Assembly (NCBI GenBank): GCA_015057035.1
Contig: SVFC01000010.1
Coordinates: 1 to 64,000 of the forward strand
Source: Lachnospiraceae bacterium
Lineage (GTDB): Bacteria; Bacillota; Clostridia; Lachnospirales; Lachnospiraceae
Length of the DNA: 64,000 nucleotides
Direction of reading: 5' to 3'
Position numbers and translations under genes: made by a program. Shown one piece after another: positions 1-64,000 of this stretch (the first letter of the stretch is position 1; every line of letters starts with the position of its first letter). The notes under the pieces were generated by a model. That model was not told the origin of the DNA. It saw only the letters and a program-made list of their open reading frames with translations, and did not search any database.

Positions 1-33
1 GGTCGGTCCTGGGTTCGAGTCCCCGATGGTCCA
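1..33 (+). tRNA. tRNA, 3' part only (isotype not determinable)
   Basis: The window opens inside a tRNA. The T-loop TTCGAGT (14-20) is flanked by a T-stem with one mismatch, and the 3' acceptor strand ATGGTCC plus discriminator A ends at 33. The missing 5' end should begin GGACCAT. The anticodon lies outside the window. It is the first visible member of the tRNA operon running to 428. Confidence 0.8.
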
Positions 34-51
34 CTTTTAAATTAAATATAT

Positions 52-125
52 GGCCTCATGGCTCAGTTGGTTAGAGCGCCGCCCTGTCACGGCGGAGGTC
101 GCGGGTTCGAGTCCCGCTGGGGTCG
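52..125 (+). tRNA. tRNA-Asp (GTC)
   Basis: Complete cloverleaf. Acceptor GGCCTCA pairs with TGGGGTC (with G-T wobbles), the anticodon loop carries GTC within stem CCGCC/GGCGG, and the T-loop is TTCGAGT. The discriminator is G at 125, as is usual for Asp. Confidence 0.96.
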
Positions 126-148
126 TTAGCATTATTGCTAGAAACTAT

Positions 149-221
149 GGGATCTTAGCTCAGCTGGGAGAGCATCTGCCTTACAAGCAGGGGGTCACAG
201 GTTCGAGCCCTGTAGGTCCCA
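149..221 (+). tRNA. tRNA-Val (TAC)
   Basis: Acceptor GGGATCT pairs with AGGTCCC. The anticodon loop CTTACAA gives anticodon TAC, the T-arm loop is TTCGAGC and the discriminator is A at 221. It lies 23 bp after tRNA-Asp in the same operon. Confidence 0.96.
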
Positions 222-246
222 TTGAACTTACGATAGTAAGTTACAT

Positions 247-330
247 GCCGGCGTGGCGGAACTGGCAGACGCGCAGGACTTAAAATCCTGTTGTAGCGAT
301 ACAGTACCGGTTCGATTCCGGTCGCCGGCA
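247..330 (+). tRNA. tRNA-Leu (TAA)
   Basis: A class II tRNA with a long variable arm. Acceptor GCCGGCG pairs perfectly with CGCCGGC, the anticodon loop CTTAAAA gives TAA, and the T-loop is TTCGATT. Its 84-nt length fits Leu. Confidence 0.96.
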
Positions 331-354
331 TTACCCGAAAGGGAAATTTAATAT

Positions 355-428
355 GTGAGTGTAGCTCAGCTGGATAGAGCACTTGGCTACGGACCAAGGT
401 GTCGGGAGTTCGAATCTTCTCACTCACG
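355..428 (+). tRNA. tRNA-Arg (ACG)
   Basis: Acceptor GTGAGTG pairs with CACTCAC. Anticodon stem CTTGG/CCAAG encloses loop CTACGGA, so the anticodon is ACG (read as ICG after deamination). Last tRNA of the cluster; a terminator follows. Confidence 0.96.
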
Positions 429-432
429 TTGA

Positions 433-467
433 AACCTCGAAAGTAAATCACTTTCGAGGTTTTTTGT
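433..467 (+). terminator. Rho-independent terminator of the first tRNA operon
   Basis: Stem AACCTCGAAAG (433-443) pairs with CTTTCGAGGTT (451-461), with a 7-nt loop and a following T-run. It starts 5 nt after tRNA-Arg. Confidence 0.9.
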
Positions 468-532
468 TTTTGGAAAAAGGATATCCTATCTATGTGATTT
501 ATGATATATTAATTTTAGCAGGAGAACGTAAT

Positions 533-1123
533 ATGACAGAACGTGAATGGGATCAAAAACTTCATATAGATACAATAGGAAGAGATGCCTCAGTAGAGGA
601 TGCGTATCATCATCCTTATGAGCCAACACCATATTCCGTGTTAGTGAGACTGGCGGATAGCGACTATATTAATGAAGAAAATATAGTTGTAGACTATGGT
701 TGTGGAAAAGGTCGTGTTGGTTTTTTCTTGTCATCACAGATTGACTGCAAAGTAATCGGTATCGAATTTGATGTGAAAATTTATGGACAAGCCTATGATA
801 ATCTTTCGGGTTTTGTTGCTCGTAGAGAGAAAGTAGAATTCCTGTGTATTGGGGCAGAAAATTATGAGATAGAAGAAGCAGATGTATTCTACTTTTTTAA
901 TCCTTTTTCTGTAGAGATTTTACAATCTGTAATTGGAAAAATTAAGAAATCTTATTATAATAATCCAAGAGAAATGAAACTATTTTTCTATTATCCAAGT
1001 GATGAATATATTTCATATTTGATGACGGTGTCAGAATTGTGTTTTTTAGATGAGATAGATTGCAGTGACCTGTTTGAGAGCAATAAGAATAGAGAAAAGA
1101 TAATGATTTTTGAGATGATGTAG
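533..1123 (+). CDS. class I SAM-dependent methyltransferase-like protein
   Basis: A 196-residue protein with a Rossmann-type methyltransferase core. Motif I is VVDYGCGKG at residues 52-60, followed by an acidic SAM-ribose position in GIEFD (76-80) and an NPF motif at 123-125 in the motif IV place. The substrate is unknown; NPF is often seen where the target is a nitrogen atom, but this is weak evidence. The reading frame is open further upstream, through tRNA-Arg and its terminator. The ATG at 533 is preferred because GGAGA lies 8 nt upstream and the extension would overlap a tRNA. A 56-residue protein follows 11 nt after the stop, so the two are probably co-transcribed. No membrane segment or signal peptide is visible. 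Confidence 0.82.
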   Translation: MTEREWDQKLHIDTIGRDASVEDAYHHPYEPTPYSVLVRLADSDYINEENIVVDYGCGKGRVGFFLSSQIDCKVIGIEFDVKIYGQAYDNLSGFVARREKVEFLCIGAENYEIEEADVFYFFNPFSVEILQSVIGKIKKSYYNNPREMKLFFYYPSDEYISYLMTVSELCFLDEIDCSDLFESNKNREKIMIFEMM

Positions 1124-1134
1124 CGAGGTGACAT

Positions 1135-1305
1135 ATGGAAACCTGGTATTACGAAGTAGTGAGCATAGATGGCGATTATGCGAACTTGAAAAGAACAGAT
1201 ATTGAATTGGATGATTTGAAATTAGTGGCAAGAGCATTGCTTCCGGCTGAGATTGTGGTGGGGAGTCAGTTGAAGTACGAATTGTTACAGTATGAGATTA
1301 TATAA
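1135..1305 (+). CDS. small conserved-looking protein of unknown function (56 aa)
   Basis: A short ORF starting at ATG 1135 behind GAGGTG (1126-1131), 11 nt after the methyltransferase stop. The product is acidic and rich in beta-prone residues. Its layout (YEVVSIDGDYANL near the start, VARALLPAEIVVGSQLKYE near the end) recalls small beta-barrel proteins of the DUF3006 type: an aromatic/DG/YA start and an LPxxVxxGxxLK end. The resemblance is from memory and unproven. The good ribosome binding site, tight spacing and clean stop argue for a real gene. Confidence 0.65.
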   Translation: METWYYEVVSIDGDYANLKRTDIELDDLKLVARALLPAEIVVGSQLKYELLQYEII

Positions 1306-1344
1306 TGCACATTATAGCAATATCAATGCAATGGAGGAAGTGTT

Positions 1345-2460
1345 TTGTTAACATATGCAATGAGTCAAAGAGATGAAAAAACAAAATATTATTATCTTTA
1401 TGCTGCAATTAAAGAAGATATCTTATTAGGTACGTTAAAGAAAAATGAAAAACTTCCTTCTAAACGTTCTTTGGCGGAGCATCTGGGTGTGAGTTTGATT
1501 ACGGTGGAAACAGCGTATCAAATGTTGAAAGATGAGGGATATATTGAGTCGAGAGAACGTAGTGGGTATTTTGTGACGGAACTGATTCCTGTAGCAAAGA
1601 TAAAAAAAGAGCAGAAAATGCTGAAGTTATTGAAAGAGTCGGAACAAAATAATGATGTGATGGCTGAAATTGAAAGTGCTAGAGATGACGGAAAAAATAT
1701 GTTTCCGGAGTCTTTATATTTCAAAACAGTACGAAGCGTTTTAACAGAGTATGGAAGTAAGTTGATGGAGCGCTCGCCAAACGAGGGCTGTACCATTTTA
1801 AGAAATGCCATTGCAAAGTATTTGTTGCGTTATAGAGGGATTTTTGCACAGCCAGAGCAGATAGTGATAGGTTCCGGTGCAGAACATCTATATAATGCTG
1901 TTGTGCGGCTTATGGGCAATGATGTGATTTATGGCTTGGAAAATCCGTCCTATAGTCAGATTCGTAAGGTTTACGAAGGCATGGGGGCAAAATGTGAAAT
2001 GCTTCAGATGGGCATAGAAGGGATTAAGACGGAGGAGTTACAGCGTACGCAGGCGAAGGTGCTTCATGTGACACCATTTCATAGTTATCCTTCAGGAGTG
2101 ACTGCCACAGTTCGCAAAAGGCAGGAGTATCTGGAGTGGGCAAAACAGAATCAAGGGATTATTGTAGAGGATGATTTCGATAGTGAGTTTTTTATGCCAG
2201 GAAAACCAATTGATACTTTGTATATGACAGATCATACTCAGTCGGTTATCTATATTAATACTTTTTCAAAGAGTCTTTCACCTTCTATAAGAATTGGATA
2301 TATGATTTTGCCGGAACATTTGATGGAAAGATACAAAGAAACGATGGGGGAGTTTTCCTGTACGGTGCCTGTTCTGGATCAGTATGTATTGGCGGAATTT
2401 ATTGAGAGAGGACATTTTGAGCAACATTTAAATCGTGTAAGAAGACATAGAACAAAATAA
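1345..2460 (+). CDS. MocR/PdxR-type GntR regulator with aminotransferase domain, C-terminally truncated (possible pseudogene)
   Basis: The N-terminal 70 residues are a GntR winged helix (SKRSLAEHLGVSLITVETAY). A fold-type I aminotransferase domain follows, with EDDFDSEF and the PLP-lysine region NTFSKSLSPSIRIGY. The family is usually about 460-480 residues, whereas this protein ends at 371, just after GHFEQHLNRVRRHRTK, so roughly 100 residues of the C-terminal small domain are missing. A terminator follows 8 nt later and no remnant of the lost part is visible downstream. The start is TTG 1345 behind GGAGG (1333-1337), and the LTY N-terminus is typical of the family. Intact members sense PLP or amino-group ligands and usually regulate vitamin B6 or amine metabolism. 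The truncated copy may be non-functional. Confidence 0.78.
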   Translation: MLTYAMSQRDEKTKYYYLYAAIKEDILLGTLKKNEKLPSKRSLAEHLGVSLITVETAYQMLKDEGYIESRERSGYFVTELIPVAKIKKEQKMLKLLKESEQNNDVMAEIESARDDGKNMFPESLYFKTVRSVLTEYGSKLMERSPNEGCTILRNAIAKYLLRYRGIFAQPEQIVIGSGAEHLYNAVVRLMGNDVIYGLENPSYSQIRKVYEGMGAKCEMLQMGIEGIKTEELQRTQAKVLHVTPFHSYPSGVTATVRKRQEYLEWAKQNQGIIVEDDFDSEFFMPGKPIDTLYMTDHTQSVIYINTFSKSLSPSIRIGYMILPEHLMERYKETMGEFSCTVPVLDQYVLAEFIERGHFEQHLNRVRRHRTK

Positions 2461-2468
2461 TGACAATG

Positions 2469-2498
2469 AAAAAAGACCCAAATGCTTGGGTCTTTTTT
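2469..2498 (+). terminator. Rho-independent terminator
   Basis: Stem AAAAAAGACCCAA with TTGGGTCTTTTTT, loop ATGC, then T-rich sequence. It follows the truncated MocR gene directly. A second AT-rich inverted repeat, GAAAAGAC/GTCTTTTC, lies at 2535-2557. Confidence 0.88.
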
Positions 2499-2665
2499 CG
2501 AGGGGAGTATAAATAATTAATAAGAGGTATAACTGAAAAGACAACAATCGTCTTTTCATAAGTGATTATAGGAAAAGAGAAACTTGTTTGCAATAGTAAA
2601 TTAGTACTATCAAAGTTGCGAGTAAATGCATATTCTGTAACGAGTATATAATGTGGAGTGTGTGT

Positions 2666-2962
2666 ATGACGTTTGAGGTAGTATATCCAAAGGACATAGA
2701 GCGTTTAAGAGTGGAGAAGCGAGCGATACTCATAGATATACGTTCGAGAGAAGATTATCGTAAAGGACACTGGGAAGGGGCAATTAATTATCCTGAGGAG
2801 GAAGTGGTGGATTATACGCAGGTGTTAGGGAGAAAGCGTATGATTATCCTCTATTGTCAGCATGGTGGAAGTAGCATGCAACTAGCAAGAAATCTGGGGA
2901 AAAATGGATATGTAGTTGGAACGGTGGTTGGTGGATATGATGCTATGAAAAAATTACCATGA
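2666..2962 (+). CDS. single-domain rhodanese-like protein
   Basis: A 98-residue protein carrying one rhodanese fold. The sequence DIRSREDYRKGHWEGAINYP is the typical rhodanese N-terminal motif, and the active-site loop is CQHGGSS with the catalytic Cys near residue 73. Such proteins carry persulfide sulfur on this Cys or act as small sulfur-handling or regulatory modules. ATG 2666 is chosen because GGAG at 2654-2657 is well placed; an upstream in-frame ATG at 2651 has no ribosome binding site. The gene stands alone between a terminator and a promoter. Confidence 0.85.
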   Translation: MTFEVVYPKDIERLRVEKRAILIDIRSREDYRKGHWEGAINYPEEEVVDYTQVLGRKRMIILYCQHGGSSMQLARNLGKNGYVVGTVVGGYDAMKKLP

Positions 2963-2990
2963 AATTACCATAAAACATTATGTTTTGTGA

Positions 2991-3020
2991 TTGAAAAACT
3001 ATGTAAACATAGGGTATAGT
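2991..3020 (+). promoter_or_regulatory. predicted sigma-A promoter for the 3121 gene
   Basis: TTGAAA at 2991-2996 and TATAGT at 3015-3020 with an 18-nt spacer. It leaves a leader of about 95 nt before the ATG at 3121, which has no obvious strong hairpin. Confidence 0.5.
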
Positions 3021-3120
3021 AGTTATGATGAGGGAGTTTCTGCTTTTATAAATTGTCTATAGATAAGACGTAAAAGTAGAAGGTATAAATACAATTAGCA
3101 GAGAAACGTGGAGAGTATAT

Positions 3121-4266
3121 ATGAAAACCTACGAATTAGTTGTACCATGTCATTTTGGCATGGAAGCAGTGACCAAAAGAGAAATATATGATTTAGGATA
3201 CGAGATAACAAGAGTAGAGGATGGTAGAATTACCTTTGAGGGAGATGCAGAAGCGATATGCCGTGCTAATGTGTTTTTGCGCACGGCTGAGAGAGTTTTG
3301 CTCCTGGTGGGCAGATTTAAAGCCACAACTTTTGAAGAATTGTTCCAGGGTATTAAAGCTCTTCCTTGGGAGGAATATATCCCACAGGATGGAAAGTTCT
3401 GGGTGAAAAAAGCATCTTCTATTAAGAGTAAATTGTTCAGTCCTTCTGATATTCAATCTATTGCAAAAAAGGCTATGGTTGAGAGACTGAAACAAGTTTA
3501 TAAAACGGAGTGGTTTAAGGAAGATGGAGCTGCATATCCGATTCGTATCTTTTTGTTAAAAGATGAAGTTATGGTGGCGCTAGATACTTCAGGGGATTCT
3601 CTTCATAAGAGAGGATATCGCTTACAGACAAGTAAAGCGCCAATTACGGAAACATTAGCGGCAGCATTGATTATGCTTACACCATGGAAAAAGGACCGAA
3701 TTCTGGTGGATCCTTTCTGTGGCAGTGGAACTTTTCCTATTGAAGCGGCTATGATTGCTGCAAATATTGCGCCTGGAATGAATCGTTCATTTACAGCAGA
3801 GAGTTGGACGAATATTATTCCAAAGGAACTGTGGAAGGATGCCAAAGATGAGGCAGAAGATATGGTAGACAAGGAAATTGAGGTAGATATCCAGGGCTAC
3901 GATATGGATGGCGATGTGGTAAAAGCTGCTCGTGAAAATGCAAAGCGTGCGGGGGTAGACCACCTGATTCATTTCCAACAGCGTGAAGTGGCGAAGATGA
4001 GTCATCCAAAGAAATATGGATTTGTTATTACAAATCCACCATATGGCGAACGTTTGGAAGAAAAAGCGGATTTGCCAGAATTGTATGGAACAATTGGTGA
4101 TGTATATAATAATCTGGATTCCTGGTCTATGTATATGATTACAAGCTATGAGGATGCAGAACGTTATATTGGTAGAAAAGCGGACAAGAACCGCAAGATT
4201 TATAATGGTATGATTAAGACTTATTTCTACCAGTTTATGGGGCCAAAGCCTCCTAAGAAAGGATAA
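3121..4266 (+). CDS. THUMP-domain class I SAM-dependent RNA methyltransferase (RlmL/YpsC type)
   Basis: A 381-residue protein of the usual length for the Firmicutes YpsC family. The N-terminal half has an RNA-binding THUMP domain (about 45-155). The C-terminal half is a Rossmann methyltransferase with motif I DPFCGSGT (197-204) and motif IV NPPY (305-308), the signature of base N-methyltransferases that modify exocyclic guanine amines. The expected reaction is N2-methylation of a guanosine in 23S rRNA using SAM. The exact target nucleotide cannot be read from sequence. It begins at ATG 3121 behind GGAGAG and is followed 12 nt later by a secreted peptidase gene. Confidence 0.92.
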   Translation: MKTYELVVPCHFGMEAVTKREIYDLGYEITRVEDGRITFEGDAEAICRANVFLRTAERVLLLVGRFKATTFEELFQGIKALPWEEYIPQDGKFWVKKASSIKSKLFSPSDIQSIAKKAMVERLKQVYKTEWFKEDGAAYPIRIFLLKDEVMVALDTSGDSLHKRGYRLQTSKAPITETLAAALIMLTPWKKDRILVDPFCGSGTFPIEAAMIAANIAPGMNRSFTAESWTNIIPKELWKDAKDEAEDMVDKEIEVDIQGYDMDGDVVKAARENAKRAGVDHLIHFQQREVAKMSHPKKYGFVITNPPYGERLEEKADLPELYGTIGDVYNNLDSWSMYMITSYEDAERYIGRKADKNRKIYNGMIKTYFYQFMGPKPPKKG

Positions 4267-4278
4267 AATAGGAATAGA

Positions 4279-6015
4279 ATGAAACACTCAAAAAGATATA
4301 TCGTATTAGCAGTTTTATTACTAATCGTCTTTTTGTTTAAATTTCAAGTAATGCGAGTTGATGCAGGCCGAATCGATCAGTTCCGAGGTGGAACATTAGA
4401 TAAGGACAGCTGGTATCCATTGGTTGCAGAAGATGTCAATGGAAAACTTCTTACACTTGTCATTGATAACAAAGAGTATACAAATGAAAAATATCTTTTT
4501 TATATGGATCATAATCGAAACATCATGGTGCCTGTGGATATCTTAAGGGACGCCATGAATTGTAGTGCACATCTTTATGATGGTAGTCATTTGTTGGTGG
4601 AAAAACATAATTATTATGCTCAAATCACATTGAATGAACAGACTGCAATCAGTAGTGGGGATGCAGTATTGCTTGGCTCTAATTTGGTGGAGTTCGGTGG
4701 TAACTATTATGTGAGTCTTACAGATTTGGCGAAAATGCTTGGATATAGTTTTTCCTTTGATGTTACAACCAATACTATTGTGGCTGCAGACATGGCAGAG
4801 AATATTAGTAGTTTGCCTGCAAAATATGATTTAAGAGACAGATATCGTGTACCAACGGTTCGAGACCAGGGAAAACTGGGAACATGTTGGGCTTTTGGAG
4901 CGGTTAGTGCGTTGGAATCATCATTGTTACCAGAGGATTCTTATGTATTTTCCGCAGATCATATGAGCCTTAGCAACTCCTTTGCCACGGGACAGAATGA
5001 TGGTGGGGAATATACTATGAGTATGGCTTATCTGGCAGCATGGCAGGGGCCTGTATATGAAGTTGACGACCCATATGGAGATGGTGAGAGTAACAATAAA
5101 TTGACGGCTGTAAAACATGTGCAGGAAATGCGTATCATTGCGTCTAAAGATATTGCAGCAATCAAAGAGGCGGTATTCAAATACGGTGGTGTTCAGACTT
5201 CATTGTATAGTAGTTTAAAGAATGCATCCAGTTCTTCAAAATACTACAATAAAGAAACCCATAGTTATTGTTATATTGGTACCAACAAACCAAATCACGA
5301 TGTGGTGATTGTTGGTTGGGATGATAATTATCCAAAAGAGAATTTTAATACTTCACTGGAGGGAGACGGAGCGTTTATTTGTCAGAACAGTTGGGGCACT
5401 TCTTTTGGAGAGAATGGGGTATTTTACGTATCCTATTATGATTCGAATATTGGAACCCATAATCTGGCATATACTCGAGTAGAGGATAAGGATAATTATG
5501 ATAATATCTATCAGAGCGATTTGTGCGGCTGGGTAGGTAAATTAGGATATGAAAAAGAGTCTATGTATGGTGCGAATGTGTTTACTGCAAAATCTAACGA
5601 AGAAGTAGTGGCTGCAGGATTTTATGCTACAGCACCGGATACAGAGTATAAGGTATATGTTGTCAGTGATTTTACTGGTGTTAACTCATTCCGTAATCGA
5701 CAGCTTGTTGCGGAAGGAGTCTTGGAGGATGCGGGATATTATACTGTTGATTTTGAGAATGGTGTTTCTGTTAAAGAAGGAAAGAAGTATGCCGTAGTGG
5801 TGTATGTAAAAACACCTGGTTCAACACATCCAATGGCGATAGAGTATAACACTGGAGATAAAAAACTTGCCAATGTTGATTTGGAAGATGGAGAAGGCTA
5901 TATCAGCTACTCTGGAAATACATTTATAAATGTAAAGGATAAGCAGGATTGTAATCTTTGTATTAAGGCGTTTACGAATGGAAAAGAGAATACTAAAGTT
6001 GGTTACAGCGAGTAG
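4279..6015 (+). CDS. secreted C1A papain-like cysteine peptidase with N-terminal copper-amine-oxidase-like domain
   Basis: A 578-residue exported protein. Residues 7-24 form a hydrophobic signal or anchor segment. Residues 50-170 resemble the copper amine oxidase N-terminal-like module common in clostridial surface proteins. The peptidase domain follows (about 180-410), with oxyanion Gln197, catalytic Cys203 in GTCWAFGA, His340 in NHDVVIVGWDD, and Asn370 in QNSWG, so the active site is complete. The C-terminal 150 residues look like the beta-rich lectin-like domain found after such peptidases. A surface role in protein or peptide breakdown, or cell-wall protein turnover, is likely. The amidase gene starts inside its 3' end, so the two are translationally coupled. 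Confidence 0.9.
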   Translation: MKHSKRYIVLAVLLLIVFLFKFQVMRVDAGRIDQFRGGTLDKDSWYPLVAEDVNGKLLTLVIDNKEYTNEKYLFYMDHNRNIMVPVDILRDAMNCSAHLYDGSHLLVEKHNYYAQITLNEQTAISSGDAVLLGSNLVEFGGNYYVSLTDLAKMLGYSFSFDVTTNTIVAADMAENISSLPAKYDLRDRYRVPTVRDQGKLGTCWAFGAVSALESSLLPEDSYVFSADHMSLSNSFATGQNDGGEYTMSMAYLAAWQGPVYEVDDPYGDGESNNKLTAVKHVQEMRIIASKDIAAIKEAVFKYGGVQTSLYSSLKNASSSSKYYNKETHSYCYIGTNKPNHDVVIVGWDDNYPKENFNTSLEGDGAFICQNSWGTSFGENGVFYVSYYDSNIGTHNLAYTRVEDKDNYDNIYQSDLCGWVGKLGYEKESMYGANVFTAKSNEEVVAAGFYATAPDTEYKVYVVSDFTGVNSFRNRQLVAEGVLEDAGYYTVDFENGVSVKEGKKYAVVVYVKTPGSTHPMAIEYNTGDKKLANVDLEDGEGYISYSGNTFINVKDKQDCNLCIKAFTNGKENTKVGYSE

Positions 6016-7045
6016 TGGTTTTGTAACGGTTATGGCTTGCGTATGTCTGTATTTTTTCCCGGGCATCAAGGAAACTTTTGCAGCAGAGCCAGAATTAAAT
6101 ATTATGCCTGAAATCAAAGTAGAGGTTCAGGTTCAGGTACAGGAAGAGCCACCAAAGGACGTTGTAATAGAAGATGTCGTAGTTGACAATTACATGGAAA
6201 AATTAAATATTCAGCTCCCAGAAGGTGTTCATGGTGGTCAGGTGACGATTTCCAATAACTATCTTACCCAGACAGTTACAGTGCGATTTGCAAAGGGTGT
6301 AGACAACTATTCGGATGATTATCAGGTGTTCGGTAGTAGTGACTATATTTCTTCTCTGGGATACTATCGTGATGGTGAGGCGGGTGTTCTTGAGATACAG
6401 TTAAGTCAGGTGTGTGAGCTGGCGTATACCTATCGTGAGGACTATCTGTGTGTTGACTTTATGGACCCACATGAGATATATGACAAGGTAATCGTGGTAG
6501 ATGCTGGGCATGGTGGCAGAGCGCCTGGTGCAGTAAAAAAAGGTGTATCGGAAAAGACGTTAAATCTTGGAGTTGTTTCAGAAATCAAGAAGTTATTTGA
6601 TGAAGAAGACAATATCAAGGTGTATTACACAAGATTGACAGATGTCAATCCGACATTGGCTCAAAGAGTGGGATTAGCCAATAAGGCTAAGGCAGATTTG
6701 TTCATAAGTATTCACCACAATTCTTCTGCCAGTGGAAAATTCAATGAGAAAAATGGCACTATGGTGTTGTATAATCAGACAGATAATTCTGAGTATTCCA
6801 GCAAACGTTTTGCAGAGATGTGCATTCAGAATGTAATGGCTTCCACTGGAAGTAATCGTCGCGGTCTTGCAAAGGGAAATTATGTACATATTGTGCGAAA
6901 TAGTCAGGTGCCAGTGGCGTTGATTGAAGTAGGATATATGACAAACCTGAAAGAGTTTGAAAAAATACAGACACAGGAATATCAGAAGCTTGTGGCGAAG
7001 GGCGTGTATAACGCAGTAATGCAAGCTTTTGAGGAAGGCTACTAA
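5978..7045 (+). CDS. N-acetylmuramoyl-L-alanine amidase (Amidase_3), exported
   Basis: A 355-residue protein with an N-terminal hydrophobic segment (about 10-30) for export. A beta-rich region (70-165) resembles an AMIN-type wall-targeting domain, and the zinc amidase domain covers about 170-350. Zinc ligands are His178 (DAGHGG), Glu192 and His246 (SIHHNS); catalytic Glu317 lies in ALIEVGYMTN. The enzyme cleaves the bond between N-acetylmuramic acid and the L-Ala of the stem peptide. Its ATG overlaps the peptidase gene by 38 nt in another frame, so expression is coupled. A wall-remodelling role at the cell surface is inferred. Confidence 0.93.
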   Translation: MEKRILKLVTASSGFVTVMACVCLYFFPGIKETFAAEPELNIMPEIKVEVQVQVQEEPPKDVVIEDVVVDNYMEKLNIQLPEGVHGGQVTISNNYLTQTVTVRFAKGVDNYSDDYQVFGSSDYISSLGYYRDGEAGVLEIQLSQVCELAYTYREDYLCVDFMDPHEIYDKVIVVDAGHGGRAPGAVKKGVSEKTLNLGVVSEIKKLFDEEDNIKVYYTRLTDVNPTLAQRVGLANKAKADLFISIHHNSSASGKFNEKNGTMVLYNQTDNSEYSSKRFAEMCIQNVMASTGSNRRGLAKGNYVHIVRNSQVPVALIEVGYMTNLKEFEKIQTQEYQKLVAKGVYNAVMQAFEEGY

Positions 7046-7061
7046 TTTTGGAGGAAACAGA

Positions 7062-7661
7062 GTGAAGAAAATTATTTTTGCTACTGGAAATGCGGGTAAA
7101 CTAAGAGAGATTCGCGAAATTATGGAAGGTACGGGAGTTGAGGTACTTTCTATGAAAGAAGCAGGGATTTCTGTAGATGTGGTAGAAGATGGCACAACTT
7201 TTGAAGAAAATGCTTTGATTAAGGCGAAGGCGATTGCGGCTCATACAGATGCTATTGTTCTAGCAGACGATTCTGGTTTGGAAGTGGATTATCTGGATAA
7301 AGCACCGGGAGTATACTCTGCACGTTTTATGGGCGAGGATACTTCTTATGATATTAAAAATCAGGCAATTATTGACAAATTAGAAGGTGTTCCAAAGGAG
7401 CAGAGAACTGCACGCTTCGTTTGTGTGATTGCAGCAGTTCTGCCAGATGGACGTCATCTTAGCACAAGACAGACGATGGAAGGATATATCGGGTATCATG
7501 CAGAGGGAGAAAATGGATTCGGATATGACCCAATCTTCATGCTGGATGAATATGGTTGTTCTTCCGCAGCCATCTCCCGTGAGGAAAAAAATGCCATAAG
7601 TCATCGTGGAAAAGCCTTGCGAGCGATGAAAAAAATGTTGGAAGAAGCAGGGGAAATATAG
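7062..7661 (+). CDS. rdgB: XTP/dITP diphosphatase (RdgB/HAM1 family)
   Basis: A 199-residue house-cleaning nucleotide pyrophosphatase of standard length. It begins with the family motif FATGNAGKLREI, has the metal-binding region LADDSGLEVDYL and the core PGVYSARF, and ends with the conserved SHRGKALRAM. It hydrolyses XTP, ITP and dITP to monophosphates and keeps deaminated purines out of nucleic acids. The GTG at 7062 is the likely start, with GGAGG (7050-7054) 7 nt upstream; the frame stays open back to 7029 but that start has no ribosome binding site. It directly follows the amidase gene. Confidence 0.95.
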   Translation: MKKIIFATGNAGKLREIREIMEGTGVEVLSMKEAGISVDVVEDGTTFEENALIKAKAIAAHTDAIVLADDSGLEVDYLDKAPGVYSARFMGEDTSYDIKNQAIIDKLEGVPKEQRTARFVCVIAAVLPDGRHLSTRQTMEGYIGYHAEGENGFGYDPIFMLDEYGCSSAAISREEKNAISHRGKALRAMKKMLEEAGEI

Positions 7662-7681
7662 TCAAAAAGTAGATTTTTGAT

Positions 7682-7714
7682 GTGAACTTCTCATTCGAAA
7701 TGTGGGAAGTTCAC
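7682..7714 (+). terminator. possible weak terminator after rdgB
   Basis: GTGAACTTC (7682-7690) pairs with GAAGTTCAC (7706-7714) around a 15-nt loop, followed by an A-rich and then T-containing stretch rather than a clean U-run. Confidence 0.4.
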
Positions 7715-7751
7715 AAAAGAAAATTTTTTGCAAAATTTTTAAAAAAAGTTG

Positions 7752-7780
7752 TTGACATATCACTTTCCCTATAATATAAT
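7752..7780 (+). promoter_or_regulatory. consensus sigma-A promoter of the second tRNA operon
   Basis: A perfect TTGACA (7752-7757), a 17-nt spacer and a perfect TATAAT (7775-7780), 40 nt before tRNA-Pro. This is the best promoter match in the window, as expected for stable RNA genes. Confidence 0.92.
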
Positions 7781-7819
7781 AAATTTCGCGTCAGACAAAT
7801 GACGGAATAGAATATCCTT

Positions 7820-7894
7820 CGGGGTGTGGCTCAGTTTGGCTAGAGCGCCTGGTTTGGGACCAGGAGGTCGCAGGTTCGAATCCTGTCACCCCGA
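7820..7894 (+). tRNA. tRNA-Pro (TGG)
   Basis: Acceptor CGGGGTG pairs with CACCCCG. Anticodon stem CCTGG/CCAGG encloses loop TTTGGGA, giving TGG. Discriminator A is at 7894. First gene of the operon. Confidence 0.96.
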
Positions 7895-7900
7895 CTTTAT

Positions 7901-7971
7901 GCGGGTGTAGTTCAATGGTAGAACACTAGCCTTCCAAGCTAGATACGTGGGTTCGATTCCCATCACCCGCT
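7901..7971 (+). tRNA. tRNA-Gly (TCC)
   Basis: Acceptor GCGGGTG pairs with CACCCGC. Anticodon stem CTAGC/GCTAG encloses loop CTTCCAA, giving TCC. Discriminator T is at 7971. Confidence 0.96.
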
Positions 7972-7996
7972 TTGATATTGTAAAAATATCTTTTAT

Positions 7997-8070
<74 letters not shown>

Positions 8071-8093
8071 TTTCCTATTTTATAGGACAATAT

Positions 8094-8168
8094 GGTGGGT
8101 ATAGCGCAGTTGGTTAGCGCGCCAGATTGTGGCTCTGGAGGCCATGGGTTCGAATCCCATTATCCACC
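8094..8168 (+). tRNA. tRNA-His (GTG)
   Basis: Acceptor GTGGGTA (from 8095) pairs with TATCCAC, and the extra G-1 at 8094 faces discriminator C at 8168, the hallmark of tRNA-His. The anticodon loop contains GTG. Confidence 0.96.
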
Positions 8169-8191
8169 CTGTTGCGGTAGCAACATAATGT

Positions 8192-8263
8192 TGGGCTATC
8201 GCCAAGCGGTAAGGCACAGGGTTTTGATCCCTGCATTCGTTGGTTCGAATCCAACTAGCCCAG
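8192..8263 (+). tRNA. tRNA-Gln (TTG)
   Basis: Acceptor TGGGCTA pairs with TAGCCCA. The anticodon loop TTTTGAT gives TTG. Discriminator G is at 8263. Confidence 0.96.
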
Positions 8264-8299
8264 CTTTTAAAAAATGGGACCGCACAAAAGAATAAATAT

Positions 8300-8372
8300 G
8301 GGATATTAGCTCAGTCGGTAGAGCACTTGACTTTTAATCAAGTTGTCCGGGGTTCGAATCCCCGATGTCTCA
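8300..8372 (+). tRNA. tRNA-Lys (TTT)
   Basis: Acceptor GGGATAT pairs with ATGTCTC with wobbles. The anticodon loop CTTTTAA gives TTT. The last 20 bases of this gene are repeated at 10545, marking it as an insertion target (see the island entry). Confidence 0.96.
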
Positions 8373-8374
8373 TT
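8353..8374 (+). repeat. att-like direct repeat, proximal copy (within tRNA-Lys)
   Basis: 22 bp from TTCGAATCCCC to GTCTCATT, covering the tRNA-Lys T-loop to discriminator plus TT. Identical to 10545-10566. Confidence 0.8.
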
Positions 8375-8386
8375 GAAAAGAAAAAG

Positions 8387-8413
8387 AGTATCGCGTATGC
8401 GATACTTTTTTTC
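8387..8413 (+). terminator. terminator after tRNA-Lys
   Basis: Stem GTATCGC (8388-8394) with GCGATAC (8399-8405), loop GTAT, then a run of seven T. It lies just inside the island boundary. Confidence 0.9.
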
Positions 8414-8437
8414 TTTTCAATAAACCATCGTGTATTC

Positions 8438-8460
8438 GTTCGAACCCTGTGGGTTCGAAC
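8438..8460. repeat. perfect 10-bp inverted repeat containing a T-loop-like sequence
   Basis: GTTCGAACCC (8438-8447), loop TGT, GGGTTCGAAC (8451-8460). Both arms carry GTTCGAA, the same bases as a tRNA T-loop. No transcript role is evident; it sits between the tRNA terminator and the branched hairpin element. Confidence 0.75.
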
Positions 8461-8468
8461 CTGGTTAA

Positions 8469-8599
8469 GCTACGAGCAGGGTGGACAGACAAGAACAGGT
8501 GGACGTCGTGCTTGCACGTAAGACCGACTGTTCTTGGATGGACATGCGGCGACAGCCGTCCAACGAGGAAAGCAAAGCTTTCCGAGTGATGCTCGTAGC
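8469..8599. other. branched hairpin element of unknown function (131 bp)
   Basis: A closing stem GCTACGAGCA (8469-8478) with TGCTCGTAGC (8590-8599) is perfect over 10 bp. Inside are AAGAACAG (8491-8498) with CTGTTCTT (8528-8535) enclosing CGTGC-TT-GCACG (8507-8518), a GC-rich hairpin around 8540-8561, and GGAAAGC-AAA-GCTTTCC (8567-8583). It contains no ORF. The nested perfect stems suggest a multi-branch RNA or a single-strand-folding DNA recombination site. It matches no riboswitch or small RNA class I recognise. Confidence 0.6.
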
Positions 8600-8655
8600 A
8601 TAGTGTTGTTTTATGTGATATAATTATACAAACTTGAATATGACGAGGTGATAGT

Positions 8656-8973
8656 ATGGTACTGTATTCTATAATTATGTTTTTAACAGCTGTCCCAATG
8701 ATTATAATGAGCATTGCGATATATCAAGGCAAAACCAGCCTGATTCATGATTATCATCAAATGAAAGTTACTGATAAAGCTGCCTATGGAAAAGCTTTCG
8801 GAAAAGCTATGTTGGTTGTATCAACGGCATTATTGCTCAGTGGGATTATAGGTCTATTTGGTGATACAGAAACAATTGTGACAATTGCCATAACAGTACT
8901 TTTTGTTGGCTTATTCATCGGAATTGTTTGGATTGTCGTAGTTCAAATGAAATACAACAAAGGTGTATTTTGA
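8656..8973 (+). CDS. small membrane protein, DUF3784-like
   Basis: A 105-residue protein with three hydrophobic segments (about 2-22, 52-70 and 76-97). The segment after the first helix, GKTSLIHDYHQMKVTDKAAYG, is the kind of sequence found in the DUF3784 family of small three-helix clostridial proteins; assignment is from memory. Function is unknown. It starts at ATG 8656 behind GAGGTGATA. Just upstream are an extended -10-like TGTGATATAAT (8614-8624) and ACTTGAATAT (8632-8641), a motif that recurs before other genes of this island. First gene of the island. Confidence 0.72.
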   Translation: MVLYSIIMFLTAVPMIIMSIAIYQGKTSLIHDYHQMKVTDKAAYGKAFGKAMLVVSTALLLSGIIGLFGDTETIVTIAITVLFVGLFIGIVWIVVVQMKYNKGVF

Positions 8974-8993
8974 TGAGATTTTTTCGTATATAT

Positions 8994-9012
8994 AAATTTG
9001 AATTTGTCTAAC
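8994..9012. repeat. island spacer repeat R1
   Basis: AAATTTGAATTTGTCTAAC is a degenerate copy of the palindromic spacer seen at 9372, 9958 and 10458. It is followed at once by a hairpin CTGATGCAC/GTGTATCAG (9012-9036 region), with the variant ACTCAAGTTCA before the next gene. Confidence 0.55.
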
Positions 9013-9066
9013 TGATGCACCGCACCAGTGTATCAGACTCAAGTTCAGTGGAAAGGAATGTTCAGT

Positions 9067-9357
9067 ATGATTATCTATTATCTGATGGCAGAAGCAGTAC
9101 CACACCACGATAATCCCGAAAGCAAAGAATATAGTGGAGCCTATATAAACTGTTGGGTAAAGGCTGACACTCCAAAAGATGCGTTGCACAAAGCGAAAGA
9201 GTATATTTGTGAGGAGCATTGGAGTTTTGTCAAATTAGAAGATATTTTTGCTGTTCAGCGAGAACGATATCTGAATGAACCTAATTCCTTGGAAGCCTAT
9301 GACAATGCTTCTCGATACGGTTTAGACGCTATTTTTTATACATGGCCAATAGAATAG
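9067..9357 (+). CDS. hypothetical protein (96 aa), single-gene unit of the island
   Basis: Not recognised with confidence. The 96-residue product has no signal or membrane segment. It mixes beta-prone and helical stretches, with several aromatic and charged residues (GAYINCWVKADTPKDALHKA near residue 24, AIFYTWPIE at the end). The layout resembles small single-domain proteins often filed as DUF4288-like, but this is only an impression. ATG 9067 is chosen because GGAAAGG (9050-9056) is 10 nt away; ATG 9058 is too close to it, and ATG 9028 lies in the upstream hairpin region. The gene is alone between spacer repeats R1 and R2. Confidence 0.6.
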   Translation: MIIYYLMAEAVPHHDNPESKEYSGAYINCWVKADTPKDALHKAKEYICEEHWSFVKLEDIFAVQRERYLNEPNSLEAYDNASRYGLDAIFYTWPIE

Positions 9358-9371
9358 CCAAACAAAACAAT

Positions 9372-9400
9372 GTTAGACAAATTCCAATATGTAGAATAGA
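9372..9400. repeat. island spacer repeat R2
   Basis: GTTAGACAAATTC followed by CAATATGTAGAATAGA, an imperfect palindrome of the type ACAAATTC-SAATTTGT. ACTTGAATTT follows at 9408-9417, just before the next ribosome binding site, in the same order as after R3. Confidence 0.6.
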
Positions 9401-9429
9401 TAGAGAAACTTGAATTTGGAGTGATGATT

Positions 9430-9957
9430 ATGAAGTTAGTTTTTCCTAGTTTACGTTATAAAGAAAAAGCAGTACAGTTTATAAATGAATTTTATGAATA
9501 TAATTCTGAGATTAACGGGAGTGGAGGATTAGACAGATATTTGAGAGAATCTACTTACGAAGAATGGTTAAAGAAGGTTCTTGCTGATATCGATATTGCA
9601 AATGTTCAGCAATCAAGAGTTCCAGCCTTAACTTATTTTTACATTCGTGAAGAAGATGATAAAATACTTGGAATGATAAATGTTAGATTGGCAGGAAATG
9701 AGTTCATCAAAAGAGAAGGTGGTCATATAGGATATTGTATAAGACCGACCGAAAGGCGGAAACATTATGCAACAGACATGTTGAATGATGCTTTAAAGGT
9801 TTTTGATACACTATGCATCAAAGAAGTTGTTTTAACATGTTACAAATCCAATATTGCATCTGTAAATGTTATTAAGAATTGCAAAGGAGAACTGGTTGAA
9901 GAGTTTTATAGTGACATTTATAAGAAAGAACTACAAAAATATATAATCAGAAGATAA
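9430..9957 (+). CDS. GNAT family N-acetyltransferase
   Basis: A 175-residue protein with the GNAT fold signs: a beta4 strand and pyrophosphate-binding region GGHIGYCIRPTERRKHYA (about residues 98-115), then the alpha3 helix DMLNDALKVF, and near the C-terminus LTCYKSNIASVNVIKNC, typical of the acetyl-CoA pocket. The usual Q/RxxGxG/A is replaced by RPTERRKHYAT, as in some family members. It should transfer an acetyl group from acetyl-CoA to a small molecule or amine; the substrate is unknown. The start is ATG 9430, 8 nt after GGAG; ATG and GTG codons slightly upstream overlap the Shine-Dalgarno sequence. Single gene between R2 and R3. Confidence 0.82.
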   Translation: MKLVFPSLRYKEKAVQFINEFYEYNSEINGSGGLDRYLRESTYEEWLKKVLADIDIANVQQSRVPALTYFYIREEDDKILGMINVRLAGNEFIKREGGHIGYCIRPTERRKHYATDMLNDALKVFDTLCIKEVVLTCYKSNIASVNVIKNCKGELVEEFYSDIYKKELQKYIIRR

Positions 9958-9990
9958 ACAAATTCGAATTTGTAGAACAGACTTGAATAT
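9958..9990. repeat. island spacer repeat R3
   Basis: ACAAATTCGAATTTGT (9958-9973) is a perfect 16-bp palindrome. It is followed by AGAACAG and ACTTGAATAT (9981-9990), which match the R2 neighbourhood. Confidence 0.68.
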
Positions 9991-10012
9991 AGAAATCCAA
10001 AGGAGACGTTGT

Positions 10013-10447
10013 ATGATTAAGATTGAAAATATTGAATATGGTTCAATGAATTATAAAAAAACATTGGATTTGAGAAATAAGGTAATGAGGATCCCACTTG
10101 GGCTTAATATTTACGATGAAGACTTCAGCTTTGAAAAGAACGCAATCATAGTAGGTGCCTATGAAGAAGAGGAATTAATTGGAGTAGGAACCATGAGTTA
10201 TAGTGATAATACATTCAAACTTGAATATCTTTGTGTTGATACTGATATACAGAGTCATGGGGCGGGAGGAAAGATGATTGAATGGTTAGAAAAAAAGGCT
10301 TTAGAAAAAAATGCCAAGAAAATTATTCTTGATGCTCGTGTTTCTGCTCAAAAGTTCTATGAGAATCATGGTTACAAAACTGTGGGGGATGTGTTTATGC
10401 TGAGCTATGCTCCAGTTCCTCACATCCTGATGGAAAAAATATTATAA
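10013..10447 (+). CDS. GNAT family N-acetyltransferase
   Basis: A 144-residue GNAT protein. Motif A is LCVDTDIQSHGAGGKMIEWL (about residues 69-88), where QSHGAGG is the acetyl-CoA pyrophosphate loop (Q/RxxGxG/A form). The C-terminal AQKFYENHGYKTVGDVF is the usual motif B. This arrangement is close to the ElaA/YjcF-like branch, which acts on small metabolites; the substrate is unknown. It starts at ATG 10013 behind AGGAG (10001-10005). It is not obviously a duplicate of the GNAT gene at 9430: sizes and motifs differ, so the two units were probably acquired separately. Confidence 0.86.
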   Translation: MIKIENIEYGSMNYKKTLDLRNKVMRIPLGLNIYDEDFSFEKNAIIVGAYEEEELIGVGTMSYSDNTFKLEYLCVDTDIQSHGAGGKMIEWLEKKALEKNAKKIILDARVSAQKFYENHGYKTVGDVFMLSYAPVPHILMEKIL

Positions 10448-10457
10448 AAATTACTCG

Positions 10458-10480
10458 ACAAATTCCAATTTGTCTAAATG
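10458..10480. repeat. island spacer repeat R4
   Basis: ACAAATTCCAATTTGT (10458-10473) followed by CTAAATG, which resembles the TCTAACTGA after R1. It closes the last single-gene unit. Confidence 0.65.
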
Positions 10481-10544
10481 ATTGACAATGAAAATGAAGT
10501 CTCTGAACTCCTTTCTTTTAGCGGGTTTGGGAAATTCGTAAAAC

Positions 10545-10566
10545 TTCGAATCCCCGATGTCTCATT
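10545..10566 (+). repeat. att-like direct repeat, distal copy (tRNA-Lys remnant)
   Basis: Exact 22-bp copy of 8353-8374. Sequence upstream of 10545 shows no further tRNA similarity. Confidence 0.8.
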
Positions 10567-10612
10567 AACAAGAAAAGCATCATGTGTAAGCATGGTGCTT
10601 TTCTTGTTTTTT
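10567..10612 (+). terminator. strong terminator directly after the tRNA-Lys remnant
   Basis: A 16-bp stem, CAAGAAAAGCATCATG (10569-10584) with CATGGTGCTTTTCTTG (10591-10606), one T-G wobble, then TTTTTT. Probably the original terminator of the tRNA operon. Confidence 0.88.
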
Positions 10613-10655
10613 GAGAGTTCACTCATAATTTGAGAGGTGGACTTTGTGAATTCTC
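10613..10655. promoter_or_regulatory. inverted repeat before the XRE regulator gene
   Basis: GAGAGTTCAC (10613-10622) and GTGAATTCTC (10646-10655) match at 9 of 10 positions. TATACT follows at 10661. The position before an XRE-type gene suggests an autoregulatory operator; this is inference. Confidence 0.4.
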
Positions 10656-10706
10656 TTTTCTATACTATAGATAGAAGCTTCGAAAAATAAAAAAGGATGT
10701 GAATTT

Positions 10707-11621
10707 ATGAATAGAATATTTGCTAAAAATTTAAAAACATTAAGACTTTCTAAGAAACTTACGCAAGAACAAGTTGCAGAATCTTTGTGTGTTAGTTCAC
10801 AAACGATTTCAAGATGGGAATGTGGAAATGGAACTCCAGATGTGTTAATGCTACCAGAACTTGCGAAATTGTATTGTGTAACAATTGATGATCTATATAA
10901 GGAAAATTCAATTGCTTATGAAAATTATGCTGTAAGATTAGCCTGTTTATATGAATATACAAGAAAGCCGGATGATTTTATGCAGGCAGATTTGGAATTT
11001 AGAAAGTTGTTCAAAAGTGGAGAGTATAGTGATGAGGATAAAAGATTTTATGGAATTATTCATCACTATATGATGAACTATTGTAAGGACAAAGCCTTGC
11101 AGTTGTTTGATGAAATTATTGACAATAAGTCTGCTGAAAAAGAAGAAGTTTATTATCGAGCAAAAGGCCAGAAATTTGGATTACTTTCGGATATAGGACA
11201 AAATGAGAAGAATATAGAAGAGCAATATGGGCTTATTATGCAAGGAACAAATGATGCACGAGAGTATGGGCTTTTAATCGGTGCATATTATTTAGCAGGT
11301 CAATATCAAAAGGCATATGAGTGGTACTTAAAGAGTGTGGAAAGGTTTTCTGAAGATGCATCGATTTTTGTTTGGGGAGGTGCAGTTTGTAAAGAACTTA
11401 AAAAATATGATGAAGCATTTGCGTGCTGGAATAATGCTCTAAAACAAAACAATCAGTTTTGTGATGCAAAATATGCAATGGCTAATTGCTATGAAGAGTT
11501 AGGGCAATATGAAAAAGCATATTCTGTTTGGGTAGAAATAGCTGAGTCCTTAGCTGACGAAGGTCTGGAATATGAATCTTATCAAGCGCGCGATAAAGCA
11601 AAAAATTGCCTAAACAGATAG
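10707..11621 (+). CDS. XRE-family helix-turn-helix regulator with TPR-like C-terminal region
   Basis: A 304-residue protein. Residues 1-65 form an XRE helix-turn-helix (KLTQEQVAESLCVSSQTISR, then WECGNGTPDVLMLPELAKLY). The rest is all-helical with tetratricopeptide-like pairs (AGQYQKAYEWYLKS, KYDEAFACWNNALK, LGQYEKAYSVWVEI), a layout used by peptide-sensing or partner-binding regulators. It starts at ATG 10707 with AAAGGATG upstream. It lies just outside the tRNA-Lys island, behind the relocated terminator and an inverted repeat that may be its operator. Its target is unknown. Confidence 0.88.
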   Translation: MNRIFAKNLKTLRLSKKLTQEQVAESLCVSSQTISRWECGNGTPDVLMLPELAKLYCVTIDDLYKENSIAYENYAVRLACLYEYTRKPDDFMQADLEFRKLFKSGEYSDEDKRFYGIIHHYMMNYCKDKALQLFDEIIDNKSAEKEEVYYRAKGQKFGLLSDIGQNEKNIEEQYGLIMQGTNDAREYGLLIGAYYLAGQYQKAYEWYLKSVERFSEDASIFVWGGAVCKELKKYDEAFACWNNALKQNNQFCDAKYAMANCYEELGQYEKAYSVWVEIAESLADEGLEYESYQARDKAKNCLNR

Positions 11622-11649
11622 TTGTAAGCCACTATATATAATGATTTTA

Positions 11650-11679
11650 AAAAGCAGGAAGGTTATCCTTCCTGCTTTT
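11650..11679. terminator. bidirectional terminator overlapping the 3' end of the DUF3892-like gene
   Basis: Stem AAAAGCAGGAAGG (11650-11662) with CCTTCCTGCTTTT (11667-11679), loop TTAT. The loop contains the minus-strand stop codon, and the right arm encodes the last residues of the minus-strand protein. Confidence 0.88.
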
Positions 11680-11974
11680 CACTTACTGAGGGTAAACTAC
11701 CCAAGTTATTATTCTCTTTTCCATCAGGCAAAGCTTTTAGATACTCAGTATCTTTTCTGTGTGCTACACCAACACCCTGAATGTCACCAGCCTTAGCCAT
11801 AGAGACACCTTCTTCTTTGGAGATGGTGGAACCGTCGGAAAGCTGATAACCTGTGATACGCCCGCTGGATTTTACGAGGCCTACAATCTCTTTGGCGTCG
11901 GATTTTGGGGTTGGAATATCATCCAAAGCCGCATAAGCAAGTTGTGAACCGAAATCTTTTTTGTCTGTATTCAT
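11663..11974 (-). CDS. DUF3892-like small protein
   Basis: A 103-residue soluble protein whose centre (IVGLVKSSGRITGYQLSDGS, then EEGVSMAKAGDIQGVGVA) matches the DUF3892 pattern, in which a short beta sheet with GRITGY-L-DG is followed by an A/GxI-GV segment. DUF3892 proteins have no established function. The start is the ATG ending at 11974, with GGAG upstream on the minus strand; a longer frame to 12073 would run into the pnuC promoter region. The final codons lie in a transcription terminator shared with the convergent regulator gene. Confidence 0.75.
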   Translation of the reverse strand: MNTDKKDFGSQLAYAALDDIPTPKSDAKEIVGLVKSSGRITGYQLSDGSTISKEEGVSMAKAGDIQGVGVAHRKDTEYLKALPDGKENNNLGSLPSVSEKQEG

Positions 11975-12053
11975 ATTAATTCTCCGTTTCTGAAATGTGT
12001 TTTGTTTGATGTGATTAGTATTTGAAGAAAGTGAAAAGATATGTATAAAACTA

Positions 12054-12081
12054 TTGGTTGCAAAGATAAGCATTTTATAAT
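12054..12081 (+). promoter_or_regulatory. predicted promoter of pnuC
   Basis: TTGGTT (12054-12059), 16-nt spacer, TATAAT (12076-12081). It implies an untranslated leader of about 115-120 nt containing the hairpin at 12130-12187. Confidence 0.5.
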
Positions 12082-12129
12082 AAAATAATCAAGAATTGAA
12101 GAGATAAACTGCCACCGGGTAGTGAATGT

Positions 12130-12187
12130 AAAAAGCATTCGTGAGTATATCGTTAGGTCTTAGAAGATATACTGGCGAATGCTTTTT
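12130..12187 (+). promoter_or_regulatory. leader hairpin/attenuator before pnuC
   Basis: AAAAAGCATTCG (12130-12141) pairs perfectly with CGAATGCTTTTT (12176-12187), and AGTATATC (12144-12151) with GATATACT (12166-12173) inside it. The outer stem ends in a T-run, so the structure works as an intrinsic terminator only about 10 nt before the ribosome binding site. No upstream + strand gene needs terminating here, so attenuation of pnuC is likely. I do not recognise a known riboswitch core in the short upstream segment. Confidence 0.6.
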
Positions 12188-12210
12188 CTATAGAAAGGAA
12201 AATGTTTTTT

Positions 12211-12921
12211 ATGAGAAATTTGAAAAAGATACTAACTTATTTTACCAAATTAGAATGGGGCATCTGGATTAGTTCTGTGGTGTTGATTCTGTTATCCTTT
12301 GTGATATTTGACAGAGAAAACTATATGACTTTAGGGGCATCTCTTTTGGGTGTAACCTCCATTATGTTAAATGCCAAGGGCAATCCTCTTGGGCAATTAC
12401 TTATGGTGGTTTTTAGCTTGTTATATGGGGTGATATCCTATTCTTTTTCTTATTATGGGGAAATGATTACTTATCTCGGGATGACAATGCCTATGGCAGT
12501 TCTAGCGCTGATTTCATGGCTTAGAAATCCTTTTGAGGGGAATCGTGCAGAAGTGAAGGTGAATCGAATTAGCAAAAAAGAGATTGGATTTATGTGGATT
12601 TTGACAATCATTGTGACAATTTTGTTTTATTATATTTTGGAGACATTTGAGACTGCAAACATTATTCCTAGCACAATATCCGTTACTACAAGTTTTGTAG
12701 CAGTGTATCTGACGTTTCGAAGGAGTCCGTACTTTTCTCTGGCTTATGCGTCCAATGATATTGTGCTGATTGTGTTGTGGGTACTGGCGTCTATGGAAGA
12801 TATAACCTACCTGTCGGTTGTGGTGTGTTTTGTGGCATTTTTGGTGAATGACGTATATGCGTTTGTTAGTTGGAAGAAGATGGAACGGAGACAGCGTGCT
12901 AAAATCTGCTTATATGATTAG
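12211..12921 (+). CDS. pnuC: PnuC-family nicotinamide-riboside/vitamin transporter
   Basis: A protein of about 236 residues with seven hydrophobic helices, the size and layout of PnuC carriers. The stretches LLGVTSIMLNAKGNPLGQLL and YLGMTMPMAVLALISWLRNP are typical of the family, as is the C-terminal FLVNDVYAFVSWKKM. PnuC proteins are facilitators that bring in nicotinamide riboside, and paralogues take riboflavin or thiamine; trapping comes from a cytoplasmic kinase. Substrate cannot be assigned without the riboswitch class. ATG 12211 has the better spacing from AGAAAGGA (12192-12199); ATG 12202 is nearer and also possible. The leader carries a terminator-like hairpin. Confidence 0.88.
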   Translation: MRNLKKILTYFTKLEWGIWISSVVLILLSFVIFDRENYMTLGASLLGVTSIMLNAKGNPLGQLLMVVFSLLYGVISYSFSYYGEMITYLGMTMPMAVLALISWLRNPFEGNRAEVKVNRISKKEIGFMWILTIIVTILFYYILETFETANIIPSTISVTTSFVAVYLTFRRSPYFSLAYASNDIVLIVLWVLASMEDITYLSVVVCFVAFLVNDVYAFVSWKKMERRQRAKICLYD

Positions 12922-13012
12922 AACATTTAGTTGCTTAAACAATATCCAAATAGTAAAATTATGTATAGAATTCCGCTCTTAGAGAAAAACATATGGGTGA
13001 GGAGTGCGCGAT

Positions 13013-13867
13013 ATGAAAGCCAAAGAAAAACTATTAATTGTAGACGGCCATAACCTGCTGTTCCAGATGTTTTTTGGAATGCCAAACCGCATTATTAATA
13101 AAGACGGAAAAGCCATACAGGGTGTCATCGGATTTGTAGGTGCGCTGAATAAAATTATAAAACAAGTGCAGCCTACCCATGTGGTAGTGCTGTTTGACGG
13201 AGAGTACGAGAATTCTAGAACAGAGTTGTTGCCAGAATATAAGGGAAACCGTGAAGATTATTCCCTGGTGGAGGAAGAGGAGAATCCTTTTTCGCAGTTG
13301 CCAGATGTGTATCGGGCGCTGGATTATATGGGGATTAAATACTGTGAGACAGAAGATGTGGAAGCAGATGATGTAATAGCCAGTTATGTGCTGACCTATG
13401 GCAAAGAGCTATTGGATATAGTGATATCTTCCTGGGACAGTGACTTTTTCCAGCTTATTAGTGAAAACGTCAAAATACTAAGATATCGTGGAAAATGCAC
13501 TACTATATGTGATGTGGCATATCTTAAGGAAAAGTTCGATATTGCTCCAGAAGTGTACGCAGATTTTAAGTCCATAGTGGGAGATAACGCGGATAATATA
13601 AAGGGAGCAAAGGGCATTGGGCCAAAGACAGCCAGCGCACTATTAAAACAGTTTGGCAGTCTGGGAGAGATTCTAAAACGTACAGCAGAGATTGAGAAAA
13701 AGAAAGTACGGGAATCCATAGAGGAAGATAAAGACAGACTGCAGATTAACTATGAGATTATCAAATTAAATGACAAGGCGAAGCTGCCATTTGATTTGGA
13801 AGAGTTACAGTATAATAAGCCTGAGCAGAAGACGAATGAGGTCATGCAGGGAATTGGGCTTATGTAA
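13013..13867 (+). CDS. 5'-3' exonuclease / flap-endonuclease-like nuclease (Pol I N-terminal-domain family)
   Basis: A 284-residue stand-alone relative of the 5' nuclease domain of DNA polymerase I. Acidic metal-binding motifs are in place: LIVDGHNLLFQMFFG at the start, VLFDGE (about 61-66), ETEDVEADDVIASY (about 113-126) and SSWDSDFFQL (about 140-149). A helix-hairpin-helix, GDNADNIKGAKGIGPKTASA (about 189-208), binds DNA. Such proteins remove 5' flaps and RNA primers or resemble ExoIX. Whether this is the only copy or a paralogue of a full PolA cannot be told here. ATG 13013 is chosen (GAGGAG 8 nt upstream) over an in-frame GTG at 13004. Confidence 0.9.
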   Translation: MKAKEKLLIVDGHNLLFQMFFGMPNRIINKDGKAIQGVIGFVGALNKIIKQVQPTHVVVLFDGEYENSRTELLPEYKGNREDYSLVEEEENPFSQLPDVYRALDYMGIKYCETEDVEADDVIASYVLTYGKELLDIVISSWDSDFFQLISENVKILRYRGKCTTICDVAYLKEKFDIAPEVYADFKSIVGDNADNIKGAKGIGPKTASALLKQFGSLGEILKRTAEIEKKKVRESIEEDKDRLQINYEIIKLNDKAKLPFDLEELQYNKPEQKTNEVMQGIGLM

Positions 13868-13918
13868 CATCAGGACAATAAATAGGCAACGAGAAATATA
13901 GAAATCGAGGAAAATAAT

Positions 13919-14452
13919 ATGAGTTACATTACAACATACACGGGAAAACATTTTGATCCAACGGCGCCAGACGCAAGTCTGTTTGACGTGAGAGATATCG
14001 CGCATGCTCTGTCGCTTACTTGTAGAGGAAATGGACATGTAAAGACTTTTTTCTCAGTGGGACAGCATTGCATAAATTGTGCTTTGGAAGCGGAACTGAG
14101 AGGGTTTCCTACGAGAGTGGTTTTAGCATGCTTGTTGCATGATGCCAGTGAGGCATATATGTCGGATGTGCCAAGACCATTTAAACATGCGCTACCATCT
14201 TATGTGGAGGCGGAAGAGAAACTTCTTGAGATGATTTATGAGAAGTTTTTGGGGAGTAGCTTATCAGAAGAGGAACAGAAACTGGTAAAAATCATAGATG
14301 ACGATTTGTTGTATTATGATTTGAAGGTGTTACTGGGAGAGACTCCTGCGGGGGAAGCGCCAAACCTAAAGATTGAGTTGGATTATACAGTGCAACCGTT
14401 TGAAAAAGTAGAAGCGCAGTATTTGAAACTTTACGAGAGATTGAGTCAATGA
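13919..14452 (+). CDS. HD-domain phosphohydrolase (YfbR-like)
   Basis: A 177-residue single-domain HD protein. The metal motif is complete: VGQHCINCA (His about 50), LACLLHDASEAYMSDVPRPF (HD at 74-75) and the later Asp in KIIDDDLLYYD. DASEAY-DVPxP is typical of the YfbR/YedJ-type 5'-nucleotidase and related HD hydrolases acting on nucleotides. The exact substrate is unknown. It follows the exonuclease gene after 51 nt with its own AGGAAAA site and may share its transcript. Confidence 0.86.
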   Translation: MSYITTYTGKHFDPTAPDASLFDVRDIAHALSLTCRGNGHVKTFFSVGQHCINCALEAELRGFPTRVVLACLLHDASEAYMSDVPRPFKHALPSYVEAEEKLLEMIYEKFLGSSLSEEEQKLVKIIDDDLLYYDLKVLLGETPAGEAPNLKIELDYTVQPFEKVEAQYLKLYERLSQ

Positions 14453-14525
14453 TGGTATTTTGTACAAATTGCGGATGGATAATTAGTGAAAAAGTAAAGT
14501 ATTTTAGAAAAAAGTAAATATTCTG

Positions 14526-14554
14526 TTGAACTTAGGGTTAGAATCGTATACAAT
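14526..14554 (+). promoter_or_regulatory. predicted promoter of the ABC exporter operon
   Basis: TTGAAC (14526-14531), 17-nt spacer, TACAAT (14549-14554), about 20 nt upstream of the hairpin at 14576. Confidence 0.6.
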
Positions 14555-14575
14555 TTATATAAGCAAGAACGCAAA

Positions 14576-14601
14576 GGAGAGCATCATTGCTCTCCTGTTT
14601 T
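14576..14601 (+). terminator. attenuator-like terminator in the leader of the ABC exporter operon
   Basis: GGAGAGCA (14576-14583), loop TCAT, TGCTCTCC (14588-14595), then TGTTTTTG. It lies between the promoter and the first gene of its own operon, with nothing coding in between, so premature termination is the likely role. Confidence 0.65.
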
Positions 14602-14649
14602 TGTATAAGGGAAAACACATTGGGATTTAAAGGAATTGGAGAATTGTAT

Positions 14650-16947
14650 ATGGAACAGGTACGAATCCAACTAGAAGGGATTAGTAAGAGTTACTATGCT
14701 AAGACTGCAGTGACGCAGGCGCTTCGCAAGATAAATCTTACTTTTCGAATGGGTGAATTTGTAGCGATTACAGGTGAAAGCGGTAGTGGTAAGTCTACAC
14801 TTTTAAACATCATTGGTGGTATGGATACTTTTGATGATGGAGAGATGTATGTGGATGGCCAGCCAACCTTCCAGTATGACGAAGAAGATTGGGAAGAATA
14901 TCGCAGAAATAAAATCGGCTACGTATTTCAGGATTATAGTTTGATCGGTCATTATACTGTCTTGGACAATATGATGAGTGGTCTTCTTATTATGGGATTA
15001 TCTTCGGATGAGGCAAAAAATACAGCCAGACACTATCTGAAACTGGTAGGATTAGAAGGATATGAGTTACATAAAGCCACAGAATTATCCAGTGGTCAGA
15101 AACAGCGTTTGTCTATTGCAAGAGCTTTGGCTAAGAATACAGGTATCATTGTTGCAGATGAACCAACCGGTAACCTGGATAGTGAAACGGGCGACCAGAT
15201 TATTGCTCTCTTGAAAGAGTTGTCGAAAGACCGCCTGGTGATTATGGTTACTCATAACTATGAGCAGGCGGAAAAATATGTAACCAGAAAAATCAGAATC
15301 CATGAAGGTGAAGTTGTGGTGGATGTTCTGGTGAATAACGGGGAAGAAGCTGGTGGAGAACTGCAGGGGGAATCTGTACAGCAGCAGGAATCTTCAGAAC
15401 AGGAGAAAGTGATAGAACAGCAGACACTTTCGGAACAAGAAGGCGAAGCTTCGCGTAAAAAAGTCTTTTGGGAGCAGTTTAAAACGGCATGGTATTTTGC
15501 CAGCAAGAATGCTGTCACACAGTTGGGAAGGGCAACGTTGTTTACTATTTTCCTGTCTATTATTGCGATTGCGTCCTTTGTGTTGTTAGGACAGTTGCTG
15601 GTATATGAAGATGACATCAGTACCAAGATTTATTCTAACAAAGCATTTTATCGACAGGATGATACAAGACTGGTGGTGAAGAAGGCGGATGGAAGCCTTC
15701 TCACAGATGCGGACTTTGCCAAGATGAAAGAATTGGCATACGTGGTAGATGTGGATTCTTGCGACTATGCTAATGACATTAACTACTATGTAACAGAAGA
15801 TGAAGATTACGAATATCTGTATAGCTGGCATTGGGGTAGCAGAGACCCTGTGATTACACTGAAATTCCTTTCTGATAAGAAGTTTATGAAATCGGTGGAC
15901 TGTATTACAGAACAGGATCTGGCATATGGACGTTTGCCAGAGAAGAGAAATGAAATTGTAATCTATGATACAGATGATAGCCTTCTGAACCGTTCCAAGA
16001 AAATGTATTTTAAGGCAAATAACATTTGGGACAGTGGGGAATATTATGAAGCGAACTTGAAGATCGTCGGTATCTTAAAAGAAGAAACCGAGCAGATTTA
16101 TTTCTCAAAAGCAATGTGTCAGATGTTGTCTATGGATATTGATTCGGATCTGTCTAGAATCGTTTATGCCTACGATTATAGAAAGATGGACTATGCCCAG
16201 AAACCAGAAATGGTGTTGGTGATTGCGGACGATTTGAAGGACAATCAGGTGCGTGTTTCCAAGGATATCGAAGTGGGTGTCACAGGAGAGATTCTGTTCC
16301 GTTTCTGGGAATATGATGAAAACGGAGAGATTTCAGAAGAATATGTGGAACAAACCGTTGTGGTACAGAAAAAGACCACAGGTCACACCAGAGATTTCCT
16401 GGAAGTAAGTCAGGAGTTATTTGACAAGTATTATCAGGCAGAAAATAAACAGGCCTCTGTATATATTGCAAGTTATGCCAAAACCGATGAGGTTATCTCA
16501 GCATTGGAGAGACTGGGATATAGTGCAATTAGTACAATTCGCGTTAGCACAACAGACTACGATGAGATTTTGGTATTTGACAGACTGAAGGTTATGGGAA
16601 TCTGTTTCGGCGGCCTTTTAGCATTGATTTTTGCAGAAGTGCTTATCCTGCGTTCGCTTATGAAGATTCGAGTAAAAGATTACTTTGTATTGAAATTCAT
16701 CGGTATGAAGATGCAGATGATTCGCAAGATTAGTTATCTAGAAATTGGAGTATATGTTCTGGTTGCAATGGGAATTACGGTAGCACTGATGTGGGCGCTT
16801 AATTTTGCGGGAATTCCGCTTGTGACAGAGATGATGTGGTACTACGAACTGAAGGGATATATAGCTTTTGCGGCGTATAATTTGTTCCTTTCTGTTTTAA
16901 CAGTTGCCTCCTTTAACAGATTACTGAAAGGAAGGTTGAATGCATGA
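14650..16947 (+). CDS. ABC exporter subunit: ATPase fused to FtsX-type permease
   Basis: A 765-residue fusion. Residues 1-225 are an ABC ATPase with Walker A GESGSGKS (42-49), signature LSSGQ (146-150) and Walker B IIVADEPTGNLD ending at 177. A Gln/Glu-rich linker (about 232-275) leads to a first membrane helix (about 293-318), a large extracytoplasmic domain, and three helices in the last 130 residues, the MacB/FtsX layout. Such transporters are mechanotransmitters or export peptides and antibiotics rather than importing. The start at 14650 has GGAG 8 nt upstream. The next gene encodes a similar fusion and overlaps by 4 nt (ATGA), so the two probably form a heterodimer. No two-component system is adjacent. 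Confidence 0.9.
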   Translation: MEQVRIQLEGISKSYYAKTAVTQALRKINLTFRMGEFVAITGESGSGKSTLLNIIGGMDTFDDGEMYVDGQPTFQYDEEDWEEYRRNKIGYVFQDYSLIGHYTVLDNMMSGLLIMGLSSDEAKNTARHYLKLVGLEGYELHKATELSSGQKQRLSIARALAKNTGIIVADEPTGNLDSETGDQIIALLKELSKDRLVIMVTHNYEQAEKYVTRKIRIHEGEVVVDVLVNNGEEAGGELQGESVQQQESSEQEKVIEQQTLSEQEGEASRKKVFWEQFKTAWYFASKNAVTQLGRATLFTIFLSIIAIASFVLLGQLLVYEDDISTKIYSNKAFYRQDDTRLVVKKADGSLLTDADFAKMKELAYVVDVDSCDYANDINYYVTEDEDYEYLYSWHWGSRDPVITLKFLSDKKFMKSVDCITEQDLAYGRLPEKRNEIVIYDTDDSLLNRSKKMYFKANNIWDSGEYYEANLKIVGILKEETEQIYFSKAMCQMLSMDIDSDLSRIVYAYDYRKMDYAQKPEMVLVIADDLKDNQVRVSKDIEVGVTGEILFRFWEYDENGEISEEYVEQTVVVQKKTTGHTRDFLEVSQELFDKYYQAENKQASVYIASYAKTDEVISALERLGYSAISTIRVSTTDYDEILVFDRLKVMGICFGGLLALIFAEVLILRSLMKIRVKDYFVLKFIGMKMQMIRKISYLEIGVYVLVAMGITVALMWALNFAGIPLVTEMMWYYELKGYIAFAAYNLFLSVLTVASFNRLLKGRLNA

Positions 16948-19394
16948 TTAAGATAGAACATTTATATAAAACCTATAATCCTGGTAAGAAGAATGAGGAA
17001 AAAGTATTAAAGGACATTTCACTCGAATTTGACCGCACAGGACTGGTATGTCTCTTGGGAGAAAGTGGTTCTGGTAAGACCACACTCTTAAATACCATCG
17101 GTGGATTAGACACTTTTTCTGGTGGAACCATAACCATTGACCAGACCACACTTAAGGGATATAACCCTAAGGTGATGGAACCAATTCGAAATGATAGATT
17201 TGATTACATTTTCCAGAATTATTATCTGCTGGGAGACCATACTGTTGGCTACAATGTGAAGCTTGCCTTAAACCGTTTCGATATTAGCGAAGAGGAAAAG
17301 GAAGAGCGTGTAGAATACGTATTGAACATGCTGGGCATGGGAAAATACAAAAAGAAACAGGTTAACAAATTATCTGGTGGCCAGCAGCAGAGAGTATCCA
17401 TTGCAAGAGCACTGGTAAAATCTCCTGATATTATTCTGGCAGATGAACCAACAGGAAACCTGGACGAAGAAAATACATTACGCACCATGAGTATCTTAAA
17501 GAGCATCTCCAAGGAATGCCTTGTGCTTCTGGTAACTCATGAGAGACGTATCGCCAACTTCTTCGCAGATAGAATTATTGAAATCCGTGATGGTCAGGTC
17601 ATCAGTGATGAAATCAATCACGCAGCAGATGCCTATGAGCGTGGGGATGATGCTAACATCTACTTAAAAGAGATGGAATGTGAGACTCTGGCCAATGACC
17701 TGGCGAACTTCCGCATTTACGTGGAGGGCAAGGATCGAGAAGACCTAGAGGAAAGAACGGTAGGGCTTAGTATCGCCTTTCGAGATGGAAAACTCTATAT
17801 TAAGAACCATATGAACTGCGACGTTATCCTGGAGGGAGAGGAAAGCGGTATTCATATGGTGGATGAATTCCGTCCAAAATTCGATATGGAGGAAATGGAA
17901 AAGGTTGCCTATAACTTGCCAAAATTAAAGAGCAAGGGAAGTGCTCACCTGGCATTTAAGGAAGTTCTCCATATGGCGATTGAAAATATTCGTTCTATGG
18001 GCAAAAAGCAGGCTTTTGTTCTGGGTGTGCTGGTGGTGACGGCAATATTGTTATCCGTCACGGTAGCGGATTTTGTGAATACGGTTTCTGTGGATGAAGA
18101 AGCCATTGTGACTACGGATTCTCACTATATCTATATGAAGTTTGCTCCAGCAGGGTCTTTTGCGGTAGAGTCACCAAAAGCGATTCTGGAATTCGCAGAA
18201 GAGCATTTCAGTAATAACAAGCTGGGAACTGCGTTTTTTACTCCAGATGAAAACATTTTCCTGCAGGGTGAAGTATATACCCAGATGGAAAATCTGGTAG
18301 AACGTATTAAGGGATTTTCCTATGTAGATAAAGCCTATCTGGATGAAAGTACGATTGTGTATGGAAGGGCTCCAGAAAAAAGAAATGAAGTGGTGTTGGA
18401 TCTTCGCATTGTGGAACAGATGTTAAAATCTGGTGGTGTTGTGTCTGCAATGTTAGAAAAACCAGAAAACTTTGTGGGAAAGACATTGGTAGTGGCTACC
18501 ACAAATGTGGAAGTGGAAGTGGTAGGTATCTGCCAATCAGGTCAGTCCAACATCTATTGTGGACAGAACGTATTATTGTCATTCCCAACCCGTGGTGAGA
18601 AGGTTGCAAACATTGCAGAACTGCAGGCGGAATATCCAGGGGAATATGAGAATCTGACGTTGAAAGATAATGAAATCCTTATGAGAGAAGGGATTGTGAA
18701 TTCTCTGAATTACCAGGTGGGAGACACAATTACTATTGGGGATGATGATGCCCATGTATATACGATTGTGGGAACCTGTCCTGACTCCTTAAATGCAAAC
18801 TATGTTATGTCGGATGAAGGATGTGATAACGTTCGTGATTTGATTATTTACGAGCTGAAGGATTGCATGTTCTATACAAACGATCAGCAGGCGGCATTGG
18901 AATATTTTGAAGCGCTGAAAAATAGTTACCGTGGAGAATTGAAGATTGAGATTAACGTACCACATGAGATGCAGGTGGAAGAGTACAAAGAAGCCAACCA
19001 GGTGGATTTGGACGCAAAATATTTGATTGCTTTTATCTGTGTGGCGTTATCTCTGGTAATGGTATATTTTACTGTAAAATCCAATGCAGTATCCAGAAGT
19101 GAGGAGTTAACAGTATATCGTTTGATTGGTATTTCTAAGGGAAGTATTCTGCAGGCATATATTCTGGAAATGTTCTTTATGACGTGCATGACATCGTTAC
19201 CTGCAGTGCTGGGAACCAGCGTTGTGATTAAACTGATTAGTGCGATTCCTTCGTTACAGTTAGAATTGCTGTTTCCATGGTGGGCAGTAGCACTTCTTCT
19301 GGTGGCGATTTATCTGGTACATAGCCTGATAAGTATATTGCCAGTGTATGGGATTTTGTCCCAGCCACCGGCAACACTTGCAGTAAAGGAATAA
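16944..19394 (+). CDS. ABC exporter subunit: ATPase fused to FtsX-type permease
   Basis: An 816-residue fusion with the same architecture as the preceding gene. The ATPase has Walker A GESGSGKT (39-46), signature LSGGQQQRVS, Walker B IILADEPTGNLD and switch histidine in VTHERR. A helix near residues 355-375 precedes a large external domain, and three more helices fill the C-terminal 120 residues. It overlaps the previous stop by 4 nt, giving translational coupling. Expected role: partner of the 14650 protein in one exporter or mechanotransmission complex. The substrate is unknown. The operon ends here, because the next gene is on the other strand with its stop 2 nt away. Confidence 0.9.
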   Translation: MIKIEHLYKTYNPGKKNEEKVLKDISLEFDRTGLVCLLGESGSGKTTLLNTIGGLDTFSGGTITIDQTTLKGYNPKVMEPIRNDRFDYIFQNYYLLGDHTVGYNVKLALNRFDISEEEKEERVEYVLNMLGMGKYKKKQVNKLSGGQQQRVSIARALVKSPDIILADEPTGNLDEENTLRTMSILKSISKECLVLLVTHERRIANFFADRIIEIRDGQVISDEINHAADAYERGDDANIYLKEMECETLANDLANFRIYVEGKDREDLEERTVGLSIAFRDGKLYIKNHMNCDVILEGEESGIHMVDEFRPKFDMEEMEKVAYNLPKLKSKGSAHLAFKEVLHMAIENIRSMGKKQAFVLGVLVVTAILLSVTVADFVNTVSVDEEAIVTTDSHYIYMKFAPAGSFAVESPKAILEFAEEHFSNNKLGTAFFTPDENIFLQGEVYTQMENLVERIKGFSYVDKAYLDESTIVYGRAPEKRNEVVLDLRIVEQMLKSGGVVSAMLEKPENFVGKTLVVATTNVEVEVVGICQSGQSNIYCGQNVLLSFPTRGEKVANIAELQAEYPGEYENLTLKDNEILMREGIVNSLNYQVGDTITIGDDDAHVYTIVGTCPDSLNANYVMSDEGCDNVRDLIIYELKDCMFYTNDQQAALEYFEALKNSYRGELKIEINVPHEMQVEEYKEANQVDLDAKYLIAFICVALSLVMVYFTVKSNAVSRSEELTVYRLIGISKGSILQAYILEMFFMTCMTSLPAVLGTSVVIKLISAIPSLQLELLFPWWAVALLLVAIYLVHSLISILPVYGILSQPPATLAVKE

Positions 19395-19395
19395 A

Positions 19396-20256
19396 CTAAT
19401 CCTTTGGTTTATGATAGAAGTGACCTTGAAGTTTCTCGGTCTTAATGGCGTTGATGAAAGCTTTTTCATCGACGGCTTTGATAGCAGCAATGACTTGCTG
19501 ACATTCGTAACTAGAAACAACGGAATATACAACACTTCGTTCGTGGCCTTCATAAGAGCCTTCGCCCTTCATGATGGTGGCACCGTGGTGCGAAATCGTT
19601 GAGATTGCTTCACAGACAGCAGCGGCCTTGTTCGTAATAATGAATAAGGTTTGCTGCTGATAATTTTTGTATAAAAGGTGTAACACCTGAGTAGATGCAT
19701 ATTGGTAAATGATGGAGTACAGTGCAATGTCCCATCCGAAAAGCAAACCGCCTAATCCGATAATCACGATATTAATGCCCAGAATCAGATTAAAAGAATC
19801 ACGTCCGGTTTTCTGAGAAAAATAAATAGAGATAAAGTCTGTTCCACCGGAAGTAGCGTCCACACGAAGGCATAAACTAATGGCAAAACCATTGATGATA
19901 CCACCGAAAATACTAATCAGCAGAATATCATAGGTTAAAGGCATGCTTGGGATTAAGTCTGTAAAAATACCTGTTAAGAAAATCATCAGACAGGAATACA
20001 ATGTAAATTTTTTGCCAATATAGCGAAAGCCAATGTATACTGGAATTGCATTTAGTATAACGTTAATCACAGTGTAAGGAATGTGCCAATGAAGAAATAC
20101 CTCAATACATCTCTGAATCAGCAGTGTTAAACCAGTGGCACCGCCAGGAATCATTTCGCCGGTCTGTACAAATGTCTTGATATTGGTGGCCATAATCAAG
20201 GATGCCACACATATCGTGAGAATGCGTATTGCTTCTTTTTTTATCTTTTGTTTCAT
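19396..20256 (-). CDS. YitT family membrane protein (DUF161/DUF2179)
   Basis: A 286-residue protein with five to six hydrophobic helices in the first 190 residues, including the family motif GGATGLTLLIQ and RVDATSGGTDFISIYF. A soluble C-terminal domain of the DUF2179 type follows (TLFIITNKAAAVCEAIS to the end). The family is widespread in Firmicutes; a transport role has been suggested, but none is firmly established. The gene is convergent with the ABC exporter operon, with stop codons only 1 nt apart and no clear terminator between them, so the transcripts may overlap. Confidence 0.88.
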   Translation of the reverse strand: MKQKIKKEAIRILTICVASLIMATNIKTFVQTGEMIPGGATGLTLLIQRCIEVFLHWHIPYTVINVILNAIPVYIGFRYIGKKFTLYSCLMIFLTGIFTDLIPSMPLTYDILLISIFGGIINGFAISLCLRVDATSGGTDFISIYFSQKTGRDSFNLILGINIVIIGLGGLLFGWDIALYSIIYQYASTQVLHLLYKNYQQQTLFIITNKAAAVCEAISTISHHGATIMKGEGSYEGHERSVVYSVVSSYECQQVIAAIKAVDEKAFINAIKTEKLQGHFYHKPKD

Positions 20257-20445
20257 AAAGTTTCCCTCTTATCATAGTAATATTTGGATAAAACTCTTCA
20301 TAATTCGATTATATTCTCTTTTTGAATTCCACACAATATAATTTCAGAGGCAGTTTACAAAAAAATAAGAAAAAAGTACTAGTTTTTTTGCTATGGGCTT
20401 TTTATAATGAATATTAAACAATATATTAACATTTGGGGTGTATAT

Positions 20446-21300
20446 ATGAGATATGACAGTATTATTATCGGCAGTGGCCCAGCGGGGCTGTCTGCAGCGA
20501 TGAATTTAAAAATACACAATAAAAATATTCTGTGGTTTGGAAACAACAATTTAAGTGACAAGGTAGAGAAGGCAGAACGAGTGGACAACTATCCAGGGCT
20601 GCCAGCTATCAGTGGAAAAGAGTTACAACAGGCATTTTTGCAACACAAGGAAACCATGGGACTGGAGATTACGGACAAGATTGTAAGCACCATCTATGAT
20701 ATGGGTGGATATTATAATGTAATGGCGGAAAATGAGTTCTACGAGACGGAAACGGTGATTCTGGCTACCGGTGTCGTGACTGCTAATCAGTATCAGGGTG
20801 AGGCCGAATTTGTGGGACGTGGTGTCAGCTATTGTGCCACTTGTGATGGAAATCTGTATAAAGGAAAAAAGATTGCAGTGATTAGTACTGCAAAACGATT
20901 TGAGCATGAAGTAAAGTTCCTGGCAGAACTGGCAGAGCAGGTATATCTGTTTCCTTTTTACAAGGATTGTGAAGTGTCTGGGGAACATGTGGAGCTGATT
21001 GCAAAAGCGCCTCGTGAGATTTCCGGAGGCTTTCGTGTAGATAAGATTCGCCTGTCTGACGATAGTGAATTGGAAGTGGACGGTATCTTCATCATGAGAA
21101 ATTCCATTGCACCAACCGCATTATTGGCAGGACTTCAGATGGAGGACGGTCATATTGGCGTGAATCGCAAACAGGAGACCAATATGCCGGGCATTTATGC
21201 AATTGGTGATTGTACAGGGAAGCCATATCAGTACGCCAAGGCAGTTGGCGAGGGCAATGTGGCAGCACATAGTGTAATTGAATACTTAGGAGAGAAGTAA
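20446..21300 (+). CDS. thioredoxin-reductase-like flavoprotein without a clear NADPH-binding motif
   Basis: A 284-residue flavoprotein. The FAD motif is GSGPAG (9-14), the redox-active pair is CATC (130-133), and the C-terminal FAD motif is GIYAIGDCTGKPYQYAKAVG. In classical thioredoxin reductases the segment after CxxC carries GGGDSA and a basic HRR motif for NADPH. Here the segment reads KKIAVISTAKRFEHEV, with neither. Length is also about 25-30 residues below the usual 310. Ferredoxin-dependent flavin thioredoxin reductases and related clostridial disulfide oxidoreductases show such losses, so a non-NADPH electron donor is plausible. The ATG overlap with the following ABC ATPase gene (shared A at 21300) ties it to an exporter operon. 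Confidence 0.84.
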   Translation: MRYDSIIIGSGPAGLSAAMNLKIHNKNILWFGNNNLSDKVEKAERVDNYPGLPAISGKELQQAFLQHKETMGLEITDKIVSTIYDMGGYYNVMAENEFYETETVILATGVVTANQYQGEAEFVGRGVSYCATCDGNLYKGKKIAVISTAKRFEHEVKFLAELAEQVYLFPFYKDCEVSGEHVELIAKAPREISGGFRVDKIRLSDDSELEVDGIFIMRNSIAPTALLAGLQMEDGHIGVNRKQETNMPGIYAIGDCTGKPYQYAKAVGEGNVAAHSVIEYLGEK

Positions 21301-22001
21301 TGGCATATATTGAATTTAACCATATTTCAAAAGAATATATAACAGGAGAGACCACCATTAAGGCGTTAGATGATGCATCCTTTTTTGTGGAAAAGGGGGA
21401 ACTTGCGGTGGTGCTTGGCTCTTCTGGTGCAGGAAAAACCACTGCACTTAATATTTTGGGTGGCATGGATGTGGCCACAAAAGGACAGATTATTGTGGAT
21501 GGTAATGACGTTACCAAATATAACCAGCAGCAGTTGGTGGGATATCGTAGAACCGATATTGGTTTCGTGTTCCAGTTTTATAATCTGGTGCCAAACTTAA
21601 CAGCGTTGGAAAATGTAGAGCTGGCAGTACAGGTGTGTAAAGATGCATTAGACGCATCGGAAACATTGGAAAAGGTAGGATTGTCAGAACGTAAAAACAA
21701 TTTCCCTGCACAGCTTTCCGGTGGTGAACAGCAGCGAGTTTCCATTGCTCGTGCATTGGCGAAAAATCCAAAACTTCTGCTGTGCGATGAACCAACAGGT
21801 GCGTTAGATTATAATACGGGAAAACAAATCTTGCAGTTATTGCAGGATACCTGCCGCAAGGAGAATATTACAGTAATCATTATTACCCATAACTCTGCCA
21901 TAGCACCAATGGCAGACCGACTGATTCGTTTTAAGAGCGGAAAGGTGATTGAAATTACCAAGAATGACAACCCAGTATCCATTGCGGATATCGAGTGGTA
22001 G
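21300..22001 (+). CDS. ABC transporter ATP-binding protein (MacB/LolD type)
   Basis: A 233-residue ATPase. Walker A is GSSGAGKT (about 40-47), signature [15 protein letters not shown], Walker [13 protein letters not shown], and the switch histidine is in IITHN. The LolD/MacB subfamily powers FtsX-type permeases, and the next gene encodes one. The start overlaps the flavoprotein stop by 1 nt (TAATG). It probably drives the 22013 permease. Confidence 0.93.
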
Positions 22002-22012
22002 GAAGGATATCA

Positions 22013-25000
22013 ATGAAGGCATATACAAAGGATATCGTTAAGACGATATGGAAAGGAAAAAAGCGCTTTTGCGCCATAATGCTGATTGCGGCACTGGGTG
22101 TCTGTATGCTGGCGTGTTTGAAAGCCTCCTGTGATGACCTTCGCTATTCTGCAGATGAGTTTTTTGACAAGCAGAATCTGATGGATATTATGGTAGTGTC
22201 TACTATGGGTCTTACCGAGGAAGATTTAGAGGCATTATCCCGTATTGAAGGCATTGAAGATGTAGAAGGGACATTCAGCGAGACGGTATTTACCTATGTG
22301 GATGGACAGACAAAACAGGCTGCGGTAAAGGTGCTTAGCCAGAAGGGCATCAATATGCCATACATACTGGAGGGCGAATTGCCGTTGGCACCAGATGAGA
22401 TTCTGGTAACACGAGATTACATTAGTGAGACGGGCCTAGGAATCGGAGATAAGATTGTCATCGAAGAAGACATGGATTCGGAGGATGAGGAGCCTGAGGT
22501 TGAAGATGAATCTAAGGTGGTAGTGAAATCTGGGGGTGCGGAAGAAAATACAGAAATCTCAGAAAGTACCGAAACAGAAGAAGACTCTGAGGATGACGAA
22601 GATTTAGAAATCGAAATCGAGGAAGAGGAGGAAGAGCCGAACTTCCTGATTACAGAATATACGATTGTTGGTGTTGTAATTGATGCCATGGACATCAATA
22701 GTAACGAGGGTGCAATTGCTTTCCGTGCAAACTCTAATACAGACTACACATTTTTCGTGCTTCCGGAAGCGGTAGAAAGTGATGTATATACTGCCATTTA
22801 CCTCACCCTGACTGGAACGGATGAATTGTTATGCTACAGCGATGATTATGAAGAGCGCGTGGATTTATTTGTTCAGATTCTGGAAGAAGAGATAAAAGAA
22901 GATCGTGAGCAGAGTCGTTATGACGAGATAACGGGAGAGGCAAACGATAAAATAAATGATGCGGAAGATGAGATTAATGATAAACTCAGCGATGCAGAGG
23001 ATAAGATTAATGATGCTTTACAGGAAATCGAAGATGCCAGACAGGAACTGGCGGATGGCGAAGCGGATTTAATTCAGGCGGAGAAAGACCTGGCTAAGGC
23101 AGAACGAGAACTGGCAAAAGCCCAGCGTGAACTGGAACGTGCAGAGAGACAGTTAGCAGAGGCCAGAGAAGAACTGGAAGATGGCTGGGATGAGTTAGAA
23201 GCTGGAGAAACAGCTATCGAAGAGGGCGAGAAGGCACTGGACGAAGCTGAGAAAGAACTGGAAAATGCCAAGAAGGAACTGGATGAAGCTGAGAAAGAAT
23301 TAGATGACGCTGAAGCAGAGATTCCTGGGCAGTTCAGTACCATGAAAACCATGTTAAATGGTCAGCTTATTAATATCAAAGCGGATATTATGGAGATAGA
23401 ACCAGAGATTGAGACTTTGGAGAAAGAGGTAGCTGACCTCCGTGCAGAGCGTGATGAATTGGCTGCGAAGCAGGAGGCCGGAACCATCAATGCCTTCGAA
23501 CAGATGCGTCTGGTGGAGGTAGAACTGCAGTTGGCAGAGAAAGAACCTGCACTAGCTTTGAAGCAGGAACAGTTGGCAAGTCTGAAAGAGCAGCAGGTTG
23601 CTTATGAAGATTCTCTGGCGGACTTGGAACAGCAGGAAGCAGACGCTTATCAGCAGATTGAAGATGGCCGCGCTGATATAGCCGAAGCGAGAGAGGAAAT
23701 CTCAAACGGCGAGAAGGAAATCGCGGATAATCGTGCTGAGTTAGAAAAGAATAAAAAAGAATTGGCAGATGGCCGTGTTGATTTAGAAAAGGCCCAGAAG
23801 GAATACGATGATGCAAAAGCAGAGGTCGAGGATGGCTGGGAAGAACTGGAAGATGGTTGGGAAGAGTTGGAAGATGCCCGACAGGAAATCGAAGATGGCT
23901 GGGCAGAATTAGAAGATGGTAAAGCGGAGCTGGAGGAAGGCGAAAGCGAACTGGATGCTAATATCTCTGAATATGAAGATAAAAAGAGTGAAGCAGAAGA
24001 TTTGATTGCGGATGCCCGCGAAGAAATCGAAGACCTGAAGATGGCAGAGTGGTACATATCTACCCGTACATCTTTAAGTGGATATAATAACATTAAGACA
24101 GATGCAAAGAGTATCGAAGCTATTGGAAATGCATTTCCGATTCTCTTCCTTACCATTGCGATTCTGGTTAGTTTAACTACGATCTCTCGTATGGTAGAAG
24201 AGGACAGAGGGCTGATTGGTACATACAAGGCACTTGGATTTACGGACAGAGAAATCCAGAGAAAATATGTAATCTATGCATTGCTTGCATGTATTTTTGG
24301 TGGACTGTTAGGTTTGTTCCTGGGATTTGTTGTTTTACCAAATATCCTATTTATCATTTTCGGAGAGATGTATCAGTTGCAGGACTATTCATTGCATTTT
24401 AATGCGTTGTATGGTATTGGAGGCATTATATTATTCGTTATTGGTATTGTGGGAGCATCAATTCTTTCCTGCCGTAGCGAATTATCGAAAATGCCTGCAA
24501 CCTTAATGAGACCAAAAGCACCAAAGAATGGATCCAGAGTGTTCTTGGAGAGATTCCCGTCTATCTGGAGCAAATTATCCTTCTTAAACAAAGTAACGGT
24601 ACGAAATCTGTTCCGTTACAAAAAGCGTTTGTTTATGACGCTATTTGGTATTGCGGGTTGTACTTCTCTGTTGGTAGCAGGATTTACCATTAAAGATACT
24701 GTAACAGAACTGATGTATAAGCAGTATGGTGATGCATATATCTACGATTCTATGATTATCGCAGAAGACCAGGAGACGCTGTTTGAACATCTGGAAGGCG
24801 ACGAGAGTGTGCGTTCTTTCCTGAATGTGCATGTAAGCAACATCAAGCTGATTAACGAAGTGGGTAAAGAAGAGAGCATTCAGATTATGGTTGTGCCGGA
24901 AGGAAGTACTCTTCGTGGATACATCAACCTGTATAATCAGAAAGAGGAAACCCTCCGTCTGGAAGATGGTGTAGCCTATGTAACCATTAATGCCACAAAA

Positions 25001-25699
25001 CTGTTGGGAATTGGCGTAGGTGATATGGTTTCTATCCAGACAATGGAACTGGATATGGCGGAAATTGAAGTAACAGATATTGCCATGAACTACTTAGGTA
25101 ATTTTGTGTATATGACACAGGGAACCTATGAAGAAATGTTTGATGTGGAATTTGAGGGAAATGCTGCATTGATTCGTATGAAGACAGATCCTTCCAAACA
25201 TGAAGCCTGGGCAGAGAATCTGACAAAACAGGACGGAATCCTGTCGGCATCTTCTTCTGCAGGGTTTGAAGAGGCGGCAGATCAGGTGTTTAGAATTCTG
25301 AATCTGGTTGTTTATATTGTTATTACTCTTGCGGCAGCGCTGGCATTTGTGGTGTTATTTACTTTGGCAACTACCAACATTTCAGAGCGTGAGCGAGAGC
25401 TTGCAACAATTAAAGTGTTAGGATTCTTTGACAAGGAAGTTCACTTATATGTAAATAAAGAAACATTGATTCTCACAAGTTTGGGAATTGTTATGGGACT
25501 TCCAATCGGAAAAGTATTTGGAGAGTGGCTGATGTCTATTCTGGATATGCCATCCATCTATTTCGACCCACACATTTATCCAATCAGTTATTTCTATTCT
25601 GCTGGACTTGCAATTGTCTTTGCCTTTATGGTGAATTTCATTACAGACAAATCTTTGGATAGAATTAATCCGGTAGAAGCGTTGAAATCAATTGAATAA
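22013..25699 (+). CDS. FtsX-family ABC permease with a very long acidic coiled-coil insert
   Basis: A 1228-residue permease. After a first helix (about 17-37) come an external domain and a Glu/Asp-rich low-complexity loop (about 150-215). Residues of about 305-680 are an almost continuous coiled coil built of repeats such as ELEDGWEELE and ELDEAEKEL. Three helices follow (about 700-830), then a second periplasmic-type domain and three more helices at the C-terminus, so there are two FtsX domains. Such coiled-coil FtsX proteins may reach through the cell wall to surface partners. It starts at ATG 22013 behind AGGAAGGA. The stop codon lies inside the outer end of the giant inverted repeat that follows. 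Confidence 0.9.
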   Translation: MKAYTKDIVKTIWKGKKRFCAIMLIAALGVCMLACLKASCDDLRYSADEFFDKQNLMDIMVVSTMGLTEEDLEALSRIEGIEDVEGTFSETVFTYVDGQTKQAAVKVLSQKGINMPYILEGELPLAPDEILVTRDYISETGLGIGDKIVIEEDMDSEDEEPEVEDESKVVVKSGGAEENTEISESTETEEDSEDDEDLEIEIEEEEEEPNFLITEYTIVGVVIDAMDINSNEGAIAFRANSNTDYTFFVLPEAVESDVYTAIYLTLTGTDELLCYSDDYEERVDLFVQILEEEIKEDREQSRYDEITGEANDKINDAEDEINDKLSDAEDKINDALQEIEDARQELADGEADLIQAEKDLAKAERELAKAQRELERAERQLAEAREELEDGWDELEAGETAIEEGEKALDEAEKELENAKKELDEAEKELDDAEAEIPGQFSTMKTMLNGQLINIKADIMEIEPEIETLEKEVADLRAERDELAAKQEAGTINAFEQMRLVEVELQLAEKEPALALKQEQLASLKEQQVAYEDSLADLEQQEADAYQQIEDGRADIAEAREEISNGEKEIADNRAELEKNKKELADGRVDLEKAQKEYDDAKAEVEDGWEELEDGWEELEDARQEIEDGWAELEDGKAELEEGESELDANISEYEDKKSEAEDLIADAREEIEDLKMAEWYISTRTSLSGYNNIKTDAKSIEAIGNAFPILFLTIAILVSLTTISRMVEEDRGLIGTYKALGFTDREIQRKYVIYALLACIFGGLLGLFLGFVVLPNILFIIFGEMYQLQDYSLHFNALYGIGGIILFVIGIVGASILSCRSELSKMPATLMRPKAPKNGSRVFLERFPSIWSKLSFLNKVTVRNLFRYKKRLFMTLFGIAGCTSLLVAGFTIKDTVTELMYKQYGDAYIYDSMIIAEDQETLFEHLEGDESVRSFLNVHVSNIKLINEVGKEESIQIMVVPEGSTLRGYINLYNQKEETLRLEDGVAYVTINATKLLGIGVGDMVSIQTMELDMAEIEVTDIAMNYLGNFVYMTQGTYEEMFDVEFEGNAALIRMKTDPSKHEAWAENLTKQDGILSASSSAGFEEAADQVFRILNLVVYIVITLAAALAFVVLFTLATTNISERERELATIKVLGFFDKEVHLYVNKETLILTSLGIVMGLPIGKVFGEWLMSILDMPSIYFDPHIYPISYFYSAGLAIVFAFMVNFITDKSLDRINPVEALKSIE

Positions 25700-26253
25700 T
25701 AAAACAGGGATGTCGTAAAAATGCCACATTTGGCAAACTTGCGACGTCCCTATTTTTATGCCCCAAACGCAGCCATGACACTACTCCGTGACTAGAAAGA
25801 TGATTTCCTAAGAATCGCTTTTTGATGTTGTCTATAATTCGATGTCTTTTGAAAATTTGAACACCCTAAGTTCCTTGTGTATGTGTGAGTGCGGAACTCT
25901 TTTCAGGAAGTTCTTAGTTGCTCTTAGTGGGGCAGATAAACAAAATGTAAAGCCCTCCTTGAGTGTTTGAGACGCTGTTTTTGCGTCGAGTTCTCAAGGA
26001 GGGCTTTTAATATCAACTTTGTTTAGCGCCCCACTTAGAGCAACTTAGGAGTTTCTGACGAGTCCGCACCACACATACACAAGGAACTGGGTGTCAAATG
26101 TCAAAAGACACGAAAACATCCATCAAAAAGCGATTCAAGAAAATCTATCCTTCTATTCAAAGTCGTAGTGTCATGGCTGCGTCTGGGGCATAAAAATAGG
26201 GGCGTCACAACATACCGAAAGTGGCATTTTGCAACAACCCCGTTTATTCAATT
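25690..26253. repeat. giant imperfect inverted repeat (564 bp), foldback element
   Basis: This whole intergenic region folds back on itself around position 25977. Outer ends: AATTGAATAA (25690-25699) with TTATTCAATT (26244-26253), 10 of 10. Then 25751-25784 with 26165-26198 (33 of 34), 25812-25827 with 26121-26136 (16 of 16), 25870-25887 with 26070-26087 (18 of 18), and 25949-25963 with 25993-26007 (15 of 15), all collinear with small offsets. The 29-nt loop has an inner GACGC/GCGTC stem. No ORF of note is present. The left end includes the FtsX stop codon and the right end stops 8 nt before the convergent GDPD gene, so it must also end both transcripts. Foldback transposon or MITE-like origin is possible; no transposase is visible. 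Confidence 0.92.
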
Positions 26254-26260
26254 ACGTGTT

Positions 26261-27079
26261 CTACAAGATACAAGAATCGAAAATGAATAATTCAAATTTG
26301 TCTTTGGCTTTTTCATATTCTTCCGTGCTCTTGATTGTGTATGCCACAGATAATCCGCCCAATGCCTTGCAGAGACGGCGAGAGATATTACTAGCATGTT
26401 CATGGTTGTATGCGATGAAGTCAGGCCTTGTCAAAAAGTTAAATGGCAAGTAAGGGAGAATCATAAATAATGGTTTTCCTTTGTAATTGTCATTGCGGAA
26501 GAATTCCTCACATAACTGTCCACGTAATACGTCAGGTCTGTTTTTGCGATACCATAAAAGAGCTAGTGGATGAAAACTTTCAATGCAGTAAATGCCATTG
26601 TAGTTTTTCAAGCGCTCATTTGCCAGCTGGCAAACAACTGTCTGAGCACGGTCTAATTTAAACTCCAGAATAAATGGAACTTTTCCATCAACTACTTCTA
26701 AGAATTCGTCAAAGGTTGGAATCTGTTCATTCGAATTGAGAAGTCGAAATTCTTTCAATTCTTCTAAGGTGTATTCCCATACTTTTCCATCTACGCCACA
26801 CATTCTTTTTAAGGTGGCATCGTGGAAAACCACTAATTTATCATCTTTACTTAATTGTACATCTAATTCGATTCCGTATCCCGCGTCTACAGCTTTTTTA
26901 AATGCTGCCAGTGAATTTTCAGGAGCCTCAGAGTTGTTGTCAAACAGACCTCTGTGAGCGTAATGGCGATTCAAAAAAGGCTTGCGGTTGGCGCGATTTA
27001 ACATTCTTGGAGCAACCATACCGATGAAGAGCAGAATGAGTATTGCCAGTACAATTAGTACATTTATTAAAAAATCCAT
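26261..27079 (-). CDS. glycerophosphodiester phosphodiesterase
   Basis: A 272-residue GDPD-family TIM barrel with one N-terminal membrane helix (about 5-24), so membrane-anchored. The catalytic region is present: YAHRGLFDN (His and Arg), APENSLAAF with the metal-binding Glu, IELDVQLSKDDKLVVFHD with metal ligands and second catalytic His, and FILEFKL. It hydrolyses glycerophosphodiesters to glycerol-3-phosphate and an alcohol. It lies 31 nt downstream of the MFS gene on the same strand and probably shares its transcript. Confidence 0.92.
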   Translation of the reverse strand: MDFLINVLIVLAILILLFIGMVAPRMLNRANRKPFLNRHYAHRGLFDNNSEAPENSLAAFKKAVDAGYGIELDVQLSKDDKLVVFHDATLKRMCGVDGKVWEYTLEELKEFRLLNSNEQIPTFDEFLEVVDGKVPFILEFKLDRAQTVVCQLANERLKNYNGIYCIESFHPLALLWYRKNRPDVLRGQLCEEFFRNDNYKGKPLFMILPYLPFNFLTRPDFIAYNHEHASNISRRLCKALGGLSVAYTIKSTEEYEKAKDKFELFIFDSCIL

Positions 27080-27110
27080 AAATAGCCTCTTTGTATATTA
27101 TTCGTTTTAA

Positions 27111-28379
27111 TTAGTCATCAATATCGAAATTCTCTAATACGTCTTTTTTCTGCATTGGCTTAGAATCGCCGTGTCTTACCTGAGACATTGTGATAAATGC
27201 TAAGATACAGAATACAACAGCATATGGGAACAGGGTTCTATAATCAACATGCTCTAATAACCAACCAGAAAGGATTGGTGTAACAACCTGCGCTGACATA
27301 GAGAAGGTGTAATATAAACCTGTGTATTTTCCAACGTCTCCAGCATTGGCCATCTCAACAACCATTGGGTATGAGTTAACGCCAATAGCTGCCCATGCAA
27401 AACCGATAATGCAGAAGAAGATAATCATAGCGTTGCTATACTGGTCAAATAAACCTGCTGCGAAGAAACATGCACCTAACAGAACGATACCAATCATAAT
27501 GGTTTTCTTGCGTCCAATCTTACTTGCAATAGCACCGATTGGAATGTAACTGATAATAGCAGCTACAGTTGCAATTAACAGACAGTTGGTATATCCGCTG
27601 TCTAATCCCCATACTTCTTTTGCGTAACGAGAGAATGCAGTGGTTACAGCATTGTATGCGATAAACCAGAATGCAACAGATGCTAATAAGAATACTAAGC
27701 TTCGCATAACGTCTTTTGGAAGTTTCTGACCTTTTTTGCTGTCTGTGGCTGGAACTTCTTCTACTACTTCTTCAGGGTCCATTTCAGCACGAAGCTTGTT
27801 TTCTTTGATGGTAAGAACGAGAATAATTACACAGATTGCCATAAATGCAGCAACAGCAATCATAAGTGGATAATAGCTTGCCCCTTCTTTTACGAAGAGA
27901 TTAATCATAAGTAATGTGAATACACCACCAACAGCACCCATTAAGTTAATTACTGCGTTTGCCTTACTACGAAGTGGTTTTGGAGTAAGATCAGGCATAA
28001 GAGCAACTGCAGGAGAACGATAGGTTCCCATACTGATAAGTAACAGGAATAATGCTCCAATAAACAGTGGCAAGTTCATGGTGCTTTCTGCGAATGGTAA
28101 AATCATCAGGAAGGTAATTGCAAGAATGGTTCCTACGATGATAAATGGCATACGTTTTCCGTGTTTGGTGTTTACTTTGTCTGAAAGTGAACCAAAGATT
28201 GGCAGTAAGAATAATGCCAGGATATTATCCAGTGACATAATAACGCCGACTACGGTTTCGCCAATTCCAAAGGTGTACTGTAACATCTTGGAGATTTCGT
28301 TGTCATACATCTGCCAGAAGGCGCTGATAGACATGAAAGCTAAACCGATGAGTATCGTTCTTTTGTAATTAAGTTTCAT
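27111..28379 (-). CDS. MFS transporter, SLC45/GPH-like
   Basis: A 422-residue carrier with about 12 hydrophobic helices. The segment GSLSDKVNTKHGKRMPFIIVGT between helices 2 and 3 is the MFS signature in the form found in SLC45 and GPH sugar carriers. SLC45-type proteins move sugars with protons; the substrate here is not known. The ribosome binding site GGAGAGG precedes the ATG. It is the first gene of a two-gene unit with GDPD. A TATAAT-like box lies on the minus strand near 28420, without a good -35. Confidence 0.88.
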   Translation of the reverse strand: MKLNYKRTILIGLAFMSISAFWQMYDNEISKMLQYTFGIGETVVGVIMSLDNILALFLLPIFGSLSDKVNTKHGKRMPFIIVGTILAITFLMILPFAESTMNLPLFIGALFLLLISMGTYRSPAVALMPDLTPKPLRSKANAVINLMGAVGGVFTLLMINLFVKEGASYYPLMIAVAAFMAICVIILVLTIKENKLRAEMDPEEVVEEVPATDSKKGQKLPKDVMRSLVFLLASVAFWFIAYNAVTTAFSRYAKEVWGLDSGYTNCLLIATVAAIISYIPIGAIASKIGRKKTIMIGIVLLGACFFAAGLFDQYSNAMIIFFCIIGFAWAAIGVNSYPMVVEMANAGDVGKYTGLYYTFSMSAQVVTPILSGWLLEHVDYRTLFPYAVVFCILAFITMSQVRHGDSKPMQKKDVLENFDIDD

Positions 28380-28502
28380 TTTCCCTCTCCTTACATTTCA
28401 TATAATAATATACATCTATTATACCCTACATCAATAGAAAATGGAAATGAAAATTTCCACTTGATTTTGCCACCACAAAATGATAATATATCACTTGCAC
28501 AT

Positions 28503-28582
28503 GCGGGTGTGGCGGAATTGGCAGACGCGCCAGATTTAGGTTCTGGTGGGAGACCGTGCAGGTTCGATTCCTGTCACCCGCA
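28503..28582 (+). tRNA. tRNA-Leu (TAG)
   Basis: Class II tRNA. Acceptor GCGGGTG pairs with CACCCGC, anticodon stem CCAGA/TCTGG encloses loop TTTAGGT giving TAG, the variable arm is long, and discriminator A is at 28582. It stands alone. Confidence 0.96.
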
Positions 28583-28588
28583 TTACGC

Positions 28589-28631
28589 AAAAGGATTTCT
28601 ATGCTAGAGATAGCGTGGAAATCCTTTTTTG
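28589..28631 (+). terminator. terminator after tRNA-Leu
   Basis: GGATTTC-TATGCTA (28593-28606) pairs with TAGCGTG-GAAATCC (28611-28624), with wobbles, loop GAGA, then TTTTTT. Confidence 0.9.
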
Positions 28632-28701
28632 TTTGTCGGAATAGCGCGATAAGAAAAAGTATGATATGATTGGAAATAATATAAATGAGGGGACTTGTAC
28701 T

Positions 28702-29631
28702 ATGTCATCATATTTATTTGCTCACTTTACAAGTGATGAGGAAAAAGAAATAGAACATATCTGGTTTTCGGTAAGCCGTGATGGTTTACACTGGCAGGAT
28801 TTAGGCGGAGAAACTCCTGCGCTGACTTCTAGTAAGGGAACCACAGGAATTCGTGATCCATTTATGGTATATGATGAGAAGTTGAAAAAATATTTTATCA
28901 TTGCTACGGATTTGAAGATTGGAAAAGGGGGCGACTGGTGGAAGGCACAGTATGAGGGAAGTCGTTCTATTCATGTGTGGGAATCAGAGAATTTAATCCA
29001 TTGGTCAGAAGAGAGACTCATTGAAGTCGGAATCGAAGGAGCAGGATGTGTGTGGGCTCCAGAAGCGATTTTCTGCAAAGAAGAAAATAAGTGGTTTGTG
29101 TTCTGGGCATCTATGGTGAAGGAAGAAGGAGACGTAGAAGCAAAGCAGAGAATTTATGGTTCTTTTACAGAGGATTTTATTACTTTTACACCTGCCTTTA
29201 AATATATTGAAGGAGAAAATCATGTGATTGATACCGATATTATTTGGTCAGAGGGCTGGTACTATCGTTTTTCCAAGGATGAGACTTACAAATTGATTAC
29301 ATTGGAGAGATGTCGTCATTTGATTCCACAAGAGGGAGAGCGGTATGAGAAGGTTGATTCGAAACTGCTTTCGGAAATCGAATGGGTAGAAGGACCAGAG
29401 TGTTATTATTTAGAAGAACAAAAGAAATGGTGTCTCATTGTGGACCAGTTTGGCGCAGGGCTTGGATATATGCCACTTTTGGCAGAGAATTTGGCTACAG
29501 GAGAGTTTGTGAAGCTGTCGCCAGAGGAATATGATATGGGACCACGTAAAAAGCGTCATGGCGGGGTGATTGCAATATCAGATGAGGCAGCAGAGCGAAT
29601 GCTTGCGTATTATGGATGCAGTAGCGTGTAA
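28702..29631 (+). CDS. glycoside hydrolase family 43-like protein
   Basis: A 309-residue protein without a signal peptide, with the five-bladed beta-propeller pattern of GH43. The blade with a catalytic Asp reads TGIRDPFMVYD (about 52-62); CVWAPEAIF (about 117-125) and WVEGPECYY (about 232-240, general-acid Glu) follow. GH43 enzymes act on arabino- or xylo-oligosaccharides; a cytoplasmic arabinofuranosidase or xylosidase is the most likely role. ATG 28702 is chosen (GAGGGGA upstream, and the protein then starts with the first blade) over an in-frame ATG at 28666. It stands alone between a tRNA and a lipoprotein gene. Confidence 0.82.
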   Translation: MSSYLFAHFTSDEEKEIEHIWFSVSRDGLHWQDLGGETPALTSSKGTTGIRDPFMVYDEKLKKYFIIATDLKIGKGGDWWKAQYEGSRSIHVWESENLIHWSEERLIEVGIEGAGCVWAPEAIFCKEENKWFVFWASMVKEEGDVEAKQRIYGSFTEDFITFTPAFKYIEGENHVIDTDIIWSEGWYYRFSKDETYKLITLERCRHLIPQEGERYEKVDSKLLSEIEWVEGPECYYLEEQKKWCLIVDQFGAGLGYMPLLAENLATGEFVKLSPEEYDMGPRKKRHGGVIAISDEAAERMLAYYGCSSV

Positions 29632-29698
29632 AAATGAAACTTCTTGCGAAATTGAGCGTGTATATAGGTAAGATGGACAAGGGCAAGGGGGGAATACT

Positions 29699-31231
29699 AT
29701 GAAGAAGCATCTTAACGGATTATTGGTTTTTATTTGTAGTATTTGTATGTTGACTGGATGTGCTGGAGTGGGAAGTCCGGTAATTGAAGGAGAAACAGAA
29801 CGGGATATTTATGAGTTTTCTTATAAGGTAGAACGTACGAAGTTTGCAAAAGGAGAACAGATTGTCATTCAGGTGACCTATAAGAACAAAGGACAACAAT
29901 TTAGTTATCGAGGAGATGCGACGGATTTATTTGGAGATGCGAGGTTGATTTTAAATTCGTCAAAAGTGGAGCATCAATTGGAAATGCAACCGCTTGCATA
30001 TACAGATGATGCAACGGAGAGAGTCTTTGGCAGAGGAGAAACGGCGACACGAACCTATTATTTTTCAACGGATGAGAATACACCAGAAGGATTTTATAAT
30101 TTGGAGGTTTCATTTAATGGATTAAAGGATTCTTTTGCGAGGGTAATTTCTGTGGAAGAGCCTTTGTCGAAGGAAGAGCAGAGGATACGTGAGGTTGCAG
30201 ATGCGGCTATTATGGAACAGTATCCGGTGAAAAATCTAGATTCATATAAGGTAGAGGTCTCTAAGAATGACAAAGGGACGATCTGGGTTAGATATGAGTT
30301 GTATCTTGGAGGATATTATACATCAGAATCTTACAAAGTGGAAATGACACCTGAATATGAGGTAAAGTCTGTTTCAGGAGAATATGGAGAATATGCCCGT
30401 TACTTGGATATCGCAAATGTCAAAGATTTCAATAGGGCAAAAGATAGAATTGCATATGAGGCAGGAAAATATGGCGAAAGTCCAGCATATTCTCTTGGAA
30501 TAGATGATGAGGGGAATTTGTGTTTGCGCGGAGAAATTATTGTGAGCATAGAGAATTCTACGGGTGTAATGCAAGGTTGTGGTATAGATCATGAACATAT
30601 CTTTTTCGAAGAAATAATCTGTAACAAGAATGGAAATGGGGCTGTTGTAGAGTCTTACAAGATTACTATGAAGAATCCGGATTGGCTTTATGAACCTTTG
30701 GAGGATGAATATACAGAGGGAGAAACAGTCACCGTCAAGATTCATATAGCAACGGATATGGGATATCTTCTAATGGCAAACGGGGAGCCGGTAGAAGAGG
30801 ATGAAAGTAGCGGTACTGAAGAATGGTGGCAGTTTAGTTTTGTAATGCCGGCTGAAGATGTAGTGCTTGACTTTAAGACTTATGATGGGTTTTTACAGCA
30901 TGCTGAGGAAGCCATTGTAATGAGAGAGTTTTGGATTGACTATCCAGAGTCAGATTATGTGGCAATTCAAAACTACTATGGAAAGTTCGAGAGCGGTGCT
31001 ATTGTGGCGATGATTAATTCTGGGGATTACACGCAGGCTCTTTGGGAGGAAAATATTGCTCATTTTAACATTCGATATAATAATGGAAATCGAATTCTGG
31101 TTTTATATAATGGTGCGTTTTTTACATTGACAGATGCTTATACGAAGGGGCATCTGACTAATCAGGATATGGCAGATATTGAGAATGCCCATAGAAGTTA
31201 TTATAAATTTTTGTATTCTGATCCAGAATAA
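29699..31231 (+). CDS. lipoprotein of unknown function
   Basis: A 510-residue exported lipoprotein. The signal peptide ends in lipobox LTGC, with the lipidated Cys near residue 21. Residues of about 35-155 form an Ig-like beta sandwich of the BsuPI/intracellular proteinase inhibitor type (KGEQIVIQVTYKNKG, later TPEGFYNLEVSFNGL). The middle contains YxG-repeat-like beta strands. Residues around 335-400 resemble an InlB B-repeat or similar beta module (EGETVTVKIHIATDMGYLL, VMPAEDVVLDF). The C-terminal 110 residues look globular and mixed. No catalytic motif is recognised. It has its own terminator. Confidence 0.78.
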   Translation: MKKHLNGLLVFICSICMLTGCAGVGSPVIEGETERDIYEFSYKVERTKFAKGEQIVIQVTYKNKGQQFSYRGDATDLFGDARLILNSSKVEHQLEMQPLAYTDDATERVFGRGETATRTYYFSTDENTPEGFYNLEVSFNGLKDSFARVISVEEPLSKEEQRIREVADAAIMEQYPVKNLDSYKVEVSKNDKGTIWVRYELYLGGYYTSESYKVEMTPEYEVKSVSGEYGEYARYLDIANVKDFNRAKDRIAYEAGKYGESPAYSLGIDDEGNLCLRGEIIVSIENSTGVMQGCGIDHEHIFFEEIICNKNGNGAVVESYKITMKNPDWLYEPLEDEYTEGETVTVKIHIATDMGYLLMANGEPVEEDESSGTEEWWQFSFVMPAEDVVLDFKTYDGFLQHAEEAIVMREFWIDYPESDYVAIQNYYGKFESGAIVAMINSGDYTQALWEENIAHFNIRYNNGNRILVLYNGAFFTLTDAYTKGHLTNQDMADIENAHRSYYKFLYSDPE

Positions 31232-31245
31232 ACAGAAGTGATACA

Positions 31246-31281
31246 CCCTCCTGCACATGTGATGGTGCGGGAGGGTTTTTA
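31246..31281 (+). terminator. terminator after the lipoprotein gene
   Basis: CCCTCCTGCAC (31246-31256) pairs with GTGCGGGAGGG (31265-31275), one mismatch, then TTTTT. Confidence 0.92.
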
Positions 31282-31302
31282 TTGCTTATAGTGGTTTTCT
31301 AA

Positions 31303-31331
31303 TTGACATTAAGCAAAAATTTTTCTAATAT
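31303..31331 (+). promoter_or_regulatory. strong predicted promoter of the fructokinase operon
   Basis: TTGACA (31303-31308), 17-nt spacer, TAATAT (31326-31331), about 60 nt upstream of the ATG at 31395. Confidence 0.75.
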
Positions 31332-31394
31332 GATTGTTAGACATTTAACGGAGAAATGTTTTTACAAAAAACATCAGGGGAAAGAGGTAAAAAT

Positions 31395-32342
31395 ATGTAT
31401 GATGTAACGGCATTAGGGGAAATCCTAATTGACTTTACGCCTTGCGGAGTGTCGCCAGCGGGACAGAGAGTGTTTGAGCAGAATCCTGGAGGTGCACCAG
31501 CCAATGTGCTGACTGCGTTGAGTAAGTTTGGGAGAAAGACAGCCTTTGTGGGAAAGGTTGGTGCGGACATGCACGGAGAGTTTTTGGTGTCCGTATTAAA
31601 GGAAAACGATATTGCCACAGATGGGGTGATTGTGGATGAAAATGTATTCACAACTCTGGCGTTTGTTGCTTTGTCGGATTCGGGAGAAAGAAGTTTTTCT
31701 TTTGCAAGAAAACCTGGAGCAGATACCTGCCTGACACAGGAAGAACTGCGAGAGGATTTGATTAAGGAGAGCAAGGTGTTTCATATTGGTTCGCTGTCTC
31801 TTACGGCAGAACCTGCAAAGGGAACAACATTCCGCGCGCTGGAAGTGGCGAAGGAAAATGGATGTATCGTATCCTATGATCCTAACTATCGCGCGCCACT
31901 TTGGGATAATGTGAATGCAGCAGTTGAGGGCATGCGTTCTGTATTATCTTATGTGGATGTAATGAAATTATCAGATGAAGAAACGAATCTGCTGACAGAT
32001 AAGTATGAACCAGAAGATGCTGCGAAAGTGCTTTTGGAAAAAGGCGTTAAGATTGTAGCAGTAACTTTGGGAGCTGAAGGTGCACTGGTTTGCACAAGAG
32101 AAGGTTCTGTTGTGGTACCTGGTTATAAAGCAATTCTTGTAGATACCACAGGTGCAGGAGATTCCTTCTGGGGAGGCTTTTTACATAAGTTGTTAGAAAG
32201 TGGAAAACGTCCAGAAGATGTATCTTTAGAAGAGGCGGCAAGTTTTGCAAAATATGGCAATGCTGTAGCTAGCCTTTGCGTAGAGAAACGTGGGGCAATT
32301 CCTGCAATGCCAAGCCTTGAGGATGTGGTAGCAAGGCTCTAA
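31395..32342 (+). CDS. PfkB-family carbohydrate kinase (fructokinase)
   Basis: A 315-residue ribokinase-family enzyme. The N-terminal motif GEILIDFTPCG, the sugar-binding GGAPANVLTALSKFG and the C-terminal DTTGAGDSFWGGFLHKL with catalytic Asp match fructokinases. It would phosphorylate fructose to fructose 6-phosphate. The next gene encodes a D-lyxose/D-mannose-type isomerase, so the pair can turn mannose into fructose 6-phosphate through fructose. ATG 31395 has GAGG 7 nt upstream; an earlier in-frame ATG at 31356 lacks a site. First gene of a three-gene unit ending at 34090. Confidence 0.9.
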   Translation: MYDVTALGEILIDFTPCGVSPAGQRVFEQNPGGAPANVLTALSKFGRKTAFVGKVGADMHGEFLVSVLKENDIATDGVIVDENVFTTLAFVALSDSGERSFSFARKPGADTCLTQEELREDLIKESKVFHIGSLSLTAEPAKGTTFRALEVAKENGCIVSYDPNYRAPLWDNVNAAVEGMRSVLSYVDVMKLSDEETNLLTDKYEPEDAAKVLLEKGVKIVAVTLGAEGALVCTREGSVVVPGYKAILVDTTGAGDSFWGGFLHKLLESGKRPEDVSLEEAASFAKYGNAVASLCVEKRGAIPAMPSLEDVVARL

Positions 32343-32429
32343 CAGGCTAAGGTTAAAAAGACCACTATGTTATAAAAATGTATTATTGAAAAAATAAAAA
32401 ATAGAAAAGAGGAAAAGAGGAGAAATATA

Positions 32430-33119
32430 ATGAAACGTTCAGAAGTAAACAAATATATCAAAGAAATGGAACAGTTAGCAAAGGACAATGGATTTCAGTT
32501 GCCACCATTCTGCAACTGGACACCAGAAGAATGGGCAGACAAAGGCCATGAATATGATGAAATCCGCGACAACATGTTAGGTTGGGATATTACAGACTAC
32601 GGCCTCGGTGATTTTGAAAAGGTTGGCTTTGCATTAATTACATTAAGAAACGGTAATCAGCACAATCCAAAATATAAAAAGGTATATGCTGAAAAGTTAT
32701 TAATGCTCAAGGAAAACCAGCATTCTCCAATGCATTTCCATTGGGTGAAATCAGAAGATATTATTAACCGTGGCGGTGGTACATTAATCATTCACGTATA
32801 CAATGATGACGGAAATGAAGAATTAGATATGGTAAATGATGTGCTTGTAAATATGGATGGACGTTCTTTCTATGTTCCGGCAGGAACTGGCGTAGAATTA
32901 AAACCAGGTGAAAGTATTACATTGTGGCCACATCAGTATCATGACTTTGATGTAAAACCAGGTACAGGAGACGTATTAATCGGTGAAGTATCTATGTGTA
33001 ACGATGACAACACAGATAACCGTTTCAATCCACCTGTAGGACGTTTCCCTTCTATCGAAGAAGATGAAGCTCCATATCGTTTGCTTTGCAACGAATATCC
33101 AGTAGCTAAGGAGAATTAA
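32430..33119 (+). CDS. D-lyxose/D-mannose-type ketol-isomerase (cupin fold)
   Basis: A 229-residue cupin enzyme of the D-lyxose isomerase family. Metal ligands are visible in HFHWVKSEDIINRGGG (two His and a Glu) and in LWPHQYHDF (His). NWTPEEWADKGHEYDEIRDN at the N-terminus is typical. Members interconvert D-lyxose with D-xylulose and D-mannose with D-fructose. Beside a fructokinase and in a locus with an alpha-mannosidase, the mannose-to-fructose reaction fits best. It is preceded by AGGAGA and followed 2 nt later by the DUF4432 gene. Confidence 0.9.
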   Translation: MKRSEVNKYIKEMEQLAKDNGFQLPPFCNWTPEEWADKGHEYDEIRDNMLGWDITDYGLGDFEKVGFALITLRNGNQHNPKYKKVYAEKLLMLKENQHSPMHFHWVKSEDIINRGGGTLIIHVYNDDGNEELDMVNDVLVNMDGRSFYVPAGTGVELKPGESITLWPHQYHDFDVKPGTGDVLIGEVSMCNDDNTDNRFNPPVGRFPSIEEDEAPYRLLCNEYPVAKEN

Positions 33120-33121
33120 TT

Positions 33122-34090
33122 ATGAATAAATACTTGGGACATGACAGCCAGGCATATGGCATTGAGGAACATCGTCTCGTTGGGGGAAAAGGCGACGGCC
33201 TTCGTCTCTTGCAAGTTCGTAACGGAAAAGGATTAGACTTTACCGTATCCTTAGATCGTTGTGCAGATATTTCCCGCCTTTCATATAAAGGAATTAATAT
33301 GGGATATTTTTCTCCATGCGGTTATGTGGCTCCAACTTTTTATGATGATAAAGAAGATGGTTTTTTGAAATCCTTCACTGCGGGATTTTTAACCACCTGT
33401 GGACTTCGCGCGGTTGGTGCGGCCTGTGAAGATGAGGGGGAAAAATTGCCACTTCATGGTACTATCGGAAATACCCCTGCGGAAACATCTTATTGGGAAG
33501 AAAAAGGTGGGAAGTTAATCATTCATGCGGTGATGAAGGATGAGAGAATTTTTTCACATAAGCTGGTATTAAGAAGAGAAATTATCTGTTCACTAGAGAC
33601 AAATGAATTAGAAATTCATGATACAATTGAAAACCGTGGTGATATGGATTCTCCAGCAATGCTGATGTATCACATGAATCTTGGGTATCCGCTCTTAAGT
33701 GAGAATGCAATTCTAAAAGTAAATTCTGACGAGGTTGTTCCAAGAGACCCACGTGCTGCAGAAGATTTGGATACATGGAATCAGATGCTTCCACCACAGA
33801 AACAGTTTGCGGAGCAGTGCTATTTCCATAAGTTTAGTAAAGATGGAGTTGCATTACTGTATAATCCAGATGTGAAGGTTGGGTTGGCAATTCATTTTAA
33901 TCCAAAGAATCTTACTCATTTTACCCAGTGGAAACAGATGGGAGAAAGAGATTATGTGCTAGGGCTTGAGCCAGGTAACTGTCATCCAAATGGTCGTGAT
34001 AAGATGCGTGAGGAAGGAACCCTTACTGTTTTAAAGCCAGGTGAGAGTGTATCCTATGTGGTTAAGGTTCAGATGCTAGATGAGATGTAA
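33122..34090 (+). CDS. DUF4432 family protein (aldose-epimerase-like)
   Basis: A 322-residue beta-sandwich protein of the galactose mutarotase superfamily. Family signs are DFTVSLDRCADISRLSYKGI, the HGTIGNTPAE segment with a catalytic-type His, the LMYHMNLGYPLL segment with a second His, and GLEPGNCHPNG near the end, with a Glu in the expected active-site place. DUF4432 proteins are taken to epimerise or mutarotate sugars or sugar derivatives; specific activity is not established. The gene starts 2 nt after the isomerase stop, so an accessory role in mannose/fructose anomer handling is likely. Confidence 0.85.
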   Translation: MNKYLGHDSQAYGIEEHRLVGGKGDGLRLLQVRNGKGLDFTVSLDRCADISRLSYKGINMGYFSPCGYVAPTFYDDKEDGFLKSFTAGFLTTCGLRAVGAACEDEGEKLPLHGTIGNTPAETSYWEEKGGKLIIHAVMKDERIFSHKLVLRREIICSLETNELEIHDTIENRGDMDSPAMLMYHMNLGYPLLSENAILKVNSDEVVPRDPRAAEDLDTWNQMLPPQKQFAEQCYFHKFSKDGVALLYNPDVKVGLAIHFNPKNLTHFTQWKQMGERDYVLGLEPGNCHPNGRDKMREEGTLTVLKPGESVSYVVKVQMLDEM

Positions 34091-34109
34091 AACTTAATTT
34101 CTAAGAGAA

Positions 34110-34150
34110 AAGTCCTAGAGTTCATTATGCAACTCTAGGACTTCTTGTTT
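34110..34150. terminator. bidirectional terminator between DUF4432 and the AraC gene
   Basis: AAGTCCTAGAGTT (34110-34122) pairs perfectly with AACTCTAGGACTT (34131-34143), with T-rich sequence on both sides. Confidence 0.9.
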
Positions 34151-35034
34151 TATGGTTTCTGATTGTTTTTTCTAAACTTCGAAGGAGAAGTTCCAACAAA
34201 GGTGTTAAACACGCGATTGAACTGGGAGAAACTACTAAAACCACTTAAAAAGGCAATGTCGGTAATTGGTTTATTCGTAGAGATAAGTAACGACTGGGCA
34301 TTTCGAATGCGTGTCAGCTGGATATATTCCGTTAAGGTGAATCCGGTAACTTTCTTGAACTGATGGGACAGGTAATAGTTGCTTACATAGAACTGGTCCG
34401 CGATAGAGTTCAGGGACAGGTCTTCGGTGTAATTGTTGTGAATATAGGAAGTGATACTATATACCTTATTGGTGATGTTGTCAAAGTCTACATTTTCTTG
34501 ATACGAGTTTTGACTCCTATATAAATAAATCAAGCTTAAAAACTCTACAAATTTATTATGAATCGCTAAATCGGTCATTTCGTTTGGTGCTTTAGATAAA
34601 TAATAAATGTCATTTAGTTTTTCTAAAACAATGTTCTTGTATTTCCCCTCAAAACGATATATCGGAACTTCTTTGTTGAAAATGCTTAAGATTTTTTTCA
34701 TGTATCCATCCAGTGGGGATGGCATATTAGGGAACGCAAACTGGATAATGAGTCGTTTGTTTGGCGCGCCTTCCGGATAAGAGGTTCTGTGCAAGAGGGA
34801 AGGACGGATAGCTACGATGTCACAGCAGCGCATATCATGCCAAGCACCATTAATTAAGTGGCCTGCCTGTTCATCCAGAAAAATACACATTTCATAATAC
34901 TGATGGAAATGTTGGAATTCCATGTTGATTTGATAAGAACGTTCGTCCCAGTCGAAGAAATAGAAAAATGGTCCTTCGTATTGATTCACTGTAAAGCGAT
35001 ATTTTTGTTCATAGACAAGGTTGTCAATTAGCAT
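34150..35034 (-). CDS. AraC-family transcriptional regulator
   Basis: A 294-residue regulator. The N-terminal 160 residues form a cupin-type ligand domain (FQHFHQYYEMCIFLDEQAGH). The C-terminal 100 residues hold two helix-turn-helix motifs (LSLNSIADQFYVSNYYLSHQ, KPITDIAFLSGFSSFSQFNR), ending with the usual SPSKFRK. GGAGG precedes the start. It is divergent from the importer operon at 35369 and convergent with the isomerase operon, so it most likely activates the importer/inositol operon when the sugar is present. A possible site, TTGCGAATTTTGC, lies at 35107-35119. Confidence 0.92.
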   Translation of the reverse strand: MLIDNLVYEQKYRFTVNQYEGPFFYFFDWDERSYQINMEFQHFHQYYEMCIFLDEQAGHLINGAWHDMRCCDIVAIRPSLLHRTSYPEGAPNKRLIIQFAFPNMPSPLDGYMKKILSIFNKEVPIYRFEGKYKNIVLEKLNDIYYLSKAPNEMTDLAIHNKFVEFLSLIYLYRSQNSYQENVDFDNITNKVYSITSYIHNNYTEDLSLNSIADQFYVSNYYLSHQFKKVTGFTLTEYIQLTRIRNAQSLLISTNKPITDIAFLSGFSSFSQFNRVFNTFVGTSPSKFRKNNQKP

Positions 35035-35368
35035 AGGAGCCTCCTGTTCATAATTTGTTCACAAAATATCCAAACATCCCAAAAATTGCTAAAGTATTTT
35101 AGTTAGTTGCGAATTTTGCTTTTGGTTGCGTTGGCACTTTTTCGGGTTGAAGTGTTAAAAAATCAAAGAAAATTATAGAATATGCACAAAAATGTGTAAA
35201 TGAATTCGTTCATATTGCGCAATCATTAAAAATATTATAAAATAAAAAAGCAAATAATGCAATATTTTTGTTGAAATAGGCAACATATGAGTAGTATAAA
35301 TGTGAAAAGGTTGGTAATCTATACCCAACAGGTGGGGGTAATCCCCGAATAAAGGAGGGTATTTAAAT
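35035..35368 (+). promoter_or_regulatory. divergent control region between the AraC gene and the importer operon
   Basis: This 334-bp AT-rich region has no gene. TTGAAA (35271-35276) and TATAAA (35295-35300) with an 18-nt spacer make a likely promoter for the 35369 operon. Upstream are TTGCGAATTTTGC (35107-35119) and a second TTGCG (35125-35129), candidate AraC sites. The leader has a small hairpin GGGG-TAAT-CCCC (35335-35346) just before GGAGG. Confidence 0.55.
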
Positions 35369-37378
35369 ATGAAATTGAAAAAACTTGTATCTCTCTTATT
35401 GGCAGGAGTTATGGTTGTTTCTTGCTTAACAGCATGTACACCAACCGCACAGCCTCCAGTATCTGAGAATCCTGGTTCAGAAAAACCAGGTAGCGAAGTG
35501 CCAGAAGTGGAGTGGAAATTAGCTGAATCTCCAGTTCTTGGAGCATTAGTAACAGAAGGAAAACTTCCTGCAGTAGCAGATCGTCTTCCAAAAACAGAAG
35601 ATATTTTTATCTCAAAAGTTGACGCTAAAGGTGATACACTTTCAATCGGTAATTACGGTGGAGACCTTAACGTAATCAGCGGTGGTGGTAGCTGGGATCT
35701 TTCTAGACCAGTTCTTGAAAGTATCATCCGTTACAACACTGACGGATCATATGTTCCAAACGTTATTAAGAGCTTTGAACACAATGATACATATACAGAA
35801 TGGACATTCCACTTAAGAGAAGGAATGAAATGGTCTGATGGTAATGACTTCAATGCAGATGACATTACATTCTGGTATTATATGTGCCACCTCAACAACT
35901 TCGATACAAAGAAGAGCTGGACAGCATTAAAAGACGGCGATGATGCTTGGGCAACACTTGAAAAGGTTGATGAATACACAGTTAAATGGAAATTCAACAA
36001 TCCTAAGTTAGCAGCTGACTTCATCGAAAACGGCGATTTCAAATGGTGCTGGGCTCCTTCTCACTACTTAATCGATATGATTCCTGCAAATGGACATGTT
36101 GAAAACCCATATTGGGAAAGCACAGGACTTTCAGATGAACAGGTACTTATCAATGCTAAAGCAAAAGGTATTGACAAAGCTACTGTAAAAGACCTTGGTA
36201 AAGCAGTTTCTTACTACTTCTGGAATGAAGATGGTATCCCAACTGTTAACTCATATGTATTAAAAGCTGGCAACTCTAAAGATGATCAGGTTTGTACATT
36301 AGAGCGTAACCCATACTACTGGAAAACAGACGCAGCTGGAAATCAGCTTCCATACATTGACAACATCGTATTCAACAAGACATCTGCAGATGGACAGGAT
36401 CAGTTATTATTCCGTTCAGGCAAAATCGATATCATTGGTATCGCAATGCAGGATATTGCAACAACACTTGAAGATATGGGCACTGCAGCAGAACTTCGTA
36501 CATTTGCAAGTTCTAACTGGGGTTCATACCAGATTACATTTAACTACACAAACAAAGATCCAAAATATGCTGAATTATTCAACAACATTAAATTCCGTGA
36601 AGCTATGTCTATCGCAGTAGACCGTGCACAGGTTTCACAGGTGCTTGCAGATGGATTCCTTGATCCAGGTCAGTGCTGTCCAGCAGAAGGTAACTTCGGA
36701 TATGATGCTGATTGGGATAAAAAATGGACAACATATGACGTAGCACGTGCTAAGACACTTTTAGAAGAATGTGGTCTTGTTATGGGCGATGATGGATTCT
36801 ACAACTTCGCAGACGGAACAGACCTCTTGATTCCATTCTATATGTATGTAGAAGCAGGAAATGCAGGTGCTTATCCAGTATTTGAACAGTATTGGGAAGC
36901 AATCGGTATTGACTGTGCTTCAAAAGAATATGAAGTTGCAGCATTCGACGGCGAAATCGACAACAATGACTGGTATGCAATTTTAGGACCACACACATCA
37001 ATCGGTGGACTTTCATTAAGAGACCGTGTTGCTCCATTCGTTCCAATCCAGCAGGCTGCTGAATGGTATGGCGAATTTGGTACATGGTACGGAACAAACG
37101 GCGCTTCAGGTGTAGAACCTACAGGCGATATGGCTAAATTACTTGAAATCTACGAAAAATGGAACTCAACTCCAGATTCAGCTAAGAGAGATGAGTACAC
37201 ATTAGAGATTTACAAAATCCACAAAGATAACATTTGGTCAATTGCTTACTTGCAGGCAGCTGGTTCATACAACTTAATCAGCGCTAAGATTAAGAACTAT
37301 CCAGACAACTTAGTAAGTGCAGACTTATATCAGTACGCAAATATCGTTCATTACGAAACATTATACAAAGTTCAGTAA
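35369..37378 (+). CDS. ABC importer substrate-binding lipoprotein (SBP family 5)
   Basis: A 669-residue lipoprotein with lipobox LTAC near residue 23 and a Pro/Ser/Gly-rich linker. The family 5 (Opp/Dpp-type) fold follows, with typical YVPNVIKSFEHND, TFHLREGMKWSDGNDFNADD and FREAMSIAVDRAQV. Family 5 proteins bind peptides, nickel or oligosaccharides. In this locus, with GH38, GH105 and sugar kinases and no peptidase, an oligosaccharide is most likely. Its length, well above the 520-550 common for peptide binders, fits the larger carbohydrate-binding subgroup. It is followed by an attenuating hairpin and then the permease genes. Confidence 0.92.
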   Translation: MKLKKLVSLLLAGVMVVSCLTACTPTAQPPVSENPGSEKPGSEVPEVEWKLAESPVLGALVTEGKLPAVADRLPKTEDIFISKVDAKGDTLSIGNYGGDLNVISGGGSWDLSRPVLESIIRYNTDGSYVPNVIKSFEHNDTYTEWTFHLREGMKWSDGNDFNADDITFWYYMCHLNNFDTKKSWTALKDGDDAWATLEKVDEYTVKWKFNNPKLAADFIENGDFKWCWAPSHYLIDMIPANGHVENPYWESTGLSDEQVLINAKAKGIDKATVKDLGKAVSYYFWNEDGIPTVNSYVLKAGNSKDDQVCTLERNPYYWKTDAAGNQLPYIDNIVFNKTSADGQDQLLFRSGKIDIIGIAMQDIATTLEDMGTAAELRTFASSNWGSYQITFNYTNKDPKYAELFNNIKFREAMSIAVDRAQVSQVLADGFLDPGQCCPAEGNFGYDADWDKKWTTYDVARAKTLLEECGLVMGDDGFYNFADGTDLLIPFYMYVEAGNAGAYPVFEQYWEAIGIDCASKEYEVAAFDGEIDNNDWYAILGPHTSIGGLSLRDRVAPFVPIQQAAEWYGEFGTWYGTNGASGVEPTGDMAKLLEIYEKWNSTPDSAKRDEYTLEIYKIHKDNIWSIAYLQAAGSYNLISAKIKNYPDNLVSADLYQYANIVHYETLYKVQ

Positions 37379-37414
37379 TTAATTAGGAACCAGTTAATAA
37401 ATAGGTTAGCTATT

Positions 37415-37452
37415 CGGAGGTGGGGAACCCAGTTTCTCCGCCTCCGATTTTG
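37415..37452 (+). terminator. intra-operon attenuator after the binding-protein gene
   Basis: CGGAGGTGGGGAA (37415-37427) pairs with TTTCTCCGCCTCCG (37433-37446), followed by a short ATTTTGTTT tract. A partial terminator here would give more binding protein than permease, as is common. Confidence 0.75.
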
Positions 37453-37471
37453 TTTAGAAAGGGAATTTCCT

Positions 37472-38536
37472 ATGGAAAATAATAAAAAAAGTATATGGGA
37501 AAAAGTGGTGGATTTCTATCGGAAAGACCTTGTACAGTACATTGTAAAACGTCTTTTGATGTTTATTCCAACCTTGTTTTTGATTTCGATTCTGGCGTTT
37601 TTCGTTATCCAGTTGCCAGAGACAGACTATGTAGACCGTGAGATTGCTAAGCTTCAGATGGAAGGTGAATTCATCGATCAGGAGCAGGCTGCGGCATTGA
37701 GAAGAGAATACGGTCTCGATTTACCAATTCACGAAAGATATATCAAATGGATTAAAGATATTATCTGGACCCCTACTGATTCAGAATATTATCGTATTTA
37801 TGGTTCACACCATAACTGGAAATATTCTTTTGCATATGGTAAAGACGTATGGGACGTAGTAGATGACCGACTTGGTCTCACTATTTTAGTAACAGCGTTG
37901 ATTATGATTTTCCAGTATGCGGTATCTTTACCAATAGCAATTTATGCATCCACACATCAGTATTCCGTTGGTGACTATATTTCATCATTTATCGGGTTCA
38001 TAGGCGCCGCGGTGCCGAACTTTATCTTGGCATTTGTTATTATGTATATATCCTACAAATGGTTTGGGGATGCAAACCTAGGTTTAGATTTTAGTGGCTT
38101 CTTCCCGTTCTTGAAGAGTATGATTATTCCATTCCTTGTTATCGGAACAAGTGGTACCTGTGGAATTATCCGTTCAGTACGTGCGCAGATGCTTGATGAA
38201 GTTTCTAGACAGTATACACTGACCGCGAGAGCAAAAGGTGTATCAGAAAGAAAAATTATTATGAAATACTGCTTCCGTGCAGCAATGAATCCTACAGTAT
38301 CAGGTTTAGGTGGAGTTCTCTCCAGCTTATTCTCAGGATCTACTGTTACTGCTATGGTATTAATGATTGATATTCAGGGACCAGAATTATTAAAGGCTCT
38401 TCAAACAGGTGATATCTATCTGGCAGGTGCGATTGTAATGGTTCAGGCTATCCTGGTTGTTATCGGAATCTTGCTTTCCGATATTGCGCTTGCGTTCTTA
38501 GATCCAAGAATTCGTTATTCAGGAGGTAATCGATAA
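37472..38536 (+). CDS. ABC importer permease (OppB/DppB type)
   Basis: A 354-residue inner-membrane permease with about six helices. The first helix (about 28-50) is followed by a longer external loop than usual. The conserved cytoplasmic loop is RQYTLTARAKGVSERKIIMKY, which contacts the ATPases. The ATG of the next permease overlaps the stop by 1 nt (TAATG). It forms the translocation pore together with the 38536 protein. Confidence 0.93.
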   Translation: MENNKKSIWEKVVDFYRKDLVQYIVKRLLMFIPTLFLISILAFFVIQLPETDYVDREIAKLQMEGEFIDQEQAAALRREYGLDLPIHERYIKWIKDIIWTPTDSEYYRIYGSHHNWKYSFAYGKDVWDVVDDRLGLTILVTALIMIFQYAVSLPIAIYASTHQYSVGDYISSFIGFIGAAVPNFILAFVIMYISYKWFGDANLGLDFSGFFPFLKSMIIPFLVIGTSGTCGIIRSVRAQMLDEVSRQYTLTARAKGVSERKIIMKYCFRAAMNPTVSGLGGVLSSLFSGSTVTAMVLMIDIQGPELLKALQTGDIYLAGAIVMVQAILVVIGILLSDIALAFLDPRIRYSGGNR

Positions 38537-39663
38537 TGAGTTTGTTTAAGAAAAAAGAAAAGTCAAAAGAAGATTATTATCTTGCCTCCCAGTGGACCTT
38601 AATGGGCAGAAAGTTAAAGAAACACAAATTAGCCCAGTTTTCAATCGCAATTTTGATTGTGTTATATCTCTCAGCATTCTTTGCGGAATTCCTTGCACCA
38701 TATGGTCTGGAAGAATTTGATGGTCTATATAAAAACTCTGGAAGTACCAAGATTCATGTTATGCATGAAGGAAAATTTGTTGGACCATTTGTGTACAAAT
38801 TACAAAAACATGTTGATAAGACAAACTTTAAGGTAACAATTACAGAGGATACATCGGAATATTATCCAATTAAATTCTTTGTAAAAGGTACAGAATACAA
38901 GTTTTTGGGACTTTTCCCTTCTGACTTACATCTCTTTGGCTTAGGTGAAGGTAGTGAAGGTGGTACAGGTGCGAAAATCATGCTGTTCGGAGCAGATGGT
39001 CTTGGCCGAGATATTTTCTCACGTGTGTTATACGGTGGAAGAATTTCTTTAACAATTCCTTTTGCCAGTGCCGCAATCAGTTTGTTCCTGGGAATTACCA
39101 TTGGTGCGATTTCTGGTTATTTTGGTGGCGTTTTGGATATGGTTATTCAGCGAATCATCGAAGTTATCGGTGCGGTACCACAGATTCCATTATGGATGGC
39201 ATTATCTGCAGCAATTCCTCCAGGAATTTCCAGTGTTGAAATGTATTTTTACATGACACTTATCTTGTCATTTATTGGATGGACAGGTATGGCTCGAATC
39301 GTACGTGGCAAATTCCTTTCTCTGAAGAATGAAGACTATGTTATGTCTGCAAGATTGTCAGGTGTATCTACTTGGAATATTATCTGGAAACATTTAGTTC
39401 CAGGCTTTTTAAGCTACTTAATCGTATCTGTAACACTTGGTATTCCAGGTTCCATCGTTGGTGAAACATCTATGTCTTACTTAGGACTTGGTATCAAGAC
39501 TCCTGCAACAAGCTGGGGCGTATTGCTTCAGGAAGCAAGTAATATTACAGATATTGCAGCTTACCCACATAAGCTTATTCCAATTATTTTCGTAACAGTA
39601 GCCGTGTTGGCATTTAACTTCTTGGGCGATGGTCTTCGTGACGCAGCTGACCCATACAAATAG
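38536..39663 (+). CDS. ABC importer permease (OppC/DppC type)
   Basis: A 375-residue permease. The N-terminal cytoplasmic tail and first helix (about 35-55) match the OppC_N domain. A roughly 110-residue external loop follows before the core of five helices. GADGLGRDIFSRVLYGGRISL and the ATPase-contact loop NEDYVMSARLSGVSTWNIIW are typical of DppC/OppC. It partners with the preceding OppB-type protein. Confidence 0.93.
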   Translation: MSLFKKKEKSKEDYYLASQWTLMGRKLKKHKLAQFSIAILIVLYLSAFFAEFLAPYGLEEFDGLYKNSGSTKIHVMHEGKFVGPFVYKLQKHVDKTNFKVTITEDTSEYYPIKFFVKGTEYKFLGLFPSDLHLFGLGEGSEGGTGAKIMLFGADGLGRDIFSRVLYGGRISLTIPFASAAISLFLGITIGAISGYFGGVLDMVIQRIIEVIGAVPQIPLWMALSAAIPPGISSVEMYFYMTLILSFIGWTGMARIVRGKFLSLKNEDYVMSARLSGVSTWNIIWKHLVPGFLSYLIVSVTLGIPGSIVGETSMSYLGLGIKTPATSWGVLLQEASNITDIAAYPHKLIPIIFVTVAVLAFNFLGDGLRDAADPYK

Positions 39664-39680
39664 AAACGGGAGGTAAAAAA

Positions 39681-40751
39681 ATGAAAAATGATAATATTCT
39701 TGAAGTAAAAGACCTCCATGTGGATATTAAAATGCCAGAAGGTATCTTAACAGCCGTACGTGGCGTGGACTTTGAAATGAAAAAGGGTGAAACCCTTGGA
39801 CTTGTAGGTGAGTCTGGATGTGGTAAATCCCTTACTTGTAAAGCAATTCTTGGAATTAATGAAAAGAAATGTGTTTCATCTGGACAGATTATGTTTGATT
39901 CAGATGGACACGGTGAAGTAGAACTTATCGAACTTGCCAACATGAAGAAAACAGATAAAATCCGTTCTATTCGTGGTAAAGAGATTTCAATGATTTTCCA
40001 GGAACCAATGGTTGCTTTCTCACCAATGTACACTATTGGTAACCAGATTAATGAAGCGACATTATTACATATTACAAAAGATAAAAAGAAAGCAAAAGAG
40101 ATTTCTATGGATGTAATGCGTAAGGTTGGTATTGCCAACGTTGAAAAGCGTTACAATCAGTATCCTCATGAATTCTCAGGTGGTATGTTACAGAGAGCAT
40201 TGATTGCTATGGCGCTTGTATGTAATCCAAAACTTTTGATTGCAGACGAACCTACTACTGCTCTTGACGTTACTATTCAGGCGCAGATTCTGGAACTTAT
40301 GAAAGAACTCCAGAAAGACTTTGGTACCTCAATTCTTTTCATTACACATGACCTTGGTGTTGTTGCTAAGATGTGTGACAGAGTTGCGGTTATGTACCTT
40401 GGTAAAATCGTAGAAAGTGCTGATGCAGAAGAAATCTATGCTAATCCACAGCATCCATATACCAGAGGTTTGATTGGATCAGTACATAAGATTGGTGGCA
40501 AGAAAGAGGACAGACTCTTCTCTATCGAAGGAACGGTACCTCTTGCTATGAATCTTCCAGAAGCTTGTGGTTTCTATGATCGTTGTGATGCACGAATTGA
40601 AGGTCTTTGTGATAAGGCAGAGCCAGAATTAATCGAAGTGGCACCAGGCCATAAGATTGCATGCTTTAACTGTCCACATGCAGCATGTCAGGAACATAGA
40701 GCTGCAGTTGAAGCTCGTTTGGCAGCAAAGGAGGTAAGCGAGAATGAATAA
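39681..40751 (+). CDS. ABC importer ATP-binding protein (OppD type)
   Basis: A 356-residue ATPase. Walker A GESGCGKS (about 44-51), signature FSGGMLQRALIAMAL, Walker B LLIADEPTTALD, and the C-terminal oligopeptide/dipeptide transporter domain, in which three of four Cys residues of the usual iron-sulfur-type motif are seen (CGFYDRCDAR, CFNCPHAAC). It energises uptake with the OppF-type subunit, whose gene overlaps by 8 nt. Confidence 0.94.
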   Translation: MKNDNILEVKDLHVDIKMPEGILTAVRGVDFEMKKGETLGLVGESGCGKSLTCKAILGINEKKCVSSGQIMFDSDGHGEVELIELANMKKTDKIRSIRGKEISMIFQEPMVAFSPMYTIGNQINEATLLHITKDKKKAKEISMDVMRKVGIANVEKRYNQYPHEFSGGMLQRALIAMALVCNPKLLIADEPTTALDVTIQAQILELMKELQKDFGTSILFITHDLGVVAKMCDRVAVMYLGKIVESADAEEIYANPQHPYTRGLIGSVHKIGGKKEDRLFSIEGTVPLAMNLPEACGFYDRCDARIEGLCDKAEPELIEVAPGHKIACFNCPHAACQEHRAAVEARLAAKEVSENE

Positions 40752-41757
40752 AAATACTATTCTTGAAGTTAAAAATGTTCATAAACGTTTTACATCCAAA
40801 GGTATTACAGTAAAAGCGGTTACAGATGTAAGCTTTGATGTTGAACCAGGTGAAACCATCGGCATTGTAGGCGAATCTGGTTGTGGTAAAACCACCTTAG
40901 GACGTTGTATCGTTCGTGCTTACGATGCATCTGAGGGCCAAGTATTCTATCGTACCAGAGCAGGAGAAGAAGTAGACTTCTTAAAAGTAGACAAAAAGAA
41001 AATGAAAGAAATCCGCAAGGAAATCCAGATGATTTTCCAGGACCCATATTCTTCTCTTGATCCACGTATGACAGTTCTTGATATTATCAAAGAACCATTA
41101 AAAGCAAACTATCCAAAGATGCCAAAAGCAGAGATGGATCAGCGAGCAAAGGAAATGGCAGAAAAGGTAGGATTAAACCCAGCGTATCTGATGCGTTATC
41201 CACATGCATTCTCAGGTGGACAGAGACAGCGTATTGGTATTGCAAGAGCACTTGTAATTGAACCACAGATTATCGTTTGTGACGAAGCAGTATCTGCTTT
41301 GGACGTATCGATTCAGGCACAGGTAATCAACCTTCTTCGTGACTTGCAGAAGGAATTGAATCTTACATATCTTTTCATCAGCCATGACTTATCAGTAGTA
41401 GAGCATATCTCTGATAAAGTAGGCGTAATGTATTTAGGTAAATTAGTAGAGTTTGCTACCACAGAAGCGATGTTTACAAAACCAATGCATCCATATACAG
41501 AAGCATTGTTATCTGCAGTACCAGTTGCAGATCCAAAATACAAGAGAGAACGTATTCCTCTTAAAGGTGAGATTCCAAATCCAGCAAATCCACCAAGTGG
41601 ATGTTATTTCCATGAGAGATGTCAGTACTGTACACAGAAATGTATTGATGAAGCTCCAGAATTAAAGAAAATGCCAGATGGCAGAATGTGTGCTTGCCAT
41701 CGTGCAGAAGAATTATCATTACAGGGATTTTCCTACGAGGAGTTAAACAATGGCTAA
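40744..41757 (+). CDS. ABC importer ATP-binding protein (OppF type)
   Basis: A 337-residue ATPase. Walker A GESGCGKT (about 39-46), signature [15 protein letters not shown], Walker [13 protein letters not shown], switch histidine in SHDLSVVEH, and a Cys-containing C-terminal domain ([10 protein letters not shown]). It completes the five-gene importer. The HAD-GH105 gene overlaps its end by 8 nt, which binds the import and hydrolysis steps in one operon. Confidence 0.94.
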
Positions 41758-43381
41758 GAACCTAATCATTTTCACGGACAGCGGTGATACTATCATCGAT
41801 GAAGGCACTCAGGTTTTTGACGAAAGAGGAATTGTCACAACAGCAGAGTTTATTCCGGGAGCAGATAAGGTTTTAACCACCCTGTATGATGAAGGGTATA
41901 GAATTGCATTGGTTGCAGATGGAGAGTGGGAATCTTTCCAGAACGTCTATAAATACAATGGCTTAGGCTACTGTTTTGAGCAATGGATTGTTTCTGAAGT
42001 TGTAGGGGAACAGAAGCCTGCAAAGTCCATGTTTGACACAGCAATGGATAAAATGCAGTTAACAGACGCCGATAAACCACAGATTGTTATGATTGGTAAC
42101 AACCTGAAGAAAGACGTGGCAGGAGCCAACCGATATGGACTTATATCTGTTTGGCTCGATTGGTCGCCAAGATACTTCCATAAAGTGGAAGAACCAGATT
42201 GGCAGCCAGACTATATTGTGAAAACACCGGAGGAATTACTTGCATTGATTCACAATTTAGAACAAGAACTTGAGGCAAAGAAAAAATTAAAACAGACAAC
42301 AGAGGCTTTTTCTGGCGTTCTCTATGAGGAAGATACAACCTTCCTTAAGAACATGGAAAAGAACAATCTGGCTGGAGATGATATTCGCAGATATCAGTTC
42401 TGGGAATGGACTCAGGGGGTCGGATTATATGGCCTGTGGAAGATGTTCTGTTATGAAGGAAAAGAAGAATACATACAGATTCTTCGCAAATATTATGACA
42501 GACAGCTAGGAATAGGTTTTCCAGCGTTGAATGTTAATACTGTGACTCCATACCTTGCGATGTCATGCTTGGCAGAGTATACTGGAGAAGCAAAGTATAT
42601 GGAACCTTGTGTAAAAGCAGCACATGATATAATGGAATCCTTCCCTAGAACCAAAGAAGGTGGATTCCAGCATATGACATCAGATTCCTTGAACGATCAG
42701 GAGCTGTGGGACGATACCCTGTATATGACAGTATTGTTCCTGGCTAATATGGGTCGTATCTTACAGGATAATGCAATGAAAAAAGAAGCAGAGCATCAGT
42801 TCCTTCTTCACGTAAAGTATTTAAGTGATAAAGAAACTGGACTTTGGTATCACGGATGGACCTTTAACGGCAGCCACAATTTTGCAGGTGCGTTCTGGGG
42901 AAGAGGAAACTGCTGGGTTACTATGGCAATTCCAGAATTCCTTTCCTTAGTAGAATGTAGTGAAGCAACCAGAACGGTTTTAATTGATGCGTTACGCAAA
43001 CAGGTTGAAAGCTTAGCAAAATACCAGTCTTCAAACGGCATGTGGCATACCTTAATTGATGATCCAACATCCTATGTAGAAGCAAGCGCAACCTGCGGTT
43101 TTGCGTTTGGTATCTTGAAGGCTGTCAAGGAAGGTCTGGTAGCAGAGTCTTACAGAGAAGTTGCTTTGAAGGCAGTTGCTCCAATCTTAGAGTGTATTGC
43201 AGAAGATGGTGTTGTACATCAGGTTTCATATGGAACACCGATGGGACGTATTGATAAAGATTTTTATAAGAATATTGAACTGAAACCAATGCCTTATGGT
43301 CAGGCGTTGGCGATGTTGTTCCTGGCGGAATATTTAAATCAAGAGAAACAAATAGAAAGACAGGAAAATGAGGTTGCATAA
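41750..43381 (+). CDS. HAD-like hydrolase domain fused to GH105 unsaturated glycuronyl hydrolase
   Basis: A 543-residue two-domain protein. Residues 1-170 are HAD-like: FTDSGDT (nucleophile Asp10), a Lys in EQKPAKSMFD, and VMIGNNLKKDVAGANRYGL. The Asp usually two residues after the nucleophile is Gly, as in some HAD subfamilies. Residues of about 190-530 are an (alpha/alpha)6 toroid of GH105: QFWEWTQGVGLYGLWKMF, LWDDTLYMTVLFLANMG with the catalytic Asp, and GLWYHGWTFNG with FWGRGNCWV. GH105 enzymes hydrate the C4-C5 double bond left by uronate lyases and release 5-keto-4-deoxyuronate. The fusion suggests a substrate that carries both an unsaturated uronate and a phosphate or similar group. 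It has no signal peptide, so it acts in the cytoplasm. Confidence 0.88.
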   Translation: MAKNLIIFTDSGDTIIDEGTQVFDERGIVTTAEFIPGADKVLTTLYDEGYRIALVADGEWESFQNVYKYNGLGYCFEQWIVSEVVGEQKPAKSMFDTAMDKMQLTDADKPQIVMIGNNLKKDVAGANRYGLISVWLDWSPRYFHKVEEPDWQPDYIVKTPEELLALIHNLEQELEAKKKLKQTTEAFSGVLYEEDTTFLKNMEKNNLAGDDIRRYQFWEWTQGVGLYGLWKMFCYEGKEEYIQILRKYYDRQLGIGFPALNVNTVTPYLAMSCLAEYTGEAKYMEPCVKAAHDIMESFPRTKEGGFQHMTSDSLNDQELWDDTLYMTVLFLANMGRILQDNAMKKEAEHQFLLHVKYLSDKETGLWYHGWTFNGSHNFAGAFWGRGNCWVTMAIPEFLSLVECSEATRTVLIDALRKQVESLAKYQSSNGMWHTLIDDPTSYVEASATCGFAFGILKAVKEGLVAESYREVALKAVAPILECIAEDGVVHQVSYGTPMGRIDKDFYKNIELKPMPYGQALAMLFLAEYLNQEKQIERQENEVA

Positions 43382-43391
43382 CCTCATTTTC
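43364..43391 (+). repeat. hairpin across the stop codon of the HAD-GH105 gene
   Basis: GAAAATGAGGTT (43364-43375), loop GCAT, AACCTCATTTTC (43380-43391): a perfect 12-bp stem that includes the last codons and stop. Only a short T-tract follows, so it may be an mRNA processing or stability element rather than a full terminator. Confidence 0.7.
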
Positions 43392-43422
43392 TTGCCATTT
43401 AGAAGAAAGGTGCGGTAAAACT

Positions 43423-46400
43423 ATGAGTCTTGGAAGACAGTGGGATAACAGATTAAAGATATGGGATAACGCTTTTTCTGAACATTTTTATCAGCCAATC
43501 GAAGAGTTAGAAATAACAGGATTTACCACAATGGAGCAGTTGTCCCTGGAGATGGCAAAAGCAGAAAAATATGAACCGTTTTCTGTTGGCCAGAAGTGGG
43601 GCAAGAAGTGGGAGTATGGATGGTTTAAAACCTCTATTACGCTTCCAGAATCTGCACAGGGTAAGCGAATTGTTATGACTCTTGGCGTCGCACCTGAAAT
43701 GTTAGTTTTTGTAAATAACGAAGAAGCTGGATCAATTGATAAACAGCACTTTTTCATAACTCTCTCCCAGTGTGCTAGAGCAGGTGAAAACTACGAGATT
43801 TATGCGGAGGGGTATGCAGGACATGGCCCACGTATGGAAAATGCAGGTATTTGGTCACGAGAATCCGTGCCGGTACCAGAGCCACCTGCTTCGCAGTGCA
43901 CTATCGGGAAAAGCACTTATGGTGTATGGAACGAGGATATGTTTTTGGCATATGCAGATTACCATACTCTTTACGAATTATGGAAGAAACTTCCAGAGAG
44001 CAGCCTTCGTGCCATGGAGATTGGCAAGGCGCTTCAGGAATTTACATATAAGGCAGACTTCGAATTGCCTGAGCCACAGAGAACAGAAAGCATTGTGGCA
44101 GCAAGAGAGATTTTAAAACCTCTTCTTGCCAAGAAGAATGGAGACACTGCAGTAAAATATACTGTATTCGGCCAGTCTCATTTGGATTTGGCATGGCTTT
44201 GGACTCACGAAGAGACCAAACGCAAATCTGCAAGAACGTATTCAAACCAGTTGGCACTTATGGAAAAATACCCAGAATATCGTTTCCTTTTGTGTGCTCC
44301 AACCGTATTAGAAAATCTGAAAAAATATTATCCAAATCTCTATAAACGTGTACAGGAAAAGGTAGAAAACGGACAGTTTATTCCAGAAGGTGCAGTCTAT
44401 ATTGAAAGTGACACCAACCTTCCAAACGGAGAAAGTCTGATTCAGCAATTTGTACGCGGTAAGAGGTGGTACAAAACAGAATTCGGCGTAGATAGTAAAA
44501 TGGCGTGGATGCCAGATACCTTTGGCTTTTCTGGTGCGTTGCCACAGATTATGATAGGCTGTGAAGTTCCATATTTTGCTACACAGAAACTCCTTCGTAG
44601 TGACCCAGAATGTGAGCAGTTCCCATACAACATTTTCTGGTGGGAAGGCATTGATGGAAGCAAGGTGCTGTCACACATTTATAAGAAAAATAATGCACAG
44701 TTTACTCCAGATGGATTAATTTCCCGTTGGGAAGATGACCGTAACCAGAAAGAAAATATTGATGGAATGTTTTTCCCATTTGGTTTTGGAGATGGTGGCG
44801 GTGGTCCAACCGAAATCATGATGGAAACCTACCTAAGATGTAAAGATTTAGAAGGTCTTCCAAGATGTGAAATGGCTAGCCCAATTGATTATTTTGAAGG
44901 CATTGACACCTCAGAAGTGGAAAACACTTATTACGGGGAGCTTTATCTGGCTTGGCACAGAGGTACCTATACCACTCAGGCGAAGATAAAAAAAGGTGTA
45001 AGAAAAGCCGAATTTGCTTTACGTGAGGCTCAGTATCTTGCCGGACTTCTTCGTATCAAATTGGCGAAGATAGAGAAGGAAGCGAAAAACGCAGAAGAGA
45101 TTCTTAAGGCAAGAGAGGTACTGGTTGATGCAATCCAGCAGATTGAACAAAACTGGCAGGTGCTTTTATTCCAGGAATTCCATGATATTTTACCAGGCAC
45201 AGGTATTCGCAGAGTTTGTGAAGAAGCAGAGGTTGCATTGGAACAGGTAATTAGCAGTAGCAAGAAATTGTCACAGAAGTTGTTAAAAGTTCTTGCCGGA
45301 GAAGGTGCAATCTTTAACTCCTTAAGCTGGGATAGAAAAGCAGAGAATGGAATTGTAATTCCTGCTTGTGGATACGTAGCGAAGGATAATGCTGTCGGTT
45401 CTATGAACGAAGGCGCTATGGATGAGGCACAAAAAGCAGCAGACGTAGTAAAGGTATCCTGGATAGAAGAACAAGGCGGAGCATACAGAATTGAGCATCC
45501 ACAGTTTACAGCAGTTGTGGATTGTAAGGGTTGTATCAGAAGCCTTAAGAGCGTAAAAACCGGATATGAATATGCTGCGAAACCATTAAATGACCTGAAG
45601 ATGTATCAGGATATCAATGTTGATTATGATGCCTGGGAATTAGGAAGTATGTATGAGAAAGCTTCCGTAGAACTTCAGGGAGATGCCAAGATTGAACTTG
45701 AAGCAGCGAATGTGGATGGTTGCAGTAAAGTAATTTTACATATTACAAGAACAGAAGAACATTTTACATTGCATCAGGATATGATTTTTGATGCAGGAAA
45801 AGACTGGATTGATTTTAAAACCAAGATTGATTGGCATGAAAGACACAGAATCTTGAAGGTGGATTTCCCAACCACAGTTTTCACCAAGGAAGCGTATGAG
45901 GAAATTCAGTTTGGATATCTCAAACGTCCAACACATAAATCAAGACAGTTTGAAAAAGATATGTACGAAACTTGTCATCATAAATACGCAGCACTTACGG
46001 ACGGAAGAAATGGTATTGCGGTATTAAATGATTGTAAGTTTGGTATTTCTGCACAGGATAGCAGACTGTCCTTAACACTTTTGAAAGCGCCAGTTATGCC
46101 AGATATGCAGGCGGATATGGGAGAACATGAAGTCTCTTATGCCTTATATCTTTTCGAGGGGCCATTCCAGAATAGCGATGTGCCTAAGAAGGGATATGAA
46201 TATAATCTGGAACCTACAGTGGCACAGGTAGAGATGGCAGAATCAGATGCAACACAGACAAACAAGGGCGAGAATGTGGTAAGAGAAAGCCTAGCGTCGG
46301 GAGCAAGCTCCTTCTTCCAGATAGAGAGCCCATCTGTCATGATTGACACCTGTAAACCAGCTATGGATATGGAAAATGGCGTAGTGCTTCGTCTCTATGA

Positions 46401-46581
46401 ATATATGGGAAGCGCAGTAGACGCAAAACTCTATGTCCCAGATGAGGTGCAGAGGATTTTTACTGCAAATATGTTAGAGGATAAAATAAGTGAATTACAG
46501 ATACAGAAGGAGGGGAAGAAACTCTATGTAGAGTTTGACCTCGGTGCATTTGAGATTCAGACCCTTTTATTAGAAGTATAG
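43423..46581 (+). CDS. GH38 alpha-mannosidase
   Basis: A 1052-residue cytoplasmic enzyme of the usual GH38 length. The zinc site is seen in QSHLDLAWLW (His253, Asp255), the nucleophile Asp365 in AWMPDTFGFSG, and a further zinc His in LFQEFHDILPGTG. An N-terminal beta domain (1-240), the catalytic alpha/beta domain, a three-helix bundle (about 520-630) and C-terminal beta domains follow in order. The retaining enzyme removes alpha-linked mannose from oligosaccharides. Mannose could then pass through the isomerase and fructokinase at 31395-33119. The ribosome binding site is AAAGGTG at 43407-43413. Confidence 0.94.
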   Translation: MSLGRQWDNRLKIWDNAFSEHFYQPIEELEITGFTTMEQLSLEMAKAEKYEPFSVGQKWGKKWEYGWFKTSITLPESAQGKRIVMTLGVAPEMLVFVNNEEAGSIDKQHFFITLSQCARAGENYEIYAEGYAGHGPRMENAGIWSRESVPVPEPPASQCTIGKSTYGVWNEDMFLAYADYHTLYELWKKLPESSLRAMEIGKALQEFTYKADFELPEPQRTESIVAAREILKPLLAKKNGDTAVKYTVFGQSHLDLAWLWTHEETKRKSARTYSNQLALMEKYPEYRFLLCAPTVLENLKKYYPNLYKRVQEKVENGQFIPEGAVYIESDTNLPNGESLIQQFVRGKRWYKTEFGVDSKMAWMPDTFGFSGALPQIMIGCEVPYFATQKLLRSDPECEQFPYNIFWWEGIDGSKVLSHIYKKNNAQFTPDGLISRWEDDRNQKENIDGMFFPFGFGDGGGGPTEIMMETYLRCKDLEGLPRCEMASPIDYFEGIDTSEVENTYYGELYLAWHRGTYTTQAKIKKGVRKAEFALREAQYLAGLLRIKLAKIEKEAKNAEEILKAREVLVDAIQQIEQNWQVLLFQEFHDILPGTGIRRVCEEAEVALEQVISSSKKLSQKLLKVLAGEGAIFNSLSWDRKAENGIVIPACGYVAKDNAVGSMNEGAMDEAQKAADVVKVSWIEEQGGAYRIEHPQFTAVVDCKGCIRSLKSVKTGYEYAAKPLNDLKMYQDINVDYDAWELGSMYEKASVELQGDAKIELEAANVDGCSKVILHITRTEEHFTLHQDMIFDAGKDWIDFKTKIDWHERHRILKVDFPTTVFTKEAYEEIQFGYLKRPTHKSRQFEKDMYETCHHKYAALTDGRNGIAVLNDCKFGISAQDSRLSLTLLKAPVMPDMQADMGEHEVSYALYLFEGPFQNSDVPKKGYEYNLEPTVAQVEMAESDATQTNKGENVVRESLASGASSFFQIESPSVMIDTCKPAMDMENGVVLRLYEYMGSAVDAKLYVPDEVQRIFTANMLEDKISELQIQKEGKKLYVEFDLGAFEIQTLLLEV

Positions 46582-46621
46582 GAATTTTACGATAAGTTAG
46601 GAAGGAAACAGGTAAGGAAGT

Positions 46622-48313
46622 ATGGAAAAGCATTATCAGAGAATGTTAAAAGACCAGGAAGAGCGTGTCATTAGATCCTTACAGGCACAGATTTTGGATA
46701 AAAACAATTCCAGATATGGCGGATTTGCAGACTGGAATGGTATGGTGCAGGCGAAAAATTCCATCTATAGCATAGCGGCTATGGTGACTGCGTATTGCAA
46801 TAAGGACAGTATCTATTATCATAACGAACTCCTTTTAGAGAGAAGCTTACTAGGACTGAAGTATGTTCGTAGTGTACAGCATGACAACGGTTTATTTGAT
46901 TACACAACCTGTAACTTTTTCTCAGCTCCTGATACAGCATTCTGCGTAGGAAAGCTGATTATGCCATATCTTTACCTGAACAAGGAATATGGTGCAGATA
47001 CAATCCAGGGTACTATTCCGGAAGAGAACACTCCTGCTGGAGAAGTTGCACTGTGGAAGGCAATGCATGAAATCGTAAGAGATGGTTGCTTCGGTTTGCT
47101 GGAAGGTGGTTTCCATACTCCAAACCATAGATGGGCCATTGCATCCTTACTGATGTTTGCAGCAAATCTCTATGACAGTGAAGAGATGAGAGTTGCAGCG
47201 AATACATACTTAAACGAAGGTATTGACGGCAACGAAGATGGCGAATATGCAGAGAAATCTGCTGGTAACTACAACAGCGTTAATAACAATGCAATGATGC
47301 TTTTTGCCATTGCAACAGGCGACGACAGCTTTGATGAATATGTGATTCGTAACCTGAGAATGATGTTAACCTACTGGGAGCCTGATGATAGTATTTTTAC
47401 TGCAAACTCCACGCGTTTTGATAAAGACAGACTGGTATATCCATTAAGTTACTATGATGAGTATCTTAGAATGGGTATCAAGTACAACATTCCAGAATTC
47501 CTTGCTATGGCAAACCGTGTATTTGACATTTGCGAGAGAAAACGCATTGAAGCACCAGATTGCTTAATTGCATATATGCTTTATCCAGAGTATAGAAGTT
47601 TTGAATATGATGGCATCTATGAAGTTCCGGATTTCAATGCTTTTTATAAGGATTCCGGTATCGCTCGTGGTAAGGCAGGAAGATATACATACACCGTTAT
47701 GAACGGCAAATCTAACTTCTTCTACATCCATAATGGAACTATGAAGTTGGAAGTGAAGGTTGGTGGAAGCTTCTGCGAACACAGAGCGTTCAAGAGCGAG
47801 AATATGGAACGCATTTCAGATAAGGAATATCATTTAAGCCAGGTAATGCGTGGATGGTATTATCTTCCATTCAAAGAAAAGCCAGACACCAGCGACTGGT
47901 GGAAGATGGACAATGCATCCCGTGACAAGAAAATGGGTCCAGACATGCACATTGATGTATGGGTAAAAGAAGTAGAAAATGGCGTTGACATCAGAGTGAA
48001 GACTTCTGGTGTGGAAGGTGCTCCTTGGAGAATCGAGCTTGCATTCTCAGGCGTGAACTTCTTAACCAATGAATATATGGCAATGCCTCTTAGCGGAAGT
48101 GAAGTTCTGGTAGTAAAACAGGGTTACACAGAAGTATCCAATGGACAGGACGCATTTATTGTTGGTCCTTGCTTCGGAGAACATCATTTTACTGCTGGTA
48201 AGGAAGACAGCGAAGCAAAAACTCCAGGTGCAGCAACTCTGTACTTAACTGATTACACAGAGTTTGACCACACTATCGAGATTCGCAATAAGAGAAGCCA
48301 GTACGAGATGTAA
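46622..48313 (+). CDS. putative toroid-plus-beta-sandwich carbohydrate-active enzyme, family not recognised
   Basis: A 563-residue protein without a signal peptide. The first 330 residues are helical with repeated hairpins, as in (alpha/alpha) toroids. Notable motifs are HDNGLFDYTTCNFFSAPDT, GGFHTPNHRWAIASLLMFA and SAGNYNSVNNNAMMLFAIA; conserved-looking His, Asn, Arg and Tyr residues in these places recall heparinase II/III-like lyases. The last 200 residues are beta-rich and contain WWKMDNASRDKKMG. I cannot place it in a known family. Between GH38 and an inositol operon, with a GH105 in the same operon, a uronate lyase is the most economical guess, since GH105 needs an unsaturated product. 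Confidence 0.7.
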   Translation: MEKHYQRMLKDQEERVIRSLQAQILDKNNSRYGGFADWNGMVQAKNSIYSIAAMVTAYCNKDSIYYHNELLLERSLLGLKYVRSVQHDNGLFDYTTCNFFSAPDTAFCVGKLIMPYLYLNKEYGADTIQGTIPEENTPAGEVALWKAMHEIVRDGCFGLLEGGFHTPNHRWAIASLLMFAANLYDSEEMRVAANTYLNEGIDGNEDGEYAEKSAGNYNSVNNNAMMLFAIATGDDSFDEYVIRNLRMMLTYWEPDDSIFTANSTRFDKDRLVYPLSYYDEYLRMGIKYNIPEFLAMANRVFDICERKRIEAPDCLIAYMLYPEYRSFEYDGIYEVPDFNAFYKDSGIARGKAGRYTYTVMNGKSNFFYIHNGTMKLEVKVGGSFCEHRAFKSENMERISDKEYHLSQVMRGWYYLPFKEKPDTSDWWKMDNASRDKKMGPDMHIDVWVKEVENGVDIRVKTSGVEGAPWRIELAFSGVNFLTNEYMAMPLSGSEVLVVKQGYTEVSNGQDAFIVGPCFGEHHFTAGKEDSEAKTPGAATLYLTDYTEFDHTIEIRNKRSQYEM

Positions 48314-48377
48314 GTCGAAAGAATAGAAATAGAATGTGCCATATCGGATGTGCGCAGGATATATAGCAGGGGGGAAT

Positions 48378-49529
48378 ATGGGAAGAGAATTTATAATGCC
48401 TGGTAAGATTATCAGCGGCAGCGGTGCTTTAGAGCAGGCAGAAGGTTACTTCAAACAGCTTGGTAAAAAAGCCTTGATTGTGACTGATGCGGTAATGATT
48501 AAGCTGGGAAACTTAGACCAGGTTACTAAGGTGTTAGATAAAGCAGAAGTTGCTTATAGTGTTTATGATGGTATTGGCGGAGAGCCAACCGACGTGATGA
48601 TTGAAAAAGGTTTAGAACTTTATAAAGAAGGGTGTGATTTCTTAATCGCATTAGGCGGCGGAAGTCCAATTGACTCTATGAAAGCCATTGCTGCCTTGGC
48701 AGTGAATGGTGGCAAGATGAGTGATTATATGGGAAAAGAAATTGCTGGAGCCATTCCACCTATGGTAGCGATTCCAACCACAGCAGGAACCGGCTCTGAA
48801 GCAACTAAGTTTACCATTATCACAGACACAGAAAAAGACGTAAAGATGTTATTAAAGGGTGATGCATTGATGCCAAACTTGGCAATTATTGATCCACAGT
48901 TTACCATCACTGCACCTCCAGCAATTACAGCGGCTACAGGATTGGATGCGTTAACGCATGCCATAGAAGCATATACATCCGTAAAGGCACAGCCAATGAC
49001 AGATGTGTTTGCAGTTTCAGCTGTAAAGAGAATTTTTAAATATTTACCAGTGGCTTTCCATGAAGGAAGCAATGTGGAAGCTAGAGAAGAAATGTCACTG
49101 GCAGCGTTAGAAGCGGGGGTTGCTTTTAACAATGCTTCAGTTACATTAGTGCATGGAATGAGTAGACCAATTGGTGCTCTTTTCCACGTACCACACGGAA
49201 TCTCAAACGCTATGCTTTTGAAGGAATGCCTGACCTTTGCACTGGACGGTGCGTATGAACGATTTGCTGATTTGGGGGATGCAATCGGTGTGACGGTACC
49301 AGGACAAGGTGTAGAGGAAAAAGCAAAGGCCTTTTTAGGAGAAGTCGAAAATATCTGTAAGGAACTTGAGATTCCAAGCTTGGAAAAATATGGAATTGAT
49401 AGAACTGAGTTTTTTGCACGTATGGATAAAATGGCAGATGATGCACTGATTAGTGGCAGCCCTGCCAACACTCGTAAAGCAGTAACAAAAGCAGATATTT
49501 TAGATATTTATACAAAACTTTGGGACTAA
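48378..49529 (+). CDS. iron-containing alcohol dehydrogenase
   Basis: A 383-residue group III dehydrogenase. The NAD-binding loop is ALGGGSPIDSMKAIAAL, followed by PTTAGTGSE. Metal ligands lie in LDALTHAIEAY (Asp, His) and LVHGMSRPIGALFHVPHGI (two His). Family members reduce aldehydes or oxidise small alcohols, such as lactaldehyde or glycerol. In this operon it could reduce an aldehyde formed from the uronate or inositol branch; the exact substrate is unknown. ATG 48378 is preferred because GGGGGG lies just upstream; the frame is open to 48336. Confidence 0.9.
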   Translation: MGREFIMPGKIISGSGALEQAEGYFKQLGKKALIVTDAVMIKLGNLDQVTKVLDKAEVAYSVYDGIGGEPTDVMIEKGLELYKEGCDFLIALGGGSPIDSMKAIAALAVNGGKMSDYMGKEIAGAIPPMVAIPTTAGTGSEATKFTIITDTEKDVKMLLKGDALMPNLAIIDPQFTITAPPAITAATGLDALTHAIEAYTSVKAQPMTDVFAVSAVKRIFKYLPVAFHEGSNVEAREEMSLAALEAGVAFNNASVTLVHGMSRPIGALFHVPHGISNAMLLKECLTFALDGAYERFADLGDAIGVTVPGQGVEEKAKAFLGEVENICKELEIPSLEKYGIDRTEFFARMDKMADDALISGSPANTRKAVTKADILDIYTKLWD

Positions 49530-49549
49530 TAAAAGGGGGAATAAGGGAA

Positions 49550-50575
49550 ATGAAATACATCACATTTGATGAGACAAGACCTTTTGACTTAGTGCTATTA
49601 GGTAGAGTGGCAGTGGACTTTAACCCAGTAGATTACTTTCAGCCATTAGAGGAATGTACCACATTTAAAAAGTACGTAGGTGGTTCACCAGCTAACATTG
49701 CAGTTGGTGTTGCCCGCCACGGATTAAAAGCAGGATTTTTTGCAAGAGTGTCAGACGATCAGTTGGGGGACTTCGTTACACACTTCTTCGAAAAAGAAGG
49801 CATTGATACTTCAAGAATCCGTCGTTGCGAGCACGGAGAAAAAATCGGGTTAACCTTCACAGAGATTTTATCCCGTGACGAATCAAGTATTCTTATGTAT
49901 CGTAACTGCATTGCAGACTTACAGCTTTGCCCTGCGGATATTGATGAAGAATACATCAAAAATACAAAAGCAATTCTTATTTCAGGAACATCACTGGCAG
50001 CAAGCCCATCCAGAGAGGCTGCTCTTAAGGCAGTGATGCTGGCAAAGAGAAATAATACAAGAATTATCTTTGATATTGACTATCGTCCATACAACTGGGC
50101 ATCCGAAGATGAAATCTCTATCTACTATTCTATGGTGGCAAGAGAGGCGGACATTATCATGGGTTCCCGTGAAGAGTTTGACCTAACTGAGAAACTTATC
50201 GAAGAAGGTCGTGATGATTGGCAGACAGCTTCCTATTGGCATAGACGCAATGCGAAGATTGTTATTATCAAACATGGTAAGAAGGGCTCTACTGCATATA
50301 CCAGTGATGGAAAATCCTATACTGTAAAACCATTCCCAGTGGATGCTTTAAAATCCTTTGGCGGTGGCGATGGCTATGGCGCAGGATTCTTATATGGCCT
50401 GTACAATGGCTGGGATATGTATGACTGCTTAGAGTTCGGCTGTGCAGAAGCATCTATGATGGTTGCAGCACATTCCTGCTCAACAGACCTTCCAAATCCA
50501 CAGCAGGTACATGATTTTATCAAAATGAGCAAGGAAAAATACGGCGAGACCGTATGTTGTGATAGAAACGAATAA
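49550..50575 (+). CDS. iolC: 5-dehydro-2-deoxygluconokinase
   Basis: A 341-residue PfkB-family kinase closely matching IolC. The start [20 protein letters not shown], sugar-site [30 protein letters not shown] and the catalytic [16 protein letters not shown] are diagnostic. It phosphorylates 5-dehydro-2-deoxy-D-gluconate in myo-inositol breakdown. It starts the run of five iol genes and lies 20 nt after the dehydrogenase stop. Confidence 0.94.
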
Positions 50576-50595
50576 TTTTTAGGGGGAGTAAACAA

Positions 50596-52518
50596 ATGGG
50601 AAATACTAGAATGACTGTCGGTCAGGCAATCGTAAAATTTCTCGATAACCAGTACATTGAACTGGATGGGGTGGAAAACAAATTTGTAGATGGTATTTTT
50701 ACTATCTTTGGACACGGAATCGTAGTTGGATTAGGTCAGGCACTGGATGAAAATCCAGGCGGACTTCGTGTATATCAGGGCCGTAACGAGCAGGGTATGG
50801 CTCATGTGGCAACAGGCTATGCAAGACAGAATAACAGAAGAAAAATTATTGCTTGTGCATCTTCCATTGGACCAGGCGCAGCAAATATGGTAACTGCAGC
50901 TGCAACAGCAACAGTAAATCGTATTCCATTACTGTTATTCCCTGGAGATACCTTTGCAGTAAGACAGCCAGACCCAGTATTACAGCAGATTGAACAGGAA
51001 GATTCACCATCCATTACAACCAATGATGCTTATCGAGCAGTTTGTAAATTCTGGGATAGAATCACCAGACCAGAACAGTTGATGGGAACTTTAACTCAGG
51101 CAATGCGCATTTTAACAGATCCAGCAAAAACTGGTGCAGTTTGTATCGCATTATCTCAGGATGTAGAAGGAGAATCTTATGATTATCCAGACTACTTCTT
51201 TGAAAAGAAAGTACATAGAATCCGTCGAGTTCTTCCAGTAAAAGAAGACTTGGCAGATTTGGTAAAACTGATTTCGGAAAGCAAGAAACCAATGATTATT
51301 TGTGGTGGCGGTGTGCGTTATTCCGAAGCAGGTGCTACATTAGAAAAATTCTGTGAGCGCTTCCACATTCCATTTGCAGAAACACAGGCTGGTAAGAGTG
51401 CTTGTAGTTCCTCACATCCTTATAACCTTGGTGGTGTAGGTGTAACTGGTAATTTATCAGCGAACACCATTGCAAGAGATGCTGACCTTATTATTTCGGT
51501 GGGAAGCAGATTGTCTGACTTCACCACTGGTTCTAAGGAACTTTATGGAAAAACTAAGATGGTTGCCATCAATGTATCTATGTTTGATGCAGGCAAAATG
51601 GATGCTACAGTTGTGATTGGTGATGCAAAAGCAACCTTAGAACTGGCTTCCGAAGAACTTGCAAAAATCTGTTACGTCAGTGGTTATGACAAGGAAATCG
51701 AAATGGCAAAACGCGCCTGGGACGAAGAATATGCCCGCCTTGGAATCTACAGTTATGGTGATGCATTCCGTCCGATTATTCAGGCTAGAAATCCAAAGAC
51801 AATCGAAGAATTCGTAGAAGTAACTGGTGGAACCATTACTCAGACTTCTGCCATTGCTACGATTCGAGATATGATTGATAAAGATGCCATTATCGTTGGA
51901 GCATCTGGAAGTCTTCCAGGAGACTTACAGAGAATGTGGACCACAGACCAGAAGGATGCATACCAGATGGAATATGGATATTCTTGTATGGGATATGAAA
52001 TCGCTGCAGCTCTTGGTGCAAAAATTGCTTGCCCAGAGCAGGAAGTATATTCTATGTGTGGCGACGGTGCGTTCCTTATGATGCACAGCGAATTGGTAAC
52101 ATCTCTTCAGGAAAAGAAGAAAATCAATGTTCTTTTATTTGACAACTGCGGATTTGGATGTATCAACAATCTTCAGATGAGCAATGGTATTGGAAATCTT
52201 GCAACAGAGTTCCGCTATCGCGATGAAGAAGGTGGCTTAAATGGTGATTTGATGCCAATCAGCTATGCTACAGTTGCTTCGGGCTATGGTGTAAAAACAT
52301 ATACAGCAACAACTCTTACTGAGTTAAAAGAAGCATTGATTGATGCAAAGAAACAGACGGTTTCTACATTAATCGACATTAAAGTATTGCCAAAGACTAT
52401 GACAGATGGTTACGTTTCCTGGTGGAATGTAGGATTGGCAAGCACAACAAGTAACGAAGCGCAGCAGGACGCTTACGATAAATTAATTGAAAATCGCAAA
52501 AATGCAAGACAGTACTAA
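50596..52518 (+). CDS. iolD: 3D-(3,5/4)-trihydroxycyclohexane-1,2-dione acylhydrolase
   Basis: A 640-residue thiamine-diphosphate enzyme. The N-terminal part has [12 protein letters not shown] and the catalytic Glu region [18 protein letters not shown]. The C-terminal TPP motif runs from [20 protein letters not shown] to NNLQMSNG. It opens the inosose-derived diketone ring to 5-deoxyglucuronate. It is preceded by AGGGGGAG and follows iolC by 20 nt. Confidence 0.95.
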
Positions 52519-52534
52519 TTGGAGGGGAAAAGAA

Positions 52535-53434
52535 ATGTTTGCAGGAAAAGAAGTAAAATTAGGAATTGCACCAATCGCTTGGACAAACGATGATTTACCA
52601 GAACTTGGTGGAGAAAACACATTTGAACAGTGCGTTAGCGAAATGGCACTGGCAGGATTTACAGGATCAGAAGTTGGTAACAAATATCCAAAGGATCCAG
52701 CTGTTTTAAAACCAGCATTAGAACTTCGTGGAATCGAAATCTGTAACGCTTGGTTCTCAACATTCCTTATCAGCAAACCATATGAAGAAACAGAAGTAGA
52801 ATTTGAAAAACACGTAGCATTTTTAGCTGCTATGGGTGCGAAAGTGGTTGGTGTTTCTGAACAGAGTTATAGTACACAGGGAATCCAGACACAGCCTGTA
52901 TTTGAAGGAAAATATGAAATGAACGACGAAGAATGGAAACTTCTTTGTGATGGCTTAAACCGTCTTGGAAAACTTTCTCTTGAAAAATACGGCGTAGCTC
53001 TTACATTCCATCACCATATGGGAACTGTTGTACAGAGTGCTGCAGAAACTGACAAACTTATGGAAGGTACAGACCCAGCATATGTAAGTCTTCTCTTCGA
53101 TAGTGGACATTTTGCATACTGTGGAGAAGACCCAGTAGAAATGGTAACTCGTCACGTAAAACGTATCAAACACGTTCACTTAAAAGACATCCGTCCAGAC
53201 GTTGTTGCAAGAGTAAAAGCAGAAGGTCTTAGCTTCTTGGAAGGTGTTCGTCAGGGTGCGTTCACAATTCCTGGAGATGGCTGTGTACAGTTTGCACCAA
53301 TCTTCAAGGTATTGGCAGAAAACGGATACGAAGGCTATATGGTAGTGGAAGCGGAACAGGATCCAGCAAAGGCTAATCCATTAGAATACGCTATCCGCGC
53401 GAGAAAATTTATCGCAGAAAATACAGGACTTTAA
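52535..53434 (+). CDS. iolE: inosose dehydratase
   Basis: A 299-residue TIM-barrel enzyme of the AP-endonuclease 2 superfamily, matching Iol[18 protein letters not shown] at the start, [27 protein letters not shown] and KHVHLKDIR with metal-binding His and Asp. It dehydrates scyllo-inosose to the trihydroxycyclohexane-dione used by IolD. ATG 52535 sits behind GGAGGGG. Confidence 0.95.
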
Positions 53435-53485
53435 AATTTTTAGATTTATATAAGGAAAGCCAAGAGGGCTTAGGAGGAAAACAGA

Positions 53486-54502
53486 ATGATTACAGTTGGC
53501 GTTATCGGAGCAGGAAGAATTGGTAAAGTACATACCGAAAGTATTTGCAATTACGTTCGTAATGCAAAAATCAAAACAATCGCAGATCCATATATGAATG
53601 AAGAAACAGAAAAATGGGTTGCTAGCATGGGTGTACCTAATACAACAAAGGATTACCATGACATTTTAAATGATCCAGAAATTGATGCAGTACTTATCTG
53701 CTCATCAACAAATACACATTCTATCATTTCATTGGAAGCAATCGCAGCAGGAAAACACATCTTCTGCGAAAAACCAATTGACCATGATTTAGACAAGATT
53801 AAACAGGTTATGGACGCATTAAAAGAGCATCCAGAATTAAAATACCAGGTTGGTTTCAACCGTAGATTTGACCACAATTTCGCAGCAGTTCGCAAAGCTG
53901 TAGTGGATGGTAAGATTGGAGAAACACATATCATCAAAGTTACATCAAGAGATCCAGAACCACCAAGTGCTGAATACGCAGCAGTTTCAGGCGGTATGTT
54001 CCTTGATATGACCATTCATGATTTTGATATGGTTCGTTTCCTTGCAGGATGCGACGCAGAAGAAATCTATGTTCAGTCAGCAGTTTTAGTTGATCCAGCA
54101 ATTGGTGAAGCAGGCGATGTTGATACAGCAGTTATCACAATCAAGATGGAAAACGGCGCAATCGCAGTTATCGACAACTCAAGACGTGCAGCATATGGCT
54201 ATGATCAGAGAGCAGAAGTATTCGGTTCTAAGGGTATGGCAGCTACAACAAATGATACACAGTCAAGCTGCGTACTTTCTAATGCAGAAGGCGTAACAGG
54301 CGAAAAACCATTATACTTCTTCTTAGAGAGATATATGCAGTCATTTGCAACAGAAGTAAAAGACTTTATCAACGCTATCGAAAACAACACAGATACCCCT
54401 GTAGGTGTTATCGATGGTTTGAAACCAGTACTTATGGGAATCGCGGCTAAGAAATCTGTAGAAGAACACAGACCAGTTAAGATTTCTGAGATTAAGTACT
54501 AA
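53486..54502 (+). CDS. iolG: inositol 2-dehydrogenase
   Basis: A 338-residue Gfo/Idh/MocA oxidoreductase. The NAD motif is GVIGAGRIGKVH (4-15), then CEKPIDHDL (catalytic Lys) and GGMFLDMTIHDFDMVRFLAG with the active-site Asp and His. It oxidises myo-inositol to scyllo-inosose with NAD, the first step of the pathway. In the iol gene run this is clearly IolG rather than a generic family member. Confidence 0.93.
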   Translation: MITVGVIGAGRIGKVHTESICNYVRNAKIKTIADPYMNEETEKWVASMGVPNTTKDYHDILNDPEIDAVLICSSTNTHSIISLEAIAAGKHIFCEKPIDHDLDKIKQVMDALKEHPELKYQVGFNRRFDHNFAAVRKAVVDGKIGETHIIKVTSRDPEPPSAEYAAVSGGMFLDMTIHDFDMVRFLAGCDAEEIYVQSAVLVDPAIGEAGDVDTAVITIKMENGAIAVIDNSRRAAYGYDQRAEVFGSKGMAATTNDTQSSCVLSNAEGVTGEKPLYFFLERYMQSFATEVKDFINAIENNTDTPVGVIDGLKPVLMGIAAKKSVEEHRPVKISEIKY

Positions 54503-54524
54503 TAAAATTTTATTATCCTTAAGA

Positions 54525-54567
54525 CACTTACAAGCAACTGCATATTACGTGCGGTTGCTTGTAGTGG
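54525..54567 (+). repeat. hairpin between iolG and iolB
   Basis: TACAAGCAACTGCA pairs with TGCGGTTGCTTGTA around TATTACG, extended by CACT/AGTG. No T-run follows, so it is more likely an mRNA processing or stability hairpin than a terminator. Confidence 0.55.
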
Positions 54568-54644
54568 TATATAATATTTTATGAAAGATTTGAGCACGAG
54601 TAAGTACAGGAGTGTAAAATGTAAATAAGGCGAGGGCAGAAAAA

Positions 54645-55415
54645 ATGAGCAAACAGTTTAGTTATCCAGAATATAATGAAGAAGGTATCAAGGTTCTTTC
54701 CACCGCAGGTGATGCAGAAAATGATATGATGATGAACATCACCGTATATCATATGAAAGCCGGCGAAGAGAGAACGTTTGTATATCCATCCGAAGAAATG
54801 GCGGTTTTATTAGTCTTAGGAGAGATTACATATAAATGGAACGACCATATGGAAAGCGGGAAGAGAGACAGCTTCATTGAAGAAGGGCCATATTGTCTTC
54901 ATGTAAGCCGTGGTGTTGAAGTTACCGTAAACGCATTGGCAGACAGTGAAGTGCTTGTACAGTGCACAGAAAACGACAAAGACTTTGGACAGATTTTCTA
55001 CAGACCAGAAGATTGCCGTGATGATATTTTTGGTGCGGATATGTTTGATAACAAAATGAAGAGAACAGTGCGTACTGTTTTTGATTACAGTAACGCACCA
55101 TATTCCAATATGGTAAATGGCGAAGTAATCAATCATCAGGGTGGATGGTCCAGCTACACACCACATCATCACCCACAGCCAGAAGTATATTATTACCGTT
55201 ATGAGAGACCAGAAGGTTTTGGGGCTTGCTTTATTGGGGATGATGCGTATAAAATTATGGATGGAAGTGCTGCAGCAATTCCACCTGGAAAAACACATCC
55301 ACAGGTAACTGCACCAGCATTTCCAATGTACTACTGCTGGATGATTCGTCACTTGGAAGGCAATCCTTGGACGGACCGAGTGGTAGACCCAAGATATACA
55401 TGGATTGGAGCATGA
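54645..55415 (+). CDS. iolB: 5-deoxy-glucuronate isomerase
   Basis: A 256-residue bicupin of the IolB/KduI superfamily. Metal-binding His residues are in YTPHHHPQPEVYYYRYERPEG, with a further Glu and His in the second half (PPGKTHPQVTAPAFPMYYCW). IolB turns 5-deoxy-glucuronate into 5-dehydro-2-deoxygluconate, the substrate of IolC. Because KduI, the isomerase for 5-keto-4-deoxyuronate, belongs to the same superfamily, dual use with the GH105 product is conceivable but unproven. Confidence 0.93.
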   Translation: MSKQFSYPEYNEEGIKVLSTAGDAENDMMMNITVYHMKAGEERTFVYPSEEMAVLLVLGEITYKWNDHMESGKRDSFIEEGPYCLHVSRGVEVTVNALADSEVLVQCTENDKDFGQIFYRPEDCRDDIFGADMFDNKMKRTVRTVFDYSNAPYSNMVNGEVINHQGGWSSYTPHHHPQPEVYYYRYERPEGFGACFIGDDAYKIMDGSAAAIPPGKTHPQVTAPAFPMYYCWMIRHLEGNPWTDRVVDPRYTWIGA

Positions 55416-55419
55416 TTTA

Positions 55420-56442
55420 ATGGAAACTAAAAAATATGCATTTGGAGTAGATATTGGAGGAACCACATGCAAAATAGGTTTTTTTGATACTACGGGTGTA
55501 TTATTAGACAAATGGGAAATTCATACAGATACATCTAACGCAGGTGAAGGAATCCTGGAAGATGTAGCAGATTCTATCCGCAGAAAGCTGCAGGCGGTTT
55601 ATGAAGCGGAAGAAAGAGAAGCGTCCCCTGAGACGGGCCGGGAGTGTGTTGCGAAAAATTTTCCAAGGGATTTGATGTCAGAGGTGCAGGGAGTTGGTGT
55701 AGGTGTACCAGGTCCAGTTACAGATTTTCGTGTGGTGCATGGTTGTGAAAACCTAGGCTGGGGAACGGTAGATGTGGCCTCTAAACTGGAAGGATTATTG
55801 GAAATTCCCGTCAAAGTAGAAAATGATGCCAACATGGCAGTCCTTGGAGAAATGTACAAAGGAGGCGGCCGTGGAAGTAAGAATCTGATACTTGTCACTT
55901 TAGGCACGGGCGTAGGTTCTGGTATTGTTTGTGGTGGAAATATCATTACTGGCCATGATGGAGCAGCTGGCGAAATCGGTCATATGGTTGTGGATATGGA
56001 AGAAACAGTACAGTGTAGTTGTGGAAAATACGGCTGTCTGGAACAGTATGCATCTGCAACAGGAATTGTTCGTCTGGCAAAGACAAAGTTTGGACTGAAG
56101 TCGGTTATTCCTGGGGAAGAATTGACTGCAAAGCAGATCTTTGACAGAGCCAAGGGAATTTATGGAACGACCGCAAGCGAGGCGGATACAGATGCGCTTG
56201 CAGTTGTGGAGCATATCGGTAAGATTCTTGGTATCGCTCTAGCAAATGTGGCATGTGTCATTAATCCAGAAGTTATCGTCATTGGTGGCGGTGTTTCCAA
56301 AGCAGGAAGTATCTTGACTGAAACCGTACAGAAATATTTTGTTCCAAATGCATTTGGTGAATGCAGTCGTGCAAAGTTTGCATTAGCGGAACTTGGCAAT
56401 GATGCAGGAATTTGGGGTTGTTTGAAATTACTGCTTAAATAA
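55420..56442 (+). CDS. ROK-family sugar kinase
   Basis: A 340-residue kinase. The ATP motif is DIGGTTCKIGFFD (about 12-24), the sugar-binding catalytic Asp lies in VENDANMAVLGE, and the ROK zinc site is CSCGKYGCLEQYAS. No DNA-binding domain is present, so it is an enzyme, most likely gluco- or related hexokinase. It starts 4 nt after iolB with GGAG inside the iolB end, as the last gene of the importer/inositol operon. It could phosphorylate a hexose released from the imported glycan. Confidence 0.92.
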   Translation: METKKYAFGVDIGGTTCKIGFFDTTGVLLDKWEIHTDTSNAGEGILEDVADSIRRKLQAVYEAEEREASPETGRECVAKNFPRDLMSEVQGVGVGVPGPVTDFRVVHGCENLGWGTVDVASKLEGLLEIPVKVENDANMAVLGEMYKGGGRGSKNLILVTLGTGVGSGIVCGGNIITGHDGAAGEIGHMVVDMEETVQCSCGKYGCLEQYASATGIVRLAKTKFGLKSVIPGEELTAKQIFDRAKGIYGTTASEADTDALAVVEHIGKILGIALANVACVINPEVIVIGGGVSKAGSILTETVQKYFVPNAFGECSRAKFALAELGNDAGIWGCLKLLLK

Positions 56443-56499
56443 ATGGATAAGAGAAGAACTAAGTGTTTCTATGGAGTTAAGCAAAAATGTTAAATTAGA

Positions 56500-56548
56500 A
56501 AATTAGGTACTAGAAACGGGATGCGTTGTCTTGTGCCTAATTTTTTTG
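56500..56548 (+). terminator. terminator of the importer/inositol operon (first of three tandem hairpins)
   Basis: AAATTAGGTAC (56500-56510) pairs with GTGCCTAATTT (56533-56543), followed by TTTT. Confidence 0.8.
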
Positions 56549-56666
56549 TCTCCAATAGTGAGAATTAGGTATTGGATTAGATATAGAAGTGGTAGTGCCT
56601 AAATATCAATATTTAGCAAGAAATCTTAGGTATAGCGGGGAGAAAACGAAATCTGATACCTAATAT
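56500..56666. repeat. three tandem diverged hairpins, period about 62 nt
   Basis: TTAGG starts at 56503, 56565 and 56626, and the matching CCTAA starts at 56536, 56598 and 56659, so both arms recur every 61-62 nt. Each unit forms TTAGGTA...TRCCTAA. The loops differ. The units cover most of the 306-bp gap 56443-56748, which has no gene; a TATAAT at 56702-56707 may belong to the promoter of the next gene. Confidence 0.75.
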
Positions 56667-56748
56667 GCGAAATGTGTCTTTAATCAGAGTTGGAAAAGGC
56701 GTATAATAAACAAAAAAGGGTAGTGAGGACGGGGAGGTTATCAAGACC

Positions 56749-57876
56749 ATGGAGAACAAATTACGAGTTGCCTTAGTAGGCTTTGGTGGAATGGGACAAA
56801 TCTACGCTAAGATGATTTATGCGGGAATGATCCCAGAGATGCAGTTGGTGGGAGTTTGCTGTCGTAATGAAAAAGGACAGACTCTGTTAAAGAATGAATT
56901 TTCTGGTGTAAGTATATATACGGATACTATCGACATGGAAGCACACCAGGATGAATACGAAGCGGTTTTGATTGTAACTCCTCATACGACTCATGTGGAA
57001 ATTGGAATTCAGATGGCACGTCTTGGAAAGCATCTTTTGATTGATAAGCCGATTGGTGTTAGTGCTATGGAAGTGAAGGAATTGCTCCATGTTTGTAAGG
57101 AAAATAAGGTTTCTGTGGGAACTATTTTCAATAATCGAAGGTTGCCTGCATTTCAGATGGCTAAAAAACTTTTGACTGAAGAAACGCTTGGAACACTGCA
57201 TCGCGTAGTTTGGGTATGTAATAGTTGGTATCGTACGCCAGCCTATCATAAATCTGCGCCTTGGCGTAGCAGCTGGAATGGAGAATGTGGCGGTCTGTTA
57301 ATTAACCAAAATCAACACTATCTGGATATGTGGCAGTGGTTGTTTGGTATGCCTGAAAAAATATATGCAGATATGAGCTTTGGGCGATACAACGATTTTG
57401 ACGTGGACGATGCGGTAGATATCCAGTTTGCGTATGGAAATGGATTGCATGGAACCATGATTAGTGCTACAGGAGAGGCGCCAGGAGTGAACCGTCTGGA
57501 AATCTGGGGAACTAAGGGAAGGATCATTGTAGAAGATGGTTCAAAAGTGTATCTGGATTTAAATGAGGTATCCACAGAAGAATTTGCTAAAACCAACACA
57601 GAAATCTATGTGGGACTTCCACATGAGATGAAAGAAATTGAGCTTTCACAGCCAATAAATCCTTATGCAGAGGTGTTTGCAAATTTTGCGGCACATGTGT
57701 TACATGGAGACGCGTTATATTCGGATGGTGTCGAAGGGCTTAAGACAGTTGAGCTAACGAATGCAGCATATGTATCAGGTTGGGAAGAGTGTAAAGTGAT
57801 TGTGCCAGTAGAGGAAACAAGATATACTCATCATTTAAAAGCGAAGCAATTGCTAGAGAAAAAACAGGAGAAATAA
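56749..57876 (+). CDS. Gfo/Idh/MocA-family oxidoreductase
   Basis: A 375-residue NAD(P)-dependent dehydrogenase. The nucleotide motif is ALVGFGGMGQIYAKM (8-22), then LLIDKPIGVSAMEV with the catalytic Lys, and GGLLINQNQHYLDMWQWLFG in the active-site region, where the usual Asp-His is replaced by Asn-Gln-His. The C-terminal beta sheet follows. Family members act on sugars or inositols. It is separate from the iol operon (terminator and about 200 nt between), so the substrate is open. GGAGG is 12 nt before the ATG, slightly long. Confidence 0.88.
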   Translation: MENKLRVALVGFGGMGQIYAKMIYAGMIPEMQLVGVCCRNEKGQTLLKNEFSGVSIYTDTIDMEAHQDEYEAVLIVTPHTTHVEIGIQMARLGKHLLIDKPIGVSAMEVKELLHVCKENKVSVGTIFNNRRLPAFQMAKKLLTEETLGTLHRVVWVCNSWYRTPAYHKSAPWRSSWNGECGGLLINQNQHYLDMWQWLFGMPEKIYADMSFGRYNDFDVDDAVDIQFAYGNGLHGTMISATGEAPGVNRLEIWGTKGRIIVEDGSKVYLDLNEVSTEEFAKTNTEIYVGLPHEMKEIELSQPINPYAEVFANFAAHVLHGDALYSDGVEGLKTVELTNAAYVSGWEECKVIVPVEETRYTHHLKAKQLLEKKQEK

Positions 57877-57977
57877 CTTGCGATATGAACATGTTCATTA
57901 TACTGTAACTTTTGCCAAACTTTGAGAGTATTGTATATACAATATTCACAAAAAGTCTATAAAAGTCGCCAAATTCC

Positions 57978-58005
57978 TTGTCTTTTTTTCCTAAAGTAGT
58001 ACAAT
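57978..58005 (+). promoter_or_regulatory. predicted promoter of the chemoreceptor gene
   Basis: TTGTCT (57978-57983), 16-nt spacer, TACAAT (58000-58005), about 60 nt before the ATG at 58071. No sigma-28 (flagellar) pattern is seen. Confidence 0.45.
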
Positions 58006-58070
58006 GGTGCTATATAAAAAAGATACTTTATCTTTAAGAACGAAAAGAAAAAGAAATCTTGGAGGGTACT

Positions 58071-59825
58071 ATGAAGAAAAAAATTGGAACTCGAATTATT
58101 GTGATGTTACTTGCAATGACAGTAATGTATTTGGTTACTTCTGTTGCCAGTGGATTTGCACAGGAACAGGCTCTTGGTGGTATGAACCGTATTCATAACA
58201 ACTGGACCCAGTTAGAGCGTTTGGAGCTGGATATGGTTAAGAATCTGGAAAGCAACAAGATGTATACCAATATGATTGTTTGGATGAAGATGCCAGAAGC
58301 GCAGAAGGGCATGGCTCAGATGGTGCTTGGGCAGATTGAAGAATCTAACAATTTGTTTAAAGAGATGCATGCGATTGCAGATAATCTGGTTGCAAACGAC
58401 TTGGTGGGAATCACATATGAAGAAGTTTCAAATTGTTTGAAAGAATACGAAACTGCTGTAGGAGTATTAAACGAACAGATGAGCACAGTTGCAACCCTTT
58501 ATCTTGCAGGAGATGAAGCAGGAGCGGTAGCTGCTAATAATGGAGCAACAGAGAAAATTACGGCAGTGGTAAAAGCAGAAGAAGCATTTGATGTGCTTAT
58601 AGCCACAGCAGTGGACAATATGATTGCTAACAGACAGGCAACAGTAGATGCTGTTTCAAGTATTTCTGATGTTATGTTCTTTGTATTCCTTGGCGCAGCA
58701 GCATTAATGGTGCTTATCGTTAACAGATCAATCTCAGCTCCAGCAAAGACTGCAAGTGGACATTTGAATTCTATTATTGAAAAGATTGAGAACAACGAAG
58801 GAGACTTAACAGAACGTATTCAGATTAAGAGCCAGGATGAAGTTGGCCAGTTAGTAAATGGTGTTAATAGCTTTATTGCACAGCTTCAGGGAATTATGAT
58901 TAAGATTCGTAAAGAAGCTGCAACCATGAATGAACAGGCTGCAACGATTACAAGTGGAATTAATGAATCTAATGAAAGCGCAAGCAGTATTTCAGCAACT
59001 ATGCAGCAGTTGTCTGCAAGTATGGAAGAAGTTGCTGCTACACTGGATGAAATCACAACTGGTGTTCAGGAAATCCTTGATGCATCTAATAGTATGAGTC
59101 AGATGGCTGAATCAGGTAAGGAATATGTGGAGAGCATTAAAGAACGTGCAATCGGTGTACGTGGTGATGCAGAAACAAGTAAAGCTACTACGACAGAGAT
59201 GATTACAGGCATCCGTGGACTTTTGGAGATTGCTATTGAAAATAGCCGTAGCGTTCAGAAGATTAATGAACTTACAAATGATATTCTTGGTATTTCAAGT
59301 CAGACAAACTTGTTGGCTTTGAATGCATCTATTGAAGCGGCAAGAGCTGGTGAAGCAGGAAGAGGCTTTGCGGTAGTAGCAGATGAAATCCGTGACCTTG
59401 CAGAACGTTCAAAAGATACTGCAAACAACATTCAGAGTATCAGTGGACAGGTTACAAGTGCAGTTGAAGATTTGGCTAAGAATGCAAATGATATGATTAC
59501 ATTCATTGATGAAACTGTATTAGGTGATTATGATAAGTTTGTAGGAACTGCTAATACCTATCATGAAGATGCAGATCATATGGATGAAATCCTTCAGACA
59601 TTCTATCGTGATGCTCAGAAACTGGCAGATACTATGGCCCAGATGGCAGAAGGTATCGATGGAATTAATATTGCAGTAGATGAAAGTGCTCAGGGTGTTA
59701 CTTCTGCGGCACAGAGTACAGGACAGTTGGTAGAAGCTTTGATTACAATTAAGACAGAAGCTGATGCAAACCGTGAGATTTCTGAAGACCTTCAGGGCGA
59801 AGTTAGAAGATTTAAGTCTATCTAA
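58071..59825 (+). CDS. methyl-accepting chemotaxis protein
   Basis: A 584-residue chemoreceptor. Two membrane helices (about 7-27 and 198-218) bracket an external helical sensor of about 170 residues of the four-helix-bundle type. A HAMP segment follows, then a long coiled-coil signalling domain. Its tip is the conserved hairpin [20 protein letters not shown], then [20 protein letters not shown], which contacts CheW and CheA. The ligand is unknown. It is not adjacent to other chemotaxis genes. Position after the sugar locus allows a role in sugar taxis, but nothing proves it. GGAGGG precedes ATG 58071. Confidence 0.94.
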
Positions 59826-59855
59826 TTGATATAATCTAAGAATTAAATAATAAAC

Positions 59856-59889
59856 AAAAAACGGTTTCCGTAATGGAAACCGTTTTTTA
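59856..59889. terminator. terminator between the chemoreceptor and tRNA-Ile
   Basis: AAAAAACGGTTTCC (59856-59869) pairs perfectly with GGAAACCGTTTTTT (59875-59888), loop GTAAT. With A and T runs at both ends it can serve both convergent transcripts; the minus-strand tRNA ends at 59891. Confidence 0.93.
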
Positions 59890-59890
59890 A

Positions 59891-59964
<74 letters not shown>

Positions 59965-60051
59965 ATTTGTTTTGCAACATTGTTATATTATCCCACTTTT
60001 TGCAGAACGTCAAGCCCTTTTTTCTCGAAGTTGGTTTTTCTTGAAGTTGAA

Positions 60052-60324
60052 CTACTTCTTGCTTGAAAAAATTTCCTGCTGGGAATTTACCCAGTCTACT
60101 ACTTGTTTTTTCCCTTCTTCCGAAAAAGGTGCTGTGAAGTCAAGTTTAAGGCTGTCATCAGTCAGGTCAAAGGTATATGGTTCTGGCCACACCCAGGCAT
60201 GAAAAATCTGAGTTTCATCTTCTAATTTTTCCATTTTAATTATAAAACGAATTGGTCTCATCCATCCGGTGAAGGAGGTCTTTTTATAATAGTTTAGGTT
60301 TAATGACTCATCATAAGATAGCAT
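60052..60324 (-). CDS. small protein of unknown function (90 aa)
   Basis: Not recognised. The 90-residue protein has no signal peptide or membrane helix. It begins MLSYDESLNLNYYKKTSFTG and is rich in aromatic residues (FHAWVWPEPYTFDL), with a charged C-terminal helix (SEEGKKQVVDWVNSQQEI). The start at 60324 is set by AAGGAG just upstream on the minus strand; the frame is open further to 60390 without a site. It lies 69 nt after the AraC gene on the same strand and may be co-transcribed with it. Confidence 0.68.
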   Translation of the reverse strand: MLSYDESLNLNYYKKTSFTGWMRPIRFIIKMEKLEDETQIFHAWVWPEPYTFDLTDDSLKLDFTAPFSEEGKKQVVDWVNSQQEIFSSKK

Positions 60325-60393
60325 ATAGTTCTCCTTAATAAATAAATTGCAAGGTAGAGATATTATATCATAAGAAAATATCTGGAGCAAAGG

Positions 60394-61338
60394 TTATGTG
60401 TTTTCTAACATAAGAGAGCGGTATTCCCTTGGGGAAATTCCATATTGTTTCTTGAATGCTCGATAAAAAGCGGAGTAATCAGTAAATCCCACTTGTTCAC
60501 AGAGTTCTTCCAAACGCATGTCCTCAAGAATCATACTTTTGGCTGCAATGAGCCGGCGCTGAGTTACATAATGATAGAAACTTACGTGCATTTTCTTCTG
60601 AAAGGTTTGGCTTATAGTGCTCTCGCTTACAAAGAAGCGTTCTGCAGTGTCTGTCAGAGTAATATGATCGCCCAGATGTCGTTCGATATAGGCAACAATT
60701 TCATCTAAGAGTTCTTTTTTCTCAGTTTTTAGAAACTGGCTGCCGTTTTCCAAGGTGGCTCTACTCATATGGGCAATCAATTGCATGGTGGATCCGCAAA
60801 GAGCTGCCTGCCAAGCAAGGTGGCGGTTTTGGGCTTCTTCTAGCCCTTTTTCAAAGAATGTTCCAAGAAACTCCCATGGTGTTCCCTGTGTGCGTATAAG
60901 ATGAGGTGCCTTCGCTTGTTCCAGAGCGTCATCACGCATGATATGACGAAGATGATCGGCGAATTCAGGACTAACCCATAATACAATTCGTTTATATGGT
61001 TCTGCCAGTTCCTTTGGGAAAATCGGTCTATGACCAACTCCTGGTGGGACAATAATGATGTCGCCATACTGAAGACGGTATCGGTCCGTACCGATTAGAT
61101 ATTGGACACCACTGTTACTACAACAATACATCAGTTCAAAAAAACTATGGCTATGAAGGTGAACAGGTGTTGTTCCGTAGCTAATGTCCATATGGGTATC
61201 CACAAAATGCGAGGACATTTCTAATTCTTGATATACGCTGGAAAGATTGATGCCTAATTTTTTTAACTCCTGATGAATATAGTTGGGGTCATTGGTCTTA
61301 TACAATTCACTAAGAGTGTTAAGTTGGTCTAGTTTCAT
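60394..61338 (-). CDS. AraC-family transcriptional regulator
   Basis: A 314-residue regulator with an N-terminal cupin ligand domain (PVHLHSHSFFELMYCCSNSG, DIIIVPPGVGHRP). Two C-terminal helix-turn-helix motifs follow (ITLTDTAERFFVSESTISQT, RLEELCEQVGFTDYSAFYRA), ending in YGISPREYRS. AAGGAG precedes its start. It is divergent from the GPH carrier operon at 61507 and is its likely regulator. It resembles the 34150 regulator in layout, and both control regions contain a TTGCGA-type motif. Confidence 0.92.
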   Translation of the reverse strand: MKLDQLNTLSELYKTNDPNYIHQELKKLGINLSSVYQELEMSSHFVDTHMDISYGTTPVHLHSHSFFELMYCCSNSGVQYLIGTDRYRLQYGDIIIVPPGVGHRPIFPKELAEPYKRIVLWVSPEFADHLRHIMRDDALEQAKAPHLIRTQGTPWEFLGTFFEKGLEEAQNRHLAWQAALCGSTMQLIAHMSRATLENGSQFLKTEKKELLDEIVAYIERHLGDHITLTDTAERFFVSESTISQTFQKKMHVSFYHYVTQRRLIAAKSMILEDMRLEELCEQVGFTDYSAFYRAFKKQYGISPREYRSLMLENT

Positions 61339-61387
61339 AAAAACTCCTTGTGGTATTTGTTCAATATATCTAAATTATAAAAGGTGG

Positions 61388-61452
61388 TTGCGAGAATTGC
61401 AATGTTTTTTAACGAATTAACAATCAAAATTGCGAAAGTTTCATTGTATAAT
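61388..61452 (+). promoter_or_regulatory. control region of the GPH carrier operon
   Basis: TTGCGAGAATTGC (61388-61400) and TTGCGAAAGTTTC (61430-61442) are candidate AraC sites. TATAAT lies at 61447-61452 with no good -35 at the normal distance, which suits an activator-dependent promoter. Confidence 0.45.
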
Positions 61453-61506
61453 AGTTATATCATAAATTGATTATGAAATTGTATGGGGAAAAGGAGAATG
61501 ATGATT

Positions 61507-62901
61507 ATGTCAAAAACAAAATCAACTGGCTTAACCATGAAACATAAAGTTGGTTATGCCCTCGGTGATGCTGGCGGATGTATGACATTTGCTATCATGG
61601 GTAGTACATTTACTATGTACTGTACTGATGCTTTAGGATTGGACACAGGTCTTTTAGCAATTTTATTTGCTATTTGGAATGTATGGGACTTCATTAATGA
61701 CCCATTAATGGGAGCTTTAATGGATAAGTCTTTTGCCAAGAATCACAACAAGAAGGGAAAATTCCGTCCTTGGTTGCTTCGTTCTGCACCAATGGTAAGC
61801 GTTGGGTTTATTGCTCTTTGGTCAGTGCCACAGTTCTTTGATGGAGTAGCCTTAATTGCAATGTTATTCGTATTAAAGATTTTATACGAAGGTTCTTACA
61901 CAATGTTCAACATTCCAATGGGTTCATTGCTTTCAGCAATGGCAGATAACGATCAGGAAAGAGCAACTCTTTCTTCTGCACGTGGTATTGGTTCTACTAT
62001 CGGTAACATGATTCCTGTTATTGCAATGCCAATGATTATTACAGCATTGGGCGGCAAGACAAATCCTACAGGTTATGCAATTGGTTCCGTTGTATGTGCA
62101 ACCATCGGTTTGGTATTTATGTTAGGACATTATGCATTTACAGAGGAACGTAATATTGTTGATACTCCTCAGGAAGTTGCAGATAACATTAAAGTTACAG
62201 ATATCCTCAATGTATTTAGAGTAAACCGTCCATTCTTGGCACTTTGTGTACATGGTTTATGTATCTGTACAATGCAGTATGTTGCAAGTACATTATCAAA
62301 CTATATGTTCTCAGAAGTATTTGGAAACTTAGAATTAGCTAGTTTAGGCTCTGCTCTTACAATGCCATTTATGTTTGTTACATTGTTTGTAGGTCCATTC
62401 TTAGCTAAGAAATTTGGTCTTGAAAGATTTATCCGTTGGGGATTATTAGGTGGCTCAGTTTGCTTCTTAACACTTTTTGCTTTACATGCAACAATGGATG
62501 TAAATATTTATCTTCACATTGCATTAAATGCAACAGGTATGGGTCTTGCAAGTATGTCTATTTACATGCAGTGGGGCTTAGTTGGTGAAGCTATCGACTA
62601 CAACGAAATGATTACTGGAAAACGTACAGAAGGATCTATCTATGGTACATTCAACCTTTCACGTCGTGTTGGACAGACCATCGGTAACTCATCTGCAGTA
62701 TTATTACTTGGTCTTATTGGATACAACGCAGACCTTACAGTACAGTCAGATACAACTATTTTCGGTATCAAAGTTCTCTGCGTATTAATACCAGGTATCT
62801 TTATTTTAGGATCATGGGCAGCATTCAAGTTCCTTTGGAATATGAGCCCAGAAATGCGTGCAAAAATTGCAGAGTTTAAAGCAGCTAAAAAAGCACAGTA
62901 G
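61507..62901 (+). CDS. MFS/GPH-family sugar carrier (MelB-like)
   Basis: A 464-residue carrier with about 12 helices. The GPH signature is seen in WDFINDPLMGALMDKSF, then the basic loop KKGKFRPWLLRSAP. The second half holds SIYMQWGLVGEAIDYNEMITGKRTEGSIYGTF, split across two helices and typical of glycoside-pentoside-hexuronide carriers. It imports sugars or uronides with H+ or Na+. ATG codons at 61498, 61501 and 61507 follow AAGGAG (61491-61496); 61507 has normal spacing. First gene of an AraC-controlled operon. Confidence 0.9.
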   Translation: MSKTKSTGLTMKHKVGYALGDAGGCMTFAIMGSTFTMYCTDALGLDTGLLAILFAIWNVWDFINDPLMGALMDKSFAKNHNKKGKFRPWLLRSAPMVSVGFIALWSVPQFFDGVALIAMLFVLKILYEGSYTMFNIPMGSLLSAMADNDQERATLSSARGIGSTIGNMIPVIAMPMIITALGGKTNPTGYAIGSVVCATIGLVFMLGHYAFTEERNIVDTPQEVADNIKVTDILNVFRVNRPFLALCVHGLCICTMQYVASTLSNYMFSEVFGNLELASLGSALTMPFMFVTLFVGPFLAKKFGLERFIRWGLLGGSVCFLTLFALHATMDVNIYLHIALNATGMGLASMSIYMQWGLVGEAIDYNEMITGKRTEGSIYGTFNLSRRVGQTIGNSSAVLLLGLIGYNADLTVQSDTTIFGIKVLCVLIPGIFILGSWAAFKFLWNMSPEMRAKIAEFKAAKKAQ

Positions 62902-62922
62902 TAATTTATAAGGTAGATTATG

Positions 62923-62957
62923 TAGGTGGTGGGGCGGAACGCTCTGCCACCTATTTT
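62923..62957 (+). terminator. intra-operon attenuator after the GPH carrier gene
   Basis: TAGGTGG-TGGGGC (62923-62935) pairs with GCTCTG-CCACCTA (62941-62953), with wobbles, then TTTT. Read-through into the creatininase gene is likely, since no new promoter is seen. Confidence 0.65.
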
Positions 62958-62992
62958 CGTCGTTTTTTATAATGCTTTAGGAGGAAAAAACT

Positions 62993-63868
62993 ATGGCGAA
63001 TATGAGAACCAGAATTTTGCCGAAAATGTTAAATTCAGAGGTACAGGAATATCTAAAACATAACGATATTATTATTGTGCCAGTTGGAACAGTAGAAATG
63101 CACGGGGGACTGCCATTGGACGTAGAAACAGTCATTAGCGAGGCAGTAGCTCTGAAAATGGCAGAAGCATGTGATGGATTGGTTCTGACAGGATTACAGT
63201 ATTTTTATGCTGGCGCAACTGCTTCGGGAAGAGGTACAATACAGGTATCCATTAGAGATGGCATCGACTACTTAGGTGCAGTGGCAAGAGACTTACTTCG
63301 TGTGGGATTTAAGCGTCAGATTTATATTAGTATGCATGGACCTGCACATATGACAGTCAGCCCAATGGTGCGTGATTTTTACGATGAAACAGGGGTGCCA
63401 ATTCTGTACATGGATATGACAATGCAGATGTTTAACAATGCCAGAGACATCTTTGAAACAGATAAGATGACATCAGACCCAAAGGCATTTATGCGTTTAC
63501 TTGATTCTATGTTTGTGGGTGGATATCAGATTATGGGACGTTTAGAGGATGTGCCTCTTACTACAGAATTTGATGTGGCTACCCCACAGAGCTGTGCACA
63601 GTTTAATGACATTTTCAATGTCGCATATCAGAGTGCAGCAATTGGATATTGCTTTGGTGAAAATACAGACCACGCGGCCACTACGGCCATTCCAGATGAA
63701 AAAACACGTAAGGAAATGGCAGATGTAGGACAGGATTTGATTGAAAGATTAGTTGCAAAACTAAATCTTCCTCATGTGGTAGAACAAATGAAAAAGTTGG
63801 AAGCCTATGGACTGGAAAATGAGGAGAAATATCCTTGGATGCCAAGTGCTTTTAATCGAAAAAAATAA
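62993..63868 (+). CDS. creatininase family protein
   Basis: A 291-residue protein of the creatininase/creatinine amidohydrolase fold. IIVPVGTVEMHGGLPLDVET carries the metal-binding Glu and His, and the His of ISMHGPAH lies where the family has a further ligand. Family members hydrolyse small cyclic amides or, in mycofactocin maturation (MftE), peptide bonds. Beside a GPH carrier and an esterase, a specific catabolic role is likely, but the substrate is unknown. It begins behind AGGAGG (62979-62984). Confidence 0.88.
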   Translation: MANMRTRILPKMLNSEVQEYLKHNDIIIVPVGTVEMHGGLPLDVETVISEAVALKMAEACDGLVLTGLQYFYAGATASGRGTIQVSIRDGIDYLGAVARDLLRVGFKRQIYISMHGPAHMTVSPMVRDFYDETGVPILYMDMTMQMFNNARDIFETDKMTSDPKAFMRLLDSMFVGGYQIMGRLEDVPLTTEFDVATPQSCAQFNDIFNVAYQSAAIGYCFGENTDHAATTAIPDEKTRKEMADVGQDLIERLVAKLNLPHVVEQMKKLEAYGLENEEKYPWMPSAFNRKK

Positions 63869-63883
63869 TTTGGAGTGAGAAAA

Positions 63884-64000
63884 ATGAGTGAAGCAATTAA
63901 AATTCCATGTGGATTAATTCAGGGAACAGAATGCAATGTTCCTGGTGTTATCGCATATAAGGGAATCCGCTATGCGACAGCAGGACGCTTTGAATATCCA
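63884..64000 (+). CDS. carboxylesterase family protein, 5' part only
   Basis: The window ends 39 codons into this gene. The visible N-terminus reads GLIQGTECNVPGVIAYKGIR, then YATAGRF. The pattern G...V..YKGIRYA...RF is the start of type B carboxylesterases (para-nitrobenzyl esterase type), which continue for about 500 residues. The catalytic Ser region is outside the window. It follows the creatininase gene by 15 nt with TTGGAG upstream, so it is in the same operon. Confidence 0.8.
   Translation, partial: MSEAIKIPCGLIQGTECNVPGVIAYKGIRYATAGRFEYP

Follow-up and report, generated by a model that had tools for sequence, protein, structure and literature searches.

The window, the whole 64,000-nucleotide stretch analysed here (positions 1 to 64,000, forward strand, of contig SVFC01000010.1, from a gut Lachnospiraceae bacterium, assembly GCA_015057035.1), carries a run of 15 genes between 35369 and 56442, called from open reading frames and Pfam/NCBIfam profile matches (Table 1). 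Given that all 15 share the plus strand with intergenic gaps of -32 to 142 bases, the run is operon-like. An importer, a HAD-GH105 fusion, a GH38 alpha-mannosidase, a toroid protein (here TOR), five iol genes and a ROK kinase lie on one strand, just as an earlier note on this DNA had read them, and the mannose-type isomerase and fructokinase that it placed just upstream are borne out by Pfam (31356-33119). The families in that gene list were right, although an iron alcohol dehydrogenase inside the run (48336-49529) had been omitted.

Table 1. Genes of the locus, with the profile match or model on which each call rests
Feature	Position	Strand	Basis
PfkB sugar kinase, predicted fructokinase	31356..32342	+	PF00294 216 bits; best NCBIfam fructokinase 219 vs 450
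D-lyxose/D-mannose isomerase (LyxI)	32430..33119	+	PF07385 337 bits; NF051472 259, under 350 cut-off
DUF4432, aldose-epimerase-like	33122..34090	+	PF14486 319 bits
AraC-type regulator (predicted)	34150..35034	-	PF12833
Solute-binding lipoprotein, SBP family 5	35369..37378	+	PF00496 168 bits; hydrophobic N-terminus
OppB-type permease	37472..38536	+	PF00528
OppC-type permease	38536..39663	+	PF00528, PF12911
OppD-type ATPase	39681..40751	+	PF00005, PF08352
OppF-type ATPase	40744..41757	+	PF00005, PF08352
HAD + GH105 fusion	41750..43381	+	PF07470 304 bits
GH38 alpha-mannosidase	43423..46581	+	PF01074 227 bits (N-terminal domain) + three further GH38-family domains
TOR, alpha toroid + beta sandwich	46622..48313	+	structure model pLDDT 86
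Iron alcohol dehydrogenase	48336..49529	+	PF00465 172 bits
IolC	49520..50575	+	TIGR04382 393 vs cut-off 300
IolD	50596..52518	+	TIGR04377 898 vs cut-off 715
IolE	52487..53434	+	TIGR04379 407 vs cut-off 290
IolG	53486..54502	+	TIGR04380 462 vs cut-off 355
IolB, divergent	54645..55415	+	PF04962 173 bits; TIGR04378 85 vs cut-off 205
ROK sugar kinase	55405..56442	+	PF00480 206 bits; TIGR00744 263 vs cut-off 260

Conservation was read in 80 TOR loci, the best-scoring 80 of 465 relatives, with the presence of each component scored by tblastn at bit thresholds chosen by the analyst; because these are the best-scoring loci and half of them span less than 19 kb, the counts for linkage should be read as minimum values weighted towards close relatives. 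Cultured relatives include Acetatifactor muris DSM 23669 (L070) and the iol-linked Butyrivibrio sp. Su6 (L083). The AraC-type protein is predicted to regulate the system, and homologues adjoin TOR in 30 of the 80 loci and head the cluster in G271 and G467. Homologues of the SBP family 5 lipoprotein and the OppC-type permease occur in 26 and 28 loci, respectively, and Pfam recognised no inositol-specific transporter within the run. Further upstream, LyxI adjoins TOR in 5/80 loci, a 72% PfkB homologue abuts LyxI-HADGH105-TOR in a single one (L101), and no DUF4432 homologue was found by tblastn in any of the 80. The PfkB frame opens at 31356, the start at 31395 given by the earlier reader being an in-frame ATG.

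TOR matches no Pfam or NCBIfam family, and the best lyase among PDB profiles reaches an E value of only 0.28. A Foldseek search with its model nonetheless returns uronate lyases at every one of ranks 1-48, with PL33/PL17 matched over the whole chain and PL8 and PL12 also among the lyases; the toroid taken alone is matched better by epimerases and hydrolases. Asn168, His169 and Tyr217 are invariant in 13 of 13 sequences, and a weak hhalign alignment (probability 3.6, E 0.012) sets Asn168-His169 on the NNH motif of heparinase II/III, with Tyr217 about one place off; Asn-His and Tyr form the active site in known polysaccharide lyases. TOR is predicted to be a cytosolic uronate lyase, and since the resemblance to uronate lyases is whole-length, a step joining lyase and GH105 is coherent.

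The GH105 domain (about residues 207-530 of the fusion) matches the GH88/105 family and adjoins TOR in 51/80 loci, rising to 33/40 among loci spanning at least 19 kb. Its nearest structures are 3pmm, 3qwt and 4xuv. Alignment to 1nc5 keeps YteR Asp143 and His132, which we take to be catalytic, Asp143 as the acid/base, and replaces YteR Asp88 by Asn, as do those three structures; Asn stands at this position in 11 of 11 aligned GH105 rows (the window and the family sample), and NCBIfam names this subfamily BglB beta-galactosidase. That GH105 handles unsaturated uronates, which the earlier note had stated flatly, must consequently be put more cautiously: the domain is predicted to split an unsaturated uronate from inositol. 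The phosphatase which that note counted in the gene set fares no better. HAD phosphatases have a DxDx(T/V) consensus with S/T and acidic motifs, and in the HAD domain here (about residues 1-170) the +2 acid/base Asp is Gly, motif II has Ala and motif IV has Asn in 6/6 copies; without the usual motifs, a phosphatase role is therefore doubtful. The adjoining GH38 scores above the gathering thresholds in its N, middle and C domains, is predicted to be cytosolic, and has a homologue in 52/80 TOR loci.

The inositol genes form an uninterrupted set in which the divergent IolB stands among the others, as it does in 25 of 26 iol-linked relative loci; this placement speaks for its assignment, in spite of the low TIGR04378 score. 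Neither iolA (methylmalonate-semialdehyde dehydrogenase) nor a recognised iolJ is among the genes of the run, and no DKGP aldolase (IolJ) was seen in the 84.7% complete genome, whose sole class II aldolase found matches fructose-bisphosphate aldolase over the cut-off. The iron alcohol dehydrogenase, predicted from family and context to be a malonate-semialdehyde reductase making 3-hydroxypropionate, accompanies 19 of the 26 iol-linked loci versus 2 of 52 without iol genes, and in G271 and G467 an IolA-type MMSDH gene takes its place in the iol run.

TOR has two or more iol genes next to it in 26/80 loci, in several gene orders, and within the available flanks 20 of these hold GH38 and 15 hold GH105. 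Relatives that never link iol genes to GH38 or GH105 would, by the earlier note, have refuted its reading; such linkage is found in 22 of the 26 and extends to a second bacterial family, in which two genomes carry GH105-iol-TOR, one of them with GH38 as well. Recurrence of these genes across genomes shows that the set is more than chance. The remaining 54 loci show fewer than two iol genes in the DNA available (half of all loci being under 19 kb), and in 52 none of IolC, D, E and G was seen; GH105 is present in 34 of those 52 and GH38 in 30, as exemplified by Fusibacter L118, where TOR stands with GH105 or GH38 and no iol gene in reach. In the phylum sample, TOR occurs in 10 of 398 genomes, and iol genes in 4 of the 7 neighbourhoods read (G000, G207, G271, G467, G602, G623 and G354; G331, G315 and G582 were left out). 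The family sample comprises 14 relatives, 9 of them read over 40 kb; contig ends cut the neighbourhoods of G173, G199, G132, G144 and G051, and an IolD match at the threshold used is absent from 8 of 15 TOR genomes. The TOR tree has 85 rows, namely 73 of the 80 loci, 11 TORs from G genomes and the window; the 7 short or broken TORs left out include the iol-linked L061, L107 and L122.

A further neighbour in relatives is U239, encoded in 26/80 TOR loci, a small protein whose fold is that of the Nep1-like proteins (NLPs). NLPs bind the heads of glycosyl inositol phosphoryl ceramides (GIPC), plant membrane sphingolipids in which the head comprises a sugar, glucuronic acid and inositol. U239 resembles them in fold and aligns with them on the metal/sugar-site motif, but differs in keeping the heptapeptide motif only in part, in its catabolic gene context, and in having no signal peptide by hydropathy, none of 26 rows showing a strongly hydrophobic N-terminus (highest 1.55 versus 2.67 for the lipoprotein). 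Pfam NPP1 gives no convincing match (E 0.17 in 1 of 22), and the gene was not found in the 84.7% complete window genome. In G315, G582 and G623, U239 is distant from TOR or on another contig; G463 carries U239 but lacks TOR.

From these genes and their neighbours we infer the substrate and the reactions of TOR, GH105, HAD, dehydrogenase and importer. The locus probably, though with considerable room for doubt, serves to take up and break down the inositol-glycan head of plant GIPC, which would reach the cell as soluble inositol glycans released by phospholipases. The Opp-type importer would take up Hex-GlcA-inositol and longer forms, GH38 would trim alpha-mannose inside the cell, TOR would cut the hexose-O4(glucuronate) bond by beta-elimination, and GH105 would remove the unsaturated uronate from inositol. 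IolG-E-D-B-C would then break down the inositol, with the iron alcohol dehydrogenase turning malonate semialdehyde into 3-hydroxypropionate; mannose would pass through fructose to F6P via the upstream isomerase and fructokinase, and the uronate through KduI, which is present in the genome, and KDG kinase and KDPG aldolase encoded elsewhere in it. The core idea of the earlier note, one system releasing mannose, uronate and inositol, holds with the gene set confirmed and the iol linkage recurrent. Its GIPC target gains from the lyase fold of TOR, from U239, and from the mannose isomerase or NagA/NagB genes that some relatives add near TOR, which would provide catabolism of both sugars known on the GIPC-head glucuronate; the substrate is still something we infer. 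Because a TOR lyase would itself free the first mannose, GH38 is left for longer heads, which counts against the GIPC reading. Also counted against it are the iol-poor TOR loci, the TOR genomes without an IolD match, the Asp88 replacement, the HAD motifs, the absence of U239 from the window genome, the NagA/NagB loci (11 of 12 without iol genes in reach), the DKGP aldolase not seen, the want of a firm sequence match between TOR and lyases, and the closer likeness of its toroid alone to epimerases and hydrolases.

The iol-poor loci are what would be expected if TOR, GH105 and GH38 served an inositol-free glucuronate-mannose glycan, such as plant gum glucuronomannan or xanthan-like side chains, and the iol genes served free inositol, the two foods co-occurring and hence sharing an operon; xanthan lyase among the fold matches of TOR fits as well. 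This is nonetheless unlikely, as a shared diet alone hardly explains sets joined repeatedly, with the gene order varying and two bacterial families involved, and the run has no recognised inositol transporter of its own and an NLP-fold neighbour in relatives. Hydrolytic dismantling of the same heads, with GH38 acting first and GH105 or TOR as an alpha-glucuronidase on GlcA-inositol so that no unsaturated uronate arises, seems distinctly improbable, given the whole-chain match of the two-domain TOR fold to lyases and the presence of KduI. A glycan of the GPI-anchor or phosphatidylinositol-mannoside type, built of alpha-mannose, glucosamine, inositol and phosphate, with which GH38, NagB and the iol genes are all compatible, is very improbable, as such glycans have no uronate whereas the two components that recur most steadily are a protein of lyase fold and GH105, and NagA beside TOR (5/80) points to GlcNAc, named for GIPC, rather than to the free glucosamine of GPI.

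The locus overlaps several known systems. It shares with the myo-inositol operon IolG, IolE, IolD and IolC, with a putative IolB, in one run, and departs from it in the missing iolA and recognised iolJ and in the iron alcohol dehydrogenase, Opp importer, GH38, GH105 and TOR. Xanthan, hyaluronan and alginate systems (PL8, PL33 and PL17 with GH88/GH105) likewise set a two-domain lyase-like fold beside GH105, and GH38 acts on xanthan side chains; unlike them, the locus pairs a predicted cytosolic TOR of no Pfam/NCBIfam family with a GH105 without Asp88 and linked inositol genes. Mitsuokella jalaludinii, which ferments phytate and inositol in the gut, has inositol utilisation genes plus a reductase leading to 3-hydroxypropionate, as here, but with inositol from phytate and a 2-hydroxy-3-oxopropionate reductase rather than an iron alcohol dehydrogenase (PMC7618129). 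The fungal and plant phospholipases BcGIPC-PLC1, NPC4 and GIPC-PLD act on GIPC and yield soluble inositol glycans (PMC11496612); these products of the same lipid would feed the locus, although the phospholipases sever lipid from head and the locus would split the head into sugars and inositol. Among the literature matches listed, as titles and abstract openings, none describes a bacterial breakdown pathway for GIPC heads.

GIPCs are described as the major sphingolipids on earth and a considerable share of plant and fungal lipids (PMC7570276). If the GIPC reading is right, it would explain the fate of GIPC carbon and inositol in herbivore guts, add a lyase family, predict 3-hydroxypropionate from plant lipids, and give the NLP fold a bacterial, catabolic context. 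More tentatively, and at somewhat less than even chances, a widespread pathway (gut Clostridia, a second family of the same phylum, and related Treponema core clusters) may eat GIPC heads with a new cytosolic uronate lyase family, often with an intracellular NLP-fold protein acting on or binding the same head. Were that wider reading true, plant-killing NLPs would have a common origin with proteins that help to break down the very molecule they target.

The window covers the initial 64 kb of contig 37 in a genome of 2.4 Mb that is 84.7% complete, and the gene list of the earlier note was borne out by ORFs and family searches. Fifteen plus-strand genes, with intergenic gaps of -32 to 142 bases, run from an SBP_5 lipoprotein and OppBCDF through a HAD-GH105 fusion, GH38, TOR (a predicted uronate lyase with alpha toroid and beta sandwich) and an iron alcohol dehydrogenase (FeADH) to IolC, IolD, IolE, IolG, IolB and ROK. 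Because the N-termini of GH38, HAD-GH105 and TOR lack strong hydrophobicity, cleavage of the glycan would be cytosolic.

Features of the window and of related loci (L numbers, TOR loci of relatives; L130, window genome)
Locus	Coordinates	Feature
Window	26261-28379, - strand	GDPD-family phosphodiesterase and MFS transporter, upstream
Window	28666-31231	gene resembling GH43-type arabinofuranosidases (NF052546, 196 of 500 bits) and unnamed 510-aa lipoprotein-like gene, upstream of kinase; pentoses are present on higher-series inositol glycans (PMC11496612)
Window	31356-34090	kinase-isomerase-DUF4432 trio preceding run
Window	34150	AraC gene preceding run, divergent
Window	35369-56442, + strand	fifteen-gene run
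Window	41750-43381	HAD domain fused to GH105, motif I DSGDT
Window	46622-48313	TOR
Window	56749-57876	second Gfo/Idh/MocA oxidoreductase directly after run (100 of 355 bits, under IolG cut-off)
L130	8713-10308	KduI gene, then NF006753 gene (by eye similar to RpiB); genes of binding-protein and transport type nearby
L079	5037-6758	CehA/McbA-type PHP metallohydrolase (NF038032, 148 of 80 bits)
L047	11665-12336	U239
L078	1180-1860	U239
L170	8493-9179	U239
L170	7543-8493	AP_endonuc_2 TIM-barrel protein
L171	10669-11616	AP_endonuc_2 TIM-barrel protein

TOR (563 aa) has no named family and was therefore chosen as bait. It occurs in 15/250 same-family genomes, the window genome counted, and in many of the other 14 (surroundings of 40 kb for 9, less for 5) it recurs with GH105, GH38, ROK, an importer and an AraC regulator 39-65% identical to that of the window. 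The iol genes adjoin TOR in the window and two further genomes (G039, G207). IolD is present in 34/250 genomes and in 7/15 of those with TOR (Fisher p 0.0014; 0.0048 without the window), the two lying on different contigs in the remaining four of the seven. Outside the family, TOR was found in 10/398 phylum-sample genomes, and 4/7 neighbourhoods read there have iol genes. In another family, two genomes of 6-7 Mb (G271 and G467), whose TOR is about 25% identical, carry 20-25 kb clusters with an AraC gene (49-50% identical to that of the window) on one strand and, on the opposite strand, GH38 (in G467 alone), GH105, IolG, IolC, an IolA-type dehydrogenase, IolD, IolE, an ABC sugar importer, a TIM-barrel protein, U239 (a family of small proteins beside TOR) and TOR; IolB was recognised in G271 (339 of 205 bits). 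The TOR-iol association thus persists across deep divergence and with a different type of importer. As for the GH38-GH105-iol conservation that the earlier note proposed to check, G467 holds all three plus TOR, and G271 lacks GH38. The TIM-barrel protein, which in L170 and L171, from genomes of other families, lies close to an importer, U239 and TOR, is AP_endonuc_2 (tested in G271) and may process a released sugar.

A genome-contig scan gave 465 relatives, and neighbours were called by tblastn in the best 80 of 465 (among them Acetatifactor, Butyrivibrio, Eisenbergiella, Oscillospiraceae, Treponema and Fusibacter), with at most 10 kb of flank per side. GH38 was found in 52/80, GH105 in 51/80, HAD in 37/80, ROK in 31/80, AraC in 30/80, OppC in 28/80 and SBP5 in 26/80; where at least 19 kb of sequence was available (n=40), GH105 rose to 33/40 and GH38 to 31/40. 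At least two iol genes accompany TOR in 26/80 and any of IolC/D/E/G in 28/80, in varying order: TOR-FeADH-C-D-E-G-B (window, L046), TOR-U239-C-B-D-E-G-FeADH (L050, L053, L055), TOR-C-D-B-FeADH-G-E (L071), TOR-C-D-B-E-G-FeADH (L078, L080, L083), FeADH-C-D-E-G-B-GH38-TOR (L105, L110, L111) and TOR-GH2-E-B-D (L104). Mapped onto an 85-row TOR tree, where 25 rows bear it, the iol label needs 12 changes (a count that missing flanks inflate) versus 21.8 in shuffles, and at least 10 of the 12 fall on well-supported branches. A GH2 beta-galactosidase lies beside TOR in L093, L104, L110 and L111, adjoining it only in iol-linked loci (4/26 versus 0/52 without iol, best 80 of 465).

The iron alcohol dehydrogenase is present in 19/26 iol-linked loci versus 2/52 without iol (best 80 of 465), and in G271/G467 its place is taken by the IolA-type gene, which matches methylmalonate-semialdehyde dehydrogenase at 608 and 611 bits (cut-off 448.5); both observations support a role for the iron alcohol dehydrogenase as an anaerobic sink for malonate semialdehyde. 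Mitsuokella converts phytate or inositol to 3-hydroxypropionate via a reductase, as described in PMC7618129. Elsewhere in the window genome are KduI (437 bits, cut-off 250), KDPG aldolase (274, cut-off 156), UxaC (631, cut-off 387) and UxuA (411, cut-off 200), along with a PfkB protein of KDG-kinase type whose best matches fall under the cut-off; a search of this genome, 84.7% complete, for a dedicated DKGP aldolase found none.

The phosphatase of the earlier proposal is doubtful: measured against the HAD phosphatase consensus, the HAD domain lacks three of the usual positions in 6/6 copies and is not counted as one. Stand-alone HAD genes lie close to TOR in G242, G132 and G130. A CehA/McbA-type PHP metallohydrolase, beside TOR and GH105 in 23/80 loci (best 80 of 465), many from Butyrivibrio, is a possible phosphoesterase of the system. 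The GH105 domain groups with 3pmm, 3qwt and 4xuv and retains YteR Asp143 and His132 but carries Asn at the Asp88 position, as do 11/11 aligned GH105 rows. Its subfamily bears the NCBIfam label BglB beta-galactosidase (444 bits, cut-off 420), and assignments of 3pmm and 3qwt are given as weak or conflicting in structural classification (PMC5980557).

The head of plant glycosyl inositol phosphoryl ceramides (GIPCs) has the linkages Man/GlcN(Ac)-alpha1,4-GlcA-alpha1,2-Ins. Attachment of GlcA to inositol phosphorylceramide is described as specific to plants, and the sugar that follows is mannose in Arabidopsis or GlcN/GlcNAc in rice and others (PMC9113257). Genes for both sugars occur among TOR neighbours in the best 80 of 465: a mannose isomerase in 5/80 (4 iol-linked; L101 has the order kinase-isomerase-HADGH105-TOR), and NagB in 8/80 and NagA in 5/80, 12 loci overall (NagA 281 and 291 of 226 bits, NagB 305 of 237). 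In Butyrivibrio L078, NagA-U239-GH38-CehA-GH105-ROK-TOR-iol-FeADH-SBP5 lie in one direction, AraC apart. Against GIPC, however, 11 of the 12 NagA/NagB loci have no iol gene in reach. U239, which has a Nep1-like protein fold, looks cytosolic and matches no Pfam family, occurs in 26/80 TOR loci (best 80 of 465). Free Hex-UA-Ino, with or without phosphate, is reported to build up in plant tissue after release via phospholipase C, perhaps D (PMC11496612); a soluble substrate therefore exists, and it does not have to bear phosphate.

A glycan utilisation locus is a known kind of system; the substrate class and two protein families here are apparently undescribed in the literature searched. The gene content and its linkage are established; the substrate is probably an inositol-uronate-mannose glycan, and we lean, with less assurance, towards GIPC heads specifically, which would be degraded by the proposed lyase route.
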